Shown here one piece after another: positions 1 through 64,000 of a stretch of 64,000 bases of DNA; positions within the stretch are counted from its first letter, which is position 1, and every line of letters begins with the position of its first letter. Position numbers and translations under genes: made by a program. The stretch spans positions 62,001 through 126,000 of the forward strand of contig NZ_BAABED010000001.1 in NCBI RefSeq assembly GCF_039539965.1, given 5' to 3'. Source of the stretch: Arthrobacter methylotrophus. Lineage in GTDB: Bacteria > Actinomycetota > Actinomycetes > Actinomycetales > Micrococcaceae. A model generated the notes under the pieces. The model was not told the DNA's origin, did not search any database, and saw only the letters and a program-made list of their open reading frames with translations.

Positions 1-400
1 CGGTTGGGCGGCCCGTCGGGCCCGCGCAGCCACCCTGCTGGCCCAGGCGGACCAGCTCGCCGAATTGGCGGAGATCATCGGGACCTCCTCGCTGCCAGGC
101 CACGAACGGATGGTGCTGCTAGGTGGTCGCCTGTTACGTGACGGAGTGCTGATGCAAAACGCGCTTAGCGCCAATGACGGATTCTGTTCCCCGGAAAAAG
201 GCGCCGCATTGCTCGACCTCGTGCTCGACGTCGTCGACGCTTGCCAGAGGCTTGTGGAACGGGGGGTTGCAGCCACCACCATCGAGCGAGCCGATCTCGG
301 ACTGGTTCTTCGGGCACGTGAAGAAACGGGGCCCGCGGACGCGGCGGCTGTCAAAGCCCGCAGCAGTGAGATGCTCAAGGCATTGGAGGCTTTGCAATGA
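1..400 (+). CDS. atpA: A/V-type ATP synthase subunit A, C-terminal part (5' end outside window)
   Basis: This is the end of the catalytic A subunit of an archaeal/vacuolar-type rotary ATPase, a membrane-associated H+ or Na+ pump or synthase. The frame is open from base 2 without a start, so the gene begins upstream. The visible residues form the helical C-terminal domain, including ALSANDGFCSPEKGAALLD, typical of A subunits just before the C-terminus. The nucleotide-binding domain lies outside the window. The stop overlaps the start of the next gene (ATGA at 397-400), so subunits A, B and D are translationally coupled. Assignment rests on the tail plus the two following subunit genes. Confidence 0.85.
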   Translation, partial: GWAARRARAATLLAQADQLAELAEIIGTSSLPGHERMVLLGGRLLRDGVLMQNALSANDGFCSPEKGAALLDLVLDVVDACQRLVERGVAATTIERADLGLVLRAREETGPADAAAVKARSSEMLKALEALQ

Positions 401-1842
401 TCCATTCACAAGCCGCGGAGCCCCGCGAAGCCGGCCCGTTGCCGCTACCCCCGGCCTTCGCCGCGCAGATCTCCCACGGCGATGTTCGGGAGCTCCGTGG
501 ACCACTGCTCATCGCCGGCGGGATAGAAGGAGTCGGCTGGGATGAATTCGCCACGATCGATATGGACGGCGGTGAGCGCCGGCACGGCCTGGTCCTCGAA
601 GTGGACCAGGACCTCGCCACTTTGCAGGTACTTGAAAGCACCGACGGCATGTCGCTGGGCGGCATCAGGATCCGTTTCGAGGGACGTCCCTTGCACATCG
701 AAGTGGGAACCGAATGGCTGGGACGTGTCTGCAACGGACGCGGTGAACCGCTCGACGGCGGGCCCCCCGTTTCGGGGACGGCAACGCTTCCTGTCAGTGG
801 TTGGCCGCTGAACCCCGTCTACCGGGAACCCCCGCAAGAACCTGTGTTGACCGGCATTTCCGTGATCGATGGATTGACCACCTTGGTCAGGGGACAAAAA
901 CTCCCCATCTTCTCCGTGCCCGGTCTTGCGCACTTGACGCTGGCTACCCAGATTGCAGCCCAAGCGACCTCGAGCGGTCAGTCCTTCCGAGTGGTGTTCG
1001 CCGCGATGGGCCTGACCCACGCTGATATCGCATACGTCAGGGACCGCCTTGAAGGACGATCTGCCGAGGGAGAATTGGTGCTCCTCCTCAATGCGGCCGA
1101 CGATCCGGTCATTGAACGGATACTCACACCCCGGATCGCCCTCACCATTGCCGAACACCTTGCATATACCGAGGGCCACGACGTTCTCGTGATCATGTCA
1201 GACATGACCAGTTATGCCGAGGCGGTCCGTGAGGTTTCTGCTGCGCGACGGGAAATTCCGGCGCGAAGGGCCTACCCCGGTTACTTGTACAGCGACCTTG
1301 CCACCCTTTATGAGCGCTGTGGGCGGGTCAAGGGTCACGATGGCTCCGTCACGATCATCCCAGTGCTGACGATGCCGGGCGGCGACATGACCCACCCGGT
1401 TCCGGACCTGACCGGCTACATCACCGAGGGACAAATTGTCCTTGCCCCCGAAATAGCATCCCGTGGCATCTACCCGCCAGTCGACGTCCTGTCCTCCCTG
1501 TCGCGGCTGATGCGCAGCGGTGCTGGTAAAGACCGGACGCGCGAAGACCACCTCGACGTTGCCGCCCAGGTTCTCGCCGCCATGGCGCGGGCGCGGCAAG
1601 CCACCGAATTGGCCGAGCTGGTCGGCGCGGCGGCGCTGAGTGAAACCGACCGCAGTTACATCGAGTTCCAGACTCTGGTGGAAAACGGCCTCTTCAACCA
1701 GGGCCGCGACGAAATCCGTACCTTGGACGATACATTGGCACGGGCCTGGGCTGCGCTGGCTGCGCTACCGGAACAAGAGCTGACAATGGTGTCCACCGAT
1801 TTCCTGAAGCGCTATCTGCCCCACCGGGATGGCAATCCGTGA
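397..1842 (+). CDS. atpB: A/V-type ATP synthase subunit B
   Basis: The 481-residue protein is the non-catalytic, regulatory B subunit of the A/V-type ATPase headpiece. Family hallmarks seen are GRVCNGRGEPLDGGP (about residues 110-124), the stretch PVLTGISVIDGLTTLVRGQKLPIFS, and SDMTSYAEAVREVSAARREIPARRAYPGYLYSDLATLYERCG. The Walker A region is degenerate (SVPGLAHLTLATQ), as expected of B rather than A subunits. Length fits the family (about 460-490). The start overlaps the A-subunit stop and the stop overlaps the D-subunit start. V-type ATPases are uncommon in Arthrobacter-type bacteria, which normally rely on F1Fo; the rotor and stator genes would be upstream. Confidence 0.93.
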   Translation: MIHSQAAEPREAGPLPLPPAFAAQISHGDVRELRGPLLIAGGIEGVGWDEFATIDMDGGERRHGLVLEVDQDLATLQVLESTDGMSLGGIRIRFEGRPLHIEVGTEWLGRVCNGRGEPLDGGPPVSGTATLPVSGWPLNPVYREPPQEPVLTGISVIDGLTTLVRGQKLPIFSVPGLAHLTLATQIAAQATSSGQSFRVVFAAMGLTHADIAYVRDRLEGRSAEGELVLLLNAADDPVIERILTPRIALTIAEHLAYTEGHDVLVIMSDMTSYAEAVREVSAARREIPARRAYPGYLYSDLATLYERCGRVKGHDGSVTIIPVLTMPGGDMTHPVPDLTGYITEGQIVLAPEIASRGIYPPVDVLSSLSRLMRSGAGKDRTREDHLDVAAQVLAAMARARQATELAELVGAAALSETDRSYIEFQTLVENGLFNQGRDEIRTLDDTLARAWAALAALPEQELTMVSTDFLKRYLPHRDGNP

Positions 1843-2477
1843 GTGGCACGGGACGGGCAGCGAAGGTCCGGATTGAGCGGCGGCTGGTCACAGCCCGCCA
1901 CGGCGCACGCTTGTTGGACCGGAAACAGCACATTTTGGCGGACGAGCTGGAACGGTTCCAGCTGCGCGAAGAACTGACCCGTTCGGAGTGGGAAGCGCTG
2001 GCAAGGGAAGCTGCGCTCTGGCTGCGCCGGGCTGCCGCTTTGGACGGAACCGGGCAGATCGAGGCGGCTGCACCGTCGGAAGCCGCCGAGGTGCAGATGC
2101 GGTGGGCCAGCGCCATGGGTGTGCCATACCCCGAAGATCCGGAGTGTCAGCTCCCGGCGGCGCCAAACGCGGGCGGAAGCTCGGCGCTCTCCTACGCCGC
2201 GGTCGTTCATCGCAAGGCACTCGAAGCCGGCGTTCGCTTCGCCGCCGTCCAGCGTGCGGAAATGCTGCTGACCGCGGAACTCGCTGCCACCAGAATCCGC
2301 CAGCGTGCAGTTGAGAACCGCTGGATTCCGAAACTGGAAAACGAATTGCTGGCCATCCGGCGTCAGCTCGAAGCGCAGGAACTTGAAGAAAGCCTGCGCC
2401 TGCGCTGGGCGGCGGACCGGTCGGTGGCGAACCGGGGGCGACCCGTGCCGGATTCCGATGCGGGGAGGGACTCATGA
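1839..2477 (+). CDS. atpD: A/V-type ATP synthase subunit D
   Basis: The 212-residue, strongly helical and charged protein corresponds to the central-stalk D subunit that couples the catalytic head to the membrane ring. It carries the basic N-terminal coiled-coil start typical of the family (TARHGARLLDRKQHILADELERF, residues about 18-40) and a C-terminal coil with EMLLTAELAATRIRQRAVENRW and LENELLAIRRQLEAQELEE. A GTG start overlapping the subunit B stop (GTGA) was chosen because it directly follows the coupled arrangement. It is slightly short but complete. Its stop overlaps the start of the UspA gene, making A-B-D-UspA one likely transcript. Confidence 0.85.
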   Translation: MSGTGRAAKVRIERRLVTARHGARLLDRKQHILADELERFQLREELTRSEWEALAREAALWLRRAAALDGTGQIEAAAPSEAAEVQMRWASAMGVPYPEDPECQLPAAPNAGGSSALSYAAVVHRKALEAGVRFAAVQRAEMLLTAELAATRIRQRAVENRWIPKLENELLAIRRQLEAQELEESLRLRWAADRSVANRGRPVPDSDAGRDS

Positions 2478-2914
2478 GCGACGTGATCCTGGTGGCTGTG
2501 AATGACTCACGGGCAGCCTTCCGGGCCGCCGAAGTGGCGGTTGACTATGCCCGTCGGCTCAATGCGAGCCTGAGGGTCCTGACCGTCCAGGATGCGAGGG
2601 CGCTGGAGAGGCATCCCGGCAGCATCGATCCCACCGCCATGGCGAGAAGTTCGGACCTCGCTGCCGACGCGGCCCTCCGGCATGTCGCCGCGCTCGCAAC
2701 CGCGGCAGGAGTGGAGGTCTCACCCGCCCATCGCTCGGGCCGGGTCGCAGCCGAAATCCTCGCCGAGGCCCGTGACGTCGGGGCGGCCCTGATAGTAGTT
2801 GCCCTTGTGGACCGTCCGGGCAGCGCAACACCATATATCGGAAGCCATACCCTGCGGGTTTTGGAGTTTTCGGGCGTCCCCGTGTTGGTGGTGCCGTTGC
2901 GTGGAGCATCCTGA
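2474..2914 (+). CDS. Universal stress protein (UspA family)
   Basis: A 146-residue single-domain Usp protein, probably cytoplasmic. It starts with the family's first strand (SDVILVAVNDSRAAFRAAEVAVDYARRLNASLRVLTV) and ends with the nucleotide-binding half, GSHTLRVLEFSGVPVLVVP. The usual G-2x-G-9x-G-S/T signature is only partly present (IGSHTLRVLEFSGVPVL), so ATP binding is uncertain. The ATG overlaps the stop of the ATPase D subunit (ATGA at 2474-2477), which places a stress or energy-sensing protein in the ATPase operon. The role is inferred only from family and position. Confidence 0.85.
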   Translation: MSDVILVAVNDSRAAFRAAEVAVDYARRLNASLRVLTVQDARALERHPGSIDPTAMARSSDLAADAALRHVAALATAAGVEVSPAHRSGRVAAEILAEARDVGAALIVVALVDRPGSATPYIGSHTLRVLEFSGVPVLVVPLRGAS

Positions 2915-3024
2915 GGACGGTCTCGGCCCGCAAGCATGTTCGGGGACCTCCCCCGGGACCGTTGTCGTGGGCGGCGCGCACTGGCTCCGTGGCCCCAACC
3001 CGTCTGGGCTTCTAGGCTGGAGGG

Positions 3025-4470
3025 ATGAGCGACGACGCAACAGCCGGCATACTGCAACGCCCCTATCTTCTAGCGACGGCGGGTGCCTGCGCGTTGGTCT
3101 TTCTGGCAGCGTTTGAATCGATGGCCGTCACCACCATCATGCCGCTGGTGAGTCGCGAGCTGGATGGTGCCGGGCTCTATGCACTGGCCTTCGCCGGGCC
3201 TCTCGCCACGGGCGTTATCGGGATGGTCGTCGCGGGGAACTGGGCGGACCGTCGCGGCCCGGCCGCCCCGTTGTACGCGTCCGTGGCCTTGTTCGCGGCA
3301 GGGTTGTTGATCGCCGGTACCGCGGTTTCCATGCCGATGCTCGTGGCGGGACGGCTCGTCCAGGGCCTTGGCGGTGGCGCGATGACGGTGGCGCTCTACG
3401 TGGTGATCGCCCGGGTCTACCCTGCAAGGCTCCACGCCCAGGTCTTCGCCGCGTTCTCGGCTGCCTGGGTCATTCCATCGATGATCGGTCCTTTCGCCGC
3501 GGGTGTCGTTGCCCAGTTGAGCAGCTGGCACTGGGTATTCCTGGGCGTGGTCGGCCTCGTGGTCCCGGCGTTGGCGATGATCCTCCCCGCCATGCGGGGC
3601 ATGCGCTCCGCGCGAGGCCCAGGGGAGGCGTCTGAAGCCGCCGTTGCGCCTTGGGCGATCGGCCGCATGGGATGGGCCGCGCTCGCAGCCCTCGCCGTCC
3701 TCGGCCTGAACCTGTCCGGCCAGGTGCCCGGAGTCGCTTGGGTGATAGCCGCCGTCGCGCTCGCCGTTGCCATGCTGGCCGTGCGGCCGTTGGTTCCCCG
3801 CGGCACGCTCCGCGCGCACCGTGGATTGCCGAGCGTCATCCTGATGCGCGGATTCGCCTCCGCAGCCTTTTTCGGTGCTGAGGTGTACGTGCCGTACCTC
3901 CTCACGGATCGATACTCCTTCACGCCAGCGTTCGCCGGGCTCGCTTTGACGGGATCGGCGCTCGCCTGGGCCGGTGCCTCCGCCGTCCAAGGACGGCCGG
4001 GATCCAGGCTCGGCAGCCCCCTGGCGGTCCGGATCGGTTCCGCGTTGGTGCTCGGTGCCATCGCCGTCCTCCTCGTGACTACGGTGTCCGGGTGGCCGGC
4101 AGGGGTGGCGATTGCGGGCTGGCTGTTCGCGGGCGCCGGCATGGGCTTGATGTACCCGCGGCTGAGCGTCATGACCCTGGCTCTCTCCACGCCCGAGGAC
4201 CAGGGCTTCAACAGTTCGGCAATGTCCATCGCCGATTCCCTCGGGGGTGCCCTCTCGCTCGCCGTGACGGGACTCGTCTTCAGTGCCATGACGACGGCGG
4301 CGGCCTCCTTCGCCGCGTCCTTCTCTGGCGTGTTCGCACTGACTGCGGGAATCGCCGTCATCGGACTTCTCATTGCGCCGCGGATTGCAGGGCGGCCGTC
4401 CTCGGGTGCTGAAAGCGTGCGGGGCGCCGAGGCGCGCCGAGCCAGCGAGGCGGACGACGTACGGGCCTAG
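3025..4470 (+). CDS. MFS transporter, probable multidrug efflux type
   Basis: A 481-residue polytopic membrane protein of the major facilitator superfamily. The first helix carries AFESMAVTTIMPLVSRELDG, the motif D1-like start of drug:H+ antiporters. Motif A is visible as GNWADRRGPAAPLYASV and motif B as LVAGRLVQGLGGGAMTVALYVVIARVYP (residues about 112-139). The C-terminal cytoplasmic tail is about 30 residues, charged and Ala/Glu/Arg-rich. It is monocistronic, 110 bases after the UspA gene and convergent with the DUF5134 gene. Substrate cannot be deduced. Confidence 0.88.
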   Translation: MSDDATAGILQRPYLLATAGACALVFLAAFESMAVTTIMPLVSRELDGAGLYALAFAGPLATGVIGMVVAGNWADRRGPAAPLYASVALFAAGLLIAGTAVSMPMLVAGRLVQGLGGGAMTVALYVVIARVYPARLHAQVFAAFSAAWVIPSMIGPFAAGVVAQLSSWHWVFLGVVGLVVPALAMILPAMRGMRSARGPGEASEAAVAPWAIGRMGWAALAALAVLGLNLSGQVPGVAWVIAAVALAVAMLAVRPLVPRGTLRAHRGLPSVILMRGFASAAFFGAEVYVPYLLTDRYSFTPAFAGLALTGSALAWAGASAVQGRPGSRLGSPLAVRIGSALVLGAIAVLLVTTVSGWPAGVAIAGWLFAGAGMGLMYPRLSVMTLALSTPEDQGFNSSAMSIADSLGGALSLAVTGLVFSAMTTAAASFAASFSGVFALTAGIAVIGLLIAPRIAGRPSSGAESVRGAEARRASEADDVRA

Positions 4471-4514
4471 GCCTTTCGGGTGGCCTGTGGCCTTGGCGGC
4501 CTGGCGACGGTTGT

Positions 4515-5186
4515 TTATGACATGGTGGCGAACATGAGGGCCATGGTGGTGGCGCCGAGGGCTTCGAGTCCGTGGTTTGTGCGGGTGTGGGGTGGTGGGG
4601 TTGTTTTGGGGTGGTGGGTGGTTTTTTGTCGTCGGGCACGCAGTAGGAGGATGAGGAATATTACTGCTGCGGCTGTGAAGAATGTTGCCGGGAGGATCGC
4701 CAGTGCCGGTGAGTGATCGAGTGGTGGGGTTGCCGGGCTGTGGGGCGTTGCTGTCATGGTGTGGTGGGTGGCTGGCATGGGCATTGTCATTGTCTGTGCG
4801 GGGGTGGTTCCCGGGGCGGGGGTGGTTCCTTGACTCATCATGGCGATCATGAGGGCTGCGCCGGCCATGGTGAGGGCGTGGTAGGCGCATTTGAGCTGGC
4901 CTTGGGCGGTGGTGCAGAGTGTTTTGAATTCGGGGCGGGCGACGGCTTGGATGGTGAACCAGAGGGCGGCGGCGGCCAGGACGGCGATCTGGGCCAGCAT
5001 GGTGGTGGGGGCGAGGTTCCAGAGCATGGCGGCCATCAGGATGTTCATGAGGGCGTGGAGGATGTTGTTGACCCGGTCCGTGTGTTGGCGGGACCGTGCC
5101 GCTTGCAGGGCGTGGTAGCTTCCGCCCAGGAGCAGGGCGGCGGTGAGGGTCCAGGTAATTGCGGGGATGTTGAACACGCGGATCAC
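4515..5186 (-). CDS. DUF5134 membrane protein with Met/His-rich loop, copy 1
   Basis: A 223-residue integral membrane protein matching the actinobacterial DUF5134 pattern, with conserved NNILHALMNILMAAMLWN near residue 45. About six hydrophobic helices are seen. A loop after the fourth is rich in Met and His (MTMTMPMPATHHTMTATPHS, within about residues 128-148), a composition typical of copper-handling segments. It lies 150 bases downstream of maox copy 1 on the same strand and was duplicated together with it (copy at 28251-28925, differing at two internal residues and the last codon). The family has no established function. A role in supplying Cu to the copper-dependent oxidase is inference from context. 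Confidence 0.7.
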   Translation of the reverse strand: MIRVFNIPAITWTLTAALLLGGSYHALQAARSRQHTDRVNNILHALMNILMAAMLWNLAPTTMLAQIAVLAAAALWFTIQAVARPEFKTLCTTAQGQLKCAYHALTMAGAALMIAMMSQGTTPAPGTTPAQTMTMPMPATHHTMTATPHSPATPPLDHSPALAILPATFFTAAAVIFLILLLRARRQKTTHHPKTTPPPHTRTNHGLEALGATTMALMFATMS

Positions 5187-5218
5187 GCTCTCGCTGCTGG
5201 GTTTGGGTGGGGTATGGG

Positions 5219-5319
5219 TTCAGTCCCCGGTGCGGATGCGGACAGCACCGGGGACTGAAGATCGGGGTGGAAAAAGGGGTGTGGTCCCCGGTGCGGATGC
5301 GGACGGCACCGGGGACCAC
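5219..5319. terminator. Two strong hairpins between maox copy 1 and DUF5134
   Basis: There are two GC-rich perfect stems. One pairs 5219-5233 (TTCAGTCCCCGGTGC) with 5245-5259 (15 bp). The other pairs 5281-5294 (GTGGTCCCCGGTGC) with 5306-5319 (14 bp). Read on the minus strand the maox-proximal hairpin is followed by an ACCCC and T5 run (5271-5279), so it can act as an intrinsic terminator or attenuator ending the maox message before DUF5134. The same pair follows maox copy 3. Confidence 0.7.
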
Positions 5320-5338
5320 GGTTAGTGCTTGCTTGCCT

Positions 5339-7279
5339 TTATTGTTCGTTTCCTGTGCTGCAGTGCCCGCCGTTGGTGCCCCGGGTTTCGGTGGGGAGGT
5401 TCAGGGTGGGGTTTTGGTTGAAGAAGCCGTGGGGTTCGAGCATGAAGCCGATGTTCTGGCGGGGCATGACGGGCCAGTCTTCGAGACGGACGACGTGGTG
5501 CATGCCGAAGGTGTACCAGACCACGAGGTCCTGGTCCACGATGTTCCGGTCCTTTTCGGTCCAGACGTGCAGGCCGTCATCGGCGCCGGTGGACTGGTTC
5601 GGGAACTCCCCGGCGGCGAAGCGCTCGGTCCGGTCGTAAGCGGTGACCCAGAGGTTGTTCCGGGCGAACTGGGCACGTTTGGAGACGTAGGACTCGTCCC
5701 CGGCCGCGAGCTGGATACCATCGGTGGGGATCAACCGGTACGCGACCGGTTCATCCACGATGTTCCTGCTCTCGTGGTTGACGACCTTCCAGAACCGGTG
5801 CTTGCCCGAATCGGTCTTACGGATCGCGGCTTTCTCGGTCTCCAGCAAACGATCCACGGCCATGAACGCGGTATGGGTGGGGTTCTCCCGGGGGATTTCC
5901 ATGTCCACTTCGTAAACGGCGTTCTTCAGACCATCAAGCTCGAAGTCCATCCGGACGTTGAACATGTGCTGGTGGATCGGGGCGTACAGGCCATCGTTGT
6001 TCAGGGACTGACCGTACGGGCTCTTCTCACCAGGCTTCTGCCCGGCAGTGGAAAGAATACCGGTGGCCTTGACCAGGAACTCGATGCTCCCGTCAAGGAA
6101 AAGGTGCCAGTAGAACGCGTACTCATAGTTCGCGACCGTAGCAATGAAGGAAATCACCAGCTTCCGGCTGCGCCGGGTCTCGGTGGTGCCCTCACGGAAA
6201 TCGAAGTGCTTCCACAAAATGGAATCGTCTTCCTCATGCATGCAGATCGCGTTCTCGATCGTCCACGGGTTACCGAGGCTGTCCACGCTATGACCATCGA
6301 AGTACTTGATCTCACCCAGGCAGTCACAACCCAACGTCAGGGAGTTGGCCATGTTACCGATGTTGTACTCACCGGAATCAAACGCGTTCTTCTTCGCCTG
6401 CACCGGGGCCGTATCACCATAAGGAACAACCATTTCCGACAACGAAGCCCGGTTGATCACCGAACGCTCAACACCCTGATCCCGGAACTTGAGCTGGTGC
6501 AGGACCAGACCCTCACGCGGGGTGAAACCAACCCGGAAAGACCAATCAGCCCACTGCACATGATTACCCGTCACCGCGAACGACGCACCCTCGGGCTGGG
6601 TGATCTCAATGGGTTTGAGGTCCGTACGGGCCGGACCGACGTACTTGGGCAGGTAATTACCCGAAGCGGCCGGAACCGGGATCGCCTGGTCATCCTCAAG
6701 CTTGACGACCTCCCCGGAATTCAAGTCCACGATCACAATGAAATTCTCGATCGGGTGCGCGTACGGGCTATCGTCCGCCTCGTCCCGAACAAAAACCAGG
6801 GCACGCATCAAACGCCGGCCCTCATCATCCTCACCGAAATAACCCACGGACCACGGCTCGAAACACACCAAGGACATATCCGTGATCCCGCGCTTGGCCA
6901 AAGCAGCCTGAACCTCGGGATTCTTCCGGCAACTCTCCTCACCCTCGGCGAACTCATCCACCATGAACGGCGGCTGAACACCGGCAGCAAGCTGCCTCCA
7001 CGCATCCACCGTGCCCGTCTCAAGACTCACGACCGCCTCGAACGCACGCCCCTGAGCCCGGTCCACCAGAACCGCGTCCGCCTCACGCGCCACCTGCACA
7101 CCATTACGCAAATCCGCCTTGGACGGCTCACGCAACTCAACACTGATAAAACGGAACGACTCCCCCGCAGCCGGGCCCTCCTTCAAAATCGAAACCGCAC
7201 GGGAAATCTCCACCCGCGACAACGGATCCAACGGATGCGCCGTCCCAACAACGGCTTGAGCTTCACTGCTGATAGTCAT
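5339..7279 (-). CDS. maox: Copper-containing primary amine (methylamine) oxidase, copy 1
   Basis: This 646-residue copper amine oxidase oxidises a primary amine to aldehyde, NH3 and H2O2; with methylamine the aldehyde is formaldehyde. The topaquinone precursor is Tyr385 in NYEY, the probable catalytic base is Asp301 in FDSGEY, and the Cu ligands are His436 and His438 (IHQH) plus one of His594/595 (GMHH). No signal peptide is seen, so it is probably cytoplasmic. The start follows AAGGAG seven bases upstream. It differs from copy 2 at only two residues (Ala235 for Thr, Ser273 for Pro). It is divergent from the nickel transporter gene with a shared, mirrored control region. The methylamine assignment rests on the RuMP genes nearby and the Arthrobacter P1 precedent; phenethylamine or tyramine oxidases belong to the same family. 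Confidence 0.93.
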   Translation of the reverse strand: MTISSEAQAVVGTAHPLDPLSRVEISRAVSILKEGPAAGESFRFISVELREPSKADLRNGVQVAREADAVLVDRAQGRAFEAVVSLETGTVDAWRQLAAGVQPPFMVDEFAEGEESCRKNPEVQAALAKRGITDMSLVCFEPWSVGYFGEDDEGRRLMRALVFVRDEADDSPYAHPIENFIVIVDLNSGEVVKLEDDQAIPVPAASGNYLPKYVGPARTDLKPIEITQPEGASFAVTGNHVQWADWSFRVGFTPREGLVLHQLKFRDQGVERSVINRASLSEMVVPYGDTAPVQAKKNAFDSGEYNIGNMANSLTLGCDCLGEIKYFDGHSVDSLGNPWTIENAICMHEEDDSILWKHFDFREGTTETRRSRKLVISFIATVANYEYAFYWHLFLDGSIEFLVKATGILSTAGQKPGEKSPYGQSLNNDGLYAPIHQHMFNVRMDFELDGLKNAVYEVDMEIPRENPTHTAFMAVDRLLETEKAAIRKTDSGKHRFWKVVNHESRNIVDEPVAYRLIPTDGIQLAAGDESYVSKRAQFARNNLWVTAYDRTERFAAGEFPNQSTGADDGLHVWTEKDRNIVDQDLVVWYTFGMHHVVRLEDWPVMPRQNIGFMLEPHGFFNQNPTLNLPTETRGTNGGHCSTGNEQ

Positions 7280-7516
7280 GATTATCTCCTTGATTGGTCC
7301 TGTTCAGGATGAGGATCCCCATGGCCCGGGCAGCCGAATACGGCCCGCGGCATGAGTGGTGTTCGGCGGACGCTGTGGCAGACCCTCTTGTCCTTGGAAC
7401 TCGTTTAAGGGACACCGAGCCCGGGCTCGCTGCAGCTGACTTGCAAGTGTCCGGTCTGCGCAAACCCGGCATCCCTCACGTCACGAAGGGTCAGCGGAGC
7501 TCTGAACTCTACTGGC

Positions 7517-7530
7517 GTGACGCCGGTCAC
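7517..7530. promoter_or_regulatory. Candidate operator GTGAC-N4-GTCAC upstream of maox copy 1
   Basis: A perfect 14-bp dyad (GTGACGCCGGTCAC on the plus strand) lies about 240 bases upstream of the maox start. The GTGA-N6-TCAC form recurs at equivalent positions upstream of the nickel transporter (7882-7895), maox copy 2 (21676-21689) and maox copy 3 (25859-25872). A dimeric regulator such as the IclR or GntR protein encoded nearby is a plausible ligand (inference). Confidence 0.6.
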
Positions 7531-7881
7531 GTGGTTCCCATGCAGCAAAGCTACGGCAAATAAAACATTTAGTCCAGCCTTTTTTGTGATGATTCGCAGA
7601 TCAAGCGTCATCAGGAACGCATCGCATGCCGCCGAAGGGTGTTCCGCGGTGCGATCTGCTCCCGACCGGAAGGTTTGATCCTGCGGGGTGGGGTTTGGGC
7701 CGACTCCTAGTGCTATCGGAGCGCATCGGATTCCGCGGCTGGGTAGATCAATGAAGCCTGACCCGCAAGACAAGGTGGATGTGATGGTCGCAAGTCCCAT
7801 AGTTTTAGATCTAATTGAATCGCAGAAAAAAGGGCTGGACTAAATGTTTTATTTGCCGTAGCTTTGCTGCATGAGAACCAA

Positions 7882-7895
7882 GTGACTCGCATCAC
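7882..7895. promoter_or_regulatory. Candidate operator GTGA-N6-TCAC upstream of the nickel transporter
   Basis: The sequence GTGACTCGCATCAC sits just after the mirrored block GCCGTAGCTTTGCTGCATG, as it does at the maox copies. Conservation of both halves while the centre varies is what an operator would show. Confidence 0.6.
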
Positions 7896-8068
7896 GTCAG
7901 CGGAGTTCGGAACTGCGATGGCCCTTCGCCAAAGGGTTGCCGGGGTTGCACAGACCGGGCGCATGAAGGTCCGCGCCCAACATCTGCCTAACCCTCTTCA
8001 GGCCACGGGCACTTCAACCGCCCAGGCCTCAGGGATCCTCATCCTGAACAAAGAACCAAGGAGAAACC

Positions 8069-9235
8069 ATGGCTCTCAACACAGAAGCCGAGACGCTGGT
8101 AGAGGTAGCGCATCCCCCGACCCGACCTCACGTGCCAAGCTCTCCCGGGGGGTCGTCCCCACGAAAAGGATTGAAGTCGGGGCACCCGGCTCCGGGAGAA
8201 ACCGCGGGGTTCCGTTTCGTCACGGTGTATCGGGATCGGGAAAAGTTATCCCTGCGGACCAGGCTGCTGTTCACGTTTAGTGCGGTCGCCGCTTTGCACG
8301 TTGCCTTCTTTGTACTTTGGTTGTCTGGTTCTGCAGGTGCCGCGCAGCCGCTGGGGCTCGGGCTGGTTGTCACCGCGTATGTCGCCGGTATCAAGCACAG
8401 TTACGACTGGGACCACCTTGCCGCGATCGACAATTCCACGCGCAAGTTCGTGGCGCAGCATAGGGACCCCGTGAGCGTGGGGTTCGCGTTCAGCCTGGGC
8501 CACAGTTCAGTGGTGACCCTCGCCGGGCTGTTGCTGGTGGCTGGAACTGCGTCGATCGGGCAGTTCATGGAGGACGGCACCATGGGGAATAAGGTGCTGG
8601 GCTTGGTCGGTAGCGGCGTCTCCGGGCTCTTCCTGCTTGCGATGGGTTTGTTCAACGGCTCGGCATTCGTCCGCGCTACGCAGGTCTATCGGAATGTGCG
8701 GGCCGGGGGTGAGCTCCGCGATGAAGACCTTGAGGCTAAAGGCCTCGTTGCGCGACTTCTCGCCAAACCGCTGTCCAAAGTGGAGCGGCCACGGAACATC
8801 TATGTCATCGGATTCCTGTTCGGGCTGGGGTTCGATACCGCCACGACCATCGGACTTCTGGTCATCACAGCGACGGCGTCGCTCGCCGGCGTCTCACCGC
8901 TCACCTTGATGGCCCTTCCGCTCGCGTTTACCGCTGCCATGACCCTGTGCGACTCCGTCAACGGCGTGGCGATGATGAAGATGTATAAATCTGCCATCCA
9001 CAACCCGCAGCGCAAGCTCGGCTTCAACGCCGTGATCACTGGCATTTCGGCTGTCTCGGCGCTGTTCATATCTGTGACCACCCTCGGTGGTTTCGTCAAC
9101 GCGGCGTTCGAGCTCAAGGATCCCGTCACCACATGGTTGGGGCGAATTGACCTCGGCGATGCCGGACTCATCCTGGTGGGACTCTTTGTGCTGGTGTGGG
9201 CCGTGTCCGCGTGGCGGGGCAGACGACTTCGCTAG
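8069..9235 (+). CDS. NiCoT-family (HoxN/HupN/NixA) nickel/cobalt transporter
   Basis: A 388-residue permease that would import Ni2+ (or Co2+) across the inner membrane. About 65 polar N-terminal residues precede the first helix. The family signatures are HSYDWDHLAAIDNSTR (canonical HX4DH), SLGHSSVV, and GFLFGLGFDTATTIGLL; the fourth motif region is LAFTAAMTLCDSVNG. Trp replaces the usual Ala in the first motif (HSYDWDH rather than HAFDADH). The ATG follows AAGGAG. It is 117 bases upstream of the ureohydrolase gene and probably co-transcribed with it, suggesting Ni supply to that enzyme. Its upstream region duplicates that of maox. Metal specificity cannot be read from sequence. Confidence 0.87.
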   Translation: MALNTEAETLVEVAHPPTRPHVPSSPGGSSPRKGLKSGHPAPGETAGFRFVTVYRDREKLSLRTRLLFTFSAVAALHVAFFVLWLSGSAGAAQPLGLGLVVTAYVAGIKHSYDWDHLAAIDNSTRKFVAQHRDPVSVGFAFSLGHSSVVTLAGLLLVAGTASIGQFMEDGTMGNKVLGLVGSGVSGLFLLAMGLFNGSAFVRATQVYRNVRAGGELRDEDLEAKGLVARLLAKPLSKVERPRNIYVIGFLFGLGFDTATTIGLLVITATASLAGVSPLTLMALPLAFTAAMTLCDSVNGVAMMKMYKSAIHNPQRKLGFNAVITGISAVSALFISVTTLGGFVNAAFELKDPVTTWLGRIDLGDAGLILVGLFVLVWAVSAWRGRRLR

Positions 9236-9352
9236 CAATTGCGAGCTCCAAGAGTTTCTTCCAGCAATCCCTAATATCCCGATTTTAACTAGAACTTCCT
9301 TCATCCAATCATTCTTCAAAATCGAAGACCCCACCCAAATTAAGGAAAGATA

Positions 9353-10588
9353 ATGAACACAACCCCCGATGAACCGTCGAAAGTTGAAGGGTTCGACCGC
9401 CGCTCCCTTCAAGGAGTAGCCAACCTTGATCTCTTGGCAGAGATTCCGACAGACGTTCATGAGAAATCGAGCGCCCGCAGCCTCAAATTAGGACTTGAAG
9501 CAGCCGATTCGATCGAAGATCGTACTATTACCACTTTTAGCAGGGGACCGCAACCAGCCTTTGCGGGTATCAAGACCTTTCTCAAAGCTCCCTATTGCGA
9601 AGACATCTCTGAGGTTGACCAGTTCGACGTGGCATTTTTGGGGATCCCCTTCGACACCGGAACGACATATCGTCCGGGAACCCGATTCGGACCCCAGTCC
9701 GTGAGAAACATTTCCGCCTTGTATGACGGATATAACCTTGACCTTGCAGTAGATCTACAACAAGAAATTAGCATGTGTGATGCTGGGGACGTTTTCGTTA
9801 TCCCAGGCAACATTGAAAAGACCTTTGATCAGATCGACAAAGCGGTCTCGTACATCATGCAAAAGGGAACATTTCCGGTAATTGTCGGTGGTGATCACTC
9901 CATTGGATACCCTACTGTTAGGGGTATCGCGAAGAATTTTGACGGCAACATTGGCATCGTTCATTTTGATCGGCACATCGATATCATGGAAAAAGATATG
10001 GATGAACGCATGCACACCACTCATTATTACCATGCCACCAATATTCCGAACGTACGGCCCGAAAACTTGGTCCAGATAGGCATTGGTGGATGGTACGGCG
10101 CGCGCCACGGACTCAAAGTGGCAAGGGAACGCGACACAACAGTAATTACGATCGGTGACCTCGAGAATATGGGAATCGACAAGGCCGTTGAGGCGGCCCT
10201 GGAAATTGCTTGGAAGGGTTGCGACGCCGTCTATCTTTCTTTCGACATCGATGTCGTCGATGGCGGAATCGCTCCCGGTACAGGCTCTCCGGAACCAGGT
10301 GGCCTCATTCCCCGCGAAGCGCTCAAAGCCTTGCGGCAGGTGGCCGCAGAGGGGATTATCGGCATGGAAGTCGTCGAAATCTCGCCTCCGTACGATACAT
10401 CCGAGTCGACAGCGCAACTCGGATGCAGGGCGATCCTGGACGTTCTTGGAACCATGGTAAAGACTGAGCAGATCGGCTCCCGTTCCGCTAAAGGCAAGCG
10501 ACCCGGAACCCAGGGCATTCACGGCGAGCCACTCGGCGGTTGGGATCCGAAGAGCATTCTCGACCCAGAGGCCACCCGACGTGGGTAA
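9353..10588 (+). CDS. Agmatinase/arginase-family hydrolase, possibly a Ni-dependent guanidine-type ureohydrolase
   Basis: This 411-residue ureohydrolase probably cleaves a guanidino compound to urea plus an amine or ammonia. Metal-site motifs are GGDHS (His182), FDRHID (Asp206, His208, Asp210) and SFDIDVVDGG (Asp298, Asp300). In agmatinase and arginase the second motif is normally DAHxD; here Arg207 replaces Ala beside the metal ligands. The protein is about 100 residues longer than typical SpeB, with N- and C-terminal extensions, as in the longer guanidine hydrolase (GdmH) type. A nickel transporter lies directly upstream and an NCS1 permease downstream. Codons look more AT-rich than its neighbours, hinting at separate origin. 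Substrate is inferred: guanidine, methylguanidine or agmatine are all possible. Confidence 0.8.
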   Translation: MNTTPDEPSKVEGFDRRSLQGVANLDLLAEIPTDVHEKSSARSLKLGLEAADSIEDRTITTFSRGPQPAFAGIKTFLKAPYCEDISEVDQFDVAFLGIPFDTGTTYRPGTRFGPQSVRNISALYDGYNLDLAVDLQQEISMCDAGDVFVIPGNIEKTFDQIDKAVSYIMQKGTFPVIVGGDHSIGYPTVRGIAKNFDGNIGIVHFDRHIDIMEKDMDERMHTTHYYHATNIPNVRPENLVQIGIGGWYGARHGLKVARERDTTVITIGDLENMGIDKAVEAALEIAWKGCDAVYLSFDIDVVDGGIAPGTGSPEPGGLIPREALKALRQVAAEGIIGMEVVEISPPYDTSESTAQLGCRAILDVLGTMVKTEQIGSRSAKGKRPGTQGIHGEPLGGWDPKSILDPEATRRG

Positions 10589-11033
10589 GGGTTAGAAACT
10601 GATGCGTGTCACGAGGGCGGGGTAGGGAGTGAGGCCTCCAGAATAGGGGTGCTTACTCCCACCGCCCTCGGAGGCCGCGACTTGTCCCACGCTAGCTGCA
10701 CCTGCGCGCCGGCGCGCACGCCTTTCGAGCTGCCCGCTGCCCAGATGCCCGTGATTGAGCGCAGCAGCTCCTTCAGCGAGGTCAACGATCTGGCCGCCCC
10801 TCGGGCGAAGCCCACCATTGCGCGATCGTCTGGGCCCCTGCCCAGTTGTGCGCCCACAACATCGCTGTGTTCGCGACTCCCGGCAAGAATGCTCGGGACG
10901 CCCAGCGAATTACGTCTCCAAGCACTTGGATTACTTGCTTCCCGCCAAACATTCGCACCCAACGGCGAGGATTCAACTTCCCAACACCACGCTGCTAGCA
11001 TCGCCGCTGACAGCACTGCCCGAAGGATTCGGC
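10589..11033. other. 445-base spacer between the ureohydrolase and NCS1 permease genes
   Basis: No recognisable gene is seen. A minus-strand frame is open from about 11109 to 10609 and contains a protein-like stretch (LTSLKELLRSITGIW), but it overlaps the permease start, lacks a convincing ribosome site and matches no family I know. It could be a decayed gene or chance. A Shine-Dalgarno-like GAAGGA lies at 11021-11026 before the permease start. Confidence 0.4.
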
Positions 11034-12497
11034 ATGACAATACACAACCGAAGCAATCCCGCTGCCCGGACCGAAGTGCCCCGGCTCGAGGACAAGACCA
11101 TCCAGCCAATCCCGCTGAACGAACGCCATGGAACGGCCCGGGATCTCTTTACCATCTGGTTTGGCTCCAACATCATGATCATGACCATGGTGACCGGCGG
11201 CCTCGCCACCACCGTGTTCGGGCTCGGCTTTGTGCCCGCCATCGTCGGAATCATCCTTGGAAACGCCGTCGGTGCCATCTTCATGGCCCTGCACGCGGCC
11301 CAGGGACCGCAGCTGGGTGTGGCGCAGATGATCCAGACCCGCGGCCAGTTCGGTTCCTACGGGGCGTTGCTGATCGTCGTGCTCGTGGTGGTCATGTACC
11401 TCGGGTTTTTCGCCGCGAACCTCGTCTTCGGCGGCGAAGCGCTAGCCGCAGTCAGCCCGGGCATCAGTGATGATGCGGGCATCGTTGTCATTGGGGTGGT
11501 GAGTGTTGTTGCCACGATTTTCGGCTACCGAATCATCCACGCCTATGCACGCTTCTTGAGCATCGTGGCCGGGTTGGCGCTGGTCCTGGCCTTCGTCTGG
11601 ATCCTTTTTGTCCACGGATTGCCCTCCACCTTCCTTAGCGAGGGCAACTTTACCTGGGCTGGCTTCATGGGCACCGTCTCCGTTGCCGCCCTCTGGCAAC
11701 TCGCGTACGCTCCGTACGTTTCGGACTACTCCCGCTATTTGCCTCAAGGCACCGGCTCGACTCCGGCTTTCTGGGCATCCTATTCCGGTTGCGTCTTGGG
11801 ATCGCTCTTCCCGATGATCCTCGGCGCCTTGGTGGGAACTCTCGCGGTCACTATGGGGGCCGACGCAGCCAACGTCCAGATCCCAGGCAGCATGGGCGCC
11901 TTGCTCCAGCCATGGACCATGGTAGTCATGGGGATCTTTTGCCTCGGAGTCGCAGCGCAAAATTCCATTAATCTCTACTGCGGAGTCTTGTGCAGCCTCA
12001 CGATTGGGCAGACGTTCAAGCCGAGCTGGTTGCCTCGCGCCAAGACCCGAAGCGTTGCGGCAATTCTCCTGTTCACCGTCGCTCTCATGGTCTCGCTTTT
12101 CGCACGCGACAACTTCATCCTCTTCTACACGAACTTCCTCTCCTTCCTGATGTACGTACTGGTCCCTTGGACAGCCATCAACCTGGTGGACTACTACCTC
12201 CTCCGGCACGGCGACTACAAGGTTGAAGACTTCTTCAAGCGCGACGGCGGAGTCTACGGGAGGTTCAACTGGGTTGCGATCGGTGCCTACCTGGCCGGCG
12301 CCCTCATCCAGGTTCCGTTCTCGGCAACGGCGGTCTACACCGGACCCGTCGCGGCAGCCATGGGCGGAGTGGACATCTCCTGGATCGTCGGGCTGGGCGT
12401 GGTGTCACCGCTCTACTACGTCGCGGCACGGGTGTTCCGGAAGAAGCCAGTGACATCGTCCCTCGAGGCCCTTTCACTCGAAAGCGACCTGGTCTGA
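11034..12497 (+). CDS. NCS1-family permease (purine/cytosine/allantoin permease type)
   Basis: A 487-residue inner-membrane permease with about 12 helices. The N-terminal stretch RHGTARDLFTIWFGSNIMIMTMVTGG carries the family's first helix, which holds the Na+ and substrate site in NCS1 transporters. LAYAPYVSDYSRYLP and the C-terminal YYLLRHGDYKVEDFFKRDGGVYGRFNW are typical of CodB-like members. The ATG at 11034 was chosen because GAAGGA precedes it by eight bases and the family's N-terminus begins there; an upstream in-frame start is unlikely. It probably imports the nitrogenous substrate of the adjacent ureohydrolase (inference from context). Confidence 0.86.
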   Translation: MTIHNRSNPAARTEVPRLEDKTIQPIPLNERHGTARDLFTIWFGSNIMIMTMVTGGLATTVFGLGFVPAIVGIILGNAVGAIFMALHAAQGPQLGVAQMIQTRGQFGSYGALLIVVLVVVMYLGFFAANLVFGGEALAAVSPGISDDAGIVVIGVVSVVATIFGYRIIHAYARFLSIVAGLALVLAFVWILFVHGLPSTFLSEGNFTWAGFMGTVSVAALWQLAYAPYVSDYSRYLPQGTGSTPAFWASYSGCVLGSLFPMILGALVGTLAVTMGADAANVQIPGSMGALLQPWTMVVMGIFCLGVAAQNSINLYCGVLCSLTIGQTFKPSWLPRAKTRSVAAILLFTVALMVSLFARDNFILFYTNFLSFLMYVLVPWTAINLVDYYLLRHGDYKVEDFFKRDGGVYGRFNWVAIGAYLAGALIQVPFSATAVYTGPVAAAMGGVDISWIVGLGVVSPLYYVAARVFRKKPVTSSLEALSLESDLV

Positions 12498-12514
12498 CCC
12501 AAATTTACGTTGGT

Positions 12515-12560
12515 CTCCTGCCCGGATTCGCGGAGTTTCCGGGCAGGAGGCCTCTTTTTA
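12515..12560. terminator. Intrinsic terminator after the NCS1 permease gene
   Basis: A perfect 11-bp stem pairs CTCCTGCCCGG (12515-12525) with 12539-12549, followed by CCTCTTTTT. It lies between convergent genes and can stop the permease transcript. Confidence 0.85.
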
Positions 12561-12571
12561 TCTGCTGAGGG

Positions 12572-13279
12572 CTACGTGGTGTACAGCAGCGAGAGTCCCA
12601 AGTGGGGAACGTCCAGAGCCACTCTGTGCTGGTTTGGAGCTCCAGACTTGATCCGCTCGCCCACCAGGTACTTCCCGGAGTTGCCGAGAATGACGCGGTT
12701 GCTGGCGTTGATGAGGGCGGCATCCCTTGGGATCGCGCGCAAGTTTGGCATGATGAGGGGTTCTAAGTCCTTGATCCGAATGTCGCATCCCGCAACCCCT
12801 GTGAAGTTTCCATGGACGAAAAACGGTTCCGTGAACGAGAGAATGTATTCCTCGAAGCCGAGATAGTCCAGATACGGGCCCCAGAGAGTCTGCTCACCTG
12901 TGGAAGCTGCGGTCGAGAAGAACGGTAGCTTCTCATAGTCGTAATATCGGTCACTGCCCGGGGTCCGGTCAGCGTCCAGCCTTTCCATGCCATCGGAGTT
13001 CTTGCGGAACCACCATTCGAAGGCTCTGCCACCCGCCTCAACGGATTCCGCGGCGAAAAATGTCCCGGCGCCCACAGCAAAAGAGTTCCTCGCCAAAAAC
13101 TCCCGCGCGACTTCTTCGAGTCCTACCCGTGCAGCCTTATCGACTTTGGACTTGCCGGCGAGATTCTGCTCAAGGAGCGAGGCAACGTTCCTGACGAGTT
13201 CCGTGGTCTCCGTCGAGACGCCGTTTATCCACGCACTGAGGACATTAGCAGCATGTGCGACTTCATAGTCGGTGTTCAT
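12572..13279 (-). CDS. Cache-domain protein, soluble, probable ligand sensor
   Basis: A 235-residue protein with no membrane helix or signal peptide. It looks like a Cache-type sensory fold: an N-terminal helical segment (ANVLSAWINGVSTETTELVRNVASLLEQ), then strands including FEWWFRKNSDGMERLDADRTPGSDRYYDYEKLPFF and the characteristic GPYLDYLGFEEYILSFTEPFFVHGNFTGVAGCDIRIKDLEPLI. Stand-alone Cache proteins near GntR regulators and permeases are known in Actinobacteria but are poorly characterised. The ATG at 13279 has AGGATGG upstream and overlaps the stop of the preceding regulator remnant. It is probably co-transcribed with the GntR gene and may bind the amine or guanidino ligand of this module (inference). 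Confidence 0.65.
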   Translation of the reverse strand: MNTDYEVAHAANVLSAWINGVSTETTELVRNVASLLEQNLAGKSKVDKAARVGLEEVAREFLARNSFAVGAGTFFAAESVEAGGRAFEWWFRKNSDGMERLDADRTPGSDRYYDYEKLPFFSTAASTGEQTLWGPYLDYLGFEEYILSFTEPFFVHGNFTGVAGCDIRIKDLEPLIMPNLRAIPRDAALINASNRVILGNSGKYLVGERIKSGAPNQHRVALDVPHLGLSLLYTT

Positions 13280-13467
13280 TGGCCATCCTGAATTGTTTCG
13301 GCGTAACACGAGGTGAGTTTCCTGATCAGGTGGAGGGTGTTTCGTCTGATGTTCTCAAACGCGAGTTTCTGGGCTTTCTCGGGTTGGCCGTAGTTAAACG
13401 GCCAGGCCAGTCCCAAGTGTTCAACGGTTTCCGCATCCGGATCAAAATGCTGTGGCGAGGGGTTCAT
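13276..13467 (-). pseudogene. Remnant: duplicated C-terminal tail of a GntR/FCD regulator
   Basis: A 63-codon open stretch resembles the last 60 residues of the regulator immediately upstream. AEHLELVRAIAQDQPEKAQKL in the intact gene corresponds to VEHLGLAWPFNYGQPEKAQKL here, and both end in a DGQ or GGQ tail followed by TGA in the same context (GGCCAATGA). The DNA-binding half is absent. This looks like a tandem duplication of the regulator gene followed by deletion. It might still be translated from the overlapping ATG, but function is unlikely. Confidence 0.7.
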
Positions 13468-14225
13468 TGGCCACCCTGACTTGATGCAGCGTAACTCAGG
13501 GTGAGTTTCGTGTCGATGAGGTGGAAGATATTCCGCTTGATGTGCTCAAGTATCAGTTTCTGGGCTTTCTCGGGTTGGTCCTGGGCTATTGCCCGGACCA
13601 ATTCCAAATGTTCGGCGGTTGCCAACTCCGGATCAAATGCCACAGTGAGTGGGGTCCAGAGCTGTTGAACTGTTTCTTCCTGAAGCCGGATTTCGGCATT
13701 CGCAAGCCTCGGTGATTGCGCGGCTACGGCCAACTCAATGTGGAAGCGGCTGTCAGCAGGTGCTCGCGCTTCCGGAGTCGCGGCCAGAACCAATGCTCGC
13801 GCAAGTTCCTGAAGACGATCGACGTCGTGTGCTTCCGCGCGCTCGCATGCCAGACGGACGGTCGTGGCGGAAATAGCGGAATGCTCGTCTCCAATGTCGC
13901 GTATTTCCGAAATAGATGTCGAAAGAAACCAATCCCGTATGGTGTCGGTCTGGGCTGGAGGCTGGTTCACGACGAAGGTTCCTCCACTGCGGCCTCTCCG
14001 GGTCTCGACGACACCCTGTTCGCGAAGCTCCGCCAAAGCTTCGCGAAGGGTGGCGCCGCCAACTCCGAACATGTCAGAGAGTGTCGCTTCGGGGGGCAGC
14101 CGTTCACCTACTTTGAGCAGACCTAGCCCGATCGCCTTGGAAATCCTTTCGACTATCGCGTCGGCCCTCTCGATTTCCGGCAGGGAGCGGTATATCTGCG
14201 ACTGGAAAGAGGTTTGCGAGGCCAA
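13464..14225 (-). CDS. GntR-family transcriptional regulator, FadR/FCD subfamily
   Basis: A 253-residue regulator. The N-terminal winged helix-turn-helix includes GLLKVGERLPPEATLSDMFGVGGATLREALAELREQGVVETRRGRSGGTFV (residues about 36-86). The all-helical FCD ligand domain follows, with metal-site-type His residues in RFHIELAVAAQSPRLANAEI. It is divergent from hxlB and upstream of the Cache gene. It may repress its own operon, the ureohydrolase genes or hxlB in response to a small acid or amine; the sequence does not say which. An ACTAACTAACTAATAG stretch at 14266-14281 in its promoter region is a possible operator. Confidence 0.88.
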   Translation of the reverse strand: MASQTSFQSQIYRSLPEIERADAIVERISKAIGLGLLKVGERLPPEATLSDMFGVGGATLREALAELREQGVVETRRGRSGGTFVVNQPPAQTDTIRDWFLSTSISEIRDIGDEHSAISATTVRLACERAEAHDVDRLQELARALVLAATPEARAPADSRFHIELAVAAQSPRLANAEIRLQEETVQQLWTPLTVAFDPELATAEHLELVRAIAQDQPEKAQKLILEHIKRNIFHLIDTKLTLSYAASSQGGQ

Positions 14226-14344
14226 AAGTCTGCGCTCCGAAAGTGGGCTACGGGATGTGTCAATACTAACTAACTAATAGCAAACTGCAGCGGCGTTCGC
14301 TGGTACCCAGACGACGGGTCTCAGGCTGTTCCGCGTACCCCAAT

Positions 14345-14471
14345 CCTTAAGGGTAGTTAGAACCGTCAGAAAATAGCGTTACCCCTGCAGGTTTGCTTCG
14401 AGATCATGGATATCAATCAGAAGGACCCATTCGGCCTTTATGGCCGTTTGCCGAATCGAAGGGACCAAATC
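14345..14471 (+). promoter_or_regulatory. hxlB promoter and leader, shared with tkt and gapB
   Basis: The stretch from TTAAGGGTAG (14347) to the GTG start aligns with the region before tkt (31301-31425). Shared blocks are AACCGTCAGAAA, an AGCGTT core at 14375-14380 within the 18-base element 14374-14391, GTTTG-TTCG, and ATGGATATCAAT. The homologous element before gapB (44746-44763, minus strand) is better conserved with tkt. Three genes of one pathway with one upstream pattern argue for a common regulator. Confidence 0.75.
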
Positions 14472-15071
14472 GTGAATCCGACAGCTAACGCGACGCGTGC
14501 GGTGTATAGCACTACGAGTGATATTGTGCGTAATTTGGCGCTTGTCAGGGATGAGGTCGCGGACACGGCGGCCAAGATTGATGTGCAGGAGTTGGCTGGT
14601 CTTGCGGGGCATCTTGGCCAGCCGGGCCGGGTGTTCGTCGCCGGGGCGGGCCGGAGCGGTCTGGTGTTGCGCATGGCCGGGATGAGGCTGATGCATTTGG
14701 GTTTGACGGTCCATATTGCCGGGGATACCACTACTCCGGCAATCGCGTCCGGGGACCTGCTCTTGGTGGCTTCGGGGTCGGGAACGACCTCGGGTGTGGT
14801 CAAGTCCGCGGAAACCGCGGCGAAGGCCGGGGCGCGTATTGCCGCGTTCACCACCAATCGGGAATCGCCGCTGGCCGGGCTGGCCGACGCGTTGGTGATC
14901 ATTCCCGCCGCGCAGAAGACCGATCACGGTTCGAGTGTTTCGCGCCAGTACTCCGGTTCCCTGTTCGAGCAGGTGTTGTTCCTGGCTACCGAGGCTTTGT
15001 TCCAGTCGCTGTGGGAAAACGCCGACGAACCGGCTGAACAGCTGTGGCTCAGGCACGCCAACCTCGAATAA
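14472..15071 (+). CDS. hxlB: 6-phospho-3-hexuloisomerase
   Basis: A 199-residue SIS-domain enzyme that isomerises D-arabino-3-hexulose 6-phosphate to fructose 6-phosphate, the second step of formaldehyde fixation in the RuMP pathway; cytoplasmic. The sugar-phosphate site is seen in RVFVAGAGRSGLVLRMAGMRLMHLG and SGSGTTSGVVKSAETAAKAGA; KTDHGSSVSRQYSGSLFEQVLFL matches the family's C-terminal half. The GTG at 14472 is preferred over an in-frame ATG at 14406 because the identical context starts tkt and gives the usual length. Its first residues (NPTANA) are the same as those of transketolase. hxlA follows after 119 bases. Confidence 0.93.
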   Translation: MNPTANATRAVYSTTSDIVRNLALVRDEVADTAAKIDVQELAGLAGHLGQPGRVFVAGAGRSGLVLRMAGMRLMHLGLTVHIAGDTTTPAIASGDLLLVASGSGTTSGVVKSAETAAKAGARIAAFTTNRESPLAGLADALVIIPAAQKTDHGSSVSRQYSGSLFEQVLFLATEALFQSLWENADEPAEQLWLRHANLE

Positions 15072-15102
15072 CCACCCCCGGGTTACCGGCCCCGGTCTGG
15101 CT

Positions 15103-15147
15103 GGCCCCGGGTTACTGGTCCCTGGTTTAGCGGGGCCCCCGTTTTTT
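15103..15147 (+). terminator. Possible intrinsic terminator between hxlB and hxlA
   Basis: GGCCCCG (15103-15109) pairs with CGGGGCC (15131-15137), followed shortly by T6 (15142-15147). It sits in a very GC-rich spacer made of repeated CCCCGGGTTAC-like units. It may attenuate rather than end transcription, changing the hxlB:hxlA ratio. Confidence 0.5.
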
Positions 15148-15190
15148 CCATCACCATCTCTGCAGTTCCCTACAGAAAGATAAAATCATC

Positions 15191-15814
15191 ATGAAACTCC
15201 AAGTTGCCGTGGACCTCCTCACGACCGAAGACGCTCTCGAACTGGCCGGCAAGGTTGCCGAGTACGTGGACATCATTGAGTTGGGTACCCCGTTGATCAA
15301 GGCTGCCGGGCTTGCTGTCGTCACTGCTGTGAAGGAAGCCCACCCGGACAAGATCGTTTTCGCTGACATGAAGACCATGGACGCGGGGGAGCTTGAAGCC
15401 GATATCGCTTTCAAGGCCGGCGCGGACCTGGTTACGGTGCTGGGTAGCGCTGATGACTCCACCATTGCCGGTGCGGTCAAGGCAGCCAAGGCCCACAACA
15501 AGGGCATCGTGGTTGACCTTATCGGTGTGGCCGACAAGGTTAGCCGTGCGAAGGAAGTCCGTGCGCTGGGTGCGAAGTTCGTCGAGATGCACGCGGGCCT
15601 GGACGAGCAGGCTCAGCCCGGTTACGACCTGAACGGTCTGCTCAGTGCCGGAGCCGAAGCGCGTGTTCCGTTCTCCGTGGCCGGTGGCGTGAACCTGTCC
15701 ACCATCGCCGCCGTGCAGCAGGCCGGCGCTGATGTCGCCGTCGCCGGTGGCGCGATCTACGGTGCGGCCGACCCGGCCCTGGCAGCCAAGGCACTGCGCG
15801 CCGCGATCGTCTAG
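15191..15814 (+). CDS. hxlA: 3-hexulose-6-phosphate synthase
   Basis: A 207-residue enzyme of the orotidine-5'-phosphate decarboxylase superfamily that condenses formaldehyde with ribulose 5-phosphate, the entry step of the RuMP cycle. The superfamily catalytic pattern is present: Asp8 (VDLL), Asp59/Lys61/Asp64 in ADMKTMD, and His134 in VEMHAGLDEQ. The phosphate-binding end is seen in FSVAGGVNLSTI and AVAGGAIYGAADP. Length is exactly that of the family (about 207-211). The ribosome site is AGAAAG about ten bases before the ATG. It follows hxlB directly; both are separate polypeptides rather than a fusion. Confidence 0.95.
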   Translation: MKLQVAVDLLTTEDALELAGKVAEYVDIIELGTPLIKAAGLAVVTAVKEAHPDKIVFADMKTMDAGELEADIAFKAGADLVTVLGSADDSTIAGAVKAAKAHNKGIVVDLIGVADKVSRAKEVRALGAKFVEMHAGLDEQAQPGYDLNGLLSAGAEARVPFSVAGGVNLSTIAAVQQAGADVAVAGGAIYGAADPALAAKALRAAIV

Positions 15815-15828
15815 GCATCCGAGTTACG

Positions 15829-15864
15829 GTGGCGTCCCGCGGCCTCAGGGCTGCGGGACGCCAC
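15829..15864. terminator. 12-bp stem hairpin after hxlA
   Basis: GTGGCGTCCCGC (15829-15840) pairs perfectly with 15853-15864 around a 12-base loop. No T-run follows, so it is either a weak terminator or an mRNA 3'-end stabiliser. Confidence 0.6.
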
Positions 15865-15888
15865 CACCTCTGGGCGTAAGGGCCAGGC

Positions 15889-16131
15889 ATGATTCAGACA
15901 CTTAAGACAGCCGGAGGAAGGCGCAGGGTACCCAAGCAGCAGCCTGTCCAGGAATGGGCTTCCCTGCAGCGCGGGAATTGTGTCGAGGTCTGGTCCGATG
16001 GTTCGTTCCTGTACATAGCCTTCGTCGATGACCGTGCCGAGGACGGCCACCTGCTCTGGGTCATCGAGAACGGCACCGGCTCCCGCCGTCTTTTTGTTCG
16101 TGATGATCCCATCACGCTGTATTCGATCTAA
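15889..16131 (+). CDS. Small hypothetical protein between hxlA and zwf
   Basis: An 80-residue open frame of unknown family. The first 20 residues are basic (LKTAGGRRRVPKQQPVQEW). The rest is compact with alternating strands (GNCVEVWSDGSFLYIAFVDDRAEDGHLLWVIENGTGSRRLFVRDDPITLYSI), which reads like a real small beta-rich domain. No membrane segment or cysteine is present. It lies in the same direction as, and between, two RuMP-cycle genes. Coding status is supported by composition and position only. Confidence 0.5.
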   Translation: MIQTLKTAGGRRRVPKQQPVQEWASLQRGNCVEVWSDGSFLYIAFVDDRAEDGHLLWVIENGTGSRRLFVRDDPITLYSI

Positions 16132-16202
16132 GACACACCACACCCGCATATGAGGGGTGGCACATTTGGGGGGACCCTGGTCCCTGGGAAGGAAGCTGTA
16201 GC

Positions 16203-16418
16203 ATGCGTGGTCAGACCGCGGAGCATTTGGAAGTCCTCGTTACCGAGCCTGCTCGGCTTGAGGAGTTGCTCGACGATGCAGAAGCCATGCTCCGGCAAGT
16301 AGCGCTACCCCAAAAAATTCGAGGCATCCTGGTCACCCGCCATGATCCTCATCGATATACGCTCGCGCTCAGCGACACGGTTCCCTTTGGTGAGACCCGC
16401 GAGCAGATCCTCTCGTGA
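16203..16418 (+). CDS. Small hypothetical protein upstream of zwf
   Basis: A 71-residue open frame with GGAAGG about ten bases before its ATG. It is amphipathic and acidic at the N-terminus (HLEVLVTEPARLEELLDDAEAMLRQ) and ends in a strand-rich part (IRGILVTRHDPHRYTLALSDTVPFGETRE). I recognise no family. It lies 45 bases before zwf and may be part of the hxl-zwf transcript. Confidence 0.45.
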   Translation: MRGQTAEHLEVLVTEPARLEELLDDAEAMLRQVALPQKIRGILVTRHDPHRYTLALSDTVPFGETREQILS

Positions 16419-16463
16419 CCGTCGGTCGATGGCCGCACCGCTCGTAAAAGCTAGAAGGCAACA

Positions 16464-18020
16464 ATGTCTGTTACTTACCTTGATGCGGGTGTCAGGTCCG
16501 GGCATAACCCCCTCCGGGACCCGAGGGACCGCCGTCTGAACCGCATCGCCGGGCCGTCATCGCTGGTGCTCTTCGGAGTCACCGGTGATCTTGCCCGTAA
16601 GAAACTCCTGCCCGCCGTGTACGACCTCGCCAACCGGGGGCTGTTGCCGCCAAGCTTCACGCTGGTCGGATTCGCCCGGCAGAACCGGGAGAATGAGGAT
16701 TTTGCGGCTGGGCTAAAGGAAGCCGTCAAAGCGTATTCCCGGACGCCGTTTGATGAGGTGGTGTGGGGCCAGCTTGCCGAGGGTATCCGTTTCGTGCAGG
16801 GGGAGTTCGACGACGACGACGCTTTTAGGCGGCTTGCCGAGACTCTGGATGAGCTGGATGAGACCCGCGGGACGCGGGGGAATCATGCGTTCTATCTCTC
16901 GATTCCGCCCAAGGCCTTCGAGCAGGTCTGCCGGCAGCTTTCCCGCCACGGTCTGGCGCGGGCCGGGGACGGGCAGTGGCGGCGGGTGGTGATCGAGAAG
17001 CCCTTCGGTCATGACCTGGAATCCGCCCGGCAGCTGAACGATATTGTGGAGTCCGTGTTCCCGCCGGACGCGGTGTTCCGCATCGATCATTACCTGGGCA
17101 AGGAAACGGTGCAGAACATCCTGGCGCTGCGTTTCGCGAACCAGCTCTTCGAGCCGCTCTGGAACGCGAACTATGTGGACCATGTCCAGATCACGATGGC
17201 CGAGGACATCGGCACGGGGGGCCGTGCAGGGTATTACGACGGCGTCGGGGCGGCACGGGACGTGATCCAGAACCACCTTTTGCAGTTGCTCGCGTTGACG
17301 GCCATGGAAGAGCCGATTTCCTTCAACGCCGATGACCTGCGGGCCGAGAAGGAAAAGGTCCTGGCCGCGGTCAGGCTGCCCGAGGACCTGTCCACCCACT
17401 CGGCCCGGGGCCAGTTCACCGGCGGCTGGCAAGGCGGGGAACTGGTCCAGGGGTATTTGGACGAGGACGGCATCCCGGCCGATTCGAAGACCGAAACCTT
17501 CGCCGCGATCCGCCTGGATATCCATACCCGGCGCTGGGCCGGGGCACCGTTTTACCTGCGTGCCGGTAAACGCCTCGGGCGCCGGGTCACGGAGATCGCC
17601 GTGGTGTTCAAACGCGCACCGAACCTGCTCTTCCGCGGGCACGGGGAGGATGACTTCGGTCAGAACGCCGTGGTGATCCGGGTCCAGCCCGACGAGGGCG
17701 CCACGATCCGGTTCGGGTCCAAGGTCCCGGGCACGCAGATGGAAGTCCGCGACGTGACCATGGACTTCGGCTACGGGCACTCCTTCACCGAGTCCAGCCC
17801 CGAAGCGTACGAACGGCTCATCCTGGACGTGCTCCTGGGCGAACCCCCGCTGTTCCCGCGGCACGCCGAAGTCGAGGAGTCCTGGAAGATCCTTGACCCG
17901 TTCGAGGACTACTGGGCATCCCTGGACGAACAGCCCGAACCCTACGCTCCCGGCAGCTGGGGCCCGGCCTCGGCCGATGAGCTGCTTGCCCGCGACGGAC
18001 GAACCTGGAGAAGGCCATGA
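16464..18020 (+). CDS. zwf: Glucose-6-phosphate 1-dehydrogenase
   Basis: A 518-residue NAD(P)-dependent enzyme oxidising glucose 6-phosphate to 6-phosphogluconolactone. The nucleotide-binding motif GVTGDLA is at residues 38-44; the substrate and catalytic segment RIDHYLGKE begins at Arg206 with His209; NHLLQLLALTAMEEP and FYLRAGKRL are further family marks. In the dissimilatory RuMP cycle it regenerates ribulose 5-phosphate with Gnd and yields reducing power. The opcA start overlaps its stop (ATGA). It is probably a methylotrophy-specific copy; a housekeeping paralogue may exist elsewhere. Confidence 0.96.
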   Translation: MSVTYLDAGVRSGHNPLRDPRDRRLNRIAGPSSLVLFGVTGDLARKKLLPAVYDLANRGLLPPSFTLVGFARQNRENEDFAAGLKEAVKAYSRTPFDEVVWGQLAEGIRFVQGEFDDDDAFRRLAETLDELDETRGTRGNHAFYLSIPPKAFEQVCRQLSRHGLARAGDGQWRRVVIEKPFGHDLESARQLNDIVESVFPPDAVFRIDHYLGKETVQNILALRFANQLFEPLWNANYVDHVQITMAEDIGTGGRAGYYDGVGAARDVIQNHLLQLLALTAMEEPISFNADDLRAEKEKVLAAVRLPEDLSTHSARGQFTGGWQGGELVQGYLDEDGIPADSKTETFAAIRLDIHTRRWAGAPFYLRAGKRLGRRVTEIAVVFKRAPNLLFRGHGEDDFGQNAVVIRVQPDEGATIRFGSKVPGTQMEVRDVTMDFGYGHSFTESSPEAYERLILDVLLGEPPLFPRHAEVEESWKILDPFEDYWASLDEQPEPYAPGSWGPASADELLARDGRTWRRP

Positions 18021-19009
18021 TCGTAGACCTGCCGGACACCACCACCTCCAAGATCTCCAAGAAGATCACCTCCCTGCGCGAGCAAGGAGGCGTGATCGCC
18101 CTCGGACGCGTCCTGACCCTGGTGGTCGTGACCACATCCGGGCTGGAAGAAGAAGCCATCGAGGCAGCCAACGACGCCAGCCGCGAACACCCCTGCCGCA
18201 TCATCGTCCTCGCGGACGCCGGCGCCCAGGCACCGACCCGCCTCGACGCCCAGATCCGGGTCGGCGGGGACGCCGGGGCCTCGGAAGTCATCGTGCTGCG
18301 CGGCTACGGGGAACTCGCCAAGGAAAGCGAATCCCTCGTCGCGGCCCTGCTCCTGCCCGACGCACCCATCGTGGCCTGGTGGCCGAACGGCGCCCCCGAG
18401 AACGCCTGCGAGACCTCCATCGGACGCATCGCGCACCGCCGGATCACCGACTCCGCCAACGAACCCGACCCCGCAGCAGCACTGGCCCGGATCCGGGAAA
18501 CCTACCGGGCAGGAGACACCGACCTCGCCTGGACACGCCTGAGCAACTGGCGCATCCAACTCGCCGCCGCCCTGGACCAAGTAGATGCATGGTCCGTCAC
18601 GGCGATCGAGGTCGAGGGCGCCTCCGATTCACCCAGCACCATGCTGCTGGCCGCCTGGCTCCACCGGGCCCTGGACGCCCCCGTCACGATCGTCGCGGAC
18701 CCCACCAACCACGGGATCAGAGGCGTCCGCCTGTCCCTGGCCTCCGGCGACATCCGGCTGCACCGCCCAGGCCTGACCATCGCCGAACTCACCCAACCAG
18801 GCCAGCCCGCCCAACGGATCTCCCTCCCACACCGCAGCCTGCGGGACTGCCTCGCCGAAGAACTACGCCGCCTCCACCCCGACGACGTCTTCGGCGAAAC
18901 CATACGCAGCCTAGACACTTCAAAACAGCACCAAGAAAACCGCATAACACTGACCGGCAGCACGGAACCACGCAGCAACCACGACCAATTGACACTGATC
19001 GCCGTCTAA
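18017..19009 (+). CDS. opcA: Glucose-6-phosphate dehydrogenase assembly protein OpcA
   Basis: A 330-residue OpcA protein, needed for assembly or redox activation of G6PDH in cyanobacteria and Actinobacteria. Family features include the N-terminal TTTSKISKKITSLREQGGVIALGRVLTLVVV and the central PIVAWWPNGAPE, which is highly conserved. The length is near the actinobacterial norm (about 300-330). The ATG overlaps the zwf stop by four bases, so the pair is translationally coupled. No terminator-like hairpin with a T-run was found in the 210-base spacer downstream. Confidence 0.93.
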   Translation: MIVDLPDTTTSKISKKITSLREQGGVIALGRVLTLVVVTTSGLEEEAIEAANDASREHPCRIIVLADAGAQAPTRLDAQIRVGGDAGASEVIVLRGYGELAKESESLVAALLLPDAPIVAWWPNGAPENACETSIGRIAHRRITDSANEPDPAAALARIRETYRAGDTDLAWTRLSNWRIQLAAALDQVDAWSVTAIEVEGASDSPSTMLLAAWLHRALDAPVTIVADPTNHGIRGVRLSLASGDIRLHRPGLTIAELTQPGQPAQRISLPHRSLRDCLAEELRRLHPDDVFGETIRSLDTSKQHQENRITLTGSTEPRSNHDQLTLIAV

Positions 19010-19218
19010 GCGCCGGCCAGGTTCTGGCATCAGTAACGACCGGAACTACAAGCACGTTCGCAGACTATCTCGACGGACGTGCCCCTTACGCGCGGACCTC
19101 GAAGCAGGGGATTATTTCCCGACGAACCACGAAAGAGCCCCGGTGGGGGGCCCGCGCCGACGCCTTCGGCCATCATTTCATGGTGTCTGGAGCCTGATAG
19201 CTAGGTTCCGATCTTCAA

Positions 19219-19962
19219 TCAGAACAGGAGAGGTGCTAGTCGAGACGACAGTTCGCGGGCCGCTTCCGCATGTTCACAGATAGCAGGGAACCGTTCCGAG
19301 GGGCCCGAGAGGCAGAAGGCTGCGCCGACCGACCCGTCCGGCAGTCTCACTGGAAGTGCCAGGCTGGCGGTTCCCTGTGCTAATTCGTTGATTTCCGATG
19401 CCTCGCCTGTGAACCGTATTTCCGCGAGTTGCTCTTCCAGTTGCCCCCTGTCTGTGATCGTGTGCTGCGTCAGCTTCATCAATGGCTCCCCCCGGGGAGG
19501 GGAGGTCGAATCGCCGAGTTCAGCGAGCATCAGTTTCCCTGCGGCGGAAGCGTGTGGATACCGGAGCATTTCGAATGCTGGTTGGAGCGGGTAATCCGGA
19601 TCTTCATCTGCGATTCTGAGGGAACCGTTCCGGAACATGATGAGGTGCACTGCGAAGCGGTTTCCATGGCGGAATTCAGCTATGACGGCGCGGGCCGCCG
19701 TGGTAACGGTGGGCGGGGTCGCAGCCGTAATCAGGCCTGAAATTGCGTGTCCGAGTGCGAATCCGCGGAGGTCGGAGGTGCGGGCCAGGTATTCGTCCGC
19801 GACGAGCGCATTCAAAACCCGGTAGGCGGTCGCCGGGGGCATTTGCAGAGCATCAGTGATCTCTTTCGCGGTAGTCCCGGTGCCGAACCGTGCCACGATC
19901 TCCAGAATCCTGAGCGGGTTTGATGCTGTGCTGGGCTTGGAACGTGTGGGCCTGTAGTTCAT
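19219..19962 (-). CDS. IclR-family transcriptional regulator
   Basis: A 247-residue regulator with an N-terminal winged HTH (NPLRILEIVARFGTGTTAKEITDALQMPPATAYRVLNALVADEYLAR, about residues 15-61) and a C-terminal IclR effector domain (YPHASAAGKLMLAEL and the final GSVGAAFCLSGPSERFP). Its start overlaps the stop of the upstream APC permease gene by four bases on the minus strand, so the two are one operon, divergent from maox copy 2. It is a good candidate to sense amine or formaldehyde-linked metabolites and control maox, but the evidence is positional. Confidence 0.9.
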   Translation of the reverse strand: MNYRPTRSKPSTASNPLRILEIVARFGTGTTAKEITDALQMPPATAYRVLNALVADEYLARTSDLRGFALGHAISGLITAATPPTVTTAARAVIAEFRHGNRFAVHLIMFRNGSLRIADEDPDYPLQPAFEMLRYPHASAAGKLMLAELGDSTSPPRGEPLMKLTQHTITDRGQLEEQLAEIRFTGEASEINELAQGTASLALPVRLPDGSVGAAFCLSGPSERFPAICEHAEAARELSSRLAPLLF

Positions 19963-21431
19963 GGGGTGGGCCCGCCTTGAAACAAGTCCAATTCCCGCGT
20001 CTCGTCGTAGATACCGACGGACGCCAGACGCCCAGGCAAGCGAACGCGCAGAAACAGCGCATAAAGGATGCTGGCGAGGAGGACACCGCCGTAGATGACG
20101 GCCTGCAGGCTACCTGTGTGAATTGATACCGCCGCAGCCGTCCAGAACACTGCCCCGAGCGTCAGGGAGGTTGCGGCTCCCAGTATCCAACTGGCGTAGG
20201 TGTTCTCTCCTATCCGGCGCAGGAAGAAGGGCAGGGAAGCGCTGGCAAGCAAATAGGAACCCAAATATCCGTAGGCGCCCAGCATGAAGAGGTTTACGAG
20301 GCTCTGATCAGGACTGGCATCGGAGATGACCACCGCGATGGGAACGAGGGCAACCACCGGCATGACGACCATGATTGCCATTGAAGGAGTTCGAAAGACG
20401 GGATGGGTCCGCCCGACCATTCGTGGTGCAACGCCTTCTCTGCCCATACAGAAAAATATCCGGGCGAGGGCATTCACGGAGGCGATCGCACACGCAAACC
20501 ACGACGCTGCGATTCCCAGGTCAAGGACTGCAGCGGATACCGGAGAAGTCTGTGAAAAAAGGGCTGACAACGGAGTTGAGCTGGCTGCGATGTTCACTGG
20601 TGCCCCTTTAAGGGCGACGTCCTGGGCGGTCACCGCAATAAGACAAAGCACGCCCATCAGGATGGGGGTCCACGTGATGGCCCGTGGGACGGTGACGAAG
20701 GGGCGGTGAGCCTCGCCTCCCAGAGTGGTCGGGCTTTCGAAACCGACGAAGGCGCTTATGGCCACGACGATTCCGATCGGTAACGAGTCAAAATTTCCGT
20801 TCCAGGCAAGCACGCTCCCGAGACTGACCTTCGGCGCGTTGACGGCGAAGTAGACAATCATGAGGACGGCGAGGACTCCGATCGAAACGGACTCCATCAA
20901 CAGCGTGAACCACGCCGATATTCGGATCCCCCTCACCATGAGGAGGCAGGCGGCGGCAGCGGCGGCAAGAATGACCAGCACTGCGAACACCTTCGGATTC
21001 CCGACGGGGAGTCCGAGATTGAGGAATAACTGACTGACATATATGCCCACAAGCAGCAAGCTGGCCATGGCAACGAGGCCGTAACCGAACATGGCCGACC
21101 AGCCAGCGGTGATTGCCGTCCGTTGGCCAAGTCCCTTGGCTGTGTAGCTGTAGAGGCCGCTGACGGCAGCCATGCGCTTTGCCATCGGTCTCAGACAGAA
21201 GGAAACCAGGACCATGACCGCCATGGCCGCCCCGAATGTCAGCACAAGGTTCGGTCCGGTTGATCCAAAGACAAGACCCGGAAACACAAGAGCCGGAATG
21301 ACGGACATTGCACCCGCCGGCGCCACCCCGGCTACGGCCTGCGCGAAGACGGGCAAGAAGGAAAGCTTACGGCGCCTCAGGCCCTCTACCGGGGAGCGGG
21401 GAGTAATGAAGCGGTCACCGCGGGCAGACAC
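19959..21431 (-). CDS. APC-superfamily amino acid/amine permease
   Basis: A 490-residue permease with about 12 helices. The first helix carries AVAGVAPAGAMSVIPALVFP, the unwound substrate-binding motif of APC transporters. AISAFVGFESPTTLGGEAHRPFVTVPRAI (about residues 220-248) is the conserved GFES region of the amino acid-polyamine-organocation family. It is the first gene of an operon with the IclR regulator and is divergent from maox copy 2, so a role in uptake of the amine oxidase substrate is plausible. Substrate unknown. Confidence 0.85.
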   Translation of the reverse strand: MSARGDRFITPRSPVEGLRRRKLSFLPVFAQAVAGVAPAGAMSVIPALVFPGLVFGSTGPNLVLTFGAAMAVMVLVSFCLRPMAKRMAAVSGLYSYTAKGLGQRTAITAGWSAMFGYGLVAMASLLLVGIYVSQLFLNLGLPVGNPKVFAVLVILAAAAAACLLMVRGIRISAWFTLLMESVSIGVLAVLMIVYFAVNAPKVSLGSVLAWNGNFDSLPIGIVVAISAFVGFESPTTLGGEAHRPFVTVPRAITWTPILMGVLCLIAVTAQDVALKGAPVNIAASSTPLSALFSQTSPVSAAVLDLGIAASWFACAIASVNALARIFFCMGREGVAPRMVGRTHPVFRTPSMAIMVVMPVVALVPIAVVISDASPDQSLVNLFMLGAYGYLGSYLLASASLPFFLRRIGENTYASWILGAATSLTLGAVFWTAAAVSIHTGSLQAVIYGGVLLASILYALFLRVRLPGRLASVGIYDETRELDLFQGGPTP

Positions 21432-21511
21432 TATTTACCAACTTTCCGTCCGATGGGCACGCTCGTGTTGCTTCTGAGGGGACGCAAGTAATCGGCCCGA
21501 GGTGCAGAACA

Positions 21512-21975
21512 TTAGCATTCCCGGGCCGTCTGCGATAGCCGCTGTCATGTTTCCGAATGTTTCCAACATGTTAACTGCAGTGGGAAAACGTGGTCCGGAA
21601 TTTCTCAGTGAAATCTTTATGAATGACTCGCCTAAATGAATTCACTGCCGTAGTTTTGCTACGTGAAAGGAAGCGGTGACCGGCATCACATCGGCAGGGC
21701 TCGGAGCAGAGCCCGGTCGACGCTCTAGAAGAGGATGCCGGATTTGCGGAGGGTCCCCCTCCGGCCCCACCTGGGTTTCCCGGGGGGATCTTCAGCACAG
21801 CCACATTTGCACCAAGGATGAGCGCTTCTAACAAAGACGGACATTCCTGAGAATCCACGGACATTTGTGCCTATTGCCCCCTACGGGAATACATGCGTAT
21901 GACGCGGGGCGGTGTTTGATGACGCCCGGGCCTTGGGGATCCTCATCCTGAACAGGACCAATCAAGGAGATAATC
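21512..21975 (+). promoter_or_regulatory. Upstream control region of maox copy 2
   Basis: The spacer holds no gene. It contains a shortened version of the maox leader: TGCCGTAGTTTTGCTACGTG (compare TGCCGTAGCTTTGCTGCATG upstream of copy 1), the palindrome GTGACCGGCATCAC at 21676-21689, and GGGATCCTCATCCTGAACAG before AAGGAG and the ATG. The segment between palindrome and start differs from copy 1, so leaders were reassembled rather than copied whole. Confidence 0.7.
21676..21689. promoter_or_regulatory. Candidate operator GTGA-N6-TCAC upstream of maox copy 2
   Basis: The sequence is GTGACCGGCATCAC, about 285 bases before the start and 12 bases after the conserved GCTACGTG. Same site class as at 7517, 7882 and 25859. 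Confidence 0.55.
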
Positions 21976-23916
21976 ATGACTATCAGCAGTGAAGCTCAAG
22001 CCGTTGTTGGGACGGCGCATCCGTTGGATCCGTTGTCGCGGGTGGAGATTTCCCGTGCGGTTTCGATTTTGAAGGAGGGCCCGGCTGCGGGGGAGTCGTT
22101 CCGTTTTATCAGTGTTGAGTTGCGTGAGCCGTCCAAGGCGGATTTGCGTAATGGTGTGCAGGTGGCGCGTGAGGCGGACGCGGTTCTGGTGGACCGGGCT
22201 CAGGGGCGTGCGTTCGAGGCGGTCGTGAGTCTTGAGACGGGCACGGTGGATGCGTGGAGGCAGCTTGCTGCCGGTGTTCAGCCGCCGTTCATGGTGGATG
22301 AGTTCGCCGAGGGTGAGGAGAGTTGCCGGAAGAATCCCGAGGTTCAGGCTGCTTTGGCCAAGCGCGGGATCACGGATATGTCCTTGGTGTGTTTCGAGCC
22401 GTGGTCCGTGGGTTATTTCGGTGAGGATGATGAGGGCCGGCGTTTGATGCGTGCCCTGGTTTTTGTTCGGGACGAGGCGGACGATAGCCCGTACGCGCAC
22501 CCGATCGAGAATTTCATTGTGATCGTGGACTTGAATTCCGGGGAGGTCGTCAAGCTTGAGGATGACCAGGCGATCCCGGTTCCGGCCGCTTCGGGTAATT
22601 ACCTGCCCAAGTACGTCGGTCCGGCCCGTACGGACCTCAAACCCATTGAGATCACCCAGCCCGAGGGTGCGTCGTTCACGGTGACGGGTAATCATGTGCA
22701 GTGGGCTGATTGGTCTTTCCGGGTTGGTTTCACCCCGCGTGAGGGTCTGGTCCTGCACCAGCTCAAGTTCCGGGATCAGGGTGTTGAGCGTCCGGTGATC
22801 AACCGGGCTTCGTTGTCGGAAATGGTTGTTCCTTATGGTGATACGGCCCCGGTGCAGGCGAAGAAGAACGCGTTTGATTCCGGTGAGTACAACATCGGTA
22901 ACATGGCCAACTCCCTGACGTTGGGTTGTGACTGCCTGGGTGAGATCAAGTACTTCGATGGTCATAGCGTGGACAGCCTCGGTAACCCGTGGACGATCGA
23001 GAACGCGATCTGCATGCATGAGGAAGACGATTCCATTTTGTGGAAGCACTTCGATTTCCGTGAGGGCACCACCGAGACCCGGCGCAGCCGGAAGCTGGTG
23101 ATTTCCTTCATTGCTACGGTCGCGAACTATGAGTACGCGTTCTACTGGCACCTTTTCCTTGACGGGAGCATCGAGTTCCTGGTCAAGGCCACCGGTATTC
23201 TTTCCACTGCCGGGCAGAAGCCTGGTGAGAAGAGCCCGTACGGTCAGTCCCTGAACAACGATGGCCTGTACGCCCCGATCCACCAGCACATGTTCAACGT
23301 CCGGATGGACTTCGAGCTTGATGGTCTGAAGAACGCCGTTTACGAAGTGGACATGGAAATCCCCCGGGAGAACCCCACCCATACCGCGTTCATGGCCGTG
23401 GATCGTTTGCTGGAGACCGAGAAAGCCGCGATCCGTAAGACCGATTCGGGCAAGCACCGGTTCTGGAAGGTCGTCAACCACGAGAGCAGGAACATCGTGG
23501 ATGAACCGGTCGCGTACCGGTTGATCCCCACCGATGGTATCCAGCTCGCGGCCGGGGACGAGTCCTACGTCTCCAAACGTGCCCAGTTCGCCCGGAACAA
23601 CCTCTGGGTCACCGCTTACGACCGGACCGAGCGCTTCGCCGCCGGGGAGTTCCCGAACCAGTCCACCGGCGCCGATGACGGCCTGCACGTCTGGACCGAA
23701 AAGGACCGGAACATCGTGGACCAGGACCTCGTGGTCTGGTACACCTTCGGCATGCACCACGTCGTCCGTCTCGAAGACTGGCCCGTCATGCCCCGCCAGA
23801 ACATCGGCTTCATGCTCGAACCCCACGGCTTCTTCAACCAAAACCCCACCCTGAACCTCCCCACCGAAACCCGGGGCACCAACGGCGGGCACTGCAGCAC
23901 AGGAAACGAACAATGA
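21976..23916 (+). CDS. maox: Copper-containing primary amine (methylamine) oxidase, copy 2
   Basis: The intact 646-residue copy encodes the same enzyme as copy 1 with Thr235 and Pro273. All key residues are present: Asp301, topaquinone precursor Tyr385 in NYEY, Cu ligands His436/His438 and His594 or 595. The last bases overlap the start of an APC permease (CAATGAG), so oxidase and permease are translationally coupled, which supports the permease as amine importer. Expression would yield formaldehyde, feeding HxlA. H2O2 is a co-product, but no catalase gene is in the window. Confidence 0.94.
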   Translation: MTISSEAQAVVGTAHPLDPLSRVEISRAVSILKEGPAAGESFRFISVELREPSKADLRNGVQVAREADAVLVDRAQGRAFEAVVSLETGTVDAWRQLAAGVQPPFMVDEFAEGEESCRKNPEVQAALAKRGITDMSLVCFEPWSVGYFGEDDEGRRLMRALVFVRDEADDSPYAHPIENFIVIVDLNSGEVVKLEDDQAIPVPAASGNYLPKYVGPARTDLKPIEITQPEGASFTVTGNHVQWADWSFRVGFTPREGLVLHQLKFRDQGVERPVINRASLSEMVVPYGDTAPVQAKKNAFDSGEYNIGNMANSLTLGCDCLGEIKYFDGHSVDSLGNPWTIENAICMHEEDDSILWKHFDFREGTTETRRSRKLVISFIATVANYEYAFYWHLFLDGSIEFLVKATGILSTAGQKPGEKSPYGQSLNNDGLYAPIHQHMFNVRMDFELDGLKNAVYEVDMEIPRENPTHTAFMAVDRLLETEKAAIRKTDSGKHRFWKVVNHESRNIVDEPVAYRLIPTDGIQLAAGDESYVSKRAQFARNNLWVTAYDRTERFAAGEFPNQSTGADDGLHVWTEKDRNIVDQDLVVWYTFGMHHVVRLEDWPVMPRQNIGFMLEPHGFFNQNPTLNLPTETRGTNGGHCSTGNEQ

Positions 23917-25565
23917 GCCGGCAGAGCTCCGTGGGGAACGCTCCTTCCCGGTCGGGTTCCCAGCCGGGTAAGTTGAAGGCCAACACCCTGGGGTTGTGGG
24001 ATGTTGTTTTCATGGCTGTCGCGACGTCTGCACCGATTACGGTCATGAGCGGTAACGTTCCGATTTCGGTGGGTTATGGCGTCGGAACCGGGACTCCGGC
24101 AACGTACATCTGGGCGACGGTGATCTTGTCGGTTTTTGCGGTCGCGTATGTCACGATGGCCCGTTACGTGACGTCGACGGCGGCGTTTTACGGATTTATT
24201 TCCCGTGGGTTGGGGCGTGTGTTTGGTCTGGGGACCGGTTATATGGTCACTTTCAGCTACATCGTCTTTGAGGCCAGCATCATCGGTATTTTCGCTTACT
24301 TCGGTCAGTTGGCTTTCAAGGATCAACTGGGGCTGGATGTGAATTGGGTGGTCATTGCGCTGTCCGGTCTGATCCTGATCGGAGTGCTGACTTACTTTGA
24401 GATCAGCATGGCAGCGAAAATCCTGACGTTGCTGCTGGCTACCGAGATCGGGATTCTGGCCGTCATGGCCTTCGGTGTGCTCTTCCACGGCGGAGGCCCT
24501 GACGGGCTGATGCCTCAGACGCTGAACCCGGTAAATGTGTTCCTGCCAGGCGGCCTGTCGGTCGCCGCACCGGGACTGGCGATGTTCATCGCGTTCTGGT
24601 CCTGGACCGGGTTTGAATCGACGGTGATGTACGGGGAGGAATCCAAGAACCCGAAGAAGATCATCCCTATCGCCACGATGATCGCGGTCACCGGTGTCGG
24701 TGTCTTCTACACGTTTGTCTCCTGGATGTCTGTTGCCGGTAACGGTGGCGCGCAAGCCATTGCCTTGGCGCAAAGCGCCAATCCCCTGGACATGTTCTTC
24801 CACCCCACGGACGTCTTTGTCGGCCACGGGTGGGTTCTGGCCATGGAATGGCTGATGATGACCGGATCCTTCGCTTGCGCCATGGCTTTCCATAACGCCG
24901 CGGCACGGTACATGTATTCGCTGGGACGGGAAGGAGTGCTGCCCGGCGTCTTTGGCAAGACCCATGCGAAGCACGGGTCCCCGCACGTCGCGTCGTTTGT
25001 CCAGACAGGCATTGCAATCACGTGGATCCTTGGGTTCTTCTTCTTGAATCAGGACCCCTACGCGGATCTGTTTACCATTCTGGCTGTCCTCGGGACCTTC
25101 TCGCTCCTGATTGTGCAGACCCTCACCATGGCCGCCGTGTTCAACTACTTCCGACACCATCACCCGGAAGAAAAGATGTGGCGCACCAAGATCGCTCCGA
25201 TACTTGGTGGAGCGGGAATGGTGTGTGTTGTCATCATGATGATCACGAACCTGGATACCGCTGCCGGGCCTGCGGCCTCGACCTTGCTCTTCAAGCTCAT
25301 CCCTTACATCACCGTCGGGCTCTTCGTCGTGGGTGCAGGCCAGGCCCTTTACCTGCGGAAAACCAACCCGGTCAAGTACGAAACCATCGGCCACGTTGCC
25401 CTCGCTGACGACCACGGCCTGGTCCTGGATGAAGAAGACGTCACGCATCTTAGCCCGGTCGAGCTCGGTGTCGCCAAGGCCCTTCAGGAGACCCGCGGGA
25501 AGCTCACCCTGAGCGATGAACTCGAACTCGAACGCGAACTCGAACGGGAGGACGACCTGCGCTAG
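23913..25565 (+). CDS. APC-family permease coupled to methylamine oxidase
   Basis: A 550-residue permease with about 12 helices and a long acidic C-terminal tail (last 60 residues, ending in repeated ELERELERE). FMAVATSAPITVMSGNVPISV is the APC first-helix motif and FWSWTGFESTVMYGEESKNPKKIIPIA the conserved GFES/GEE segment. Its ATG overlaps the maox copy 2 stop and it lies between two maox genes. This is the best candidate for a methylamine (or other primary amine) uptake system in the window. It is not duplicated with the oxidase. Confidence 0.88.
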   Translation: MSRQSSVGNAPSRSGSQPGKLKANTLGLWDVVFMAVATSAPITVMSGNVPISVGYGVGTGTPATYIWATVILSVFAVAYVTMARYVTSTAAFYGFISRGLGRVFGLGTGYMVTFSYIVFEASIIGIFAYFGQLAFKDQLGLDVNWVVIALSGLILIGVLTYFEISMAAKILTLLLATEIGILAVMAFGVLFHGGGPDGLMPQTLNPVNVFLPGGLSVAAPGLAMFIAFWSWTGFESTVMYGEESKNPKKIIPIATMIAVTGVGVFYTFVSWMSVAGNGGAQAIALAQSANPLDMFFHPTDVFVGHGWVLAMEWLMMTGSFACAMAFHNAAARYMYSLGREGVLPGVFGKTHAKHGSPHVASFVQTGIAITWILGFFFLNQDPYADLFTILAVLGTFSLLIVQTLTMAAVFNYFRHHHPEEKMWRTKIAPILGGAGMVCVVIMMITNLDTAAGPAASTLLFKLIPYITVGLFVVGAGQALYLRKTNPVKYETIGHVALADDHGLVLDEEDVTHLSPVELGVAKALQETRGKLTLSDELELERELEREDDLR

Positions 25566-25574
25566 AGAAACAGC

Positions 25575-25611
25575 CGGTCCCCGGTGCGGCCCGCAACCGC
25601 ACCGGGAACCG
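25575..25611 (+). terminator. Hairpin after the APC permease gene
   Basis: CGGTCCCCGGTGCGG (25575-25589) pairs with 25597-25611 with one mismatch. It is a relative of the GTCCCCGGTGC hairpins behind maox copies 1 and 3. No T-run follows. Confidence 0.6.
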
Positions 25612-25694
25612 AACCCCTACCCAACCCTCAATCCGGCAGTGAGTGGGTGATCCGCATATTACGGTCCCCGTAATTACCGAACCCGCCACTACCC

Positions 25695-28096
25695 TTAGCA
25701 TTCCCGGGCCGTCTGCGATAGCCGCTGTCATGTTTCCGAATGTTTCCAACATGTTAACTGCAGTGGGAAAACGTGGTCCGGAATTTCTCAGTGAAATCTT
25801 TATGAATGACTCGCCTAAATGAATTCACTGCCGTAGTTTTGCTACGTGAAAGGAAGCGGTGACCGGCATCACATCGGCAGGGCTCGGAGCAGAGCCCGGT
25901 CGACGCTCTAGAAGAGGATGCCGGATTTGCGGAGGGTCCCCCTCCGGCCCCACCTGGGTTTCCCGGGGGGATCTTCAGCACAGCCACATTTGCACCAAGG
26001 ATGAGCGCTTCTAACAAAGACGGACATTCCTGAGAATCCACGGACATTTGTGCCTATTGCCCCCTACGGGAATACATGCGTATGACGCGGGGCGGTGTTT
26101 GATGACGCCCGGGCCTTGGGGATCCTCATCCTGAACAGGACCAATCAAGGAGATAATCATGACTATCAGCAGTGAAGCTCAAGCCGTTGTTGGGACGGCG
26201 CATCCGTTGGATCCGTTGTCGCGGGTGGAGATTTCCCGTGCGGTTTCGATTTTGAAGGAGGGCCCGGCTGCGGGGGAGTCGTTCCGTTTTATCAGTGTTG
26301 AGTTGCGTGAGCCGTCCAAGGCGGATTTGCGTAATGGTGTGCAGGTGGCGCGTGAGGCGGACGCGGTTCTGGTGGACCGGGCTCAGGGGCGTGCGTTCGA
26401 GGCGGTCGTGAGTCTTGAGACGGGCACGGTGGATGCGTGGAGGCAGCTTGCTGCCGGTGTTCAGCCGCCGTTCATGGTGGATGAGTTCGCCGAGGGTGAG
26501 GAGAGTTGCCGGAAGAATCCCGAGGTTCAGGCTGCTTTGGCCAAGCGCGGGATCACGGATATGTCCTTGGTGTGTTTCGAGCCGTGGTCCGTGGGTTATT
26601 TCGGTGAGGATGATGAGGGCCGGCGTTTGATGCGTGCCCTGGTTTTTGTTCGGGACGAGGCGGACGATAGCCCGTACGCGCACCCGATCGAGAATTTCAT
26701 TGTGATCGTGGACTTGAATTCCGGGGAGGTCGTCAAGCTTGAGGATGACCAGGCGATCCCGGTTCCGGCCGCTTCGGGTAATTACCTGCCCAAGTACGTC
26801 GGTCCGGCCCGTACGGACCTCAAACCCATTGAGATCACCCAGCCCGAGGGTGCGTCGTTCACGGTGACGGGTAATCATGTGCAGTGGGCTGATTGGTCTT
26901 TCCGGGTTGGTTTCACCCCGCGTGAGGGTCTGGTCCTGCACCAGCTCAAGTTCCGGGATCAGGGTGTTGAGCGTCCGGTGATCAACCGGGCTTCGTTGTC
27001 GGAAATGGTTGTTCCTTATGGTGATACGGCCCCGGTGCAGGCGAAGAAGAACGCGTTTGATTCCGGTGAGTACAACATCGGTAACATGGCCAACTCCCTG
27101 ACGTTGGGTTGTGACTGCCTGGGTGAGATCAAGTACTTCGATGGTCATAGCGTGGACAGCCTCGGTAACCCGTGGACGATCGAGAACGCGATCTGCATGC
27201 ATGAGGAAGACGATTCCATTTTGTGGAAGCACTTCGATTTCCGTGAGGGCACCACCGAGACCCGGCGCAGCCGGAAGCTGGTGATTTCCTTCATTGCTAC
27301 GGTCGCGAACTATGAGTACGCGTTCTACTGGCACCTTTTCCTTGACGGGAGCATCGAGTTCCTGGTCAAGGCCACCGGTATTCTTTCCACTGCCGGGCAG
27401 AAGCCTGGTGAGAAGAGCCCGTACGGTCAGTCCCTGAACAACGATGGCCTGTACGCCCCGATCCACCAGCACATGTTCAACGTCCGGATGGACTTCGAGC
27501 TTGATGGTCTGAAGAACGCCGTTTACGAAGTGGACATGGAAATCCCCCGGAGAACCCCACCCATACCGCGTTCATGGCCGTGGATCGTTTGCTGGAGACC
27601 GAGAAAGCCGCGATCCGTAAGACCGATTCGGGCAAGCACCGGTTCTGGAAGGTCGTCAACCACGAGAGCAGGAACATCGTGGATGAACCGGTCGCGTACC
27701 GGTTGATCCCCACCGATGGTATCCAGCTCGCGGCCGGGGACGAGTCCTACGTCTCCAAACGTGCCCAGTTCGCCCGGAACAACCTCTGGGTCACCGCTTA
27801 CGACCGGACCGAGCGCTTCGCCGCCGGGGAGTTCCCGAACCAGTCCACCGGCGCCGATGACGGCCTGCACGTCTGGACCGAAAAGGACCGGAACATCGTG
27901 GACCAGGACCTCGTGGTCTGGTACACCTTCGGCATGCACCACGTCGTCCGTCTCGAAGACTGGCCCGTCATGCCCCGCCAGAACATCGGCTTCATGCTCG
28001 AACCCCACGGCTTCTTCAACCAAAACCCCACCCTGAACCTCCCCACCGAAACCCGGGGCACCAACGGCGGGCACTGCAGCACAGGAAACGAACAAT
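25695..28096. repeat. Direct repeat, unit 2 (leader plus broken maox copy 3)
   Basis: This is the second unit of the direct repeat that begins at 21512, offset by 4183 bases up to the one-base deletion near 27550 and by 4182 after it. Recombination between units would delete the permease gene and one oxidase copy. Confidence 0.9.
25859..25872. promoter_or_regulatory. Candidate operator GTGA-N6-TCAC upstream of maox copy 3
   Basis: It is identical to the copy 2 site because the leader lies inside the direct repeat. The rest of the 25566-26158 spacer has no gene. Confidence 0.55.
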
Positions 28097-28098
28097 AA
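26159..28098 (+). pseudogene. maox: Methylamine oxidase, copy 3, frameshifted
   Basis: The sequence equals copy 2 except for one missing G in the CCCCCGGGAG run (CCCCCGGAG at about 27545-27551). The frame shifts after about residue 463, giving a 515-residue product ending at 27706. The original frame resumes as an open stretch from 27574 to 28098. Tyr385, Asp301, His436 and His438 are before the break; the third Cu ligand near residue 594 is after it, so the product should lack a complete copper site. The rest is undamaged, so the lesion is very recent or is an assembly or consensus error in a collapsed repeat. Confidence 0.88.
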
Positions 28099-28117
28099 AG
28101 GCAAGCAAGCAATAACC

Positions 28118-28218
28118 GTGGTCCCCGGTGCCGTCCGCATCCGCACCGGGGACCACACCCCTTTTTCCACCCCGATCTTCAGTCCCCGGTGCTGTCCACA
28201 TCCGCACCGGGGACTGAA
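28118..28218. terminator. Two strong hairpins between maox copy 3 and DUF5134 copy 2
   Basis: GTGGTCCCCGGTGC (28118-28131) pairs with 28143-28156 and is followed by ACCCCTTTTT, an intrinsic-terminator layout. TTCAGTCCCCGGTGC (28178-28192) pairs with 28204-28218. They correspond to the pair at 5219-5319; two loop bases differ, while the stems are kept. Confidence 0.7.
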
Positions 28219-28250
28219 CCCATACCCCACCCAAACCCAGCAGCGAGAGC

Positions 28251-28925
28251 GTGATCCGCGTGTTCAACATCCCCGCAATTACCTGGACCCTCACCGCCGC
28301 CCTGCTCCTGGGCGGAAGCTACCACGCCCTGCAAGCGGCACGGTCCCGCCAACACACGGACCGGGTCAACAACATCCTCCACGCCCTCATGAACATCCTG
28401 ATGGCCGCCATGCTCTGGAACCTCGCCCCCACCACCATGCTGGCCCAGATCGCCGTCCTGGCCGCCGCAGCCCTCTGGTTCGCCATACAAGCCGTCGCCC
28501 GGCCCGAATTCAAAACACTCTGCACCACCGCCCAAGGCCAGCTCAAATGCGCCTACCACGCCCTCACCATGGCCGGCGCAGCCCTCATGATCGCCATGAT
28601 GAGCCAAGGAACCACCCCCGCCCCGGGAACCACCCCCGCACAGACAATGACAATGCCCATGCCAGCCACCCACCACACCATGACAGCAACGCCCCACAGC
28701 CCGGCAACCCCAACACTCGATCACTCACCGGCACTGGCGATCCTCCCGGCAACATTCTTCACAGCCGCAGCAGTAATATTCCTCATCCTCCTACTGCGTG
28801 CCCGACGACAAAAAACCACCCACCACCCCAAAACAACCCCACCACCCCACACCCGCACAAACCACGGACTCGAAGCCCTCGGCGCCACCACCATGGCCCT
28901 CATGTTCGCCACCATGTCCGCATGA
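28251..28925 (+). CDS. DUF5134 membrane protein with Met/His-rich loop, copy 2
   Basis: This 224-residue protein is nearly identical to the copy at 4515-5186. It has about six hydrophobic helices, the NNILHALMNILMAAMLWN segment and a Met/His-rich extramembrane loop (MTMPMPATHHTMTATPHS). The GTG start at 28251 shares the start context of copy 1. It ends with an extra Ala codon because the repeat junction lies within the stop region. It sits 49 bases before gnd, so read-through past the hairpins could carry transcription into gnd. Copper handling is only a suggestion from the loop composition and from co-duplication with a copper enzyme. Confidence 0.7.
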   Translation: MIRVFNIPAITWTLTAALLLGGSYHALQAARSRQHTDRVNNILHALMNILMAAMLWNLAPTTMLAQIAVLAAAALWFAIQAVARPEFKTLCTTAQGQLKCAYHALTMAGAALMIAMMSQGTTPAPGTTPAQTMTMPMPATHHTMTATPHSPATPTLDHSPALAILPATFFTAAAVIFLILLLRARRQKTTHHPKTTPPPHTRTNHGLEALGATTMALMFATMSA

Positions 28926-28974
28926 TCTCCCGACCATGGAGCCGTGCCCCTAGAGCTACAAGAAGGAGTCCCCG

Positions 28975-29859
28975 ATGCACATCGGACTGATCGGCCTTGG
29001 AAAAATGGGTTTCAACATGCGCGAAAGGCTGCGCAAGGGTGGAGTGGGAGTTACCGGCTACGACCGCAACTCGGAGGTCACCGATGTAGCCTCGATCGAC
29101 AGACTCCTGGACAAAGTGCCCGCGCCCCGGATTATCTGGGTCATGGTCCCTGCCGGTAGCACCGCCAGCGCTGTCATTACCGAGCTTGGTGAAAAACTTG
29201 AGCCCGGCGACCTCGTGATCGACGGCGGCAACTCCCGGTTCACTGAGGACCAGAAGCACAGTGAACTGCTGACGGCCAAGGGGATCCGCTTCGTGGACTG
29301 CGGTGTGTCCGGTGGAGTCTGGGGCCTACAGAACGGCTACGGCCTGATGGTCGGGGGCGAAGCTGCGGACATCGAACGCGCCCTTCCGATCTTTGATGCG
29401 CTGCGCCCGGATGGTGAGCGGGCGGACAGCTTCGTCCATGTTGGCGGAGTCGGGGCAGGCCATTACGCCAAAATGGTGCATAACGGCATCGAGTATGGCC
29501 TCATGCAAGCCTACGCCGAGGGCTACCAGCTGCTCGCCTCCAAAGACATCATCACTGAGGTGTTCGGCACCTTCCGTGCCTGGCAAAAGGGGACTGTGGT
29601 GCGGTCCTGGCTTCTCGACTTGATGGTCAGGGCTTTGGAAGAGGATCCGGGGCTGCAAAACATCGACGACTACGTTGAGGATTCTGGTGAAGGCCGGTGG
29701 ACTGTGGAAGAAGCGATTGCCAACGCCATTCCTGCGCCCGCAATCACAGCCTCGCTCTTCGCCCGCTTCGCGTCGCGTGAGGACAGCTCACCAGCGATGA
29801 AGATGGTATCTGCGCTTCGCCACCAGTTCGGTGGCCACGCAATCCGTCCCGCCGAATAG
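28975..29859 (+). CDS. gnd: 6-phosphogluconate dehydrogenase, decarboxylating, short (GntZ-like) form
   Basis: A 294-residue enzyme converting 6-phosphogluconate to ribulose 5-phosphate and CO2. The Rossmann motif GLIGLGKMG is at residues 4-12. The substrate segment VIDGGNSRF and catalytic GVGAGHYAKMVHNGIEYG (Lys and Asn ligands) are present. It is of the short class (about 300 residues, lacking the C-terminal tail of the 470-residue enzyme), common in Gram-positives and methylotrophs. With HxlA, HxlB, Zwf and an isomerase it closes the dissimilatory RuMP cycle that oxidises formaldehyde to CO2. The ribosome site is AAGGAG. Confidence 0.94.
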   Translation: MHIGLIGLGKMGFNMRERLRKGGVGVTGYDRNSEVTDVASIDRLLDKVPAPRIIWVMVPAGSTASAVITELGEKLEPGDLVIDGGNSRFTEDQKHSELLTAKGIRFVDCGVSGGVWGLQNGYGLMVGGEAADIERALPIFDALRPDGERADSFVHVGGVGAGHYAKMVHNGIEYGLMQAYAEGYQLLASKDIITEVFGTFRAWQKGTVVRSWLLDLMVRALEEDPGLQNIDDYVEDSGEGRWTVEEAIANAIPAPAITASLFARFASREDSSPAMKMVSALRHQFGGHAIRPAE

Positions 29860-29942
29860 CCACCCACCGGCTACTCCGGCGATTCCCAGATTGCCAAAAT
29901 CCGCACGCACCGGGTTCCCCGGTCCTGTCGGGCGTTAGCCCG

Positions 29943-31262
29943 TCATCGGAGTCCGTGGCTGTGTGCCAGGGCGATCGCCTCGGTGCGTGAGCCGACGTCG
30001 AGCTTCCTGAAAAGGTTCCGTACATGGAATTTGACCGTATTCTCGCTGATGCCCAGGGATAAGGCGATGGTGCGGTTGCGGTGACCGGCGACTAGGTGCT
30101 GGAGGACTTCGAGTTCCCGGGCGGCAAGGTTCCATCCGGCGACATCTCCGGCCGGGCGGACTGGCAGGTCCAGTGGGAGCGTGACGAAGACGTCTGCGCC
30201 CCAGCCTGGCATGACGTCGATCCGCAGGCGGCCATTGAGCGCCTGGACCCGGCGGTCCAGGCGGCTGATGCTCGGTGCGTCGGCGGTGAGTGCGCCGCGG
30301 CCGTCGTCGCGTACGTTGATCAGCAGGTTTTCGCCGTCGCAGTCCCACTGCGTCCGGACTCTGCTGACCTCTGGTTGTTCCATCATGGCAAGCGCAAGTC
30401 CGCGGACGATGGCCCGTGCCGCGTGGGCAACTTCCCCAGGCAGCGCACGTCCATTCAGGGGCGGTTCGATGAATTCGACCTCAATGCCGCTGAAGCGCGT
30501 GAGAGGTCGCAGGTCCTCCCGCAGGCGTTCGAAAGCGTTGGCGACGGGCTCTTCCACCAGGTCGGTTGTGCGGTCGCTGAGGATGCGGAGCCCCACCAAG
30601 GCCTTGGCAGTGAGGTCAGTGACGGTTGAGCGGGCTGCCGCATCGTCCAAGGAAGATGAGCGCAGGGCCGCCAGAAGGGTTTCCAAGGTTGTGGAGTGCA
30701 GATCGGTCAGTTCCGCCGTCACGCGGACGCGTTCAGCTGAGGCTGCCCGCGATTCCAAAAGGTACGACGGCGGCGCGTCGGCCACTTTTTCCTGGATCCG
30801 CCGGGCGGCGATGCGCCACAGATATGTCACCACATCCAGCCGGTCCGTTTGCGCGGGATCTTTCTGGCCCGGTGCCGCCTGCGGATCCGTGAGGACAAGG
30901 AGAGCGTGGCTGGGGGCGTACGTCACGGCGAGCACGGGGCGGGGTTTGCCGCCGATCTCGGCTTCTCCGAACCAGGGTGTCTCATCCGAAAGGGCGGCGC
31001 GAAGCGCGTCAAGCTCGGCGATCGAGACCCGGGAAATGATGTCTTCCTCGCCCGCTTTCTTCTGTGGCCGGCCCGTGCAGTCTTCGGTGAAGATGACCAG
31101 CGCGCTGCTTCCCAGGTAGGGGAGGGTGGCATCACGTAGTCGATCCGCTATCTGGGTGAGGGGCGCGTCGGCCAATTCTGCTAGGGCCTGCAAAAGCGGC
31201 CACGGCAGGTCTGAAACGGAGGTGGTGAAGTCGTTCAACGGTTGGTCGGTTGCTGCGCTCAT
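29943..31262 (-). CDS. LuxR-type regulator with an internal kinase-like sensor region
   Basis: A 439-residue protein. The N-terminal part (about 1-160) looks like a GAF-type sensory domain. Residues about 180-270 resemble a NarL-type dimerisation helix region (RASAERVRVTAELTDLHSTTLETLL), but the phosphoacceptor ELHD box reads ELTD. Residues about 280-365 resemble a degenerate GHKL ATPase (LLINVRDDGRGAL, RRVQALNGRLRID). A C-terminal LuxR HTH follows (ISENTVKFHVRNLFRKL, about residues 406-422). Sensor and DNA-binding parts are thus in one polypeptide without a receiver domain. It is divergent from tkt, whose promoter carries the motif shared with hxlB and gapB, so it is the prime candidate regulator of the RuMP genes (inference). 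Confidence 0.8.
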   Translation of the reverse strand: MSAATDQPLNDFTTSVSDLPWPLLQALAELADAPLTQIADRLRDATLPYLGSSALVIFTEDCTGRPQKKAGEEDIISRVSIAELDALRAALSDETPWFGEAEIGGKPRPVLAVTYAPSHALLVLTDPQAAPGQKDPAQTDRLDVVTYLWRIAARRIQEKVADAPPSYLLESRAASAERVRVTAELTDLHSTTLETLLAALRSSSLDDAAARSTVTDLTAKALVGLRILSDRTTDLVEEPVANAFERLREDLRPLTRFSGIEVEFIEPPLNGRALPGEVAHAARAIVRGLALAMMEQPEVSRVRTQWDCDGENLLINVRDDGRGALTADAPSISRLDRRVQALNGRLRIDVMPGWGADVFVTLPLDLPVRPAGDVAGWNLAARELEVLQHLVAGHRNRTIALSLGISENTVKFHVRNLFRKLDVGSRTEAIALAHSHGLR

Positions 31263-31298
31263 CTGGGCAGTCTATCGGGGTGAAATCATCCATTCAAT

Positions 31299-31425
31299 AC
31301 TTAAGTGTAGTAATAACCGTCAGAAATCAGTGTTTCGCCTACCCGTTTGATTCGGGATTATGGGTATCAATAGAAGCATCCGTTCGGCCGTTACGGGCCG
31401 GTGAGCCAATCGAAAGGGATTAATC
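31299..31425 (+). promoter_or_regulatory. tkt promoter and leader, shared with hxlB and gapB
   Basis: The core CAGTGTTTCGCCTACCCG (31328-31345) matches the gapB upstream element at 17 of 18 positions and, more loosely, hxlB. It is preceded by AACCGTCAGAAAT and followed by GATTATGGGTATCAAT, positions that align in hxlB too. The ribosome site is GAAAGGGA, eight bases before the GTG start. The region also drives the divergent LuxR gene. Confidence 0.75.
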
Positions 31426-33582
31426 GTGAATCCGACAGCAAATGCGGTGCGTGGCTTGTTAGATCCTGAGGCAGGGACGCTTGACTGGACGTCCGAGGAC
31501 CGGCTTGCGGTGGATACCGCCCGGGTTTTGGCTGCTGATGCGGTGGAGAAGGTCGGTAATGGTCATCCGGGCACGGCGATGAGCTTGGCGCCGGCTGCGT
31601 ATCTTCTTTTCCAGAAGTTGATGCGTCATGACCCGCGTGATCCTGCTTGGCTGGGTCGTGACCGGTTCATTCTGTCTCCGGGGCACTCGTCGTTGACTTT
31701 GTATATTCAGTTGTTTCTTTCCGGTTATGGTCTGGAGCTGGATGATCTTAAGGCGTTGCGTACGTGGGGTTCGTTGACTCCGGGGCACCCGGAATACAAG
31801 CACACCGCGGGTGTGGAGATCACTACGGGTCCGTTGGGTCAGGGTCTGGCGTCCTCGGTGGGCTTTGCGTATTCCCAGCGCCGGATGCGGGGTTTGTTCG
31901 ATGCCGATGCTCCTGCCGGTGAGAGCCCGTTCGACCACACGATCTGGGTCATTGCTTCCGATGGCGATATTCAGGAAGGCGTGACTTCGGAGGCTTCTTC
32001 CCTGGCCGGGCACCAGGAGCTGGGCAATCTTGTGGTGGTTTACGACGAGAACCACATTTCGATCGAGGATGACACGGACATCGCGTTCACCGAGGACGTG
32101 CTCAAGCGTTACGAGGCGTATGGCTGGCACACGCAGCGGGTGGACTGGACCCGGACGGGTGAATACGTCGAGGATGTCCAGGAGCTGTACTCGGCTTTGC
32201 TGGCCGCGAAGGCGGAGACTTCCAAGCCCTCGATCATTTCGCTGCGGACCATTATCGGTTACCCGGCGCCGAAGAAGCAGAACACGGGCAAGATCCACGG
32301 TTCGGCCCTGGGTGCCGAGGAAGTCGCGGCCCTGAAGGAGGTTCTGGGCTTTGACCCGGCCAGGTCCTTCGAGGTTGACCAGGACGTCCTGGCACACGCC
32401 CGTAAGGTTGTTGAGCGCGGCGCGGCTGTTCGTGGGCAGTGGGATGAGGCTTTCAGTGCGTGGCAGACCGCGAACCCCGAGGGTGCTGCGTTGCTGGAGC
32501 GGATCGAGGCTAAGAAGCTTCCGGTCGGGCTCGATGCCGCGCTGCCGGTGTTCGAAGCGGGCAAGGATGTCTCGACCCGGGCCGCGTCCGGGAAGGTCCT
32601 GAACGCGATCGGTCCGGTTCTTCCGGAGCTGTGGGGCGGTTCGGCGGACCTTGCCGAGTCCAACAACACCACGATCGAGGGTTCGCCGTCGTTCATTCCG
32701 GCTTCCCGTTCCACGGGAGCGTGGAAGGGCAACCCGTACGGGCGGGTGCTGCACTTCGGTATCCGCGAGCATGCTGCGGCCTCGATCGTGAACGGCATCT
32801 CCCTGCATGGCCGGACGCGGGCGTTCTCGGGTACGTTCCTGATCTTCTCCGATTACCAGAAGCCGGCGATCCGTCTCGGTGCCCTGATGGGTGTCCCGTC
32901 GATCTATGTGTGGTCCCATGATTCGATCGGTCTGGGCGAGGACGGCCCGACCCACCAGCCGGTGGAACAGCTCGCTACCCTGCGCGCTATTCCGGGCCTG
33001 GACGTGGTCCGTCCCGGTGACGCGAACGAGGTGGGTGTAGCGTGGAAGACCATGTTGGAGAACCACGAGAACCCGGCCGGTATCGTGTTGACCCGTCAGA
33101 ACATCCCCACCTATGCCCGCGGCGAAGGAGCCGCGAACGGTGACACGTTCGGCTCCCCGGCCGGGGTCGCGAAGGGCGGGTACGTCCTGGCCGAGGCATC
33201 CAGGGATGGTGCCACGGTCCCGGCGCAGGTGCTGCTGATCGCCACGGGTTCGGAGGTCCAGCTCGCTGTGAAGGCCCGCGAAGCGCTTCAGGGCGAGGGT
33301 ATCGCTGCCCGTGTTGTCTCCATGCCGTGTGTGGAGTGGTTCAACAAGCAGGACGCCGCGTACCGTGAGTCGGTGCTCCCGGCCGCTGTGAAGGCCCGTG
33401 TCTCGGTCGAGGCAGGCCTTGCCCTGGGCTGGAAGGAATTCGTCGGTGACGCCGGCCGTTCCGTCAGCCTGGAGCACTTCGGTGCCTCGGCGGACTACCA
33501 GCGCCTGTTCCAGGAGTTCGGCATCACGGCAGAAGCAGTCGCTGCCGCCGCGAAGGACTCCCTCGCCGCGGCAGGCAACTAA
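31426..33582 (+). CDS. tkt: Transketolase
   Basis: A 718-residue ThDP enzyme transferring two-carbon units among sugar phosphates; it regenerates the formaldehyde acceptor in the RuMP cycle. The ThDP/Mg motif is [36 protein letters not shown] (about residues 184-218). The Glu-containing pyrimidine segment is [15 protein letters not shown], and [20 protein letters not shown] is a signature of the family. The GTG start follows GAAAGGGA. The first residues MNPTANA equal those of HxlB, meaning the promoter copy extends into the coding region. It heads the run tkt-tal-rpe-rpiB-fba. Confidence 0.96.
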
Positions 33583-33683
33583 CACCCCCCCACTGCACGG
33601 CGTCCGGCGCCGCGGAGTGCCCGAAAGGCATTCCGCGGCGCCATCGCAAGCTGCCATCAATTTCGAAGGAAGAAACAGAAGCC

Positions 33684-34805
33684 ATGACCGATGCAACACC
33701 CACCGCACAGCTTTCCGCCGCCGGCGTGTCCATCTGGTTGGATGACCTTTCACGGGAACGTCTTTCCAGCGGCAGCCTGCAGAAGCTCATCGACGAGAAG
33801 AACGTTGTCGGCGTGACCACCAACCCGTCGATTTTCCAGGCCGCGATCACTTCCGGCAGCGACTACGACGCCGTGATCGCCGGGCTCGCCGCGAAGGGTG
33901 CCGGCGTCGAGGAGACGATCTTCGAGATCACCACCACCGATGTTGCCGATGCCTGCGATCTGTTCGCCCCGGTCGCCGCCGCGACCAAGGGCGTGGACGG
34001 CCGGGTCTCCATCGAGGTGGATCCCCGCCTGGCGTGGGACACCGAAGGCACCATCGCCGAGGCCAAGGAGCTTTACAAGAAGGTCGAGAAGGACAATGTC
34101 CTGATCAAGATCCCGGCAACCCTGGAAGGCCTCCAGGCCATCACCGCGGTCCTGGCCGAGGGCATCAGCGTCAACGTGACCCTGATCTTCTCCCTGGAAC
34201 GCTACCGGGCCGTCATCAACGCTTTCCAGTCCGGCCTGAAGCTGGCGAAGGAAAACGGGTACGATCTCTCCCGGATCCACTCCGTGGCGTCCTTCTTCGT
34301 CTCCCGCGTGGATTCCGAGATCGACAAGCGCCTGGACGCCCTGGGCACCGAGGAAGCCAAGGCCCTCAAGGGCAAGGCAGGCGTGGCCAACGCCCGGCTC
34401 GCGTACCAGGTCTACGAAGAGCTGTTCTCCACCGAACGCTGGGCCGTCCTGGCCGAAGCCGGTGCGCTCCCGCAGCGTCCGCTGTGGGCCTCCACGGGTG
34501 TGAAGGACCCGGCCTACCCCGACACCCTGTACGTGACCGGGCTGGTCGCCGCCGACGTCGTGAACACCATGCCGGAAAAGACCCTCGACGCGACCTTCGA
34601 TCACGGCGTGGTCACCGGGGACACCATCACGGGCACCTACGAGGAAGCAAACAGCGTCCTGAACGCACTGGAGGGCCTGGGTATTTCCTACAACGACGTC
34701 GTCGCCCAGCTGGAGTCCGAGGGCCTGGAGAAGTTCGTGGCCAGCTGGAAGGAACTCCTGGCCGACGTCGAAGGCGCCCTCGCCGCCGCCCGGAAGGCCG
34801 ACTGA
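33684..34805 (+). CDS. tal: Transaldolase
   Basis: A 373-residue class I aldolase-type enzyme exchanging dihydroxyacetone units between sugar phosphates. The Schiff-base lysine is Lys142 in [25 protein letters not shown] (about residues 40-55) and [17 protein letters not shown] are conserved active-site segments. The length fits the actinobacterial TalB-like class (about 370). It is 101 bases after tkt in the same direction, with AAGGAAG before the ATG. Together with tkt it serves the rearrangement phase of RuMP. Confidence 0.96.
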
Positions 34806-34922
34806 CCGGCGGGTGTCGTTCAGGCGCTGCTGCGCCCGCCACCCCGCCCCGAGGCATGGAGACTCTTCGGAGTCTCCATGCCCTCATCTGCAAGCTCTGA
34901 CCGCTACCGAAAGGCAGACACC

Positions 34923-35633
34923 ATGTCCAGTTCACCCCGGAATTGCTGTATCAACCCCAGCATCCTCTCGGCTGACTTCGTCAACCTCGAAGCCGAGCTT
35001 GCCCGCATCGGCAACGCCGATGCCGTTCACGTGGATGTCATGGACAACCACTTCGTGCCGAACCTCACGATCGGGCTGCCCGTCGTGGAGCGGCTGCAAA
35101 AAGTCAGTCCCGTTCCGCTGGATGCCCACTTGATGATTTCCAATGTCGACCGTTGGGCGCCCCAGTTCGCCGACGCCGGCCTGCACTCGGTCACGTTCCA
35201 CGTCGAGGCGTCCGATGCCCCCATCAAACTCGCCCGTGAGCTACGCGCACGAGGAGCCAAGGCAGGCATGGCACTGCGCCCGGCCACCCCGGTCGAACCG
35301 TACCTGGACATGCTCCCCGAACTGGACATGCTGCTGATCATGACCGTAGAACCTGGTTTCGGCGGCCAGGCATTCCTGGACGTCATGCTCCCCAAGATCC
35401 GCCGCGCCCGCGCCGCGGTCGAGGGCTCCGGGGTGAACGTCGCCATCCAAGTTGATGGCGGCATCACCGAGGAAACCATCACCCGCGCCGCCGAGGCCGG
35501 CGCCAACGTCTTCGTGGCCGGATCAGCCGTCTACGGCAAACCCTCACCCGCCGACGCCATCGAGGCACTCCGGGCCAAGGGCCAACTCGCCTTCGCCTCC
35601 AAAACAACCACCCCCGAACCCCGGAAAGCCTGA
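34923..35633 (+). CDS. rpe: Ribulose-phosphate 3-epimerase
   Basis: A 236-residue TIM-barrel enzyme interconverting ribulose 5-phosphate and xylulose 5-phosphate. Conserved pieces are [66 protein letters not shown] and [11 protein letters not shown], covering the catalytic Asp and metal-binding His residues. The ATG at 34923 was chosen over an in-frame upstream start because GAAAGGCAG lies just before it and the family N-terminus starts there. It is 10 bases before rpiB. Confidence 0.96.
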
Positions 35634-35643
35634 AGGACAACCC

Positions 35644-36117
35644 ATGCGCGTTCACATCGCAACCGACCACGCAGGTATGGAACTAAGCTCGCACCTCATC
35701 ACCACACTCTCCGCCCACGGCTACGAAATGGTGGACCACGGACCCGCAGCCTACGACGCCGAAGACGACTACCCGGCCTTCTGCATTAACGCCGCTACTG
35801 CCGTCGTGGCCGACCAAGCCGCGGGCGTGGACGCCCTCGGCATAGTACTCGGCGGCTCAGGCAACGGCGAGCAAATCGCCGCGAACAAAGTCAAAGGCGT
35901 CCGCGCGGCCCTGGCCTGGAACCTGGACACCGCCAAACTCGCCCGCCAACACAACAACGCCAACGTCGTCGCAGTCGGCGGACGCCAACACACAGTCCAC
36001 GAAGCCACCGAACTGATCAAAGCATTCCTGACCGAACCATTCACCAACGCCGAACGCCACGAACGCCGCATCGGCCAGATCGCCACCTACGAAACCACCG
36101 GCGAAATCACCAACTAA
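35644..36117 (+). CDS. rpiB: Ribose-5-phosphate isomerase B
   Basis: A 157-residue RpiB/LacAB-family enzyme interconverting ribulose and ribose 5-phosphates. The phosphate-binding loop reads GGSGNGEQIAANKVKGVRAAL. As in the Mycobacterium tuberculosis type, the catalytic Cys of E. coli RpiB is absent and Glu76 (in GNGEQ) would act as base. DHAGMEL holds the conserved Asp-His. The ATG at 35644 follows GAAGGACAA and gives the usual length; longer in-frame starts would overlap rpe. It is part of the tkt-tal-rpe-rpiB-fba run. Confidence 0.93.
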   Translation: MRVHIATDHAGMELSSHLITTLSAHGYEMVDHGPAAYDAEDDYPAFCINAATAVVADQAAGVDALGIVLGGSGNGEQIAANKVKGVRAALAWNLDTAKLARQHNNANVVAVGGRQHTVHEATELIKAFLTEPFTNAERHERRIGQIATYETTGEITN

Positions 36118-36169
36118 ACCAGCGCTCCACCCAGGTCAGCAAAGACGAAAAATCAGCATAGGAGTCAGT

Positions 36170-37189
36170 ATGCCCATCGCAACCCCAGAGATTTACTCCG
36201 AGATGATCGACCGTGCGAAGGTCGGTGGTTTCGCGTTTCCGGCCGTGAATGTGACCTCGTCGCAGACCCTGAACGCGGCGATCCGTGGTTTTGCTGAGGC
36301 TGAGTCGGATGGCATCATTCAGGTTTCGACTGGTGGCGCGGCTTATTGGTCCGGTGCTTCGGTCAAGAACATGGTTGTCGGTTCCTTGGGTTTTGCTGCT
36401 TTCGCCCGTGAGGTCGCGAAGAACTACAACGTGAATATTGCCCTGCATACGGATCACTGCCCGCAGGACAAGCTGGCTGATTTTGTGTTGCCGTTGCTGG
36501 CTGCTTCGGAGGAAGCGGTGAAGGCCGGCAAGGACCCCATTTTCAACTCGCATATGTGGGATGGCTCGCATGAGACTTTGTCCGAGAATCTGCGGATTGG
36601 CCGGGAGCTTCTGGAGCGTGCGGCTGCGGCCAGGATCATCCTCGAGGTTGAGATCGGTACGGTCGGCGGCGAGGAAGACGGTGTTGAGAACGAGATCAAC
36701 GAGAAGCTCTACACCACCACCGAAGACGCCTTGGCCACGATCGAGGCGTTGGGTGCGGGGGAGAACGGTCGGTATCTGACGGCGTTGACGTTCGGGAACG
36801 TCCATGGCGTGTACAAGCCGGGCAACGTCAAGCTCCGTCCGGAGCTCCTCAAGCAGATCCAGGCGGAGGTCGGTGCCAAAATCGGCAAGGACAACCCGTT
36901 TGATCTGGTGTTCCACGGTGGTTCGGGTTCCACGGAGCAGGAGATCGCGGATGCTGTTTCCTATGGTGTCATCAAGATGAACATCGACACCGATGTCCAG
37001 TATGCGTTCACCCGTCCGGTTGCCGGACACATGTTCTCGAACTACGACGGTGTCTTGAAGGTCGACGGCGAGATGGGCAATAAGAAGGCCTATGATCCGC
37101 GTGTCTGGGGTGCTTCGGCGGAGGCCGGCATGGCTGCCCGGATCGTGGAAGCCGCAAAGCAGCTCGGATCGGTAGGCAAGACCTTCTAA
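36170..37189 (+). CDS. fba: Class II fructose-bisphosphate aldolase
   Basis: A 339-residue zinc-dependent aldolase cleaving fructose 1,6-bisphosphate to glyceraldehyde 3-phosphate and dihydroxyacetone phosphate. The zinc site His appears in NIALHTDHCPQDKL; other marks are EVEIGTVGGEEDGV, LTALTFGNVHGVYKPGNVKLRPELL, VFHGGSGSTEQEI and IKMNIDTDVQYAF. It gives the cleavage step of the fructose-bisphosphate variant of RuMP, with pfkA upstream in the pathway. A decayed second copy of its 3' end lies at 41948-42010. Confidence 0.96.
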   Translation: MPIATPEIYSEMIDRAKVGGFAFPAVNVTSSQTLNAAIRGFAEAESDGIIQVSTGGAAYWSGASVKNMVVGSLGFAAFAREVAKNYNVNIALHTDHCPQDKLADFVLPLLAASEEAVKAGKDPIFNSHMWDGSHETLSENLRIGRELLERAAAARIILEVEIGTVGGEEDGVENEINEKLYTTTEDALATIEALGAGENGRYLTALTFGNVHGVYKPGNVKLRPELLKQIQAEVGAKIGKDNPFDLVFHGGSGSTEQEIADAVSYGVIKMNIDTDVQYAFTRPVAGHMFSNYDGVLKVDGEMGNKKAYDPRVWGASAEAGMAARIVEAAKQLGSVGKTF

Positions 37190-37256
37190 TGTTGGAACCC
37201 ATAGAGGAGGGGCAGAGCCTTTCTCGGGGCAGATAGCCTGCAAGAAGGAGTGTTTA

Positions 37257-38252
37257 ATGAGCGAGAAACTGCGTTGGGGCGTCCTGGGCACCGCCCGAGT
37301 TGTCCGAAAGACAATTCCTGCGTTGCAGGAAACGAAAAATGGTGAGGTCGTAGGCATCGCGTCCCGCACCGAGGAAAGGGCCAGGGAGTACGCCGACAAG
37401 CACGGTATCCCACAGGCGTTTGGCTCTTATGACGCGCTGCTCGCTTCCCCGGACATCGACGCTGTCTACATCGCCCTTCCCAATGCCCTGCACCTCGAAT
37501 GGATTCTAAAATCCTTGGACGCAGGCAAACACGTCCTCTGTGAAAAACCTTTGGCCATGAGCGCCGACGAGTGCGAGGAGATTACGAGCAAGGCCGAGGA
37601 GACCGGGCTCAAAGTCTTAGAAGGTTTTATGTACCGGTTTCACCCGCGTTTTGAGAAGCTACAAGAGCTGCTCGCGGCCCGCACGGTCGGCAAATTGACT
37701 TTCGTCCACGTCGGTCACTCTTTCGATGCGGGCGGGGACGACAACATCCGCTGGTATGCCGGGCTCGGCGGCGGCGCACTTTTCGATACCGGGTGCTACT
37801 GCGTCAACATGAGCCGGATGGTCACGGACCAGGAGCCGGCTCGAGTCGCCGCCTTTGGCAACTACCGTGACGCCATCGACGGAGGTCGGGTCGACACCAG
37901 CATTGCCGGCATGCTGCGCTTTCCCGGCGGTGCGACCGCGCTGTTTGATACCGGAGTGAATCTTGAGCGCCGCAACTTCTTGGAACTCACGGGCACCGAA
38001 GGCCGGCTCTACCTCGACAATCCGTTTGGGCTCCTGGAGGAGGATTCGGTCCTGGAGGAGCATCACTTCGGGCAGGACACGATCTATCACGAGGTCAAGG
38101 GCGAAAACCACTTCGTACGGATGGGCGAACACTTCGCCGACAGCGTCCTCAACGGAACGCCGCTCCGCTACGACCTCACGGACGCGGCAAACAACGCGCG
38201 GGCGTTGGAAGCTCTCGACAGGGCAGCGCGGAAACAAGAGGCGGGCGTCTGA
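37257..38252 (+). CDS. Gfo/Idh/MocA-family oxidoreductase
   Basis: A 331-residue NAD(P)-dependent dehydrogenase of the glucose-fructose oxidoreductase type. The N-terminal Rossmann fold begins LRWGVLGTARVVRKTIPAL; the signature EKPLAMSADECEEI has the conserved Lys, and GGGALFDTGCYCVNMSRM is typical of the C-terminal substrate domain. AAGGAG precedes the ATG. It lies directly after fba and may act on a sugar or inositol side substrate; a role in methylotrophy is not evident. Its 3' end abuts a pfkA fragment, suggesting it was inserted or rearranged at that point. Confidence 0.9.
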   Translation: MSEKLRWGVLGTARVVRKTIPALQETKNGEVVGIASRTEERAREYADKHGIPQAFGSYDALLASPDIDAVYIALPNALHLEWILKSLDAGKHVLCEKPLAMSADECEEITSKAEETGLKVLEGFMYRFHPRFEKLQELLAARTVGKLTFVHVGHSFDAGGDDNIRWYAGLGGGALFDTGCYCVNMSRMVTDQEPARVAAFGNYRDAIDGGRVDTSIAGMLRFPGGATALFDTGVNLERRNFLELTGTEGRLYLDNPFGLLEEDSVLEEHHFGQDTIYHEVKGENHFVRMGEHFADSVLNGTPLRYDLTDAANNARALEALDRAARKQEAGV

Positions 38253-38253
38253 A

Positions 38254-38375
38254 CCGCTTCGTCGTAGCGGTTCTGCGGAACGACTTTTAGCTTGCCCAGG
38301 GCGTCCTCGAAGCCCACGTATTCGATTTCCGTTCCTTTGAGCGCTGTCATGGGCCGCGCTGGATGTGGCCCAGTC
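38254..38375 (-). pseudogene. pfkA: Remnant of a second 6-phosphofructokinase gene (3' end)
   Basis: Read on the minus strand this encodes TALKGTEIEYVGFEDALGKLKVVPQNRYDEAV, almost the last 35 residues of the intact PfkA at 42085-43110. A short piece (CCGCGCTGGATGTGGCCCA) from further inside the gene follows at about 38351-38370, with roughly 95 bases missing between. No complete frame remains. Confidence 0.85.
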
Positions 38376-38840
38376 AGCCGTTGGACGGAACGGATTCGCC
38401 AGTTCGATCATCTCGCAAGCCCACTGGTGAATACGGGTGAATTTGGTCAACTTGGATTCATGCCTTGGGCTTGTCCGCAATCGCCGCTTTCGGGCTCCAG
38501 GTTAGCGGTCGTTCGAGTCAGAGGACGGTGGCTGAAAGGCACTCGTCTACACCGCCGACGAGAAACCCGACACCACCTCCGTCGCCTCCACCGCTAACCA
38601 GACAGGAACCCGGCACTACACAGCCGACGGCACCATTGCCGGCATCAAGTATTTTTCTTTTCTTTTTTGCTGCTGTCCGGTGGCTTCTACGTGTCCGCTC
38701 CGCCGGGCACAGCTACGCGATGCTCCGCCAGCAGCCAAAAAGCAACGGCAGGAATGGGAGCTGGCCGGGCACCTGAGCCGCCCCGGCCACCGAATTCTCG
38801 GCAAGGATACAAGAATCCATGAGGGTGCGGTCGAAGATAC
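38376..38840. other. Gene-free 465-base spacer with decayed coding-like sequence
   Basis: No intact gene is seen. A plus-strand stretch near 38544-38655 reads like protein (VYTADEKPDTTSVASTANQ) but has no start or recognisable family. A 30-base segment at 38705-38734 (GCACAGCTACGCGATGCTCC core) recurs at 41911-41940 next to the fba remnant. The region looks like the scar of a rearrangement. Confidence 0.6.
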
Positions 38841-39440
38841 CTAAATCCTGGTGTCTTCGACGTTTTGGTGTGCTGTCACGAAAGGACCGAGGAGCGTGCT
38901 GAGGTGGGAGTGGACCTGTTCCAGCGTTTGCCCGGATTCGAGCATGCGGGTGCCCGCGTGGACGACGGAGTTGATCATCTCTGCCAGCGACTCGGGGTCC
39001 GCAACCCCGAGCTCTGTGAGCGTCTCTATGAGCGGTTCCTGGAGCTGGCGGTGCATCCGAGTGGCTTGCTCGTCTAGTTCGGCTCCCGGGGCCAGCGCGG
39101 CCAGCGCCGAACCCACGGCGTGTGCTCCTTCAGCGACGAGGTCCACGTTGGCTGTGGCGTAGGCCAAGATACGGTCGGCGTTGTTGGGGGCAGCCGCCAT
39201 GGCCCCGGTGACTCGCTCGGTCCAGCGCGGAAAGATGTCGCGGACTAGCGCCTGGAGGAGGTCCTGGCGGGAGCCGAAGTACTGGTAGACGCTGGGACGT
39301 GACAGTCCGGCCCGCTCGGCCACGGCGGCCATGGTAGGCGCTTCGGAGGTCTCCTGCAATAGTTCGTGGGCAGCGTCCAATAGTGCGCGTTCTTGTGCGG
39401 CGCGGTGTTCCGCGACGGTGGGGGCACTGATTCTGGGCAT
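38841..39440 (-). CDS. TetR-family transcriptional regulator
   Basis: A 199-residue repressor with an N-terminal HTH (ALLDAAHELLQETSEAPTMAAVAERAGLSRPSVYQYFGSRQDLLQALV, about residues 19-66) and an all-helical ligand domain. The ATG at 39440 has AAAGGA eight bases upstream; a GTG 18 bases earlier is less likely. It lies 97 bases downstream of an ABC exporter on the same strand and probably represses it. The sequence GACTTACGTACGCA around 39459-39472 upstream of its start is a possible half-palindromic operator. Confidence 0.9.
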   Translation of the reverse strand: MPRISAPTVAEHRAAQERALLDAAHELLQETSEAPTMAAVAERAGLSRPSVYQYFGSRQDLLQALVRDIFPRWTERVTGAMAAAPNNADRILAYATANVDLVAEGAHAVGSALAALAPGAELDEQATRMHRQLQEPLIETLTELGVADPESLAEMINSVVHAGTRMLESGQTLEQVHSHLSTLLGPFVTAHQNVEDTRI

Positions 39441-39537
39441 TGCGGGATCCTTTGACACTGACTTACGTACGCATCAAGAGTACGGCGCGCGACGGCGGCC
39501 TGCTGAGCGGGCCGCCGTCGCGCGCTTGGGATCGGGC

Positions 39538-40269
39538 TTAGCGGATCGGGGCTGGGGCCCCTAAGCGGCCGTCCACCATTTCAGCGACGCGGTCGCAGTA
39601 GCCGAGGACGTCGTGGTCGTGGGTAACCATGACGGTTGCGACGCCGTGGTCATGGCTTTGGTGTGCGAGGAGTTCCACGACTTCGCGGCTGCGAGCACGG
39701 TCCAGGGACGCGGTCGGTTCATCCACGAGAAGGAGTTTCGCTCCGGTGACAAGTGCCCGCGCGATGCCCACGCGCTGGCGTTCGCCGCCGGAGAGCTGGC
39801 CCGGACGGTTGCTCGCACGGTGGGCCATGCCGACGGATTCCAGCAGGGGCATCGGGTCGAAGGTCTTCGTGCCGCCCGCGAGCCGGTTGGCCAGCCGGAG
39901 CTGGTCCGCCGCGGTCAGTGAGGGGATGAGGTTGCCGGACTGGAAGACGAAGCCGATGTTGGACAGCCGGAACGCAGCGCGTTTGCCCTGGCTCAGTTGT
40001 GAAAGGTCCTGGCCGTTGACCGTGACCGTTCCGGAATCCGGGGATACCAGGGCGCCGGCGACGGCGAGCAGTGAGGATTTGCCGGAACCGGACGGCCCGA
40101 CGATGGCCAGGAACTCGCCTGGGGAAACATCGAGGCTGACGTCCTCCAGGGCTGTCACCCGGGTGTTGCCGTCGCCGAGTTCCATCACCGCATGGCGGAT
40201 GGACAGGCCGGTGGTTTGGGGCGTGTAGGCGCGTCTTGCCCGTGCTGCCGGGAACGTGGGATTGGTCAT
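39538..40269 (-). CDS. ABC transporter ATP-binding protein (LolD/MacB type)
   Basis: A 243-residue ATPase. Walker A GPSGSGKSS, Q-loop NIGFVFQSGNLI, signature LSGGERQRVGIARAL, Walker B LLLVDEPTAS and the switch His in MVTHDHDV are all present. About 30 N-terminal residues precede the domain. The ATG overlaps the permease stop (ATGA). With its FtsX-like permease it forms an exporter of the MacB/lipoprotein-release class; substrate unknown. The TetR gene downstream suggests inducible efflux. Confidence 0.93.
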   Translation of the reverse strand: MTNPTFPAARARRAYTPQTTGLSIRHAVMELGDGNTRVTALEDVSLDVSPGEFLAIVGPSGSGKSSLLAVAGALVSPDSGTVTVNGQDLSQLSQGKRAAFRLSNIGFVFQSGNLIPSLTAADQLRLANRLAGGTKTFDPMPLLESVGMAHRASNRPGQLSGGERQRVGIARALVTGAKLLLVDEPTASLDRARSREVVELLAHQSHDHGVATVMVTHDHDVLGYCDRVAEMVDGRLGAPAPIR

Positions 40270-41408
40270 CGCTGTCCTCCAAGGGCGTTGAGCGGGTCGA
40301 TCCGGGAAATGCGCACCACGGCCACGGCGGCACCGATCAGGCCCAGACCGATGGTGAGAGCCGTGGCGATGGCGATCGGTGCGGCCTCGAGAGCGAACGG
40401 CATGGCACCCGGCATGGCGGCGCCCAATCCCAGGCCGGCGGCCACGCCCAGCGCGGTGAATCCCACCAACAGGATGGCGGCCTGGGCCAGTCCATCCCGC
40501 AGCAGGTAGCCGGTTGAGGCGCCGATGGCCCGCAGGACGGAGATTTCGTGTTTGCGTTGGATGGTCCACACGGTGAAGAACGCGCCGACCACCAGGGCGC
40601 AGATCGCGTAGAGGAAGACCTGGATCATGCTCAGGGTCATGGTCTCGGCCTCATAGCCAGGAGATGCGTTGAAGGCAGCGGACAGGGACTTGCTGGTCGT
40701 TCCGGCGGCAGCGTCGCCGGCGGCAAGGTCCAGCTTGGCGCCGGGCTTGGCCTGGACGGCCACCACGCTGGCGGTGTCGAAATGGAGTGCGGACAGTTGC
40801 ACGGCGGTCGGGGCTCCGGCGGCGGCCTGGCCGGACGCGATCAGCTGCCAGGTTTTCAGCGGCAGGTAGGCCACGTCGACGTGTCCGAACGTGGCCTGCC
40901 CCTCGGTGAAGCCAACAACTTTAAGCTTCGTGCCGATCCGGTCCAGCGTCACGACCGTGCCGAGATTAATGCCTTCAGCCTTTGCGGTGGAGGACACGAC
41001 GATGCCGTCAGTCTCGCCGAGGCCGGTGCCTGCCGAGCGGGACGGTTCAAGGAAGGATCCAGGCTCGATGCCGAAAAGCGTGAGGTCAACCTGCTTGCCG
41101 GAATCGGTGGTGGCATTGGCCATGCCGACGCCCATCTTCTCGGCGGCGGCCACGCCCTCGACGCCGCGCCAGGCGTCGAGCTGCTGGTCATCGATCGCGG
41201 AGCGGGAGAAGGCGTTGTCGGTCTTGGTTCCCTGATCAAAGGCAAACGCGGTCACGGGCATCGATTTGAGGCCTGACACGCCATCGTTGACAAGGCCCGA
41301 GGAAAGGCCGGAGAGCATCACCATCAGGACGGCAATGAGGGCTATGACACCGCCCATCAGGCTGAAGCGACCACGCGCGAAGATCAGTTCGCGGAGTGCA
41401 AGGAACAT
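40266..41408 (-). CDS. ABC transporter permease, FtsX/MacB type
   Basis: A 380-residue permease with one N-terminal helix (SLMGGVIALIAVLMVMLSGLSSGLV), a large extracytoplasmic domain (about residues 45-240), then three C-terminal helices of the FtsX domain, including ALVVGAFFTVWTIQRKHEISVLRAIGAS, the coupling-helix region typical of this class. It is the first gene of the operon with the ATPase. The start follows GGAGGA on the minus strand (about 41420). Confidence 0.9.
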   Translation of the reverse strand: MFLALRELIFARGRFSLMGGVIALIAVLMVMLSGLSSGLVNDGVSGLKSMPVTAFAFDQGTKTDNAFSRSAIDDQQLDAWRGVEGVAAAEKMGVGMANATTDSGKQVDLTLFGIEPGSFLEPSRSAGTGLGETDGIVVSSTAKAEGINLGTVVTLDRIGTKLKVVGFTEGQATFGHVDVAYLPLKTWQLIASGQAAAGAPTAVQLSALHFDTASVVAVQAKPGAKLDLAAGDAAAGTTSKSLSAAFNASPGYEAETMTLSMIQVFLYAICALVVGAFFTVWTIQRKHEISVLRAIGASTGYLLRDGLAQAAILLVGFTALGVAAGLGLGAAMPGAMPFALEAAPIAIATALTIGLGLIGAAVAVVRISRIDPLNALGGQR

Positions 41409-41658
41409 TGGCAGTCCTAGTTTCGGAGGAGGATGAATTTAGTTACTGACAAGATGTCGACATCTTTCCGACAGCTTGTCAGGAAAATGTATTTGTTTCA
41501 AATCTAGGACCGGTCGCGTGGCGCGACAACCCGCTTGCGGTGCGGACCCACATCCAACGAGGTAAATGCTTAAGCGGCCAACTCGACCATGCGAAGGTCA
41601 AGCTTCCGAAAGATAGGGCAGCAGTACTTGCTACGTGGTCCCATGCCAGAAGGCATCG

Positions 41659-41916
41659 TCATTCCCGGGCGGCCGGGACGGGAGACGGCCGGGAATGCTG
41701 CCAGCGCGGCGGCCTGATGGTCTGTGTGCCGAGTCCCTGGCGGCGGGACCCGTCGGCGACTTCCAGGAAGTCAATCTCCAGCCCGTTGCTCGCTTGGCGG
41801 ACCCCGTTGCCGGAATCCATCTCGGGGTCCGAGGGGAAAGCGGTAGTGACTTCATTGGCCTGCCAGCTGGCCTGTGTGCGGTCCTCCGATGACTCAAATG
41901 GCGAGAAAACGGGCAC
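41659..41916 (-). pseudogene. Possible GNAT acetyltransferase fragment
   Basis: The minus-strand frame includes GLEIDFLEVADGSRRQGLGTQTI, which fits the acetyl-CoA binding motif (R/Q-x-x-G-x-G/A) of GNAT enzymes. Only about 85 codons are open, shorter than the usual 140-170 residues, and neither end looks complete. It may be a truncated relic; real expression is unlikely. Confidence 0.4.
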
Positions 41917-41947
41917 AATTACGCGATGCTCCGCCAGCAGGCACGTG

Positions 41948-42010
41948 CAGCTGCGGCCCGGATTGTGGAAGGCGCCAATTAGCTCGGCACGGTCGGCAAG
42001 ACGGTCTAGT
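41948..42010 (+). pseudogene. fba: Remnant of a second fructose-bisphosphate aldolase gene (3' end)
   Basis: The stretch GCTGCGGCCCGGATTGTGG and onward to GGCAAGACGGTCTAG aligns with the last 60 bases of the intact fba (37130-37189), encoding AARIVE and a VGKT end, but with an internal TAG and small indels. It lies just before the intact pfkA, whereas the intact fba lies in front of a pfkA remnant. Confidence 0.75.
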
Positions 42011-42084
42011 GTCCGAGCAATTCCAATGACCGTTGTCCCGGGAGGGCCTCGGGGACCCCTCAGCCCGACAGGCTGGCCGGGGGC

Positions 42085-43110
42085 TCAGCCGAACAGGACT
42101 GCGGCTTCGTCGTAGCGGTTCTGCGGAACGACTTTTAGCTTGTCCAGGGCGTCCTCGAAAGCCACTCGTTCGATTTCCGTGCCTTTGAGGGCCACCATGG
42201 TTCCCCAGCGGCCTTCGACGACGGAGTCGATGGCGGCCATGCCCAGGCGGGTGGCCAGGACCCTGTCGAAGGCTGAGGGCACGCCGCCGCGCTGGATGTG
42301 GCCCAGGATGGTGGCACGGGTTTCGATGCCGGTCAGGGCTTCGATTTCCGGGGTGAGTTGGTCCGCGATGCCACCGAGCCGGGGACGGCCGAAGGTGTCT
42401 AGCCCGCGTTCGGAGTGCGGGGATTCCATGTGGTCCGGGACGAACCCTTCGGCCACCACTACCAGTGGGGCGCGGCCACGGGTGTGGGCTTCCTTGACCC
42501 ACTGGGCTATCTGCTCGATGCTGACTTTCTGCTCGGGGATCAGGATGGCGTGCGCGCCGGCTGCCATCCCGGCGTGCAGGGCGATCCAGCCCACGTGCCG
42601 GCCCATGACCTCCACGATCATGCAGCGGTGGTGCGATTCTCCGGTGGTGCGTAGCCGGTCCAGGGCCTCGGTGGCGATTTGGACGGCGGTGTCGAAACCG
42701 AAGGTGTAGTCCGTGGCGTCAAGGTCGTTGTCCACTGTCTTGGGAACGCCGACGATCTTGAGTCCTGCGTCGGTCAGGCGCTTGGCCGCGGCCAGGGTTC
42801 CCTCACCGCCGATGGCAATGATCGCCTCGATGCCAAGACGGTCCATGTGGGCCGTGATGACCTCGGGGCCGCCGCCGTTCTCGAACGGGTTGGTGCGGGA
42901 GGTGCCAAGGATGGTTCCGCCTTGTTTGGCGATGCCCCGGACCATGGTGCGGGGAATCTCGATGATGTCGCCCTCAACCACACCACGCCAGCCGTCCCGG
43001 AAGCCCACGAATTCGTGACCATGGATGGCAATGCCCTTGAGCACGGCGCCACGGATAACGGCGTTTAGACCGGGACAGTCGCCACCGCTGGTGAGGATTC
43101 CAATTTTCAT
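42085..43110 (-). CDS. pfkA: 6-phosphofructokinase
   Basis: A 341-residue enzyme phosphorylating fructose 6-phosphate to the bisphosphate, needed for the fructose-bisphosphate RuMP variant. The donor site has GILTSGGDCPGLNAVIRG (residues 4-21) and GGEGT (101-105); catalytic PKTVDND is at 123-129. Gly104 with Lys124 is the mixed signature seen in actinobacterial enzymes: Gly104 favours ATP, Lys124 is also found in PPi-dependent forms, so the phosphoryl donor is not certain. The ATG at 43110 is preferred to an upstream TTG. It lies 73 bases downstream of gapB on the same strand. Confidence 0.94.
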   Translation of the reverse strand: MKIGILTSGGDCPGLNAVIRGAVLKGIAIHGHEFVGFRDGWRGVVEGDIIEIPRTMVRGIAKQGGTILGTSRTNPFENGGGPEVITAHMDRLGIEAIIAIGGEGTLAAAKRLTDAGLKIVGVPKTVDNDLDATDYTFGFDTAVQIATEALDRLRTTGESHHRCMIVEVMGRHVGWIALHAGMAAGAHAILIPEQKVSIEQIAQWVKEAHTRGRAPLVVVAEGFVPDHMESPHSERGLDTFGRPRLGGIADQLTPEIEALTGIETRATILGHIQRGGVPSAFDRVLATRLGMAAIDSVVEGRWGTMVALKGTEIERVAFEDALDKLKVVPQNRYDEAAVLFG

Positions 43111-43182
43111 GTTTCGGCTCAAATCTAAGAAGGTTTGCGGGCATGGGTTCCGCCCGGTGACATGAGTGGTGGAGGGCGGACG

Positions 43183-44673
43183 CTAGGCCGATCCCAGGGC
43201 GGCAAGCACCGGCATGGCTTCCTCAACGACATCCCTCGCCGGGAACGACGGCCGCTTCACGCCGGCCATTTCTTCCATGACGCGCACTACCTGGCAGGAG
43301 TAGCCGAATTCGTTGTCGTACCAGACATAGACCACGAGGTTCTTGTCGTTGGCGATGGTGGCCAGGCCATCCACGATGCCCGCACGGCGGGAGCCCACGA
43401 AGTCCGTGGAGACAACCTCGGGCGAATCGATGAAGTCGATCTGCTTGCGTAGCTCCGAGTGCAATGACATCTCGCGAAGGTAGTTGTTCACTTCCTCCTT
43501 CGTGGTCCCCGTCTCCAGGCTCAGGTTCAAAATGGCCATCGACACATCCGGGGTCGGTACCCGGATCGCGTTGCCGGTCAGCTTGCCCTGCAGCTCGGGC
43601 AGGGCCTTGGCCACGGCCTTGGCCGCACCCGTTTCGGTGATGACCATGTTCAGGGCCGCCGAACGCCCGCGCCGGTCGCCCTTGTGGAAGTTATCGATCA
43701 GGTTCTGATCGTTCGTGAACGAGTGCACGGTCTCCACGTGCCCGTGGATGACGCCGAACTTGTCGTTGAGTGCCTTCAGCACCGGGGTGATCGCGTTCGT
43801 GGTGCACGACGCCGCGGTGACGATCCTGTCCGAGTCCAGAATCGAGGAATGGTTGATGCCATGAACGATGTTTTTCAGCTCACCCTTGCCCGGAGCCGTG
43901 AGCAACACCCGTGCCACGCCCTTGCTGCGCAGGTGCTGGGACAGGCCCTCGGCATCGCGCCACCGGCCCGTGTTATCCACCACCAAAGCATCCTTGATGC
44001 CGTAGGCCGTGTAATCGACAGTGGAAGGGTTCTCCGAGTAGATAACCTGGATCTGCACCCCGTTGGCCGTGATCGTGTTGGCGGCCTCGTCCACGCGGAT
44101 GGTGCCTTCGAAGGAACCATGCACCGAATCCCGGCGCAGCAGGCTCGCGCGCTTGACGAGATCGTTCTCGGCGCCCTTGCGCACCACGATCGCGCGCAGG
44201 CGCAGGCCATGCCCGCCGCCGGCCTTCTCAATCAGGAGCCGGGCCAGGAGCCGGCCGATGCGCCCGAAACCATACAGCACCACATCCGTACTGCTCCGGT
44301 CGTCCGCGCCCCGACGCCCGAGAACCCCGGCCAGCTCGGCCCGGAGGAATTCCTCCAAAGCCAGGCCACCGCCGTCGAACTTGAACTTCTCGTTCAACCG
44401 CGCAATATCAATCGCCGCGGCCCCGAGCTCCAGCCCCGCCAGGATGTTCAACAACGGCGCCGTCTCCTCGAGCAGCAGCTCTTCCTTGCTGATCCGACGC
44501 GCGAAACGGTGCGCCTTCAAGATGCTCATCGTGGACATGTTGACCAGGCTGCGCCCATGGATGCTCGTCACCACATTGTTTTCCCGGTACAACCGGCCAA
44601 TCACCGGAATCATGGCCTCAGCCAACGCTTCCCGGCCCATCCACATAAGACGAGAAGCTGAAGTCTCTAGCAT
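43183..44673 (-). CDS. gapB: Glyceraldehyde-3-phosphate dehydrogenase, long GapB-type
   Basis: A 496-residue GAPDH with about 128 extra N-terminal residues of unknown function before the Rossmann motif GFGRIG (135-140). The catalytic Cys290 is in AASCTTNAITP. WYDNEFGYSCQVVRVMEEM is the conserved C-terminal segment. Such long forms are known in Actinobacteria as the second GAPDH (GapB/GapX in Corynebacterium), often linked to gluconeogenic flux and NADP. Its promoter has the element shared with tkt and hxlB, tying it to formaldehyde assimilation. It is probably co-transcribed with pfkA. Confidence 0.93.
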   Translation of the reverse strand: MLETSASRLMWMGREALAEAMIPVIGRLYRENNVVTSIHGRSLVNMSTMSILKAHRFARRISKEELLLEETAPLLNILAGLELGAAAIDIARLNEKFKFDGGGLALEEFLRAELAGVLGRRGADDRSSTDVVLYGFGRIGRLLARLLIEKAGGGHGLRLRAIVVRKGAENDLVKRASLLRRDSVHGSFEGTIRVDEAANTITANGVQIQVIYSENPSTVDYTAYGIKDALVVDNTGRWRDAEGLSQHLRSKGVARVLLTAPGKGELKNIVHGINHSSILDSDRIVTAASCTTNAITPVLKALNDKFGVIHGHVETVHSFTNDQNLIDNFHKGDRRGRSAALNMVITETGAAKAVAKALPELQGKLTGNAIRVPTPDVSMAILNLSLETGTTKEEVNNYLREMSLHSELRKQIDFIDSPEVVSTDFVGSRRAGIVDGLATIANDKNLVVYVWYDNEFGYSCQVVRVMEEMAGVKRPSFPARDVVEEAMPVLAALGSA

Positions 44674-44721
44674 CGGACTGCCTTTCTAAAAGCGGATCGT
44701 GTGCCGCCGGTCTCGTTGTCT

Positions 44722-44793
44722 TGGCATCCATCGTCCTGTCATTTGCGGGTAGGCGAAACGCTGATTCGGGATGGTTTAAACCATCCGTTTGGG
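44722..44793 (-). promoter_or_regulatory. gapB upstream element shared with tkt and hxlB, plus an 18-bp palindrome
   Basis: On the minus strand CAGCGTTTCGCCTACCCG (44763 to 44746) differs from the tkt element by one base. It is preceded by AACCATCCCGAAT, aligning with AACCGTCAGAAAT of tkt. A perfect palindrome GGATGGTTTAAACCATCC at 44769-44786 overlaps that part and may be an operator. GACGATGG then aligns with the ATTATGG of tkt. Confidence 0.7.
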
Positions 44794-44917
44794 TGGTCGC
44801 GCATGAAAATCCTCCGCTGGGCTTCAAGATTCCTCGGTCGACTGCTTCCTGAGGGCATGCGGAATGCCGGCGACTGGCTGGCCAGTCGCCCCTAGCTTGG
44901 CACCGAAGCGACTTGGA

Positions 44918-45589
44918 TCAGTGGCTTCGGGTGGCCCGGAGCACGCTGTCGATGGTGGCGGTTTGTTGGCCCTCAGGGCCGGTAACCACTCGCTCCCGCG
45001 AATCGGCAACGTTGATCCGCCAAGTCCCCGGACCGTTCGTGAGCGTCGCTACCAAGTCCTCGGGCGTAAAGAACTTGTCCTTCATTTCCTTGTGTCCGCT
45101 CCACGGAGTCAGGCCTTCCGGGTGATGCCCGACCACCAGCAGGGTGCCGCCGGAAGCCACGGCGGATGCGGCAGAGACAAGGAAATCCGGCCACGGGACC
45201 AGCGGAGAATGGAGGAATTGGGAGGACACCAAGTCGAAGTTCTCTTCCGGATGCCATGAGGCGAAGTCCCGCTGCTGCCAAGCGATGCGGTCCTGCAACC
45301 CGGCTTCGACCGCATGGGTTGCTGCGCGTTCAAGCGCGACGGCGGAGACATCCACCGCGGTCACCGTCCAGCCGTGCTGGGCGAGCCAGATGGCGTCTGC
45401 CCCCTCTCCGCAGCCCAAGTCCAGGGCGGTGCCGGGGGCAAGGCCCGTGGCTTCCGCGATCAGCTGCGGATTGGGATGCCCGCTCCACTTCTTCGCCTTT
45501 TCGAGGTAGACACCATCCCAGAACTGAGCCGGGTCGGCGTCGGGGGCTTCGCTGGAAAGGTGGGTTCCGCCGTCGTGATGGTGCGTCAT
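44918..45589 (-). CDS. Class I SAM-dependent methyltransferase
   Basis: A 223-residue methyltransferase with motif I ALDLGCGEGADAIWLAQHGWTVTAVDVS (about residues 54-81), post-I VDVS and motif II-like FDLVSSQFL. The His-rich N-terminus (MTHHHDGG) may be chance. DPAQFWDGVYLEKAKKWSGHPNP resembles thiopurine/tellurite-resistance (TehB-like) methyltransferases, but the substrate is not predictable. It is monocistronic, followed by no related gene. Confidence 0.88.
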   Translation of the reverse strand: MTHHHDGGTHLSSEAPDADPAQFWDGVYLEKAKKWSGHPNPQLIAEATGLAPGTALDLGCGEGADAIWLAQHGWTVTAVDVSAVALERAATHAVEAGLQDRIAWQQRDFASWHPEENFDLVSSQFLHSPLVPWPDFLVSAASAVASGGTLLVVGHHPEGLTPWSGHKEMKDKFFTPEDLVATLTNGPGTWRINVADSRERVVTGPEGQQTATIDSVLRATRSH

Positions 45590-45635
45590 GGCTCAAGCCT
45601 GCCCTGAGAGGCACCGCGAGGCAACGCCCGCCCCA

Positions 45636-45701
45636 CCCAACTAACTCGCAGTTGTTGTCGTTTTGAAGGCTCATAGCGACAACAACTGCGAGTTAGTTGG
45701 G
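45636..45701. repeat. Perfect 25-bp inverted repeat (REP-like)
   Basis: The arms 45636-45660 and 45677-45701 are exactly complementary (core AACTAACTCGCAGTTGTTG) around a 16-base loop. It lies between divergent genes, so it is not placed as a terminator and looks like an interspersed palindromic element. Confidence 0.85.
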
Positions 45702-45736
45702 CAAGGGGACAGTCGTGCGAAGGGGAGTCGCTCGCA

Positions 45737-45826
45737 GATGCTAGAATAGATCTACTTGATGTGCAGTGATGCCCGCTTAGTCCCCGAATTTGGATTAGTT
45801 CCAAACTTGGGAAGTGGGCTTTTTTC
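45737..45826 (+). promoter_or_regulatory. Candidate leader attenuator upstream of the DEAD-box helicase
   Basis: A TAGAAT -10-like box at 45742-45747 is followed about 25 bases later by a hairpin: GCCCGCTTAGTCCCC (45771-45785) pairs imperfectly with GGGAAGTGGGC (45809-45819) and is directly followed by T6. A terminator inside the leader, 165 bases before the start codon, suggests regulated premature termination. Confidence 0.5.
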
Positions 45827-45989
45827 ATGTGAGAGGCACATCCTGCGTCGATGAACGCGTTTTCTCTGGTCCCGGCCACGGCTTATTGCCCACCGGTCGA
45901 TCACTGACTTTTTCCTCGGCGAACCCTTGGCCCAACCGGCGTCGGGGGACGATGTCCGTTGGACACCGCCAGAAAGACCCTTGAAACAC

Positions 45990-47714
45990 ATGACTACTTT
46001 TGCTGCCCTTGGCACGCCCAAGGCCATCGCCGAGTCCCTCGCCGCAGATGGAATTGAAGAAGCCTTCCCTATCCAGGTCAAGACCCTCCCGGACACGCTC
46101 GCAGGCCGCGACGTCCTGGGCCGCGGACGCACTGGCTCCGGTAAGACCATCGCTTTCGCTATCCCGCTTGTGGCGCGTCTCGCCGAGCGCGAAGCCAAGC
46201 ACTTCCGCAAGCCCGGCCGCCCCATGGGCCTGGTCCTCGCACCAACCCGTGAGCTCGCCACCCAGATCAACGCCACTATTGAACCGTTGGCCAAAGCCAT
46301 GGGCCTGAACACCACCGTCATCTACGGTGGGATCTCCCAGGCCCGCCAAGAAAAGGCCCTCCGCGCCGGCGTCGATATTGTTATCGCCTGCCCGGGCCGC
46401 CTCGAGGACCTCATCCGCCAGCGCATCCTGACCTTGGAAGCTGTCGAGATCACGGTGCTGGACGAGGCCGACCATATGGCCGATCTCGGCTTCCTCCCGG
46501 TCGTCAAGAAACTCATGGACATGACCCCCACCCAGGGCCAGCGCCTGCTCTTCTCCGCGACGCTGGACAACGGTGTTGACAAGCTGGTCAACCGTTACCT
46601 GTCCAACCCGCTGACCCACTCCGTTGATGACCCACAGGCTGCGGTCACCACCATGGAGCACCACGTCCTGGTGGTCAACGACCAGACCGTGAAGAAGCAA
46701 CTGATCGTCGAGCTCGCGTCTGGCGCCGGCCGCCGCGTCCTTTTCATGCGGACCAAGCATCACGCCCGCAAATTGGCCAAGACCCTGACCGATTGCGGCA
46801 TCCCCGCCGTCGATCTCCACGGAAACCTGTCGCAGAACGCCCGTGACCGCAACCTCGCCGAGTTCTCCAGCGGCGAGGTCCGTGTCCTGGTGGCCACCGA
46901 CGTCGCCGCCCGCGGTGTACACGTCGACGACGTCGAACTCGTCATCCACGTCGACCCACCCACCGAGCACAAGGCTTACCTGCACCGCTCCGGCCGTACG
47001 GCCCGCGCAGGTTCCGACGGCACTGTGGTCACATTGACGCTCCCCGAGCAGCAGTCCGACGTCAAGAAGCTTATGAAGGCCGCCGGCGTCGACGTCTCCT
47101 TCGAACGCGTCACAGCCAACTCACCACTGGTTGCCAAGCTCGTGGGCGACGTTGCGGACAAGGTTGATCCGCGTACTCGGGCGGCATTGCTCGCCGCGAA
47201 GACCCAGCAGCCGGGCGGCGGCACCTCCACCGGTGCCAATGCCCAGCGCAAGCGCAGCCGCCGCACCACCCAAGCTGCACCCACTGCGGGTGGTCGTGGT
47301 GGTCGCGGTGGACGTGGCAAGGTTGCGGCCGAGCCCGTCCGCACCGACATCAACCGTGCGGAGCGCCGCGCTGCTGCGAACGACGACGTCGCCCGCAGCT
47401 CGCGTGGACGCGGCAACGCTGGCTCCACTCACCGCAACGACGTTCCAGGCGCACAGGGCCAGGGTGGCCGCAGCGGCCGTCCGGCAACCGGCCAGCGTGC
47501 ATCTGGCGGTAACCGCTCGGCGTCGGCTCCGCGCACGGAATCTGCCACGTCCACGCGCAGCACTGGCAACAAGGCTGTATGGTCCTCGAACACGGGCGGC
47601 AACTCCGGCGGCTCATACGGCTCCGGCTCGGGCAACTCCGGTTCGGGCCGCCCGACGCGCAGCGGCCCGCGCCGTGCTTCTGCTCCGGCGTCGAACGAGC
47701 GCCGCGGCCGCTAG
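45990..47714 (+). CDS. DEAD-box RNA helicase with Arg/Gly-rich tail
   Basis: A 574-residue ATP-dependent RNA helicase. Motifs: Q region FAALG...FPIQVKTLPD, Walker A GRTGSGKT, PTRELA, Walker B DEAD, SAT, VLVATDVAARGVHVDDVELV and HRSGRTARAG. The C-terminal 190 residues are low-complexity and rich in Arg, Gly, Ala and Ser (GGRGGRGGRG), an RNA-binding tail as in cold-shock helicases. The ATG at 45990 is chosen because the family's N-terminus starts there; an upstream in-frame TTG would add 21 residues. Confidence 0.92.
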   Translation: MTTFAALGTPKAIAESLAADGIEEAFPIQVKTLPDTLAGRDVLGRGRTGSGKTIAFAIPLVARLAEREAKHFRKPGRPMGLVLAPTRELATQINATIEPLAKAMGLNTTVIYGGISQARQEKALRAGVDIVIACPGRLEDLIRQRILTLEAVEITVLDEADHMADLGFLPVVKKLMDMTPTQGQRLLFSATLDNGVDKLVNRYLSNPLTHSVDDPQAAVTTMEHHVLVVNDQTVKKQLIVELASGAGRRVLFMRTKHHARKLAKTLTDCGIPAVDLHGNLSQNARDRNLAEFSSGEVRVLVATDVAARGVHVDDVELVIHVDPPTEHKAYLHRSGRTARAGSDGTVVTLTLPEQQSDVKKLMKAAGVDVSFERVTANSPLVAKLVGDVADKVDPRTRAALLAAKTQQPGGGTSTGANAQRKRSRRTTQAAPTAGGRGGRGGRGKVAAEPVRTDINRAERRAAANDDVARSSRGRGNAGSTHRNDVPGAQGQGGRSGRPATGQRASGGNRSASAPRTESATSTRSTGNKAVWSSNTGGNSGGSYGSGSGNSGSGRPTRSGPRRASAPASNERRGR

Positions 47715-47775
47715 GCAGCCTGGGGTCCAAGGCAGTCCCGCTAGGTAGCCCGGCTCGCCAGGCCACCACGGATGG

Positions 47776-47850
47776 ACATGCTCAACGTGGGCAACAAGGA
47801 GTGGACATATTCCTGATATGTCCACTCCTGAGCTCAAAGAATGAGCATGT
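47776..47850. repeat. Nested inverted repeat (REP-like) between helicase and MBL genes
   Basis: The outer arms ACATGCTCA (47776-47784) and TGAGCATGT (47842-47850) enclose a perfect 12-bp stem, GGAGTGGACATA (47798-47809) with 47817-47828. It lies between convergent genes and could also act as a bidirectional transcription barrier. Confidence 0.75.
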
Positions 47851-47859
47851 GCCTGCGGG

Positions 47860-48510
47860 TTACCAGCCGCGCTCGCGCCATTCAGCCAAGTGAGGCCGTT
47901 CCGCACCGAGTGTGGTCGGATCTCCATGGCCAGGATGAACCACGGTGTCGTCCGGGTAAACCTCGAACAGCCGTTCCGTCACGTCGTTCAAAAGCGATGT
48001 GAAGCGGGCGGCATCGTTCTGGGTGTTGCCAACGCCTCCCGGGAACAAGGAGTCGCCACTGAAAATGTGCGTCGGTCCTTCCGGATCTTGGTACACGTAG
48101 GCAATTGAACCCGGAGTGTGTCCGCGCAAGTGCACCGCGGTGATGTCGAAACCGTCGAAGTTTCCAACATCGCCATGGCGCAACGGCACGTCCACAGGCA
48201 CCGGCAGCGCGTCAGCGTCGTCCGCGCCGGCAGAGGTCTTGGCGCCCGTGACTTCCACTAAACCAGGAAGCGCCCGGACGTGGTCCCAGTGCTGGTGCGT
48301 CGTGGCGATCAGGGCCAGCCTCGGTGTGGCCGTAGTGTCCGCGGCCGAGGCCCCGATCATTTGCTGGATCGCTGGAAGGTCGTCGGCGGCGTCGATCAGG
48401 ATCTGCGCACCACTTCCCTTAGCGGTGAGCAGGTACACGTTGTTGTTCATCTCGCTGACCGAGATACGCCGGACGGTGATGTCACGCAGTGAATGAATGA
48501 GTGAGTCCAT
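47860..48510 (-). CDS. MBL-fold metallo-hydrolase (glyoxalase II-like)
   Basis: A 216-residue zinc hydrolase. The metal motif THQHWDHV (HxHxDH) is near residue 76; further ligands appear in VHLRGHTPGS, SGDSLF and VHPGHGD. Length and layout fit hydroxyacylglutathione hydrolase-like or other small MBL proteins. In Actinobacteria the thiol could be mycothiol. It could in principle act on aldehyde-thiol adducts, but there is no positional link to the formaldehyde genes. Confidence 0.85.
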   Translation of the reverse strand: MDSLIHSLRDITVRRISVSEMNNNVYLLTAKGSGAQILIDAADDLPAIQQMIGASAADTTATPRLALIATTHQHWDHVRALPGLVEVTGAKTSAGADDADALPVPVDVPLRHGDVGNFDGFDITAVHLRGHTPGSIAYVYQDPEGPTHIFSGDSLFPGGVGNTQNDAARFTSLLNDVTERLFEVYPDDTVVHPGHGDPTTLGAERPHLAEWRERGW

Positions 48511-48544
48511 TCGTCCACTTTACGGAACCAGCGCGGCTTAGCGA

Positions 48545-49564
48545 TTATTCGCGGCCCTGCGAAACCCAGGTGGGATCCGCGGACCGTGAGCCGACGACGG
48601 CGTCCGCAGCGCCGTCGAGCACGTCCAGTTGGGCGGCACTCATCACGAGCGACAGGGCGCCCAGGTTCTCGTCGATCCGGTGCGCCTTGCGCGTGCCGGG
48701 GATGGGGACCACGCTGAGCTTAAGGCGGTGGCCCTGGGCGAAAAGCCACGCCAAAGCCACCTGGGCGGGAGTTGCATCCCGGCCAGTGCTCTGCGACAGC
48801 TCAGCGGCCACGGAGCGCACGGCGGCAACAACCGCCTGGTTCGCGTCAAGGGCTCCGTCGGCAAAACGGGGGATGCGGTGCCGGAAGTCGTTCTCGCCGA
48901 GTTGCTCGGCGTTGACGGTCCCGGTCAGAAACCCCCGGCCAAGCGGCGAATAGGGCACGAAGCCCACTCCCAACTCGGCTGCAGCCGGGACGACGTTGCG
49001 TTCAACGTCCCGGCTCCAGATTGACCATTCGCTCTGCACGGCGGCGATCGGGTGCACCGCGTTGGCTTCCCTTAGCTCCTCGGCCGTCACTTCCGACAAG
49101 CCCAGGTGCCGGACCTTGCCCGCCCGGACAAGCTTCGCCATGGCCTCCACGGTTTCCACAATCGGAACGCGGAGGTCGCGGCGGTGCATGTAGTAGAGGT
49201 CGATGACATCAGTGCCCAGGCGGCGGAGGCTCGCTTCCGCCGCCTGGGTCACGTAGGCGGTATCTCCGCGGACATCGGTGTAGCCATCCCGCGGATTGCC
49301 CACGATTCCGAACTTGGTAGCCAGCTGGACCTCGTCGCGGCGATCTTTCAACAGTTTGGCGATCAGTTCCTCGTTCTCGCCCGCGCCGTAAATATCCGCC
49401 GTATCGATGAAGCTGATGCCGGCGTCTACGGCATGATGCAGTGTCCTGAGGGATTCGGCGGGGTCCACCTCGCCGTACACGGGGGTCAACGCCATTCCGC
49501 CGAATCCGAGGGGGCTCACGGTCAGGCCGTCGCCGAGGTGTGCCGTCGTGGTTTCCGGGCTCAT
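48545..49564 (-). CDS. Aldo/keto reductase
   Basis: A 339-residue NADPH-dependent reductase with the TIM-barrel tetrad: Asp and Tyr in FIDTADIYG, Lys in LATKFG, His in LYYMHR. GTRKAHRIDENLGAL is the C-terminal cofactor-binding segment. It resembles the general stress AKR13-type enzymes. The start follows GGAGACAACC; no co-transcribed neighbour is evident. Confidence 0.92.
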   Translation of the reverse strand: MSPETTTAHLGDGLTVSPLGFGGMALTPVYGEVDPAESLRTLHHAVDAGISFIDTADIYGAGENEELIAKLLKDRRDEVQLATKFGIVGNPRDGYTDVRGDTAYVTQAAEASLRRLGTDVIDLYYMHRRDLRVPIVETVEAMAKLVRAGKVRHLGLSEVTAEELREANAVHPIAAVQSEWSIWSRDVERNVVPAAAELGVGFVPYSPLGRGFLTGTVNAEQLGENDFRHRIPRFADGALDANQAVVAAVRSVAAELSQSTGRDATPAQVALAWLFAQGHRLKLSVVPIPGTRKAHRIDENLGALSLVMSAAQLDVLDGAADAVVGSRSADPTWVSQGRE

Positions 49565-49640
49565 GGTTGTCTCCTTCGCCGAGTGGTCATCTCATTGCTG
49601 GCAACTCCGCGGGGCGGGGGAGTATTCCGCACGCCCCGGC

Positions 49641-50006
49641 TCAAAGCTCGGCTGGCTCGGCCACTTCATCATGCTTCTCCGAGGGAAGCACCTTCAATCC
49701 TGCTGCGCAACCCACGATTCCCGCGATGAAGAGCAGCTTGAGCGGGCTGGGGGGTTCGACGCCGGTGGCCATCGCCCAGCCGACCGTGAGCGCAGCGCCG
49801 ATCCCCACCCAAACGGCGTAGGCCGTGCCAAGGGGAATGCGCCCGACTGCGATACTGAGGCCGATCATGCTGAGGGTCGCCGTGACGGCGAAGACGGCGG
49901 TGGGGATAGCTTGGCTGAATCCGTTGGACAGGCCGAGGGCCGTCGCCCACACCGCTTCGAGCACGGAGGAGGCCAATAAAACGGCCCATGCGAACTTGGC
50001 GGACAT
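49641..50006 (-). CDS. Small multidrug resistance (SMR) family protein, subunit 1 of a pair
   Basis: A 121-residue, four-helix exporter subunit. The active-site Glu lies in SSVLEAVWATALGLSNGF and the conserved GTAYAVWVGIGAA in helix 3. The LEAVWA-G-S-GF pattern is closer to SugE/Gdx (guanidinium exporter) than to EmrE. The next gene upstream on the same strand encodes a second SMR two bases away, so they probably form a heterodimer like YkkCD. ATG at 50006 follows the stop of its partner. Confidence 0.87.
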   Translation of the reverse strand: MSAKFAWAVLLASSVLEAVWATALGLSNGFSQAIPTAVFAVTATLSMIGLSIAVGRIPLGTAYAVWVGIGAALTVGWAMATGVEPPSPLKLLFIAGIVGCAAGLKVLPSEKHDEVAEPAEL

Positions 50007-50008
50007 TG

Positions 50009-50323
50009 CTACGCCACCACTTTCAAGCCGACCACGCACACACCGATACCCGCGAGCAGCAGCAGGCGGGCCGCCGTCGGGCGCTCAACTTTGGCGATCA
50101 TCGCGTAAACGGCCGTGAGGACGACGCCGACCCCCACCCACACTGCGTAAGCGGTGCCAGTGGGGATGGATTGCATGGCGAAGGCCAGTCCCGCGGTGCT
50201 CGCAACCACGGTGACGAGAAAGACGGCGGAAGGCAATGGCCTGCGGAAGCCTTGGGAACGGTGGAGTGCGGCCGCCCAGACGGCTTCGAGTCCACCGGAG
50301 AGGATGAGGATTAACCACGACAT
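50009..50323 (-). CDS. Small multidrug resistance (SMR) family protein, subunit 2 of a pair
   Basis: A 104-residue, four-helix protein with the Glu-containing ILSGGLEAVWAAALHRSQGF and SIPTGTAYAVWVGVGVV. It is translated first in the pair; AAGGATAT precedes its ATG. Guanidinium, quaternary ammonium compounds or amines are possible substrates. No guanidine riboswitch was recognised in the 220 bases upstream. Confidence 0.87.
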   Translation of the reverse strand: MSWLILILSGGLEAVWAAALHRSQGFRRPLPSAVFLVTVVASTAGLAFAMQSIPTGTAYAVWVGVGVVLTAVYAMIAKVERPTAARLLLLAGIGVCVVGLKVVA

Positions 50324-50544
50324 GACATATCCTTTGGCCAGTCTTGTCGCGTGCCGGGTACTGAGCCGTCGTCCGGAGGTCCCTGTGCTGGCCTTTCTTC
50401 GAGGCTAGCAAGCTCGACGCCGGGGGGCGAGTTTTCGTGGCGAGCCTCACCAGAGGACATGCCCAGCCGCGAGCACCACCAAGGGACATGTCCAGTGCTG
50501 GGGTGTGCGGGTGTGCATGTTGGCATTATGTCCAGCGCCCGGAC

Positions 50545-51174
50545 CTAGGAGTGCGCATGCTCCACGCGGTCGATGGAGATAACGGCCAAGAATCCACGGC
50601 CCAGGATTTCCGGACTGCGGGTGTCCGATCCGACTACCGCGTCGTAGCGAGCGAGGTCCACAGGTTCCGTCGTCGCGGCTTCACCGTCTGGTGCCTCCGC
50701 GCTTTCCGCAGTCTGCGCGCCGGAAGTGACGGAAGCCTTGCCCTCCAAGAGGACCGCCAACTGGCCCTCGAACACGGGGTGTGCACGCTTCTTGGAGAGT
50801 TCGATGATGGACGTGTAGCCCTTGAATTCGCCGGCGCGGGCGATCACGTTGAGATCCCGGATGTCGCCGGTAGGGAGCGCGCTGGAAGAGGCTGCTTCTC
50901 CGGAAAACCGGAAGGGCCGGTACTTTTCCAAGGGGTGCTCTTCACCGTCCACCGTGAGCAGCAGCAACTCGCCGTCGATCACCGTGATGACGCGCTCCAT
51001 ACCGGGGAACATCGAGAAATCGCCGGCCGATACGACGTCGGCGATGCTGACGCGCCAGTCCCACGCCCCGTCTTGCGCCGACGCCGCTTCCGGATGGCTC
51101 GCCAGTTCGCGGGTCACCCCGCCGCCGTTGCGCCACGGTTGAGGCTTGAGCTCGGCAAAACGGATGATCTCCAT
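50545..51174 (-). CDS. hutD: HutD/Ves-family cupin protein
   Basis: A 209-residue cytoplasmic cupin of the HutD/Ves family. The conserved N-terminus KPQPWRNGGGVTREL (residues about 10-24), WDWRVSIADVVSAGDFSMFPGMERVITVIDGE and a C-terminal half with CRDLNV-like RDLNVIARAGEFKG are seen. A Gln/Glu/Ala-rich insert (about residues 150-170) is unusual. HutD is associated with histidine utilisation, where it is thought to limit flux, but no hut gene is adjacent. Confidence 0.88.
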   Translation of the reverse strand: MEIIRFAELKPQPWRNGGGVTRELASHPEAASAQDGAWDWRVSIADVVSAGDFSMFPGMERVITVIDGELLLLTVDGEEHPLEKYRPFRFSGEAASSSALPTGDIRDLNVIARAGEFKGYTSIIELSKKRAHPVFEGQLAVLLEGKASVTSGAQTAESAEAPDGEAATTEPVDLARYDAVVGSDTRSPEILGRGFLAVISIDRVEHAHS

Positions 51175-51307
51175 GCGCTCCAGCCTAGCCCGAGCCTGCC
51201 TTCACCCGGCTGAACGCTCCCGTAACATCGGCGCAAACTTGGCTCGGTTCATCAATCCCTGATGCCCTTGCTAACGTCGTAGGGAGGTAAACGGTTGGAG
51301 GCCCGGA

Positions 51308-51904
51308 ATGTTCGTCAAAGTGTGCGGCCTGAGCACGCCTGAATCAGTGCAGGCCGCCGTCGAGTCCTGCGCAGACGCCGTGGGTTTCGTGCTGACCAAG
51401 AGTCCGCGCCAGGTATCGCCAGACCGCGCCCGGGACCTACTCGTCCATGTACCGGAAGGTGTGGCCGCCGTCGGAGTCTTCCGCCGCGAGACCGCCGCGG
51501 ACGCCGTTGCGACAGCCCGCGAGGCTGGCCTGAAATGGGTCCAACTGCACGGCAGCCGCTCGCCGGAAGATGTAAAGACCGTGCACGACGCCGGCATGCG
51601 GCTGATCAGGGCGGTCACCATGGGTGCCGCGCCGGAGGAGTTCGAGGAATGGGGCGAGGAACTCCTCCTGATTGACGCCGCTGTCCCGGGTTCGGGGGAG
51701 GCATGGGATTTTTCCTCGGTTCGGAAATTCGCTCTGGGTGGGCGCCACTGGTTGTTGGCCGGCGGGCTGACCGCGTCCAACGTAGGGGCCGCAGCGCATG
51801 AAGCAGCAGCTTGGGGCGTAGATGTGTCCAGCGGCGTTGAGTCCTCGCGTGGGGTGAAGGACCTTGAGCTCGTCCGGGCCTTCGTCCGAGCCGCAAAAGC
51901 CTGA
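51308..51904 (+). CDS. trpF: Phosphoribosylanthranilate isomerase
   Basis: A 198-residue TIM-barrel enzyme of tryptophan synthesis. The N-terminal FVKVCGLSTPESVQAAVESCADAVGFVLTKSPRQVSPD carries the catalytic Cys7 and the family's (K/R)xCGL motif. VQLHG and LAGGLTASNVGAAA are further signature pieces, and the catalytic Asp is probably in LLIDAAVPGSGEAWDF. No other trp gene is nearby, so it is an isolated trpF, as occurs in some Actinobacteria where PriA can take over the reaction. Confidence 0.9.
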   Translation: MFVKVCGLSTPESVQAAVESCADAVGFVLTKSPRQVSPDRARDLLVHVPEGVAAVGVFRRETAADAVATAREAGLKWVQLHGSRSPEDVKTVHDAGMRLIRAVTMGAAPEEFEEWGEELLLIDAAVPGSGEAWDFSSVRKFALGGRHWLLAGGLTASNVGAAAHEAAAWGVDVSSGVESSRGVKDLELVRAFVRAAKA

Positions 51905-51918
51905 CTCCCCACCAAACC

Positions 51919-52005
51919 CTCGCTCACTTTTGGTGCCTTTTGGCGCGATCCTCCTGCAGAAGTCATGAGCGAGCGTTTGCGATTTCGCCCTCAAAAGTGA
52001 GCGAG
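51919..52005. repeat. Inverted repeat downstream of trpF
   Basis: CTCGCTCACTTTTG (51919-51932) is exactly complementary to 51992-52005 across a 59-base loop. The GTGAGCG core recurs in the spacer at 53600-53780, so this is a member of an interspersed repeat family. Confidence 0.7.
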
Positions 52006-52036
52006 CGTCGGAGGGAGTCCAGGCTTCGAAAAACCA

Positions 52037-52097
52037 TTGACAGCCGCGCCTCGAAATACGATATTTAACACATCGGCTAATTAGTCGATGTGTTAAA
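52037..52097 (+). promoter_or_regulatory. Promoter and long palindromic operator of the ArsR-AHSA1 operon
   Basis: A consensus -35 TTGACA (52037-52042) is spaced 17 bases from a -10-like GATATT (52060-52065). Overlapping the start of transcription is a near-perfect 34-bp palindrome: arms TTTAACACATCG (52064-52075) and its exact complement (52086-52097) around GCTAATTAGT. An ArsR dimer, most likely the adjacent gene product, would bind there. Confidence 0.8.
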
Positions 52098-52113
52098 TAC
52101 GAAGGCGCCAACG

Positions 52114-52464
52114 ATGCCCACAGATCGGCTCAGCCTCATCTTCTCGGCACTTGCCGACCCCACCCGAAGGGCCATTCTCGCCCGCCTATCGGAGGGTGAA
52201 GCCACCGTGAACGAGCTTGCCGAACCGTTCGACATCAGCCTTCCCGCCGTCTCGCGGCATCTCAAGGTCCTGCAAAACGCGGGGCTCATCAGCCGGAGCC
52301 GGAATGCGCAATGGAGGTCTTCCAAACTGGAAGCAGAACCATTGCGCGAAGCCACCGAATGGATGGACGAATACAGGCGATTCTGGGATGCCAGCTTCAC
52401 CCGCCTCGACGCCCACCTACGCAAGATTCAGCACGATTCAAACGATCGAGGGGTCAAGCAATGA
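52114..52464 (+). CDS. ArsR-family transcriptional regulator
   Basis: A 116-residue winged-helix regulator: LSLIFSALADPTRRAILARLSEGEATVNELAEPFDISLPAVSRHLKVLQNAGLISRSR covers residues about 5-62. No metal-binding Cys pattern is present (no Cys at all), as in the subgroup that is paired with AHSA1/SRPBCC proteins rather than metal resistance. The ATG at 52114 was preferred to one inside the palindrome at 52090. The stop overlaps the start of the next gene (ATGA). Confidence 0.9.
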   Translation: MPTDRLSLIFSALADPTRRAILARLSEGEATVNELAEPFDISLPAVSRHLKVLQNAGLISRSRNAQWRSSKLEAEPLREATEWMDEYRRFWDASFTRLDAHLRKIQHDSNDRGVKQ

Positions 52465-52937
52465 ACACGGAACAGAGCACCACCGAACAGCACATCCTCA
52501 CCATGACCCGCGACTTCGACGCCCCACGTGAGCTCGTCTTCGAAGCCTTCGTGGACCCCGAGCAGTTGGCTGCATGGTTCGGGCCGGTGGGCATCGACTC
52601 GCCGCGCGACCGGATTGTTGTGGAACCCAGAGCGGGCGGCGTCTGGCAGCTCGTCATGACCTGGGACGAGGACGGTGCCACCAAGGAATCGCCCATTGAC
52701 GCCGTCATCACCGCTTACGATCCGCCTGCGTTGCTGGTGGCCACCCAGAAAGCAGAGCCCGACGCCGGGATCACACTTTTGCTCGAAATGCGCCTTGAGT
52801 TTGAGGTGCTGGAAGGCAACCGCACGCGGCTTCATCTCACGCAAGGACCGTTCGACTCGGTCGAATGGGTTGAAATGACTCGCGAAGGATGGGGGACTTC
52901 ATTCACTAAGTTGGACACCCTGCTGGTGCGGGAATAG
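52461..52937 (+). CDS. SRPBCC/AHSA1-domain protein
   Basis: A 158-residue START-like protein. ILTMTRDFDAPRELVFEAFVDPEQLAAWFGPVG is the hallmark N-terminus, and the C-terminal helix VEWVEMTREGWGTSFTKLDTLL closes the hydrophobic cavity. It binds a hydrophobic ligand in related proteins, but no ligand is known here. It is translationally coupled to ArsR, a common pairing in Actinobacteria. Confidence 0.92.
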   Translation: MNTEQSTTEQHILTMTRDFDAPRELVFEAFVDPEQLAAWFGPVGIDSPRDRIVVEPRAGGVWQLVMTWDEDGATKESPIDAVITAYDPPALLVATQKAEPDAGITLLLEMRLEFEVLEGNRTRLHLTQGPFDSVEWVEMTREGWGTSFTKLDTLLVRE

Positions 52938-53068
52938 CCCGCGCAACAAGTAAGTGCCAGAAGTCAACTTGGAAGGTCGCAGCTGATTCGGGCTAGACTC
53001 CCACGGCGGGGACAGAATGCCATTGTCCCCCGAGGCCGAATGGCTCCGGGGACTGACCGCCAAGCAGA

Positions 53069-53554
53069 ATGCGACCTTTGAAAATCCTTGCTAAACCTCT
53101 TAACGGCCCTAACCGCTACCTGACAGTCGCCTTCTTCGCCGTTCTGGCGCTGTCCGGCTGCTCCGCGCAGGGTGGGGGCACCGCCTCGGCCGGTACGCCG
53201 TCGCCCTCTAGCACTGACGGAACCGCGTCGGTCAGCGCAAGCCCAAGTCCATCGTCGGGGCCGTACGGGGGCTTCGCTTCGGCAGTCGAAATGTGTTCCA
53301 CCGTCTCCCAAGAAGCCACGGGAGCGTCGTTGCTACCCATGTCTGCGGCGCAGGGAAAGACCGCTGAACTGGAGCAGGATAAGGCCGAGCTCACCGCAAC
53401 CGCCGAGCGCGTCCCGGAAAGCTTCAGGGCAGATTTCACGAATTTCAAGGACACGGCTATCGCCGGCTTGCAGGACCAAACGGTGTACTCGAGCGGAAAG
53501 TTCGAAAAGGCGATGGCTCCCGTCACAACCTGGCTGAGCGTCCACTGCAAATAG
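53069..53554 (+). CDS. Putative secreted lipoprotein of unknown function
   Basis: A 161-residue protein with a lipoprotein signal: TVAFFAVLALSGC places the lipobox LSGC at Cys31. A Ser/Thr/Pro/Gly-rich linker (residues about 32-65) follows, then a helical domain with CSTVSQEATG and a C-terminal CK, possibly a disulfide pair. I recognise no family. It is monocistronic. Confidence 0.72.
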   Translation: MRPLKILAKPLNGPNRYLTVAFFAVLALSGCSAQGGGTASAGTPSPSSTDGTASVSASPSPSSGPYGGFASAVEMCSTVSQEATGASLLPMSAAQGKTAELEQDKAELTATAERVPESFRADFTNFKDTAIAGLQDQTVYSSGKFEKAMAPVTTWLSVHCK

Positions 53555-53589
53555 GCCTTCGTCAGGGAAATCCTGTCGACCCTGACCGA

Positions 53590-53790
53590 CTTTGGCCCAA
53601 TAGGTGAGCGTGCGTCCGGCAAAAGGGCCACATATGTGAGCGGGCGTCGGGGATCACCCGGCGTCGGAACGCTCGCGCACCTTTGGGCCGAAAGTGGGGC
53701 ACCCTCCTTCAGTTCATCATCTGCAGGAGGGTGCCGCCATTTGGCCGCATAGGTGAGGGGGCGTCTGGGAAAAGGACCGCGTAGCTGAGC
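53590..53790. repeat. Spacer with repeated GTGAGCG-type units and a hairpin
   Basis: The 312-base gap after the lipoprotein gene has no gene. It holds several diverged copies of a GTGAGCG-N-GCGTC unit (near 53603, 53636, 53752 and 53786) and a perfect 11-bp stem (GGCACCCTCCT, 53698-53708, with 53725-53735). It looks like an array of short interspersed repeats. Confidence 0.6.
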
Positions 53791-53865
53791 GGGGATCGGA
53801 AGATCAGGGGTATTTCAGGGCGAACCCCTAGGCCGCGGCAGCGTCCCACAAGGGACAATGGAAAC

Positions 53866-54267
53866 ATGAAAACGCTGCTCAACATCATCTGGCTCGTCTT
53901 CGGCGGCTTCGTTCTGGCCTTGGGATATTTCATGGCCGGAATTGTCTGTTGCTTGATGATCGTCACCATCCCGTGGGGCATCGCGTCGTTCCGGATCGCC
54001 TCGTACGCACTGTGGCCGTTTGGTCGTATGGTCGTTGACAAGCCCGGGAGCGGGGGCATCTTTACACTCCTGGGCAACGTCATCTGGTTGCTGGTTGCGG
54101 GCATTTGGATCGCGGTCGCCCACGTGGCCACTGCATTCGCCATGGCCATCACCATCGTCGGGATTCCCTTGGCCATCGCCAACCTGAAGCTCATCCCGGT
54201 GTCGCTCATGCCGTTGGGAAAGCAGATCGTGCCGAGCAACAGTCCCTTCGTCAGCACCTACCGCTAG
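53866..54267 (+). CDS. YccF-domain inner-membrane protein
   Basis: A 133-residue protein containing two YccF repeats. The pattern NIIWLVFGGFVLALGYFMAGIVCCLMIVTIPWGIASFRIASYALWPFGR (residues about 6-54) recurs as NVIWLLVAGIWIAVAHVATAFAMAITIVGIPLAIANLKLIPVSLMPLGK. It has about four membrane helices. The function of the family is not established. Confidence 0.9.
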   Translation: MKTLLNIIWLVFGGFVLALGYFMAGIVCCLMIVTIPWGIASFRIASYALWPFGRMVVDKPGSGGIFTLLGNVIWLLVAGIWIAVAHVATAFAMAITIVGIPLAIANLKLIPVSLMPLGKQIVPSNSPFVSTYR

Positions 54268-54356
54268 CCCCGTGGCCCTCCCTGCGTAAGGCGCCATGGT
54301 TTGTTCCGGAGTAGCGTAGGCGGTGTCTGCACTGCCTCCCTCGAAAGGAACAGTCC

Positions 54357-56093
54357 ATGCCCGCCGCCAGGAACACTGTCGCCAAGAACATCGTCGCCAC
54401 CCTCAAAGCCAACAACATCCAACGCGTCTACGGGATCCCCGGAGATTCGCTCAACGGGTTCACGGATGCCCTGAGGGAGGAAGACAGTATCCGCTGGGTC
54501 CATGTCAGGCACGAGGAAGCCGCGGCGTTGGCAGCAGCTGCAGAGGCGGGTCTCACTGATGAGCTGGCGGTGTGTGCAGGATCCTGCGGACCGGGCAACC
54601 TGCACCTGATCAACGGGCTCTACGATGCCAACAAGTCCAGGGTTCCCGTGCTGGCCATCGCCGCCCACATTCCCAGCGAAGAGATCGGCAGCCAGTACTT
54701 CCAGGAGACGCACCCCCAGGAGCTATTCCGGGAATGCAGCGTTTACGTCGAGCACGTCGCCCATGCCTCCCAGATGCCCAGGGTCTTGGAAATCGCCATG
54801 CGGACGGCGGTCGAGAAGCGGGGTGTCGCCGTCGTCGTGATTCCCGGCGATGTTGCCCTCGCGGAGGCGCGCAGCGAGCGGACCGCGGTGATCCGCGCCG
54901 CCCGGCCAGAGATCCGACCCAATAGCCGTGAGCTCGCGGAGGCAGCTGGCATGCTCAACGCGGCCAGCAAAGTCACCATCCTGGCCGGTGCCGGCGCCGC
55001 GGGTGCGCACGCTGAGGTCATGGCCCTCGCGGACGCGCTAGGGGCGCCGATCGTCCACGCGATGCGCGGCAAGGAACACCTGGAGTACAACAACCCGTTC
55101 GACGTCGGCATGACCGGGCTCCTGGGGTTCAGTTCCGGTTACCGCGCCATGGCGAGCTGCGAGGCCTTGCTCATGCTGGGCACCGACTTTCCGTACCAGC
55201 AGTTCTACCCGGAGAACGCCAAGATCATCCAAGTGGATATCCGGGGCGAGCAGCTCGGCAGGCGTACCCCGCTTGACCTTGGGCTCGTGGGCACGGTCAA
55301 GGATACGGCGGCCTCGCTCCTGCCCCTGATCGAACGCAAGTCGAAGCGCACCCACCTGAGCACCTCGCTCAAGCACTACGCCAAGTCGCGCGCTAAACTC
55401 GATGACCTCGCCTCTCCGGCGAAGGGCGGCCAGCCCCTCCATCCGCAGTTTGTGGGCAGGCTTGTGGACGAATTGGCAGCCCCGGATGCTGTTTTCACGT
55501 GCGACGTCGGGTCCCCCACCGTGTGGGCCGCCCGCTATCTAACCATGAACGGTCGGCGGAGGCTTCTTGGCTCGTTCAACCACGGAACCATGGCCAACGC
55601 TCTATCGCACGGAATTGGTGCGGCTGCCGCGTATCCCGGCCGCCAAGTGGTTGCCTTGGCCGGGGACGGCGGCCTGACCATGCTTCTCGGTGAGCTGATC
55701 ACCTTGGTGCAGAACAAACTCCCCGTCAAAGTGGTGGTCTTCAACAACTCCTCACTGAACTTCGTGGAGCTCGAAATGAAGGCCGCGGGCTTCGTCAATT
55801 TCGGTACGGAACTGGAGAACCCGGACTTTGCGAAGCTCGCGGAATCGCTGGGCATCCGCGGGATCCGGGTGGACGACTCCTCCGGGCTGAAGGCGGGATT
55901 GGCGGAAGCTTTCGCCCACGACGGCCCGGCCCTGATCGATGTCCGAACAGCCCGGCAGGAATTGTCCATTCCGCCGGCGATCAGCGCTGAACAGGTCAAG
56001 GGCTTCACGCTCTACGCGATCCGGACCGTCCTCTCGGGCCGCGGCGACCAACTCATCGACCTCGCGAAGACCAACATCCGCCAGATTTTCTAG
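54357..56093 (+). CDS. poxB: Pyruvate oxidase/pyruvate dehydrogenase (quinone)-type ThDP enzyme
   Basis: A 578-residue ThDP-dependent flavoenzyme, peripheral at the membrane in the PoxB type, oxidising pyruvate to acetate and CO2 with quinone as acceptor. RVYGIPGDSLNGFTDALREEDSIRWVHVRHEEAAALAAAAEA contains the catalytic Glu (residues about 21-62). The central domain begins with AAGMLNAASKVTILAGAGA. The ThDP/Mg motif is ALAGDGGLTMLLGELITLVQNKLPVKVVVFNNSSLNFVE. AAAGGAAC lies about ten bases before the ATG. Confidence 0.92.
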   Translation: MPAARNTVAKNIVATLKANNIQRVYGIPGDSLNGFTDALREEDSIRWVHVRHEEAAALAAAAEAGLTDELAVCAGSCGPGNLHLINGLYDANKSRVPVLAIAAHIPSEEIGSQYFQETHPQELFRECSVYVEHVAHASQMPRVLEIAMRTAVEKRGVAVVVIPGDVALAEARSERTAVIRAARPEIRPNSRELAEAAGMLNAASKVTILAGAGAAGAHAEVMALADALGAPIVHAMRGKEHLEYNNPFDVGMTGLLGFSSGYRAMASCEALLMLGTDFPYQQFYPENAKIIQVDIRGEQLGRRTPLDLGLVGTVKDTAASLLPLIERKSKRTHLSTSLKHYAKSRAKLDDLASPAKGGQPLHPQFVGRLVDELAAPDAVFTCDVGSPTVWAARYLTMNGRRRLLGSFNHGTMANALSHGIGAAAAYPGRQVVALAGDGGLTMLLGELITLVQNKLPVKVVVFNNSSLNFVELEMKAAGFVNFGTELENPDFAKLAESLGIRGIRVDDSSGLKAGLAEAFAHDGPALIDVRTARQELSIPPAISAEQVKGFTLYAIRTVLSGRGDQLIDLAKTNIRQIF

Positions 56094-56102
56094 GCGAAAC
56101 CG

Positions 56103-57794
56103 CTACCGCGCAGGGTTAGTTGTCACGGCTCCGCTGCGCAGATCGAAACTGAAGCTGCGCTCCAAGGCCGGTGCGCCGCCGTCGTACGCTACCGCGAAAG
56201 TCAGCTCAAGAGAGTCCCGCGCAAGATCCTCTTCGGTGACGGTGTACACGGGAGTGAAGTAGGGGGCTTCCGCGCCCGGCGCGAGGTCTGTGGGCGGGAA
56301 GTCGGAGGCGTTCGAGTGCGGTCCGAGGAGTACGACGCCGGTAGCGGGCTGGGTGCCCAGGTTGCGGGCGCGTCCGGTGAAGGCGAGGATGTCCCCGGCT
56401 TTGTAGCCTGGAATGATGGGGCCGTAGTTGAGGTCCTGGGCTTCGCGGGTACCGAGGACCTGGGCTTGCTCGGCGGAGTAGCCTTGGCCGACTTCCTTCC
56501 AGGTCTGCACGTCCCAATCGCCGTGGTTGTCCGGGGAGATGACGTGGAATTCTCCGGCGTTCCGCCATACCGTGGGTCGTCCGGGAGTGATGGAGCGCAG
56601 CTCCATGCGGAACTCGACGCCGGCGGGCTGGGACTCGGTGGCGCCTTGATCCGGCACGCGAAGTTGCTCCGTCAGCTGCTCCACCGGCACGGAAACGAAG
56701 ACGATCTCGCGGTAGCCCTGCCGTTCGTACAGCACGCCGATGTTCCCGTCCGGAAGCCGGGCAGCCGTCGAGTACGCCGAGCTGCCCTCGCACAACAAGA
56801 GCTTGGCACGCCACGTGGCACCGTTGTCCGTGGACAGGCTGAGGACCGTGTTGCGGCGGAGCGAGGTGTCCTGGTTGTTGCTCGCCAGGAGCCAATTGTC
56901 GGTGGCCGGGTTGCTCAGGGACGTCACGCTCGGCATCCCGTCGAAGCGGACCAAGGAACCATTGTCGCTCGGGTCGGGGAGGTCCTCTACCCGTTCCAGC
57001 TCGCTCCACGTTTCGCCGCCGTCGTGGGAGGTCGCGGCCAGGCGTCGGGGCGTCGCGCGTGAATGCAGGAGGAGGCGGCCGTCGTCGAGGCACGCGACTT
57101 TGTTCTCGTTGGGGCCGATTCCTGCCGGGCCCTTCCCGATCAGTGAACCAAGCGTCCAGTTCTCGCCGTGGTCGTCGCTGTACGCGGAAGCTGCCAGGAT
57201 TTCGCCCTCCACGAGCACCACGAATTGCTGCACCAAGCGCCCGGCAAACGGACCCGCATGCATCTGGATACCTTGGCCCGCAGCTGCGAAAATCCCGGTG
57301 ATGCCGCGTTCGCCGCGGCCCAGCTTGAGCTGCTCGGTGAGCCGCCGGTGCTGCCAGGTGACGCCGTCGTCGTCGGAATAGCTGACATCGCAGTGCTGCA
57401 CGTCGTCGTCCGGTTCCAGCCCGGCCACTGCCTCGAAGAAGCCCGCGTGCTTGCCTGCGGCGTGGAACATGAAGATCCGCCCGGTCTCGGCGTCTACCAG
57501 GAGGCTGGGGTCGCCGTAGCCGTTGAGCCCGGAACCGCAGCGAACCACCCGCTGCTCCTCCCAGGTACGGCCGCTGTCCGTGCTGCGGCGGAACAAGAGG
57601 TCGATCGGGTTGGGCAGGTCGTCAAGGTTCGGCCTGCCGTCATAGGCGGCGAGCACTGTTCCCGCCGAGGAGACGGCCAGTGCCGGGATGCGGTATTGCC
57701 GGTAGCCTCCCGCGCCGCGCACGGCCAGGACGTGCTCGACGTCGGGACGGGCTGGGGGGAGTGCGGCACCATTGCTTCGGACATGGGAGGTCAT
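56103..57794 (-). CDS. Exo-alpha-sialidase-like BNR-repeat protein (GH33 type)
   Basis: A 563-residue beta-propeller sialidase relative. YRIPAL (residues about 35-40) is the family's RIP motif with the first catalytic Arg. Five Asp boxes are seen: STDSGRTWEEQ, SDDDGVTWQHR, SDDHGENWTLG, SHDGGETWSEL and STDNGATWRAK. A C-terminal Ig-like segment of about 160 residues follows. No signal peptide was found at the chosen ATG (57794), so it may act inside the cell or leave by another route. A longer in-frame extension overlaps the kinase gene and is rejected. Confidence 0.85.
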   Translation of the reverse strand: MTSHVRSNGAALPPARPDVEHVLAVRGAGGYRQYRIPALAVSSAGTVLAAYDGRPNLDDLPNPIDLLFRRSTDSGRTWEEQRVVRCGSGLNGYGDPSLLVDAETGRIFMFHAAGKHAGFFEAVAGLEPDDDVQHCDVSYSDDDGVTWQHRRLTEQLKLGRGERGITGIFAAAGQGIQMHAGPFAGRLVQQFVVLVEGEILAASAYSDDHGENWTLGSLIGKGPAGIGPNENKVACLDDGRLLLHSRATPRRLAATSHDGGETWSELERVEDLPDPSDNGSLVRFDGMPSVTSLSNPATDNWLLASNNQDTSLRRNTVLSLSTDNGATWRAKLLLCEGSSAYSTAARLPDGNIGVLYERQGYREIVFVSVPVEQLTEQLRVPDQGATESQPAGVEFRMELRSITPGRPTVWRNAGEFHVISPDNHGDWDVQTWKEVGQGYSAEQAQVLGTREAQDLNYGPIIPGYKAGDILAFTGRARNLGTQPATGVVLLGPHSNASDFPPTDLAPGAEAPYFTPVYTVTEEDLARDSLELTFAVAYDGGAPALERSFSFDLRSGAVTTNPAR

Positions 57795-57855
57795 ATGTCC
57801 ATGATACGAGTCGTGCTGCGGGGACCGTGCAGCGCTGCTTGGGCTTATGGCGAAC

Positions 57856-59340
57856 CTAAGGCGAAATGGTTGACGCCCTTTCGGCTTCATCAATCTGGAC
57901 CAGTCTCGGTAGGGTGGCGCAGAAGGTCGTCTCGCCCGGCGAAGTTGCGATTTCAACCCTGCCATCAAGCGCCTTGATGTTCTCAAGGACGAGCGAGAGG
58001 CCGAGCCCGGTGCCGTCCCCACTTCGCGAGCTGTCCGACTTGAAGAAGCGATAGAAGACCTTCTCGACGTCCGCAGCGGGTATCCCATCCCCGTGATCGG
58101 TCACGGAGACACGGAGCTCCGGACCCATCGGACATGCGTCGACGACGATCGGCGGCAACCCGTGGCGCAAGGCGTTCGCGACTAGATTGGACACCACGAG
58201 ATCGAACCTCCTTGGGTCTGTTTCGAGCAAAAGCCCCGCCGGCGAGTGGACCTCGATCCCGGAGCCGGGAAAACGGGCCTCCACCAAATCTCGAAGCCGC
58301 ATTTTGACATCGAAAACATCCTTCGAGATGACGATGCTGTGGGAGTCAAAGCGGGAGATCTCCAGAAGATCCTCCGTAAGATTGGCCAGTCTCCTCGCCG
58401 AAGAGGAGATCAGCGTGCCCGCCTCGGCGCGCAAGGGCCCTGGGGCTTCCGCATGACCGAGCACATCGGCCAGCGCCACCATGGCGGCCGTTGGCGTCCG
58501 CAGTTCGTGCGAAACATCGGCCACGAACCGGCGCGCGCGCTCTTCGGAGTCCTTCAGCTCGGACACCGACCTGTGTAACTGCTCGGACATTTCATTGAAG
58601 CTTGTAATCACGCCATCCAGTTCGTCAACGGTGTTGGCCGGAAGCGTTGCCGGCTCGACGCCGGCGTCGAACTGCTCGATGGCCCTGCGGAGCTCCAGGA
58701 CCGGTCGCGTGAGCTGCCGGGCGAGCAGCCAGCCGACGGCGGCCCCGGCAACGCCGATCATCGAGGACAAGACGATCGAAGTACTGCTCAGGGCCCTGAT
58801 CTGATCGTCTTGCGCCGAGAACGGATAGACAGCGTAAACAAAAGCGTCGACAGTGCCCACCTCGGACCCTGCCCGGACCAGCGTGACAACTTTACGGGTG
58901 CCGACGACGAAGACCGATTGTCCTGCGACTGTTTCACGCGAGAAGTCCGGAGCCGTCCGGGCGTTGTGTTCTACACGCTCCCTGAAAGTGGCGGGAAGCT
59001 GGCGAGGATCCAAGGTACCGCCCGAAGCCTGACCGAGAGAGGGCAGTACGATGCCCATTCGACCGACATCGAGGCTGGACGAGGGAACGGAGGAGACCAG
59101 GCCATCCAGAACCTCCAGCGCGTTCCAGGGCTCCCCAGACACGGTTGCTTTCGATTTGATCCCTTGGACGTCCCTGGTGAACTCTGCGAGTGCAAGATTC
59201 TGCTGTGCCATAAGGATATTCGTGCTCGCGAACCACGTGATCAGCGATCCGGTCGACACCGCGGCCAGGATCGCTATCAATGCCAGGGTTCCGCCGAGGC
59301 GAACGCCCAGGGTCCGCGGCATGACGCTTCGTCGGTTCAT
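57856..59340 (-). CDS. Two-component sensor histidine kinase
   Basis: A 494-residue membrane kinase. Helix 1 (LGGTLALIAILAAVSTGSLITWFAS) and helix 2 (about residues 180-205) bracket an extracytoplasmic sensor region of about 140 residues. A HAMP-like linker, the H-box FVADVSHELRTPTAAMVALADVL, N-box NALRHG and G-boxes DHGDGIP and GDGTGLGLSL follow. The ATG overlaps the stop of the response-regulator gene. The arrangement with VanY- and MacB-like genes suggests envelope sensing. Confidence 0.92.
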   Translation of the reverse strand: MNRRSVMPRTLGVRLGGTLALIAILAAVSTGSLITWFASTNILMAQQNLALAEFTRDVQGIKSKATVSGEPWNALEVLDGLVSSVPSSSLDVGRMGIVLPSLGQASGGTLDPRQLPATFRERVEHNARTAPDFSRETVAGQSVFVVGTRKVVTLVRAGSEVGTVDAFVYAVYPFSAQDDQIRALSSTSIVLSSMIGVAGAAVGWLLARQLTRPVLELRRAIEQFDAGVEPATLPANTVDELDGVITSFNEMSEQLHRSVSELKDSEERARRFVADVSHELRTPTAAMVALADVLGHAEAPGPLRAEAGTLISSSARRLANLTEDLLEISRFDSHSIVISKDVFDVKMRLRDLVEARFPGSGIEVHSPAGLLLETDPRRFDLVVSNLVANALRHGLPPIVVDACPMGPELRVSVTDHGDGIPAADVEKVFYRFFKSDSSRSGDGTGLGLSLVLENIKALDGRVEIATSPGETTFCATLPRLVQIDEAERASTISP

Positions 59341-60032
59341 GGCTGCCGGTCGAAGCGATAACCAAAACCGCGGATGGTCACGATGTGACGGGGTTGCGAG
59401 GCATCGTCCTCGATCTTTCCCCTGAGCCGCTGGATCGTGGCATCGACCATCCTGGACTCCAAGAGGTATTCGATACCCCATACAGTGCGGAGCAATTGCT
59501 CCCGGCTGAGGACAACGCCGGGCCGATCAGAGAATTGGAGGAACAGTCTCAACTCGGTGGGCGAGAGTGGCACGTCCTCGCCCCCCTTCGTGACCTTGAG
59601 TGCGGTCCGGTCGATCGAGAGCGAACCACTCGTCAGGACGTCGGTGGTACCCGGTCTGTTCGTGTCCGGGGTTGTCCGGCGAAGCACCGCTCTAATCCGG
59701 GTTTCCAGGAGCGCAGGTTCGACGGGCTTGACAACGTAATCATCCGCTCCGGCCTCCAAGCCCAGAATCACATCGGCGTCCTCGCCCCGTGCCGTCATCA
59801 TGATGATGGGGAGCATGCTGTGCTCCCGGATCCGCCGGCACACTTCCAAGCCATCGATATCCGGAAGCATGAGATCGAGAATGAGCAGTTCGGGGGGATC
59901 CGAGCCCAGTGCGGTCTTTACCCCCTCTGAGCCGAGGCGAACGCCTGTCGCCCTGTGCCCGCGTTGGCCCAGTGCAAGCTGGAAGGCCGTGTTTATCTCA
60001 GTGTCGTCCTCGACGACGAGTATTCTGGCCAA
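59337..60032 (-). CDS. OmpR/PhoB-type response regulator
   Basis: A 231-residue regulator with receiver residues Asp9/Asp10 (VVEDD), phospho-acceptor Asp53 (LILDLMLPDIDG), Thr80 and Lys102 (VVKP), and a C-terminal winged helix (LSPTELRLFLQFSDRPGVVLSREQLLRTVWGIEYLLESRMVDATIQRLRGKIEDD). It is coupled to the histidine kinase (four-base overlap). Targets probably include the neighbouring VanY-like and exporter genes (inference). Confidence 0.93.
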   Translation of the reverse strand: MARILVVEDDTEINTAFQLALGQRGHRATGVRLGSEGVKTALGSDPPELLILDLMLPDIDGLEVCRRIREHSMLPIIMMTARGEDADVILGLEAGADDYVVKPVEPALLETRIRAVLRRTTPDTNRPGTTDVLTSGSLSIDRTALKVTKGGEDVPLSPTELRLFLQFSDRPGVVLSREQLLRTVWGIEYLLESRMVDATIQRLRGKIEDDASQPRHIVTIRGFGYRFDRQP

Positions 60033-60160
60033 GAGGACTACTCCTTAGTGAAATATGATGGCTGCGTCCGAACCGAACTGCCGGGGCTAGCTGCCGAAAT
60101 CTCGGCGGGGACGAAGTGTCTTCCGTGCTGTGGATCCCCGTAACGTGGGGTGCGTACAGT

Positions 60161-60775
60161 CTATTTGGATTGATTCGGACTCGCGGCGGGTGCAGGGCAA
60201 ACGGACCCCGGCCGGGTAGTGAGCTCAAAATGCCACATTTCATTCGCATAACTTTGACACAAGCCGTAACTGCTTCCGTGCTGAATTAGCCAGTCAGCGG
60301 CCGAAGTTGGCCCGACATCAATCGCCTTTCCTAATACATGCGACGACTTCTCTGGAGAAGAGACCCAATGGAGGGCTTCCTCTTTACTGCCGTAGTTGGT
60401 GATCGCCTCGTCAAGAAGCGATTGTTGGTATCGTTCGCTCCTCCATCCGGAAGTGATGACGATCGCAATGCCCTGGGACTTTGCGTCTGCGGAAGCACGG
60501 CGGAGCGCTTCGAGCAGCTGGGCATCAAGTTTGTCGATTCCGGGCAGGCCCGTCCCGGTGGCAGCCTGTCCCTCTGGCAGAACACCGTCAGAAGGTCCAA
60601 CCGGGCCCGTCGTGGGGCTGGAAGTGGGACCGGAAATAGGGATAGGGCTCGAAGTGGACCTCGAAAATGGGGTTGAGGCGTGATCCGTGGCGACGTCCGC
60701 CGCCGAACAACCAGAGGTGAGTAGAAGGCAGGTCAGTGCGGCGAGGATCGTTTCTTGGGGTCGCAGGGCGTTCAT
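60161..60775 (-). CDS. VanY-family D-alanyl-D-alanine carboxypeptidase, lipoprotein
   Basis: A 204-residue exported peptidase. LAALTCLLLTSGC gives a lipobox (LTSGC, Cys23), followed by a Ser/Pro/Thr-rich linker. The M15-type zinc site is seen as SSHVLGKAIDVG (SxHxxGxAxD) and EMWHFEL. ITSGWRSERYQQSLLDEA is the typical first conserved block. It would trim peptidoglycan stem peptides at the cell surface. It lies between the response regulator and the ABC exporter, all on the minus strand. Confidence 0.88.
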   Translation of the reverse strand: MNALRPQETILAALTCLLLTSGCSAADVATDHASTPFSRSTSSPIPISGPTSSPTTGPVGPSDGVLPEGQAATGTGLPGIDKLDAQLLEALRRASADAKSQGIAIVITSGWRSERYQQSLLDEAITNYGSKEEALHWVSSPEKSSHVLGKAIDVGPTSAADWLIQHGSSYGLCQSYANEMWHFELTTRPGSVCPAPAASPNQSK

Positions 60776-60868
60776 GAACTCACGGTATGAATCAGATGTC
60801 CGGGCCTAGAGGCAGCAATGTAACCGCCGCGCTACAGCTCAGGGCAGAAGTGCCACTTGGCTGCCTTT

Positions 60869-62077
60869 TTACTGCGGGGCGCCCGCCAGAGCCGTGGTTG
60901 GTGGGATGTTCGAGGCCCGCGTCGCAGGATAGATCCCGGCAATGAGCCCGATGACCAAGGTACTCGCGATGGCGGATGCGATAGTCGAAGGCGGAATTGT
61001 TGGTGGCCACCCGTTGGCAGCGGAGATTGCAAAGAGGCTCGCGGTGCCGACTAATATTCCAGCTAGGCCTCCCAAGACGGAAAGTTGAAGAGCCTCGAGG
61101 AGGAATTGGAAACGGATGTGGGATCGGGTTGCGCCGAGTGCGCGGCGGAGACCGACTTCTTGACGACGTTCAATCACGGAAATGATCATCGTGTTCGCCA
61201 CGCCAATACCCCCAATCAACAGGCTAATGCCGCCGAGTGCAAACAGAAGCCCATTGAAGGCCGCGTCAGTGGCGGTCTTTGCCGCCAGCGCCTCCGAAGG
61301 TCGGGACACTTCAACACCTAGCGGAGACTGGGGATTAATCGTTTTGGGAAGGCGATCTTTCACTTCCAGGACAGTGAAATCGGTGGAGCGCTCATATATT
61401 CGTGTGGGCCGCCCATCCCAGCCCAAGACATTTTTACCGTATTCTTGTCCGATCAATGCCGCCGTATCCAGTTCCGGGGCAAGCGGCAACGGTTCCAGAA
61501 TCCCGGTCACTGTTATGTCTCTGCCGTCGAGAACGATCTGGCTTCCAGGGCTCACAATTCCCAGGCGCTCAGCGGCTCTTGCGCCCAAGACCGTGGTTGG
61601 ATAGGCAGCTTCAGGCCCACTAGGCCAGTGCCCCGCCTTTAGGGTTGCGTTGAGCAATTCACCCAGACCGGCTGAGAAGGTCAAAACATCAATTCCCTCG
61701 CTCTGTAACGGATCGATGATCCTACTGCGGTAAACATGTTGGTCTGTGAGCAGGGAGACCTCTTTGGCGTCTAGAACGCCGTCGATACGTCGCGCTTTGG
61801 CGGCCGAACCGATAGGCAGTCCATCGGCATCAGCTGCCACAGATTTGCCCGGTTCAATCGTGAGTAGATTTGTTCCCAACTTAGCAAGCTGTTCGTTGAG
61901 CTTGGCTTGACTTGAACTTGAAATCCCGACGATCGTGAGCATCGATGCGATGCCAATCGCGATGCCCAGCGCGGAGAGGACGGTACGTAAGGGCTTGGCC
62001 ATGAGGGAAGCCCCGCCGATGCGAATGAGATCGGCGAAAGTGACCTTCGATTTCGCCTCGCTAGTCGGACGAATCAT
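60869..62077 (-). CDS. ABC transporter permease, MacB type
   Basis: A 402-residue permease: one N-terminal helix (VLSALGIAIGIASMLTIVGISS), a periplasmic core domain of about 200 residues, then three C-terminal FtsX helices (ALGGISLLIGGIGVANTMIISVIERRQEVGLRRALGATRSHIRFQFLLEA). The stop-start overlaps continue: its ATG overlaps the ATPase stop. It works with the ATPase and adaptor next to it as a tripartite-like exporter. Confidence 0.93.
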   Translation of the reverse strand: MIRPTSEAKSKVTFADLIRIGGASLMAKPLRTVLSALGIAIGIASMLTIVGISSSSQAKLNEQLAKLGTNLLTIEPGKSVAADADGLPIGSAAKARRIDGVLDAKEVSLLTDQHVYRSRIIDPLQSEGIDVLTFSAGLGELLNATLKAGHWPSGPEAAYPTTVLGARAAERLGIVSPGSQIVLDGRDITVTGILEPLPLAPELDTAALIGQEYGKNVLGWDGRPTRIYERSTDFTVLEVKDRLPKTINPQSPLGVEVSRPSEALAAKTATDAAFNGLLFALGGISLLIGGIGVANTMIISVIERRQEVGLRRALGATRSHIRFQFLLEALQLSVLGGLAGILVGTASLFAISAANGWPPTIPPSTIASAIASTLVIGLIAGIYPATRASNIPPTTALAGAPQ

Positions 62078-62763
62078 TGTGGCGTTCCTTGTGTGTCTGC
62101 GAGGACTTTGCCGTCCTGGATGCTGACCCGTCGTGGCATTTGCGCGGCGAGTTCAGGATCGTGTGTGATGACAATCACGGTGGTGCCCTCGTTATGAAAT
62201 TTGCGGAGAATCTCCATGACGGCCGCACCTGAGCTGCGATCCAGGTTGCCCGTGGGTTCATCAGCCAGCAGAATGCGAGGACGCGAGACCACGGCCCGCG
62301 CGATGGCAACCCGTTGGCGCTCTCCGCCGGAAAGTTGATGAGGGCGGTGCCCACGCCGGTGGCTGAGCCCAACCGCATCCAGAGCCTCTGCCGCACGGCG
62401 CCGTCTGGAGCTACGGTCAACACCGCAATACAACATGCCGTTAGCGACGTTCTCGAGCGCAGTCGCGCCGTCGAGCAGATGGAATTGCTGGAAAATGAAG
62501 CCGATGCGATGTGCTCTGAGCGCCGAGAGCTCATCATCGCTCATATCAGCGACTGCGCGTCCTTCGATTACGGCGCACCCGGAGGTCGGCCGGTCGAGAG
62601 TTCCCATGATGTTCAACAAGGTGGACTTCCCGGATCCGCTAGGGCCCGTGATTCCGACAAATTCACCTGCCGCGATGCTCAACGAAACGTGGTCAAGGGC
62701 TCGCGTCTCAGTGGGCCCATGATCCCGGCAGACCTGGTCAAGATGAATCTGCTGCCCCTTCAT
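62074..62763 (-). CDS. ABC transporter ATP-binding protein, MacB/LolD type
   Basis: A 229-residue ATPase with Walker A GPSGSGKST, Q-loop RIGFIFQQFHLL, signature LSGGERQRVAIARA, Walker B ILLADEPTGNLD and switch VITHDPEL. Its ATG overlaps the stop of the adaptor gene and its stop overlaps the start of the permease gene, so all three are translationally coupled. Confidence 0.95.
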   Translation of the reverse strand: MKGQQIHLDQVCRDHGPTETRALDHVSLSIAAGEFVGITGPSGSGKSTLLNIMGTLDRPTSGCAVIEGRAVADMSDDELSALRAHRIGFIFQQFHLLDGATALENVANGMLYCGVDRSSRRRRAAEALDAVGLSHRRGHRPHQLSGGERQRVAIARAVVSRPRILLADEPTGNLDRSSGAAVMEILRKFHNEGTTVIVITHDPELAAQMPRRVSIQDGKVLADTQGTPQ

Positions 62764-63899
62764 GATTGAGGCACCACGACGTCTTGCCCGTCTTCGAGCC
62801 CGGAACCGGTCACTTCAACAAAACCGCCGGCGAACAGGCCGGTTGTCACGGGAACCATGTCATTTGGTTTACCTTCATGTACTACTTCCACTCCGAGGTT
62901 CCCATCTCTCAGTGCGATCAAGGCCGCGGCCGGGACTGTAAGGACGTTCTCGCGCTTATCGGTGCTGACATCAATAGAGACCGGATACTCCTGGAGTTTC
63001 CCGGCGTCTTCCGTTGCGTCCAACACGATGGTGGCGGGGATTGTTGTGACGTCCTTCCCGTTTTCTTGGGTCGTTTTCGCCGCCCCCACTGCTGTGATCT
63101 TCCCCGGGGAAGACTTCCCCGGAAGATTGACGTGAACTGCGCGAGCAACGGTGGCAAGAGCTTGTTCGGCCGGTTTGAAGTTCACGCTCACCACTCTGTC
63201 CGGCGAAGTCACTTTCAGCACTGGCGTTCCAGCAGAGACCTGGGACCCGACTTGAACGGCATTCGCCGCGGCCCGAATCGGCCCGGGAGCGAACACAAAA
63301 TCGCCAAACCCCAGCGATCGCGCGTCCGATAATCCTTTGTCCTTGCGCCACCCACTGATAGCTGCTCCGGTAGCAGCGGTGAAATTCTCGTCCGGGGTCC
63401 CGGAAAAATAACCCCAACCAGCTAGTGCCGTCTCGATCTGCTTAACATCGGCCCCGGGACCCATTCCAGGCTCGATTGTCCTCCATGCAGGAAGCAGGCC
63501 GGGGACAAGCACCACAGGATGGTCGTTGATCCGGTACAAAACCTCCCCGGGGGCAATCGTCAGCCCTTCAGGAGGAAGGGCTGTGACCGTCCCTTCGGCC
63601 CGGGACGCCAGATCCCGGGCAGGACCGTAGCCGAGCGTGCCGCGCACGGTGACTTTTTCCGCAAGCGTTTGCCGTGCCACTTTTGCCGTTTCCGTGGAAG
63701 CGCTGCTGGCCAATTTTGGGGTGCCCGATGACTCCCTTGGCCAGTTGTTCGCGATGGCTATCCCCGCCGTGGCCGTCACCAATACGGCTACGACAGCAAT
63801 ATGGACCCTGCGCGACCGCCAGAACCGGGACTTCGAATCTTCGACGGCGGGCGGCGCGTTCTCGCTTGGTACCGAGCCGTGCTTGGTGCCACTTCTCAT
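62760..63899 (-). CDS. Efflux adaptor (HlyD-like) with peptidoglycan-binding domain
   Basis: A 379-residue membrane-anchored adaptor. A cytoplasmic N-terminus of about 30 residues precedes one helix (VHIAVVAVLVTATAGIAIANNW). The lipoyl/barrel parts (VRGTLGYGPARDLASRAEGTVTAL; VQVGSQVSAGTPVLKVTSPDRVVSVNF) flank a peptidoglycan-binding-like segment (GADVKQIETALAGWGYFSGTPDENFTAATGAAISGWRKDKGL). It links a MacB-type exporter to the cell wall in Gram-positives. Overlaps on both sides show one operon. Confidence 0.9.
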   Translation of the reverse strand: MRSGTKHGSVPSENAPPAVEDSKSRFWRSRRVHIAVVAVLVTATAGIAIANNWPRESSGTPKLASSASTETAKVARQTLAEKVTVRGTLGYGPARDLASRAEGTVTALPPEGLTIAPGEVLYRINDHPVVLVPGLLPAWRTIEPGMGPGADVKQIETALAGWGYFSGTPDENFTAATGAAISGWRKDKGLSDARSLGFGDFVFAPGPIRAAANAVQVGSQVSAGTPVLKVTSPDRVVSVNFKPAEQALATVARAVHVNLPGKSSPGKITAVGAAKTTQENGKDVTTIPATIVLDATEDAGKLQEYPVSIDVSTDKRENVLTVPAAALIALRDGNLGVEVVHEGKPNDMVPVTTGLFAGGFVEVTGSGLEDGQDVVVPQS

Positions 63900-64000
63900 T
63901 TTTTGGCAGCCTCTTTGTTCTTGGCCGCGATCTCCTCGCCCTTCTTGGCGGCCGCTTCCCCACAGGTGCTTTCGTCCTTGCGATCGACCTCATAGGGGGT
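63896..64000 (-). CDS. C-terminal end of an unidentified gene (5' part outside window)
   Basis: The last 34 codons are Lys/Glu/Ala-rich (ESTCGEAAAKKGEEIAAKNK) with one Cys. The stop overlaps the adaptor ATG (ATGA), so it is the upstream gene of the exporter operon. Too little is visible for a function. Confidence 0.6.
   Translation of the reverse strand, partial: TPYEVDRKDESTCGEAAAKKGEEIAAKNKEAAKK

Follow-up and report, generated by a model that had tools for sequence, protein, structure and literature searches.

We analyzed a 64,000-nucleotide stretch of Arthrobacter methylotrophus DNA (the window). Profile searches showed that 40 kb of it, at positions 4515-44673, carries amine oxidase genes, an hxlB-hxlA pair, and pentose-phosphate and glycolytic genes. 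All genes named in an earlier note on this DNA fell inside this segment, together with two island genes missing from its list, nicT and the guanidinase-family gene urh. The features are as follows.

4515..5186, minus strand: DUF5134 membrane protein with a Met/His-rich tail (PF17197, 74.4 bits), co-duplicated with maox1; near-identical copy at 28251-28925
5339..7279, minus strand: maox1, Cu/TPQ amine oxidase of the methylamine oxidase type (NF008559, 897 bits, cut-off 651); 99.9% to maox2
8069..9235, plus strand: nicT, NicO-family nickel transporter (NF052500, 266 bits, below the cut-off of 450; PF03824, 196 bits)
9353..10588, plus strand: urh, ureohydrolase resembling guanidinase (GdmH), with Ser312 in place of the gating Trp; candidate hydrolase of methylguanidine
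10755..12497, plus strand: NCS1-family permease, cytosine/purine/uracil/thiamine/allantoin type (PF02133, 194 bits; TIGR00800 below cut-off)
12572..13309, minus strand: stand-alone Cache/PDC sensor-domain protein, adjoining gntR (PF22673, 41.5 bits)
13464..14225, minus strand: GntR-family regulator, divergent from hxlB (no model above cut-off)
14406..15071, plus strand: hxlB, 6-phospho-3-hexuloisomerase (TIGR03127, 226 bits, cut-off 160)
15191..15814, plus strand: hxlA, 3-hexulose-6-phosphate synthase; the genome has four (TIGR03128, 256 bits, cut-off 200)
16464..18020, plus strand: zwf (TIGR00871, 640 bits, cut-off 401)
18017..19009, plus strand: opcA (TIGR00534, 224 bits, below the cut-off of 256)
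19219..19962, minus strand: IclR-type regulator (no model above cut-off)
19959..21431, minus strand: APC permease apc1 (TIGR00909 below cut-off)
21976..23916, plus strand: maox2 (NF008559, 899 bits, cut-off 651)
23913..25565, plus strand: APC permease apc2 (TIGR00909 and TIGR00908 below cut-offs)
26159..28098, plus strand: maox3, frameshift-split (overlapping frames 26159-27706 and 27574-28098)
28251..28925, plus strand: DUF5134 protein, second copy (PF17197, 73.9 bits)
28975..29859, plus strand: gnd, NAD-type 6-phosphogluconate dehydrogenase (TIGR00872, 319 bits, cut-off 297)
29943..31262, minus strand: LuxR-type regulator (no model above cut-off)
31426..33582, plus strand: tkt (TIGR00232, 735 bits, cut-off 682)
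33684..34805, plus strand: tal (TIGR00876, 436 bits, cut-off 234)
34878..35633, plus strand: rpe (TIGR01163, 254 bits, cut-off 213)
35644..36117, plus strand: rpiB (TIGR02133, 199.5 bits, cut-off 168)
36170..37189, plus strand: fba, class II (TIGR01520, 419 bits, cut-off 348)
37257..38252, plus strand: Gfo/Idh-type oxidoreductase (TIGR04380 below cut-off)
42085..43122, minus strand: pfk (TIGR02483, 462 bits, cut-off 431)
43183..44673, minus strand: gapB, long PRK08289-type GAPDH (NF006139, 812 bits, cut-off 431)

By its gene content, the region is almost certainly a chromosomal C1 island of a known Arthrobacter type. The C1 islands described for Arthrobacter strains 31Y, 35W and MA-N2 also cluster mao, hps, hpi, zwf, opcA, tkt, tal, rpe, rpi, fba, pfk and gap, and also hold several genes that are nearly identical within one genome (PMC5023230). 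Growth on methylated amines is reported in that paper for MA-N2, a sister strain belonging to the same species as this genome, and the earlier reading of the segment as a methylamine-to-RuMP island agrees with these islands of Arthrobacter grown on methylated amines. Since the island type has been published, it is not new as such. Family membership and PMC5023230 suggest that methylamine is turned into formaldehyde by Maox, the copper amine oxidase, that HxlA and HxlB carry formaldehyde to fructose 6-phosphate, and that the acceptor is regenerated by Tkt, Tal, Rpe, RpiB, Pfk and Fba. Zwf, OpcA and Gnd would form an oxidative cycle only if Pgi came from elsewhere in the genome. Like the island here, plasmid pBM19 of Bacillus methanolicus carries additional RuMP and glycolytic gene copies for C1 growth; it differs in its plasmid location and in having methanol dehydrogenase instead of amine oxidase.

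The earlier note held that the region alone provides both the dissimilatory and the assimilatory branch. Because the Pfam PGI model at E 1e-3 missed a Pgi that is present in this genome, the genome's own Pgi protein was used as the query, and no tblastn match to it was found in the window at E 1e-5; the pgi copies lie on contig C1 at about 1.50, 3.76 and 4.05 Mb. A complete RuMP cycle within the region is thus ruled out, and the dissimilatory cycle is incomplete here. Second copies do occur elsewhere: for the enzymes checked, housekeeping or additional copies lie outside the island, so this genome does not have the island as its sole set of central genes. The draft genome of MA-N2 has a housekeeping zwf that seems truncated. 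The idea that the island is transferred as one unit found no support in the same draft, where two blocks, maox1-nicT-urh-ncs1-cache-gntR and hxlBA-zwf-...-fba, are on separate contigs. Arthrobacter sp. ERGS1:01 has a related island on a 754 kb plasmid, and the island type can therefore be plasmid-borne; PLSDB classes the plasmid as non-mobilizable. No pfk, fba, gapB or ureohydrolase gene was among the listed genes of that island, for which the gene table is incomplete.

The three maox loci noted earlier are all present, but maox3 is broken by a one-base frameshift. The three copies sit in 2.0-2.8 kb repeats that are 99.57-99.96% identical. Genome-wide, we counted four hxlA genes and five intact, near-identical maox genes (99.0-100% identical), and the two island tkt copies of this genome are 99.5% identical. 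Within the genome, the island maox, tkt, tal and rpe copies share 99-100% identity; their likeness to the MA-N2 copies is about 96-97%. Since the copies are more alike within the genome than between the strains, their sequences point to repeated gene conversion. The hxlA and zwf genes showed a mixed pattern of within- and between-genome likeness. If island copies are kept alike and at the same time exchange with housekeeping loci, they would clearly illustrate how one chromosome maintains the gene dosage of methylotrophy modules. By word search, the accessible text of PMC5023230 contains neither "gene conversion" nor any word starting with agmatinase, arginase, nickel, guanidin or urea.

The arrangement of gntR-cache and hxlB seen here was found in seven of seven relatives. 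Seven comparable islands come from other species, and in every one of them the gntR-cache pair and methylamine oxidase flank a slot filled by a module of the dimethylamine-monooxygenase type, made up of an HODM-type demethylase, an EutQ-like cupin and an APC permease. In this genome and in MA-N2, the same slot holds the nickel transporter, the ureohydrolase and the NCS1 permease, and both strains share the gene order maox1-nicT-urh-ncs1-cache-gntR. Tmo, Tmd and EutQ, discussed as primary modules in PMC5023230, are all missing from the slot here. The urh gene was found in only 3 of 206 genomes of the genus, and the full nicT-urh-ncs1 trio only in this genome and MA-N2. In Pseudarthrobacter sulfonivorans, urh is 92% identical and an APC permease replaces ncs1; that genome has no copper amine oxidase, so urh needs no Maox there. 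At three loci of more distant relatives (L010, L013 and L014), APC permeases and GntR are the neighbors, and no Maox or hxlA match was found. Clustering of neighbor ORFs by length across 80 urh loci was uninformative because long antisense ORFs abound in GC-rich DNA; only 56 of the 80 loci kept their own urh, and the neighbor counts are lower bounds.

Urh, of which there is one match in this genome at E 1e-100, has its best PDB matches among guanidinases (9fek, 462 bits; 7esr and 7oi1, 438 bits). Like GdmH and the comammox guanidinase (7oi1, 7esr, 9fek), it belongs to the same ureohydrolase subfamily and has the DRH signature and the metal-ligand motifs (GGDH, DRHID, SFDID). Unlike GdmH, it has Ser312 in place of the gating Trp (W305/W313) of both solved guanidinases, and HYY for PWF in the MHT loop. 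The Ser gate is common to a large clade (118 of the 120 top Urh matches), and in a tree of 100 rows the W and S/T gates were separated by one change with a support of 63. The metformin hydrolase chains reached only 111-132 bits against Urh, and the NCS1 permease had no PDB match. Between the two strains, urh has 1 amino-acid-changing versus 32 silent differences, with a dN/dS of 0.009 versus 0.035-0.18 for seven nearby genes; by this substitution pattern, urh is under strong purifying selection.

Guanidine-I riboswitches were found at 11 of 14 W-gate loci tested versus 0 of 14 S/T-gate loci. Unlike GdmH, urh had no guanidine riboswitch nearby at the Rfam gathering score; under a loose threshold, guanidine-II matched once, below the gathering score (E 0.098) and on the antisense strand within nicT. 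At three Actinomycetospora loci, urh adjoins a guanidine-III riboswitch and an SMR gene. The window carries a guanidine-III riboswitch 40 kb from urh.

Methylguanidine is, tentatively, the likeliest substrate of Urh. Ncs1 would bring in N-methylated guanidine and NicT nickel, and Urh, as a nickel ureohydrolase whose pocket may be more open without the gating Trp, would split methylguanidine into methylamine for the adjacent Maox and urea for the genome's urease. The trio would take the position held by the dimethylamine-monooxygenase-type module in related islands. Nickel use by Urh is suggested by a single feature, the adjacent NicT. That the island combines gene conversion with a trio supplying methylamine from N-methylated guanidine seems to us, as a whole, to fall just short of probable. 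From just gene position and the gate residue, we propose, with somewhat greater reserve, that Urh is methylguanidine hydrolase (EC 3.5.3.16), that the C1 island swaps front-end modules, its methylamine-producing slot taking a dimethylamine monooxygenase or else an enzyme that hydrolyzes N-methylguanidine and has dedicated importers for nickel and substrate, either of which would supply one shared amine oxidase and RuMP set, and that the S/T-gate branch comprises alkylguanidine hydrolases called agmatinase.

Precedents exist for parts of this route. Bacteria form methylguanidine from creatinine, and a bacterial methylguanidine amidinohydrolase activity yields methylamine and urea (PMC11764249, PMC11970497). 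The reaction proposed for Urh is that of EC 3.5.3.16 of Alcaligenes sp. N-42, described in 1980, for which the accessible part of PMC11970497 gives no gene or sequence. The W-gate comammox guanidinase, described with a narrow channel, produced no urea from methylguanidine (PMC11410670). The guanidinase operon of Synechocystis combines nickel-delivery proteins with an ABC importer (PMC12186494); here, a nickel transporter accompanies an NCS1 permease. DmgH/MefH resembles the proposal in being a nickel ureohydrolase whose product, a methylated amine, serves C1 growth, and in being accompanied by urease and a nearby nickel transporter (PMC11399263). On the other hand, DmgH/MefH has two subunits in tandem with HypA/HypB, the trio here having one ureohydrolase gene, and these dimethylguanidine and metformin hydrolases reject methylguanidine (PMC11399263), which argues against the methylguanidine reading. 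Also against it are the rarity of urh in the genus, its occurrence without copper amine oxidase in P. sulfonivorans and without a Maox or hxlA match at the distant loci, the breadth of the Ser-gate clade, and the gate of guanidinobutyrase, which lacks Trp as well. The Pfam text describes the NCS1 family for nucleobases, thiamine and allantoin, and in the ORFs scanned next to urh nothing resembling hypA/hypB was matched; both count against methylguanidine.

Urh could be an ordinary guanidinase that provides nitrogen by splitting guanidine to ammonia and urea; it would then lie next to Maox by chance, in an island that is unstable, rich in repeats and ordered differently in the two strains. Its closest solved relatives are guanidinases, the comammox guanidinase also pairs with an APC-superfamily permease (PMC12186494), and the Actinomycetospora loci, like the guanidine-III riboswitch of the window, fit plain guanidine as well. 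We consider this unlikely, however, given the Ser in place of the Trp gate, the lack of a riboswitch at gathering score near urh, and a slot otherwise filled by a module whose product would be methylamine. Rather improbable is a larger guanidino substrate (agmatine or 4-guanidinobutyrate) whose amine product, for example putrescine, would be oxidized by an amine oxidase: while guanidinobutyrase 3nio has Thr at the aligned gate position, the agmatinase model TIGR01230 is barely reached (175.2 bits, cut-off 174.3) and distant urh relatives adjoin amino-acid permeases, Urh scores about 176 bits against guanidinobutyrase versus 438-462 bits against guanidinases, 3nio has DAH for the DRH motif, and oxidases of this type in MA-N2 were named methylamine oxidase because they resemble the enzyme of Arthrobacter P1 (PMC5023230). 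That the trio is an acquired hitchhiker without functional link in an island of the plain published type would suit its rarity and the lack of a ureohydrolase among the listed ERGS1:01 genes, but is very doubtful in view of the conserved gene order and the 1 versus 32 differences in urh.

If Urh does act on methylguanidine, it would supply the gene for the 1980 activity, connect one-carbon growth with the products of creatinine breakdown, and make the Trp versus Ser/Thr gate a sequence rule for reassigning many so-called agmatinases. All three genomes that carry urh also encode urease; in one of them, the two are about 10.5 kb apart.

NCBIfam and Pfam scans of the window's ORFs confirmed every gene that the earlier note had named in the methylamine-to-RuMP island (4515-44673). 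Apart from OpcA (224 bits versus a cut-off of 256), all enzymes of the RuMP, pentose-phosphate and glycolytic routes scored above one or more curated cut-offs, and the permeases and regulators, which fell below their own model cut-offs, are named by best match only. All three methylamine-oxidase-type copper amine oxidase genes were present, but maox3 is split by a one-base frameshift, with each of its two reading frames still matching the family. maox1 and maox2 were 99.9% identical, and the repeats carrying the three copies span 2.0-2.8 kb at 99.57-99.96% identity. The RuMP cycle, said to be complete within the region, proved to be incomplete there, since phosphoglucose isomerase is missing from the island gene set and the window had no match to the genome's own Pgi as query. 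The Pgi gene (C1:1503853-1505484; best models NF007080 and NF003016, both below cut-off) lies between tal and zwf, with two further copies, one full-length at C1 ~4.045 Mb (99.6%) and one covering residues 4-534 of 543 at ~3.757 Mb (99.2%). The window ORFs scanned, a subset of all ORFs, gave no match to a mobile-element family.

C1 islands with nearly identical mao and hps copies were described in Arthrobacter 31Y, 35W and MA-N2, with gene multiplication put forward as a strategy (PMC5023230), and the island is thus already known. On a word search, none of the terms agmatinase, arginase, nickel, guanidin, urea and gene conversion occurred in that text. A related island on a 754-kb plasmid of Arthrobacter sp. 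ERGS1:01 carries a LuxR-type regulator, hxlBA, zwf, opcA, IclR, APC, amine oxidase, APC, DUF5134, rpe, rpiB, gnd, tal and tkt, so a plasmid can also carry an island of this type. The genes listed for 44.7 kb of this plasmid did not include fba, pfk, gapB or a ureohydrolase.

Further zwf, tkt and GAPDH copies, for which a search had been suggested, were found elsewhere in the 5.08-Mb A. methylotrophus genome, whose 4.92-Mb contig holds the window. Genome-wide there were four zwf genes above cut-off (plus one distant match and pseudogene fragments), three strong transketolase matches including one housekeeping gene, and three long-type and one ordinary GAPDH. Four hxlA genes were above cut-off, and copper amine oxidases numbered six intact (five nearly identical, one 44% identical), to which the frameshifted copy is added. 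An hxlA match at E ≤1e-40 occurred in 94 of 150 genus genomes, with the most copies (4) in A. methylotrophus, three each in G083 and in the draft G079, taken as Arthrobacter sp. MA-N2, and one or two in the remaining 91; hxlA is therefore common in the genus and a high hxlA copy number is not. Another island, at C1:3747656-3770547, combines zwf-opcA and a pgi copy with two oppositely oriented hxlBA pairs that are separated by 19 kb, and MA-N2 has a similar one.

We then compared copies within and between A. methylotrophus and MA-N2, the sole genome marked as the same species. Island copy pairs were 99.5% (tkt), 99.6% (tal) and 100% (rpe) identical within A. methylotrophus and all 100% identical within MA-N2, versus 95.7-97.1% between the genomes. 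Likewise, five A. methylotrophus maox copies shared 99.0-100% pairwise identity and the two full-length MA-N2 copies were 98.6% alike, versus 96.4% between maox1 and its syntenic MA-N2 counterpart. Since copies are closer within than between genomes in both, these identities, one genome being a draft, would fit gene conversion or repeated duplication. The pattern is not general: hxlA was mixed (0.2-1.8% divergence within A. methylotrophus, 1.0-2.6% between genomes), and the zwf copies included just one close pair (window versus 4.29 Mb, 99.4%; third island zwf 95.9%, housekeeping zwf 94.1%). There also seems to be exchange between the island and housekeeping loci, as the draft MA-N2 has a 165-residue piece of housekeeping zwf and a pgi fragment at the same locus, whereas the A. 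methylotrophus tkt-tal-pgi-zwf-opcA set is intact. In MA-N2 (L233 and L237, draft), what remains of an island holds the longest pgi copy of the fetched stretches, with its match spread over two reading frames.

A gene-order comparison, made on 18 stretches from 13 other genomes, recovered the layout hxlA-hxlB / gntR-cache / slot / maox in seven, one stretch per genome (L221, L222, L225, L226, L227, L230, L231), but not in the stretches from the other six. All seven slots contained an HODM_asu-like gene (PF11927) by scanning and an APC permease and EutQ-like cupin by protein clustering (families scanned in two loci each), and six contained a DmmA-like/2Fe-2S reductase ORF by clustering (family scanned in L225). 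From its family names, this set looks like a dimethylamine-oxidizing one, whose product would be methylamine. In the window and MA-N2, the same slot holds nicT (nickel transporter), urh (guanidinase-like ureohydrolase) and ncs1 (NCS1 permease), all on the + strand at 8069-12497 between maox1 and the cache-gntR pair. The matching dimethylamine-type set of A. methylotrophus is at C1:4041751-4050005, ahead of another maox-DUF5134 pair. nicT-urh-ncs1 thus stands in for a putative methylamine-making module and would itself make methylamine if Urh takes methylguanidine. The GntR regulator and stand-alone Cache/PDC protein (12572-14225), divergent from hxlB and kept in all seven relatives, are a candidate two-gene amine sensor.

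Solved guanidinases were the best PDB matches of Urh, the Nitrospira inopinata enzyme (9fek) scoring 462 bits and the Synechocystis one (7esr/7oi1) 438 bits (organisms from PMC11410670), versus 176 bits for guanidinobutyrase and 132 bits for metformin hydrolase; the NCS1 permease had no PDB sequence match. Urh retains the guanidinase metal motifs GGDH (179), DRHID (206) and SFDID (296). Its loop reads GTGSPEPGG versus GTGWPEPGG in both guanidinases, with Ser312 replacing the gating Trp313/Trp305. Access to the active site is gated by that tryptophan, and the entry channel is stated to fit guanidine only; larger compounds including methylguanidine yielded no urea, except a little from agmatine (PMC11410670, whose result sentence prints "methylguanine" and whose methods and figure legend have methylguanidine). 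Dimethylguanidine and metformin hydrolases were inactive on methylguanidine (PMC11399263). Between A. methylotrophus and MA-N2, urh had 1 amino-acid-changing versus 32 silent differences (dN/dS 0.009), and seven nearby genes had dN/dS of 0.035-0.18. From nicT alone we infer that Urh may depend on nickel.

Among 80 urh-family loci retained from 389 candidates, the gate was W in 40 and S or T in 40; nine of the latter have the MHTTH motif of the window Urh. The best 120 protein matches to Urh had S (118) or T (2) and never W. In a 100-row tree, one change sufficed to explain the W versus S/T labels, at a branch support of 63 with reference rows on long branches. In 14 of the 40 loci per class, searched as whole loci of unequal length, guanidine-I riboswitches occurred in 11 W-gate loci (6/7 and 5/7 in two batches) versus no S/T-gate locus. 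Three of the 14 S/T-gate loci, all Actinomycetospora, had a guanidine-III riboswitch and SMR gene on the opposite strand adjoining the urh homolog (L010 11184-11605, L011 11144-11540, L012 11139-11530). These SMR genes are 53-58% identical to a window pair of overlapping SMR genes (PF00893; 49641-50398, - strand), which a guanidine-III riboswitch (49.7 bits) just precedes 40 kb from urh and which is likely a guanidinium exporter pair. The 31 S/T-gate loci without MHTTH had a HupE/UreJ nickel permease neighbor in at least 6 and a LysR gene in at least 10, by protein clusters with one representative of each scanned. S-gate ureohydrolases near both occur in Hyphomicrobium, Aminobacter and a related MAG (L062, L068, L058, L085, L077, L072), with two such loci in Hyphomicrobium facile. 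L027 (10001-11964) has a W-gate guanidinase accompanied by guanidine-I riboswitches, and the next gene downstream is NicT-like (41%).

Methylguanidine amidinohydrolase activity, yielding methylamine and urea, is known from a 1980 description in Alcaligenes cited in PMC11764249 and PMC11970497. The passages on the activity in these open-licence papers name no gene for the enzyme (3.5.3.16); outside open-licence papers, one may have been published. In the open-licence literature, agmatinase and methylamine in combination with Arthrobacter matched one review. Urease is encoded in all three genomes with urh, ~10.5 kb from urh in Pseudarthrobacter sulfonivorans. Against methylguanidine as the substrate, urh was found in only 3 of 206 genomes, P. 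sulfonivorans yielded neither a copper amine oxidase match at E 1e-60 nor a first-look candidate and has an APC permease instead of ncs1 beside urh, and the loci of more distant urh relatives had no methylamine genes.

Two further window features were observed. DUF5134, a Met/His-rich membrane protein (4515-5186 and 28251-28925), followed the methylamine-oxidase-type gene at 5 of the 10 loci whose oxidases show 84% identity or more (L186, L199, L201, L203, L207) and at none of the 19 whose oxidases are more distant (L182-L210 set, ~1.4-kb flanks only); a role in copper supply is possible, as a guess. V/A-type ATPase subunits B and D and then a universal stress protein gene are encoded at 397-2477, and V-type ATPase subunits seem unusual in the genus Arthrobacter.
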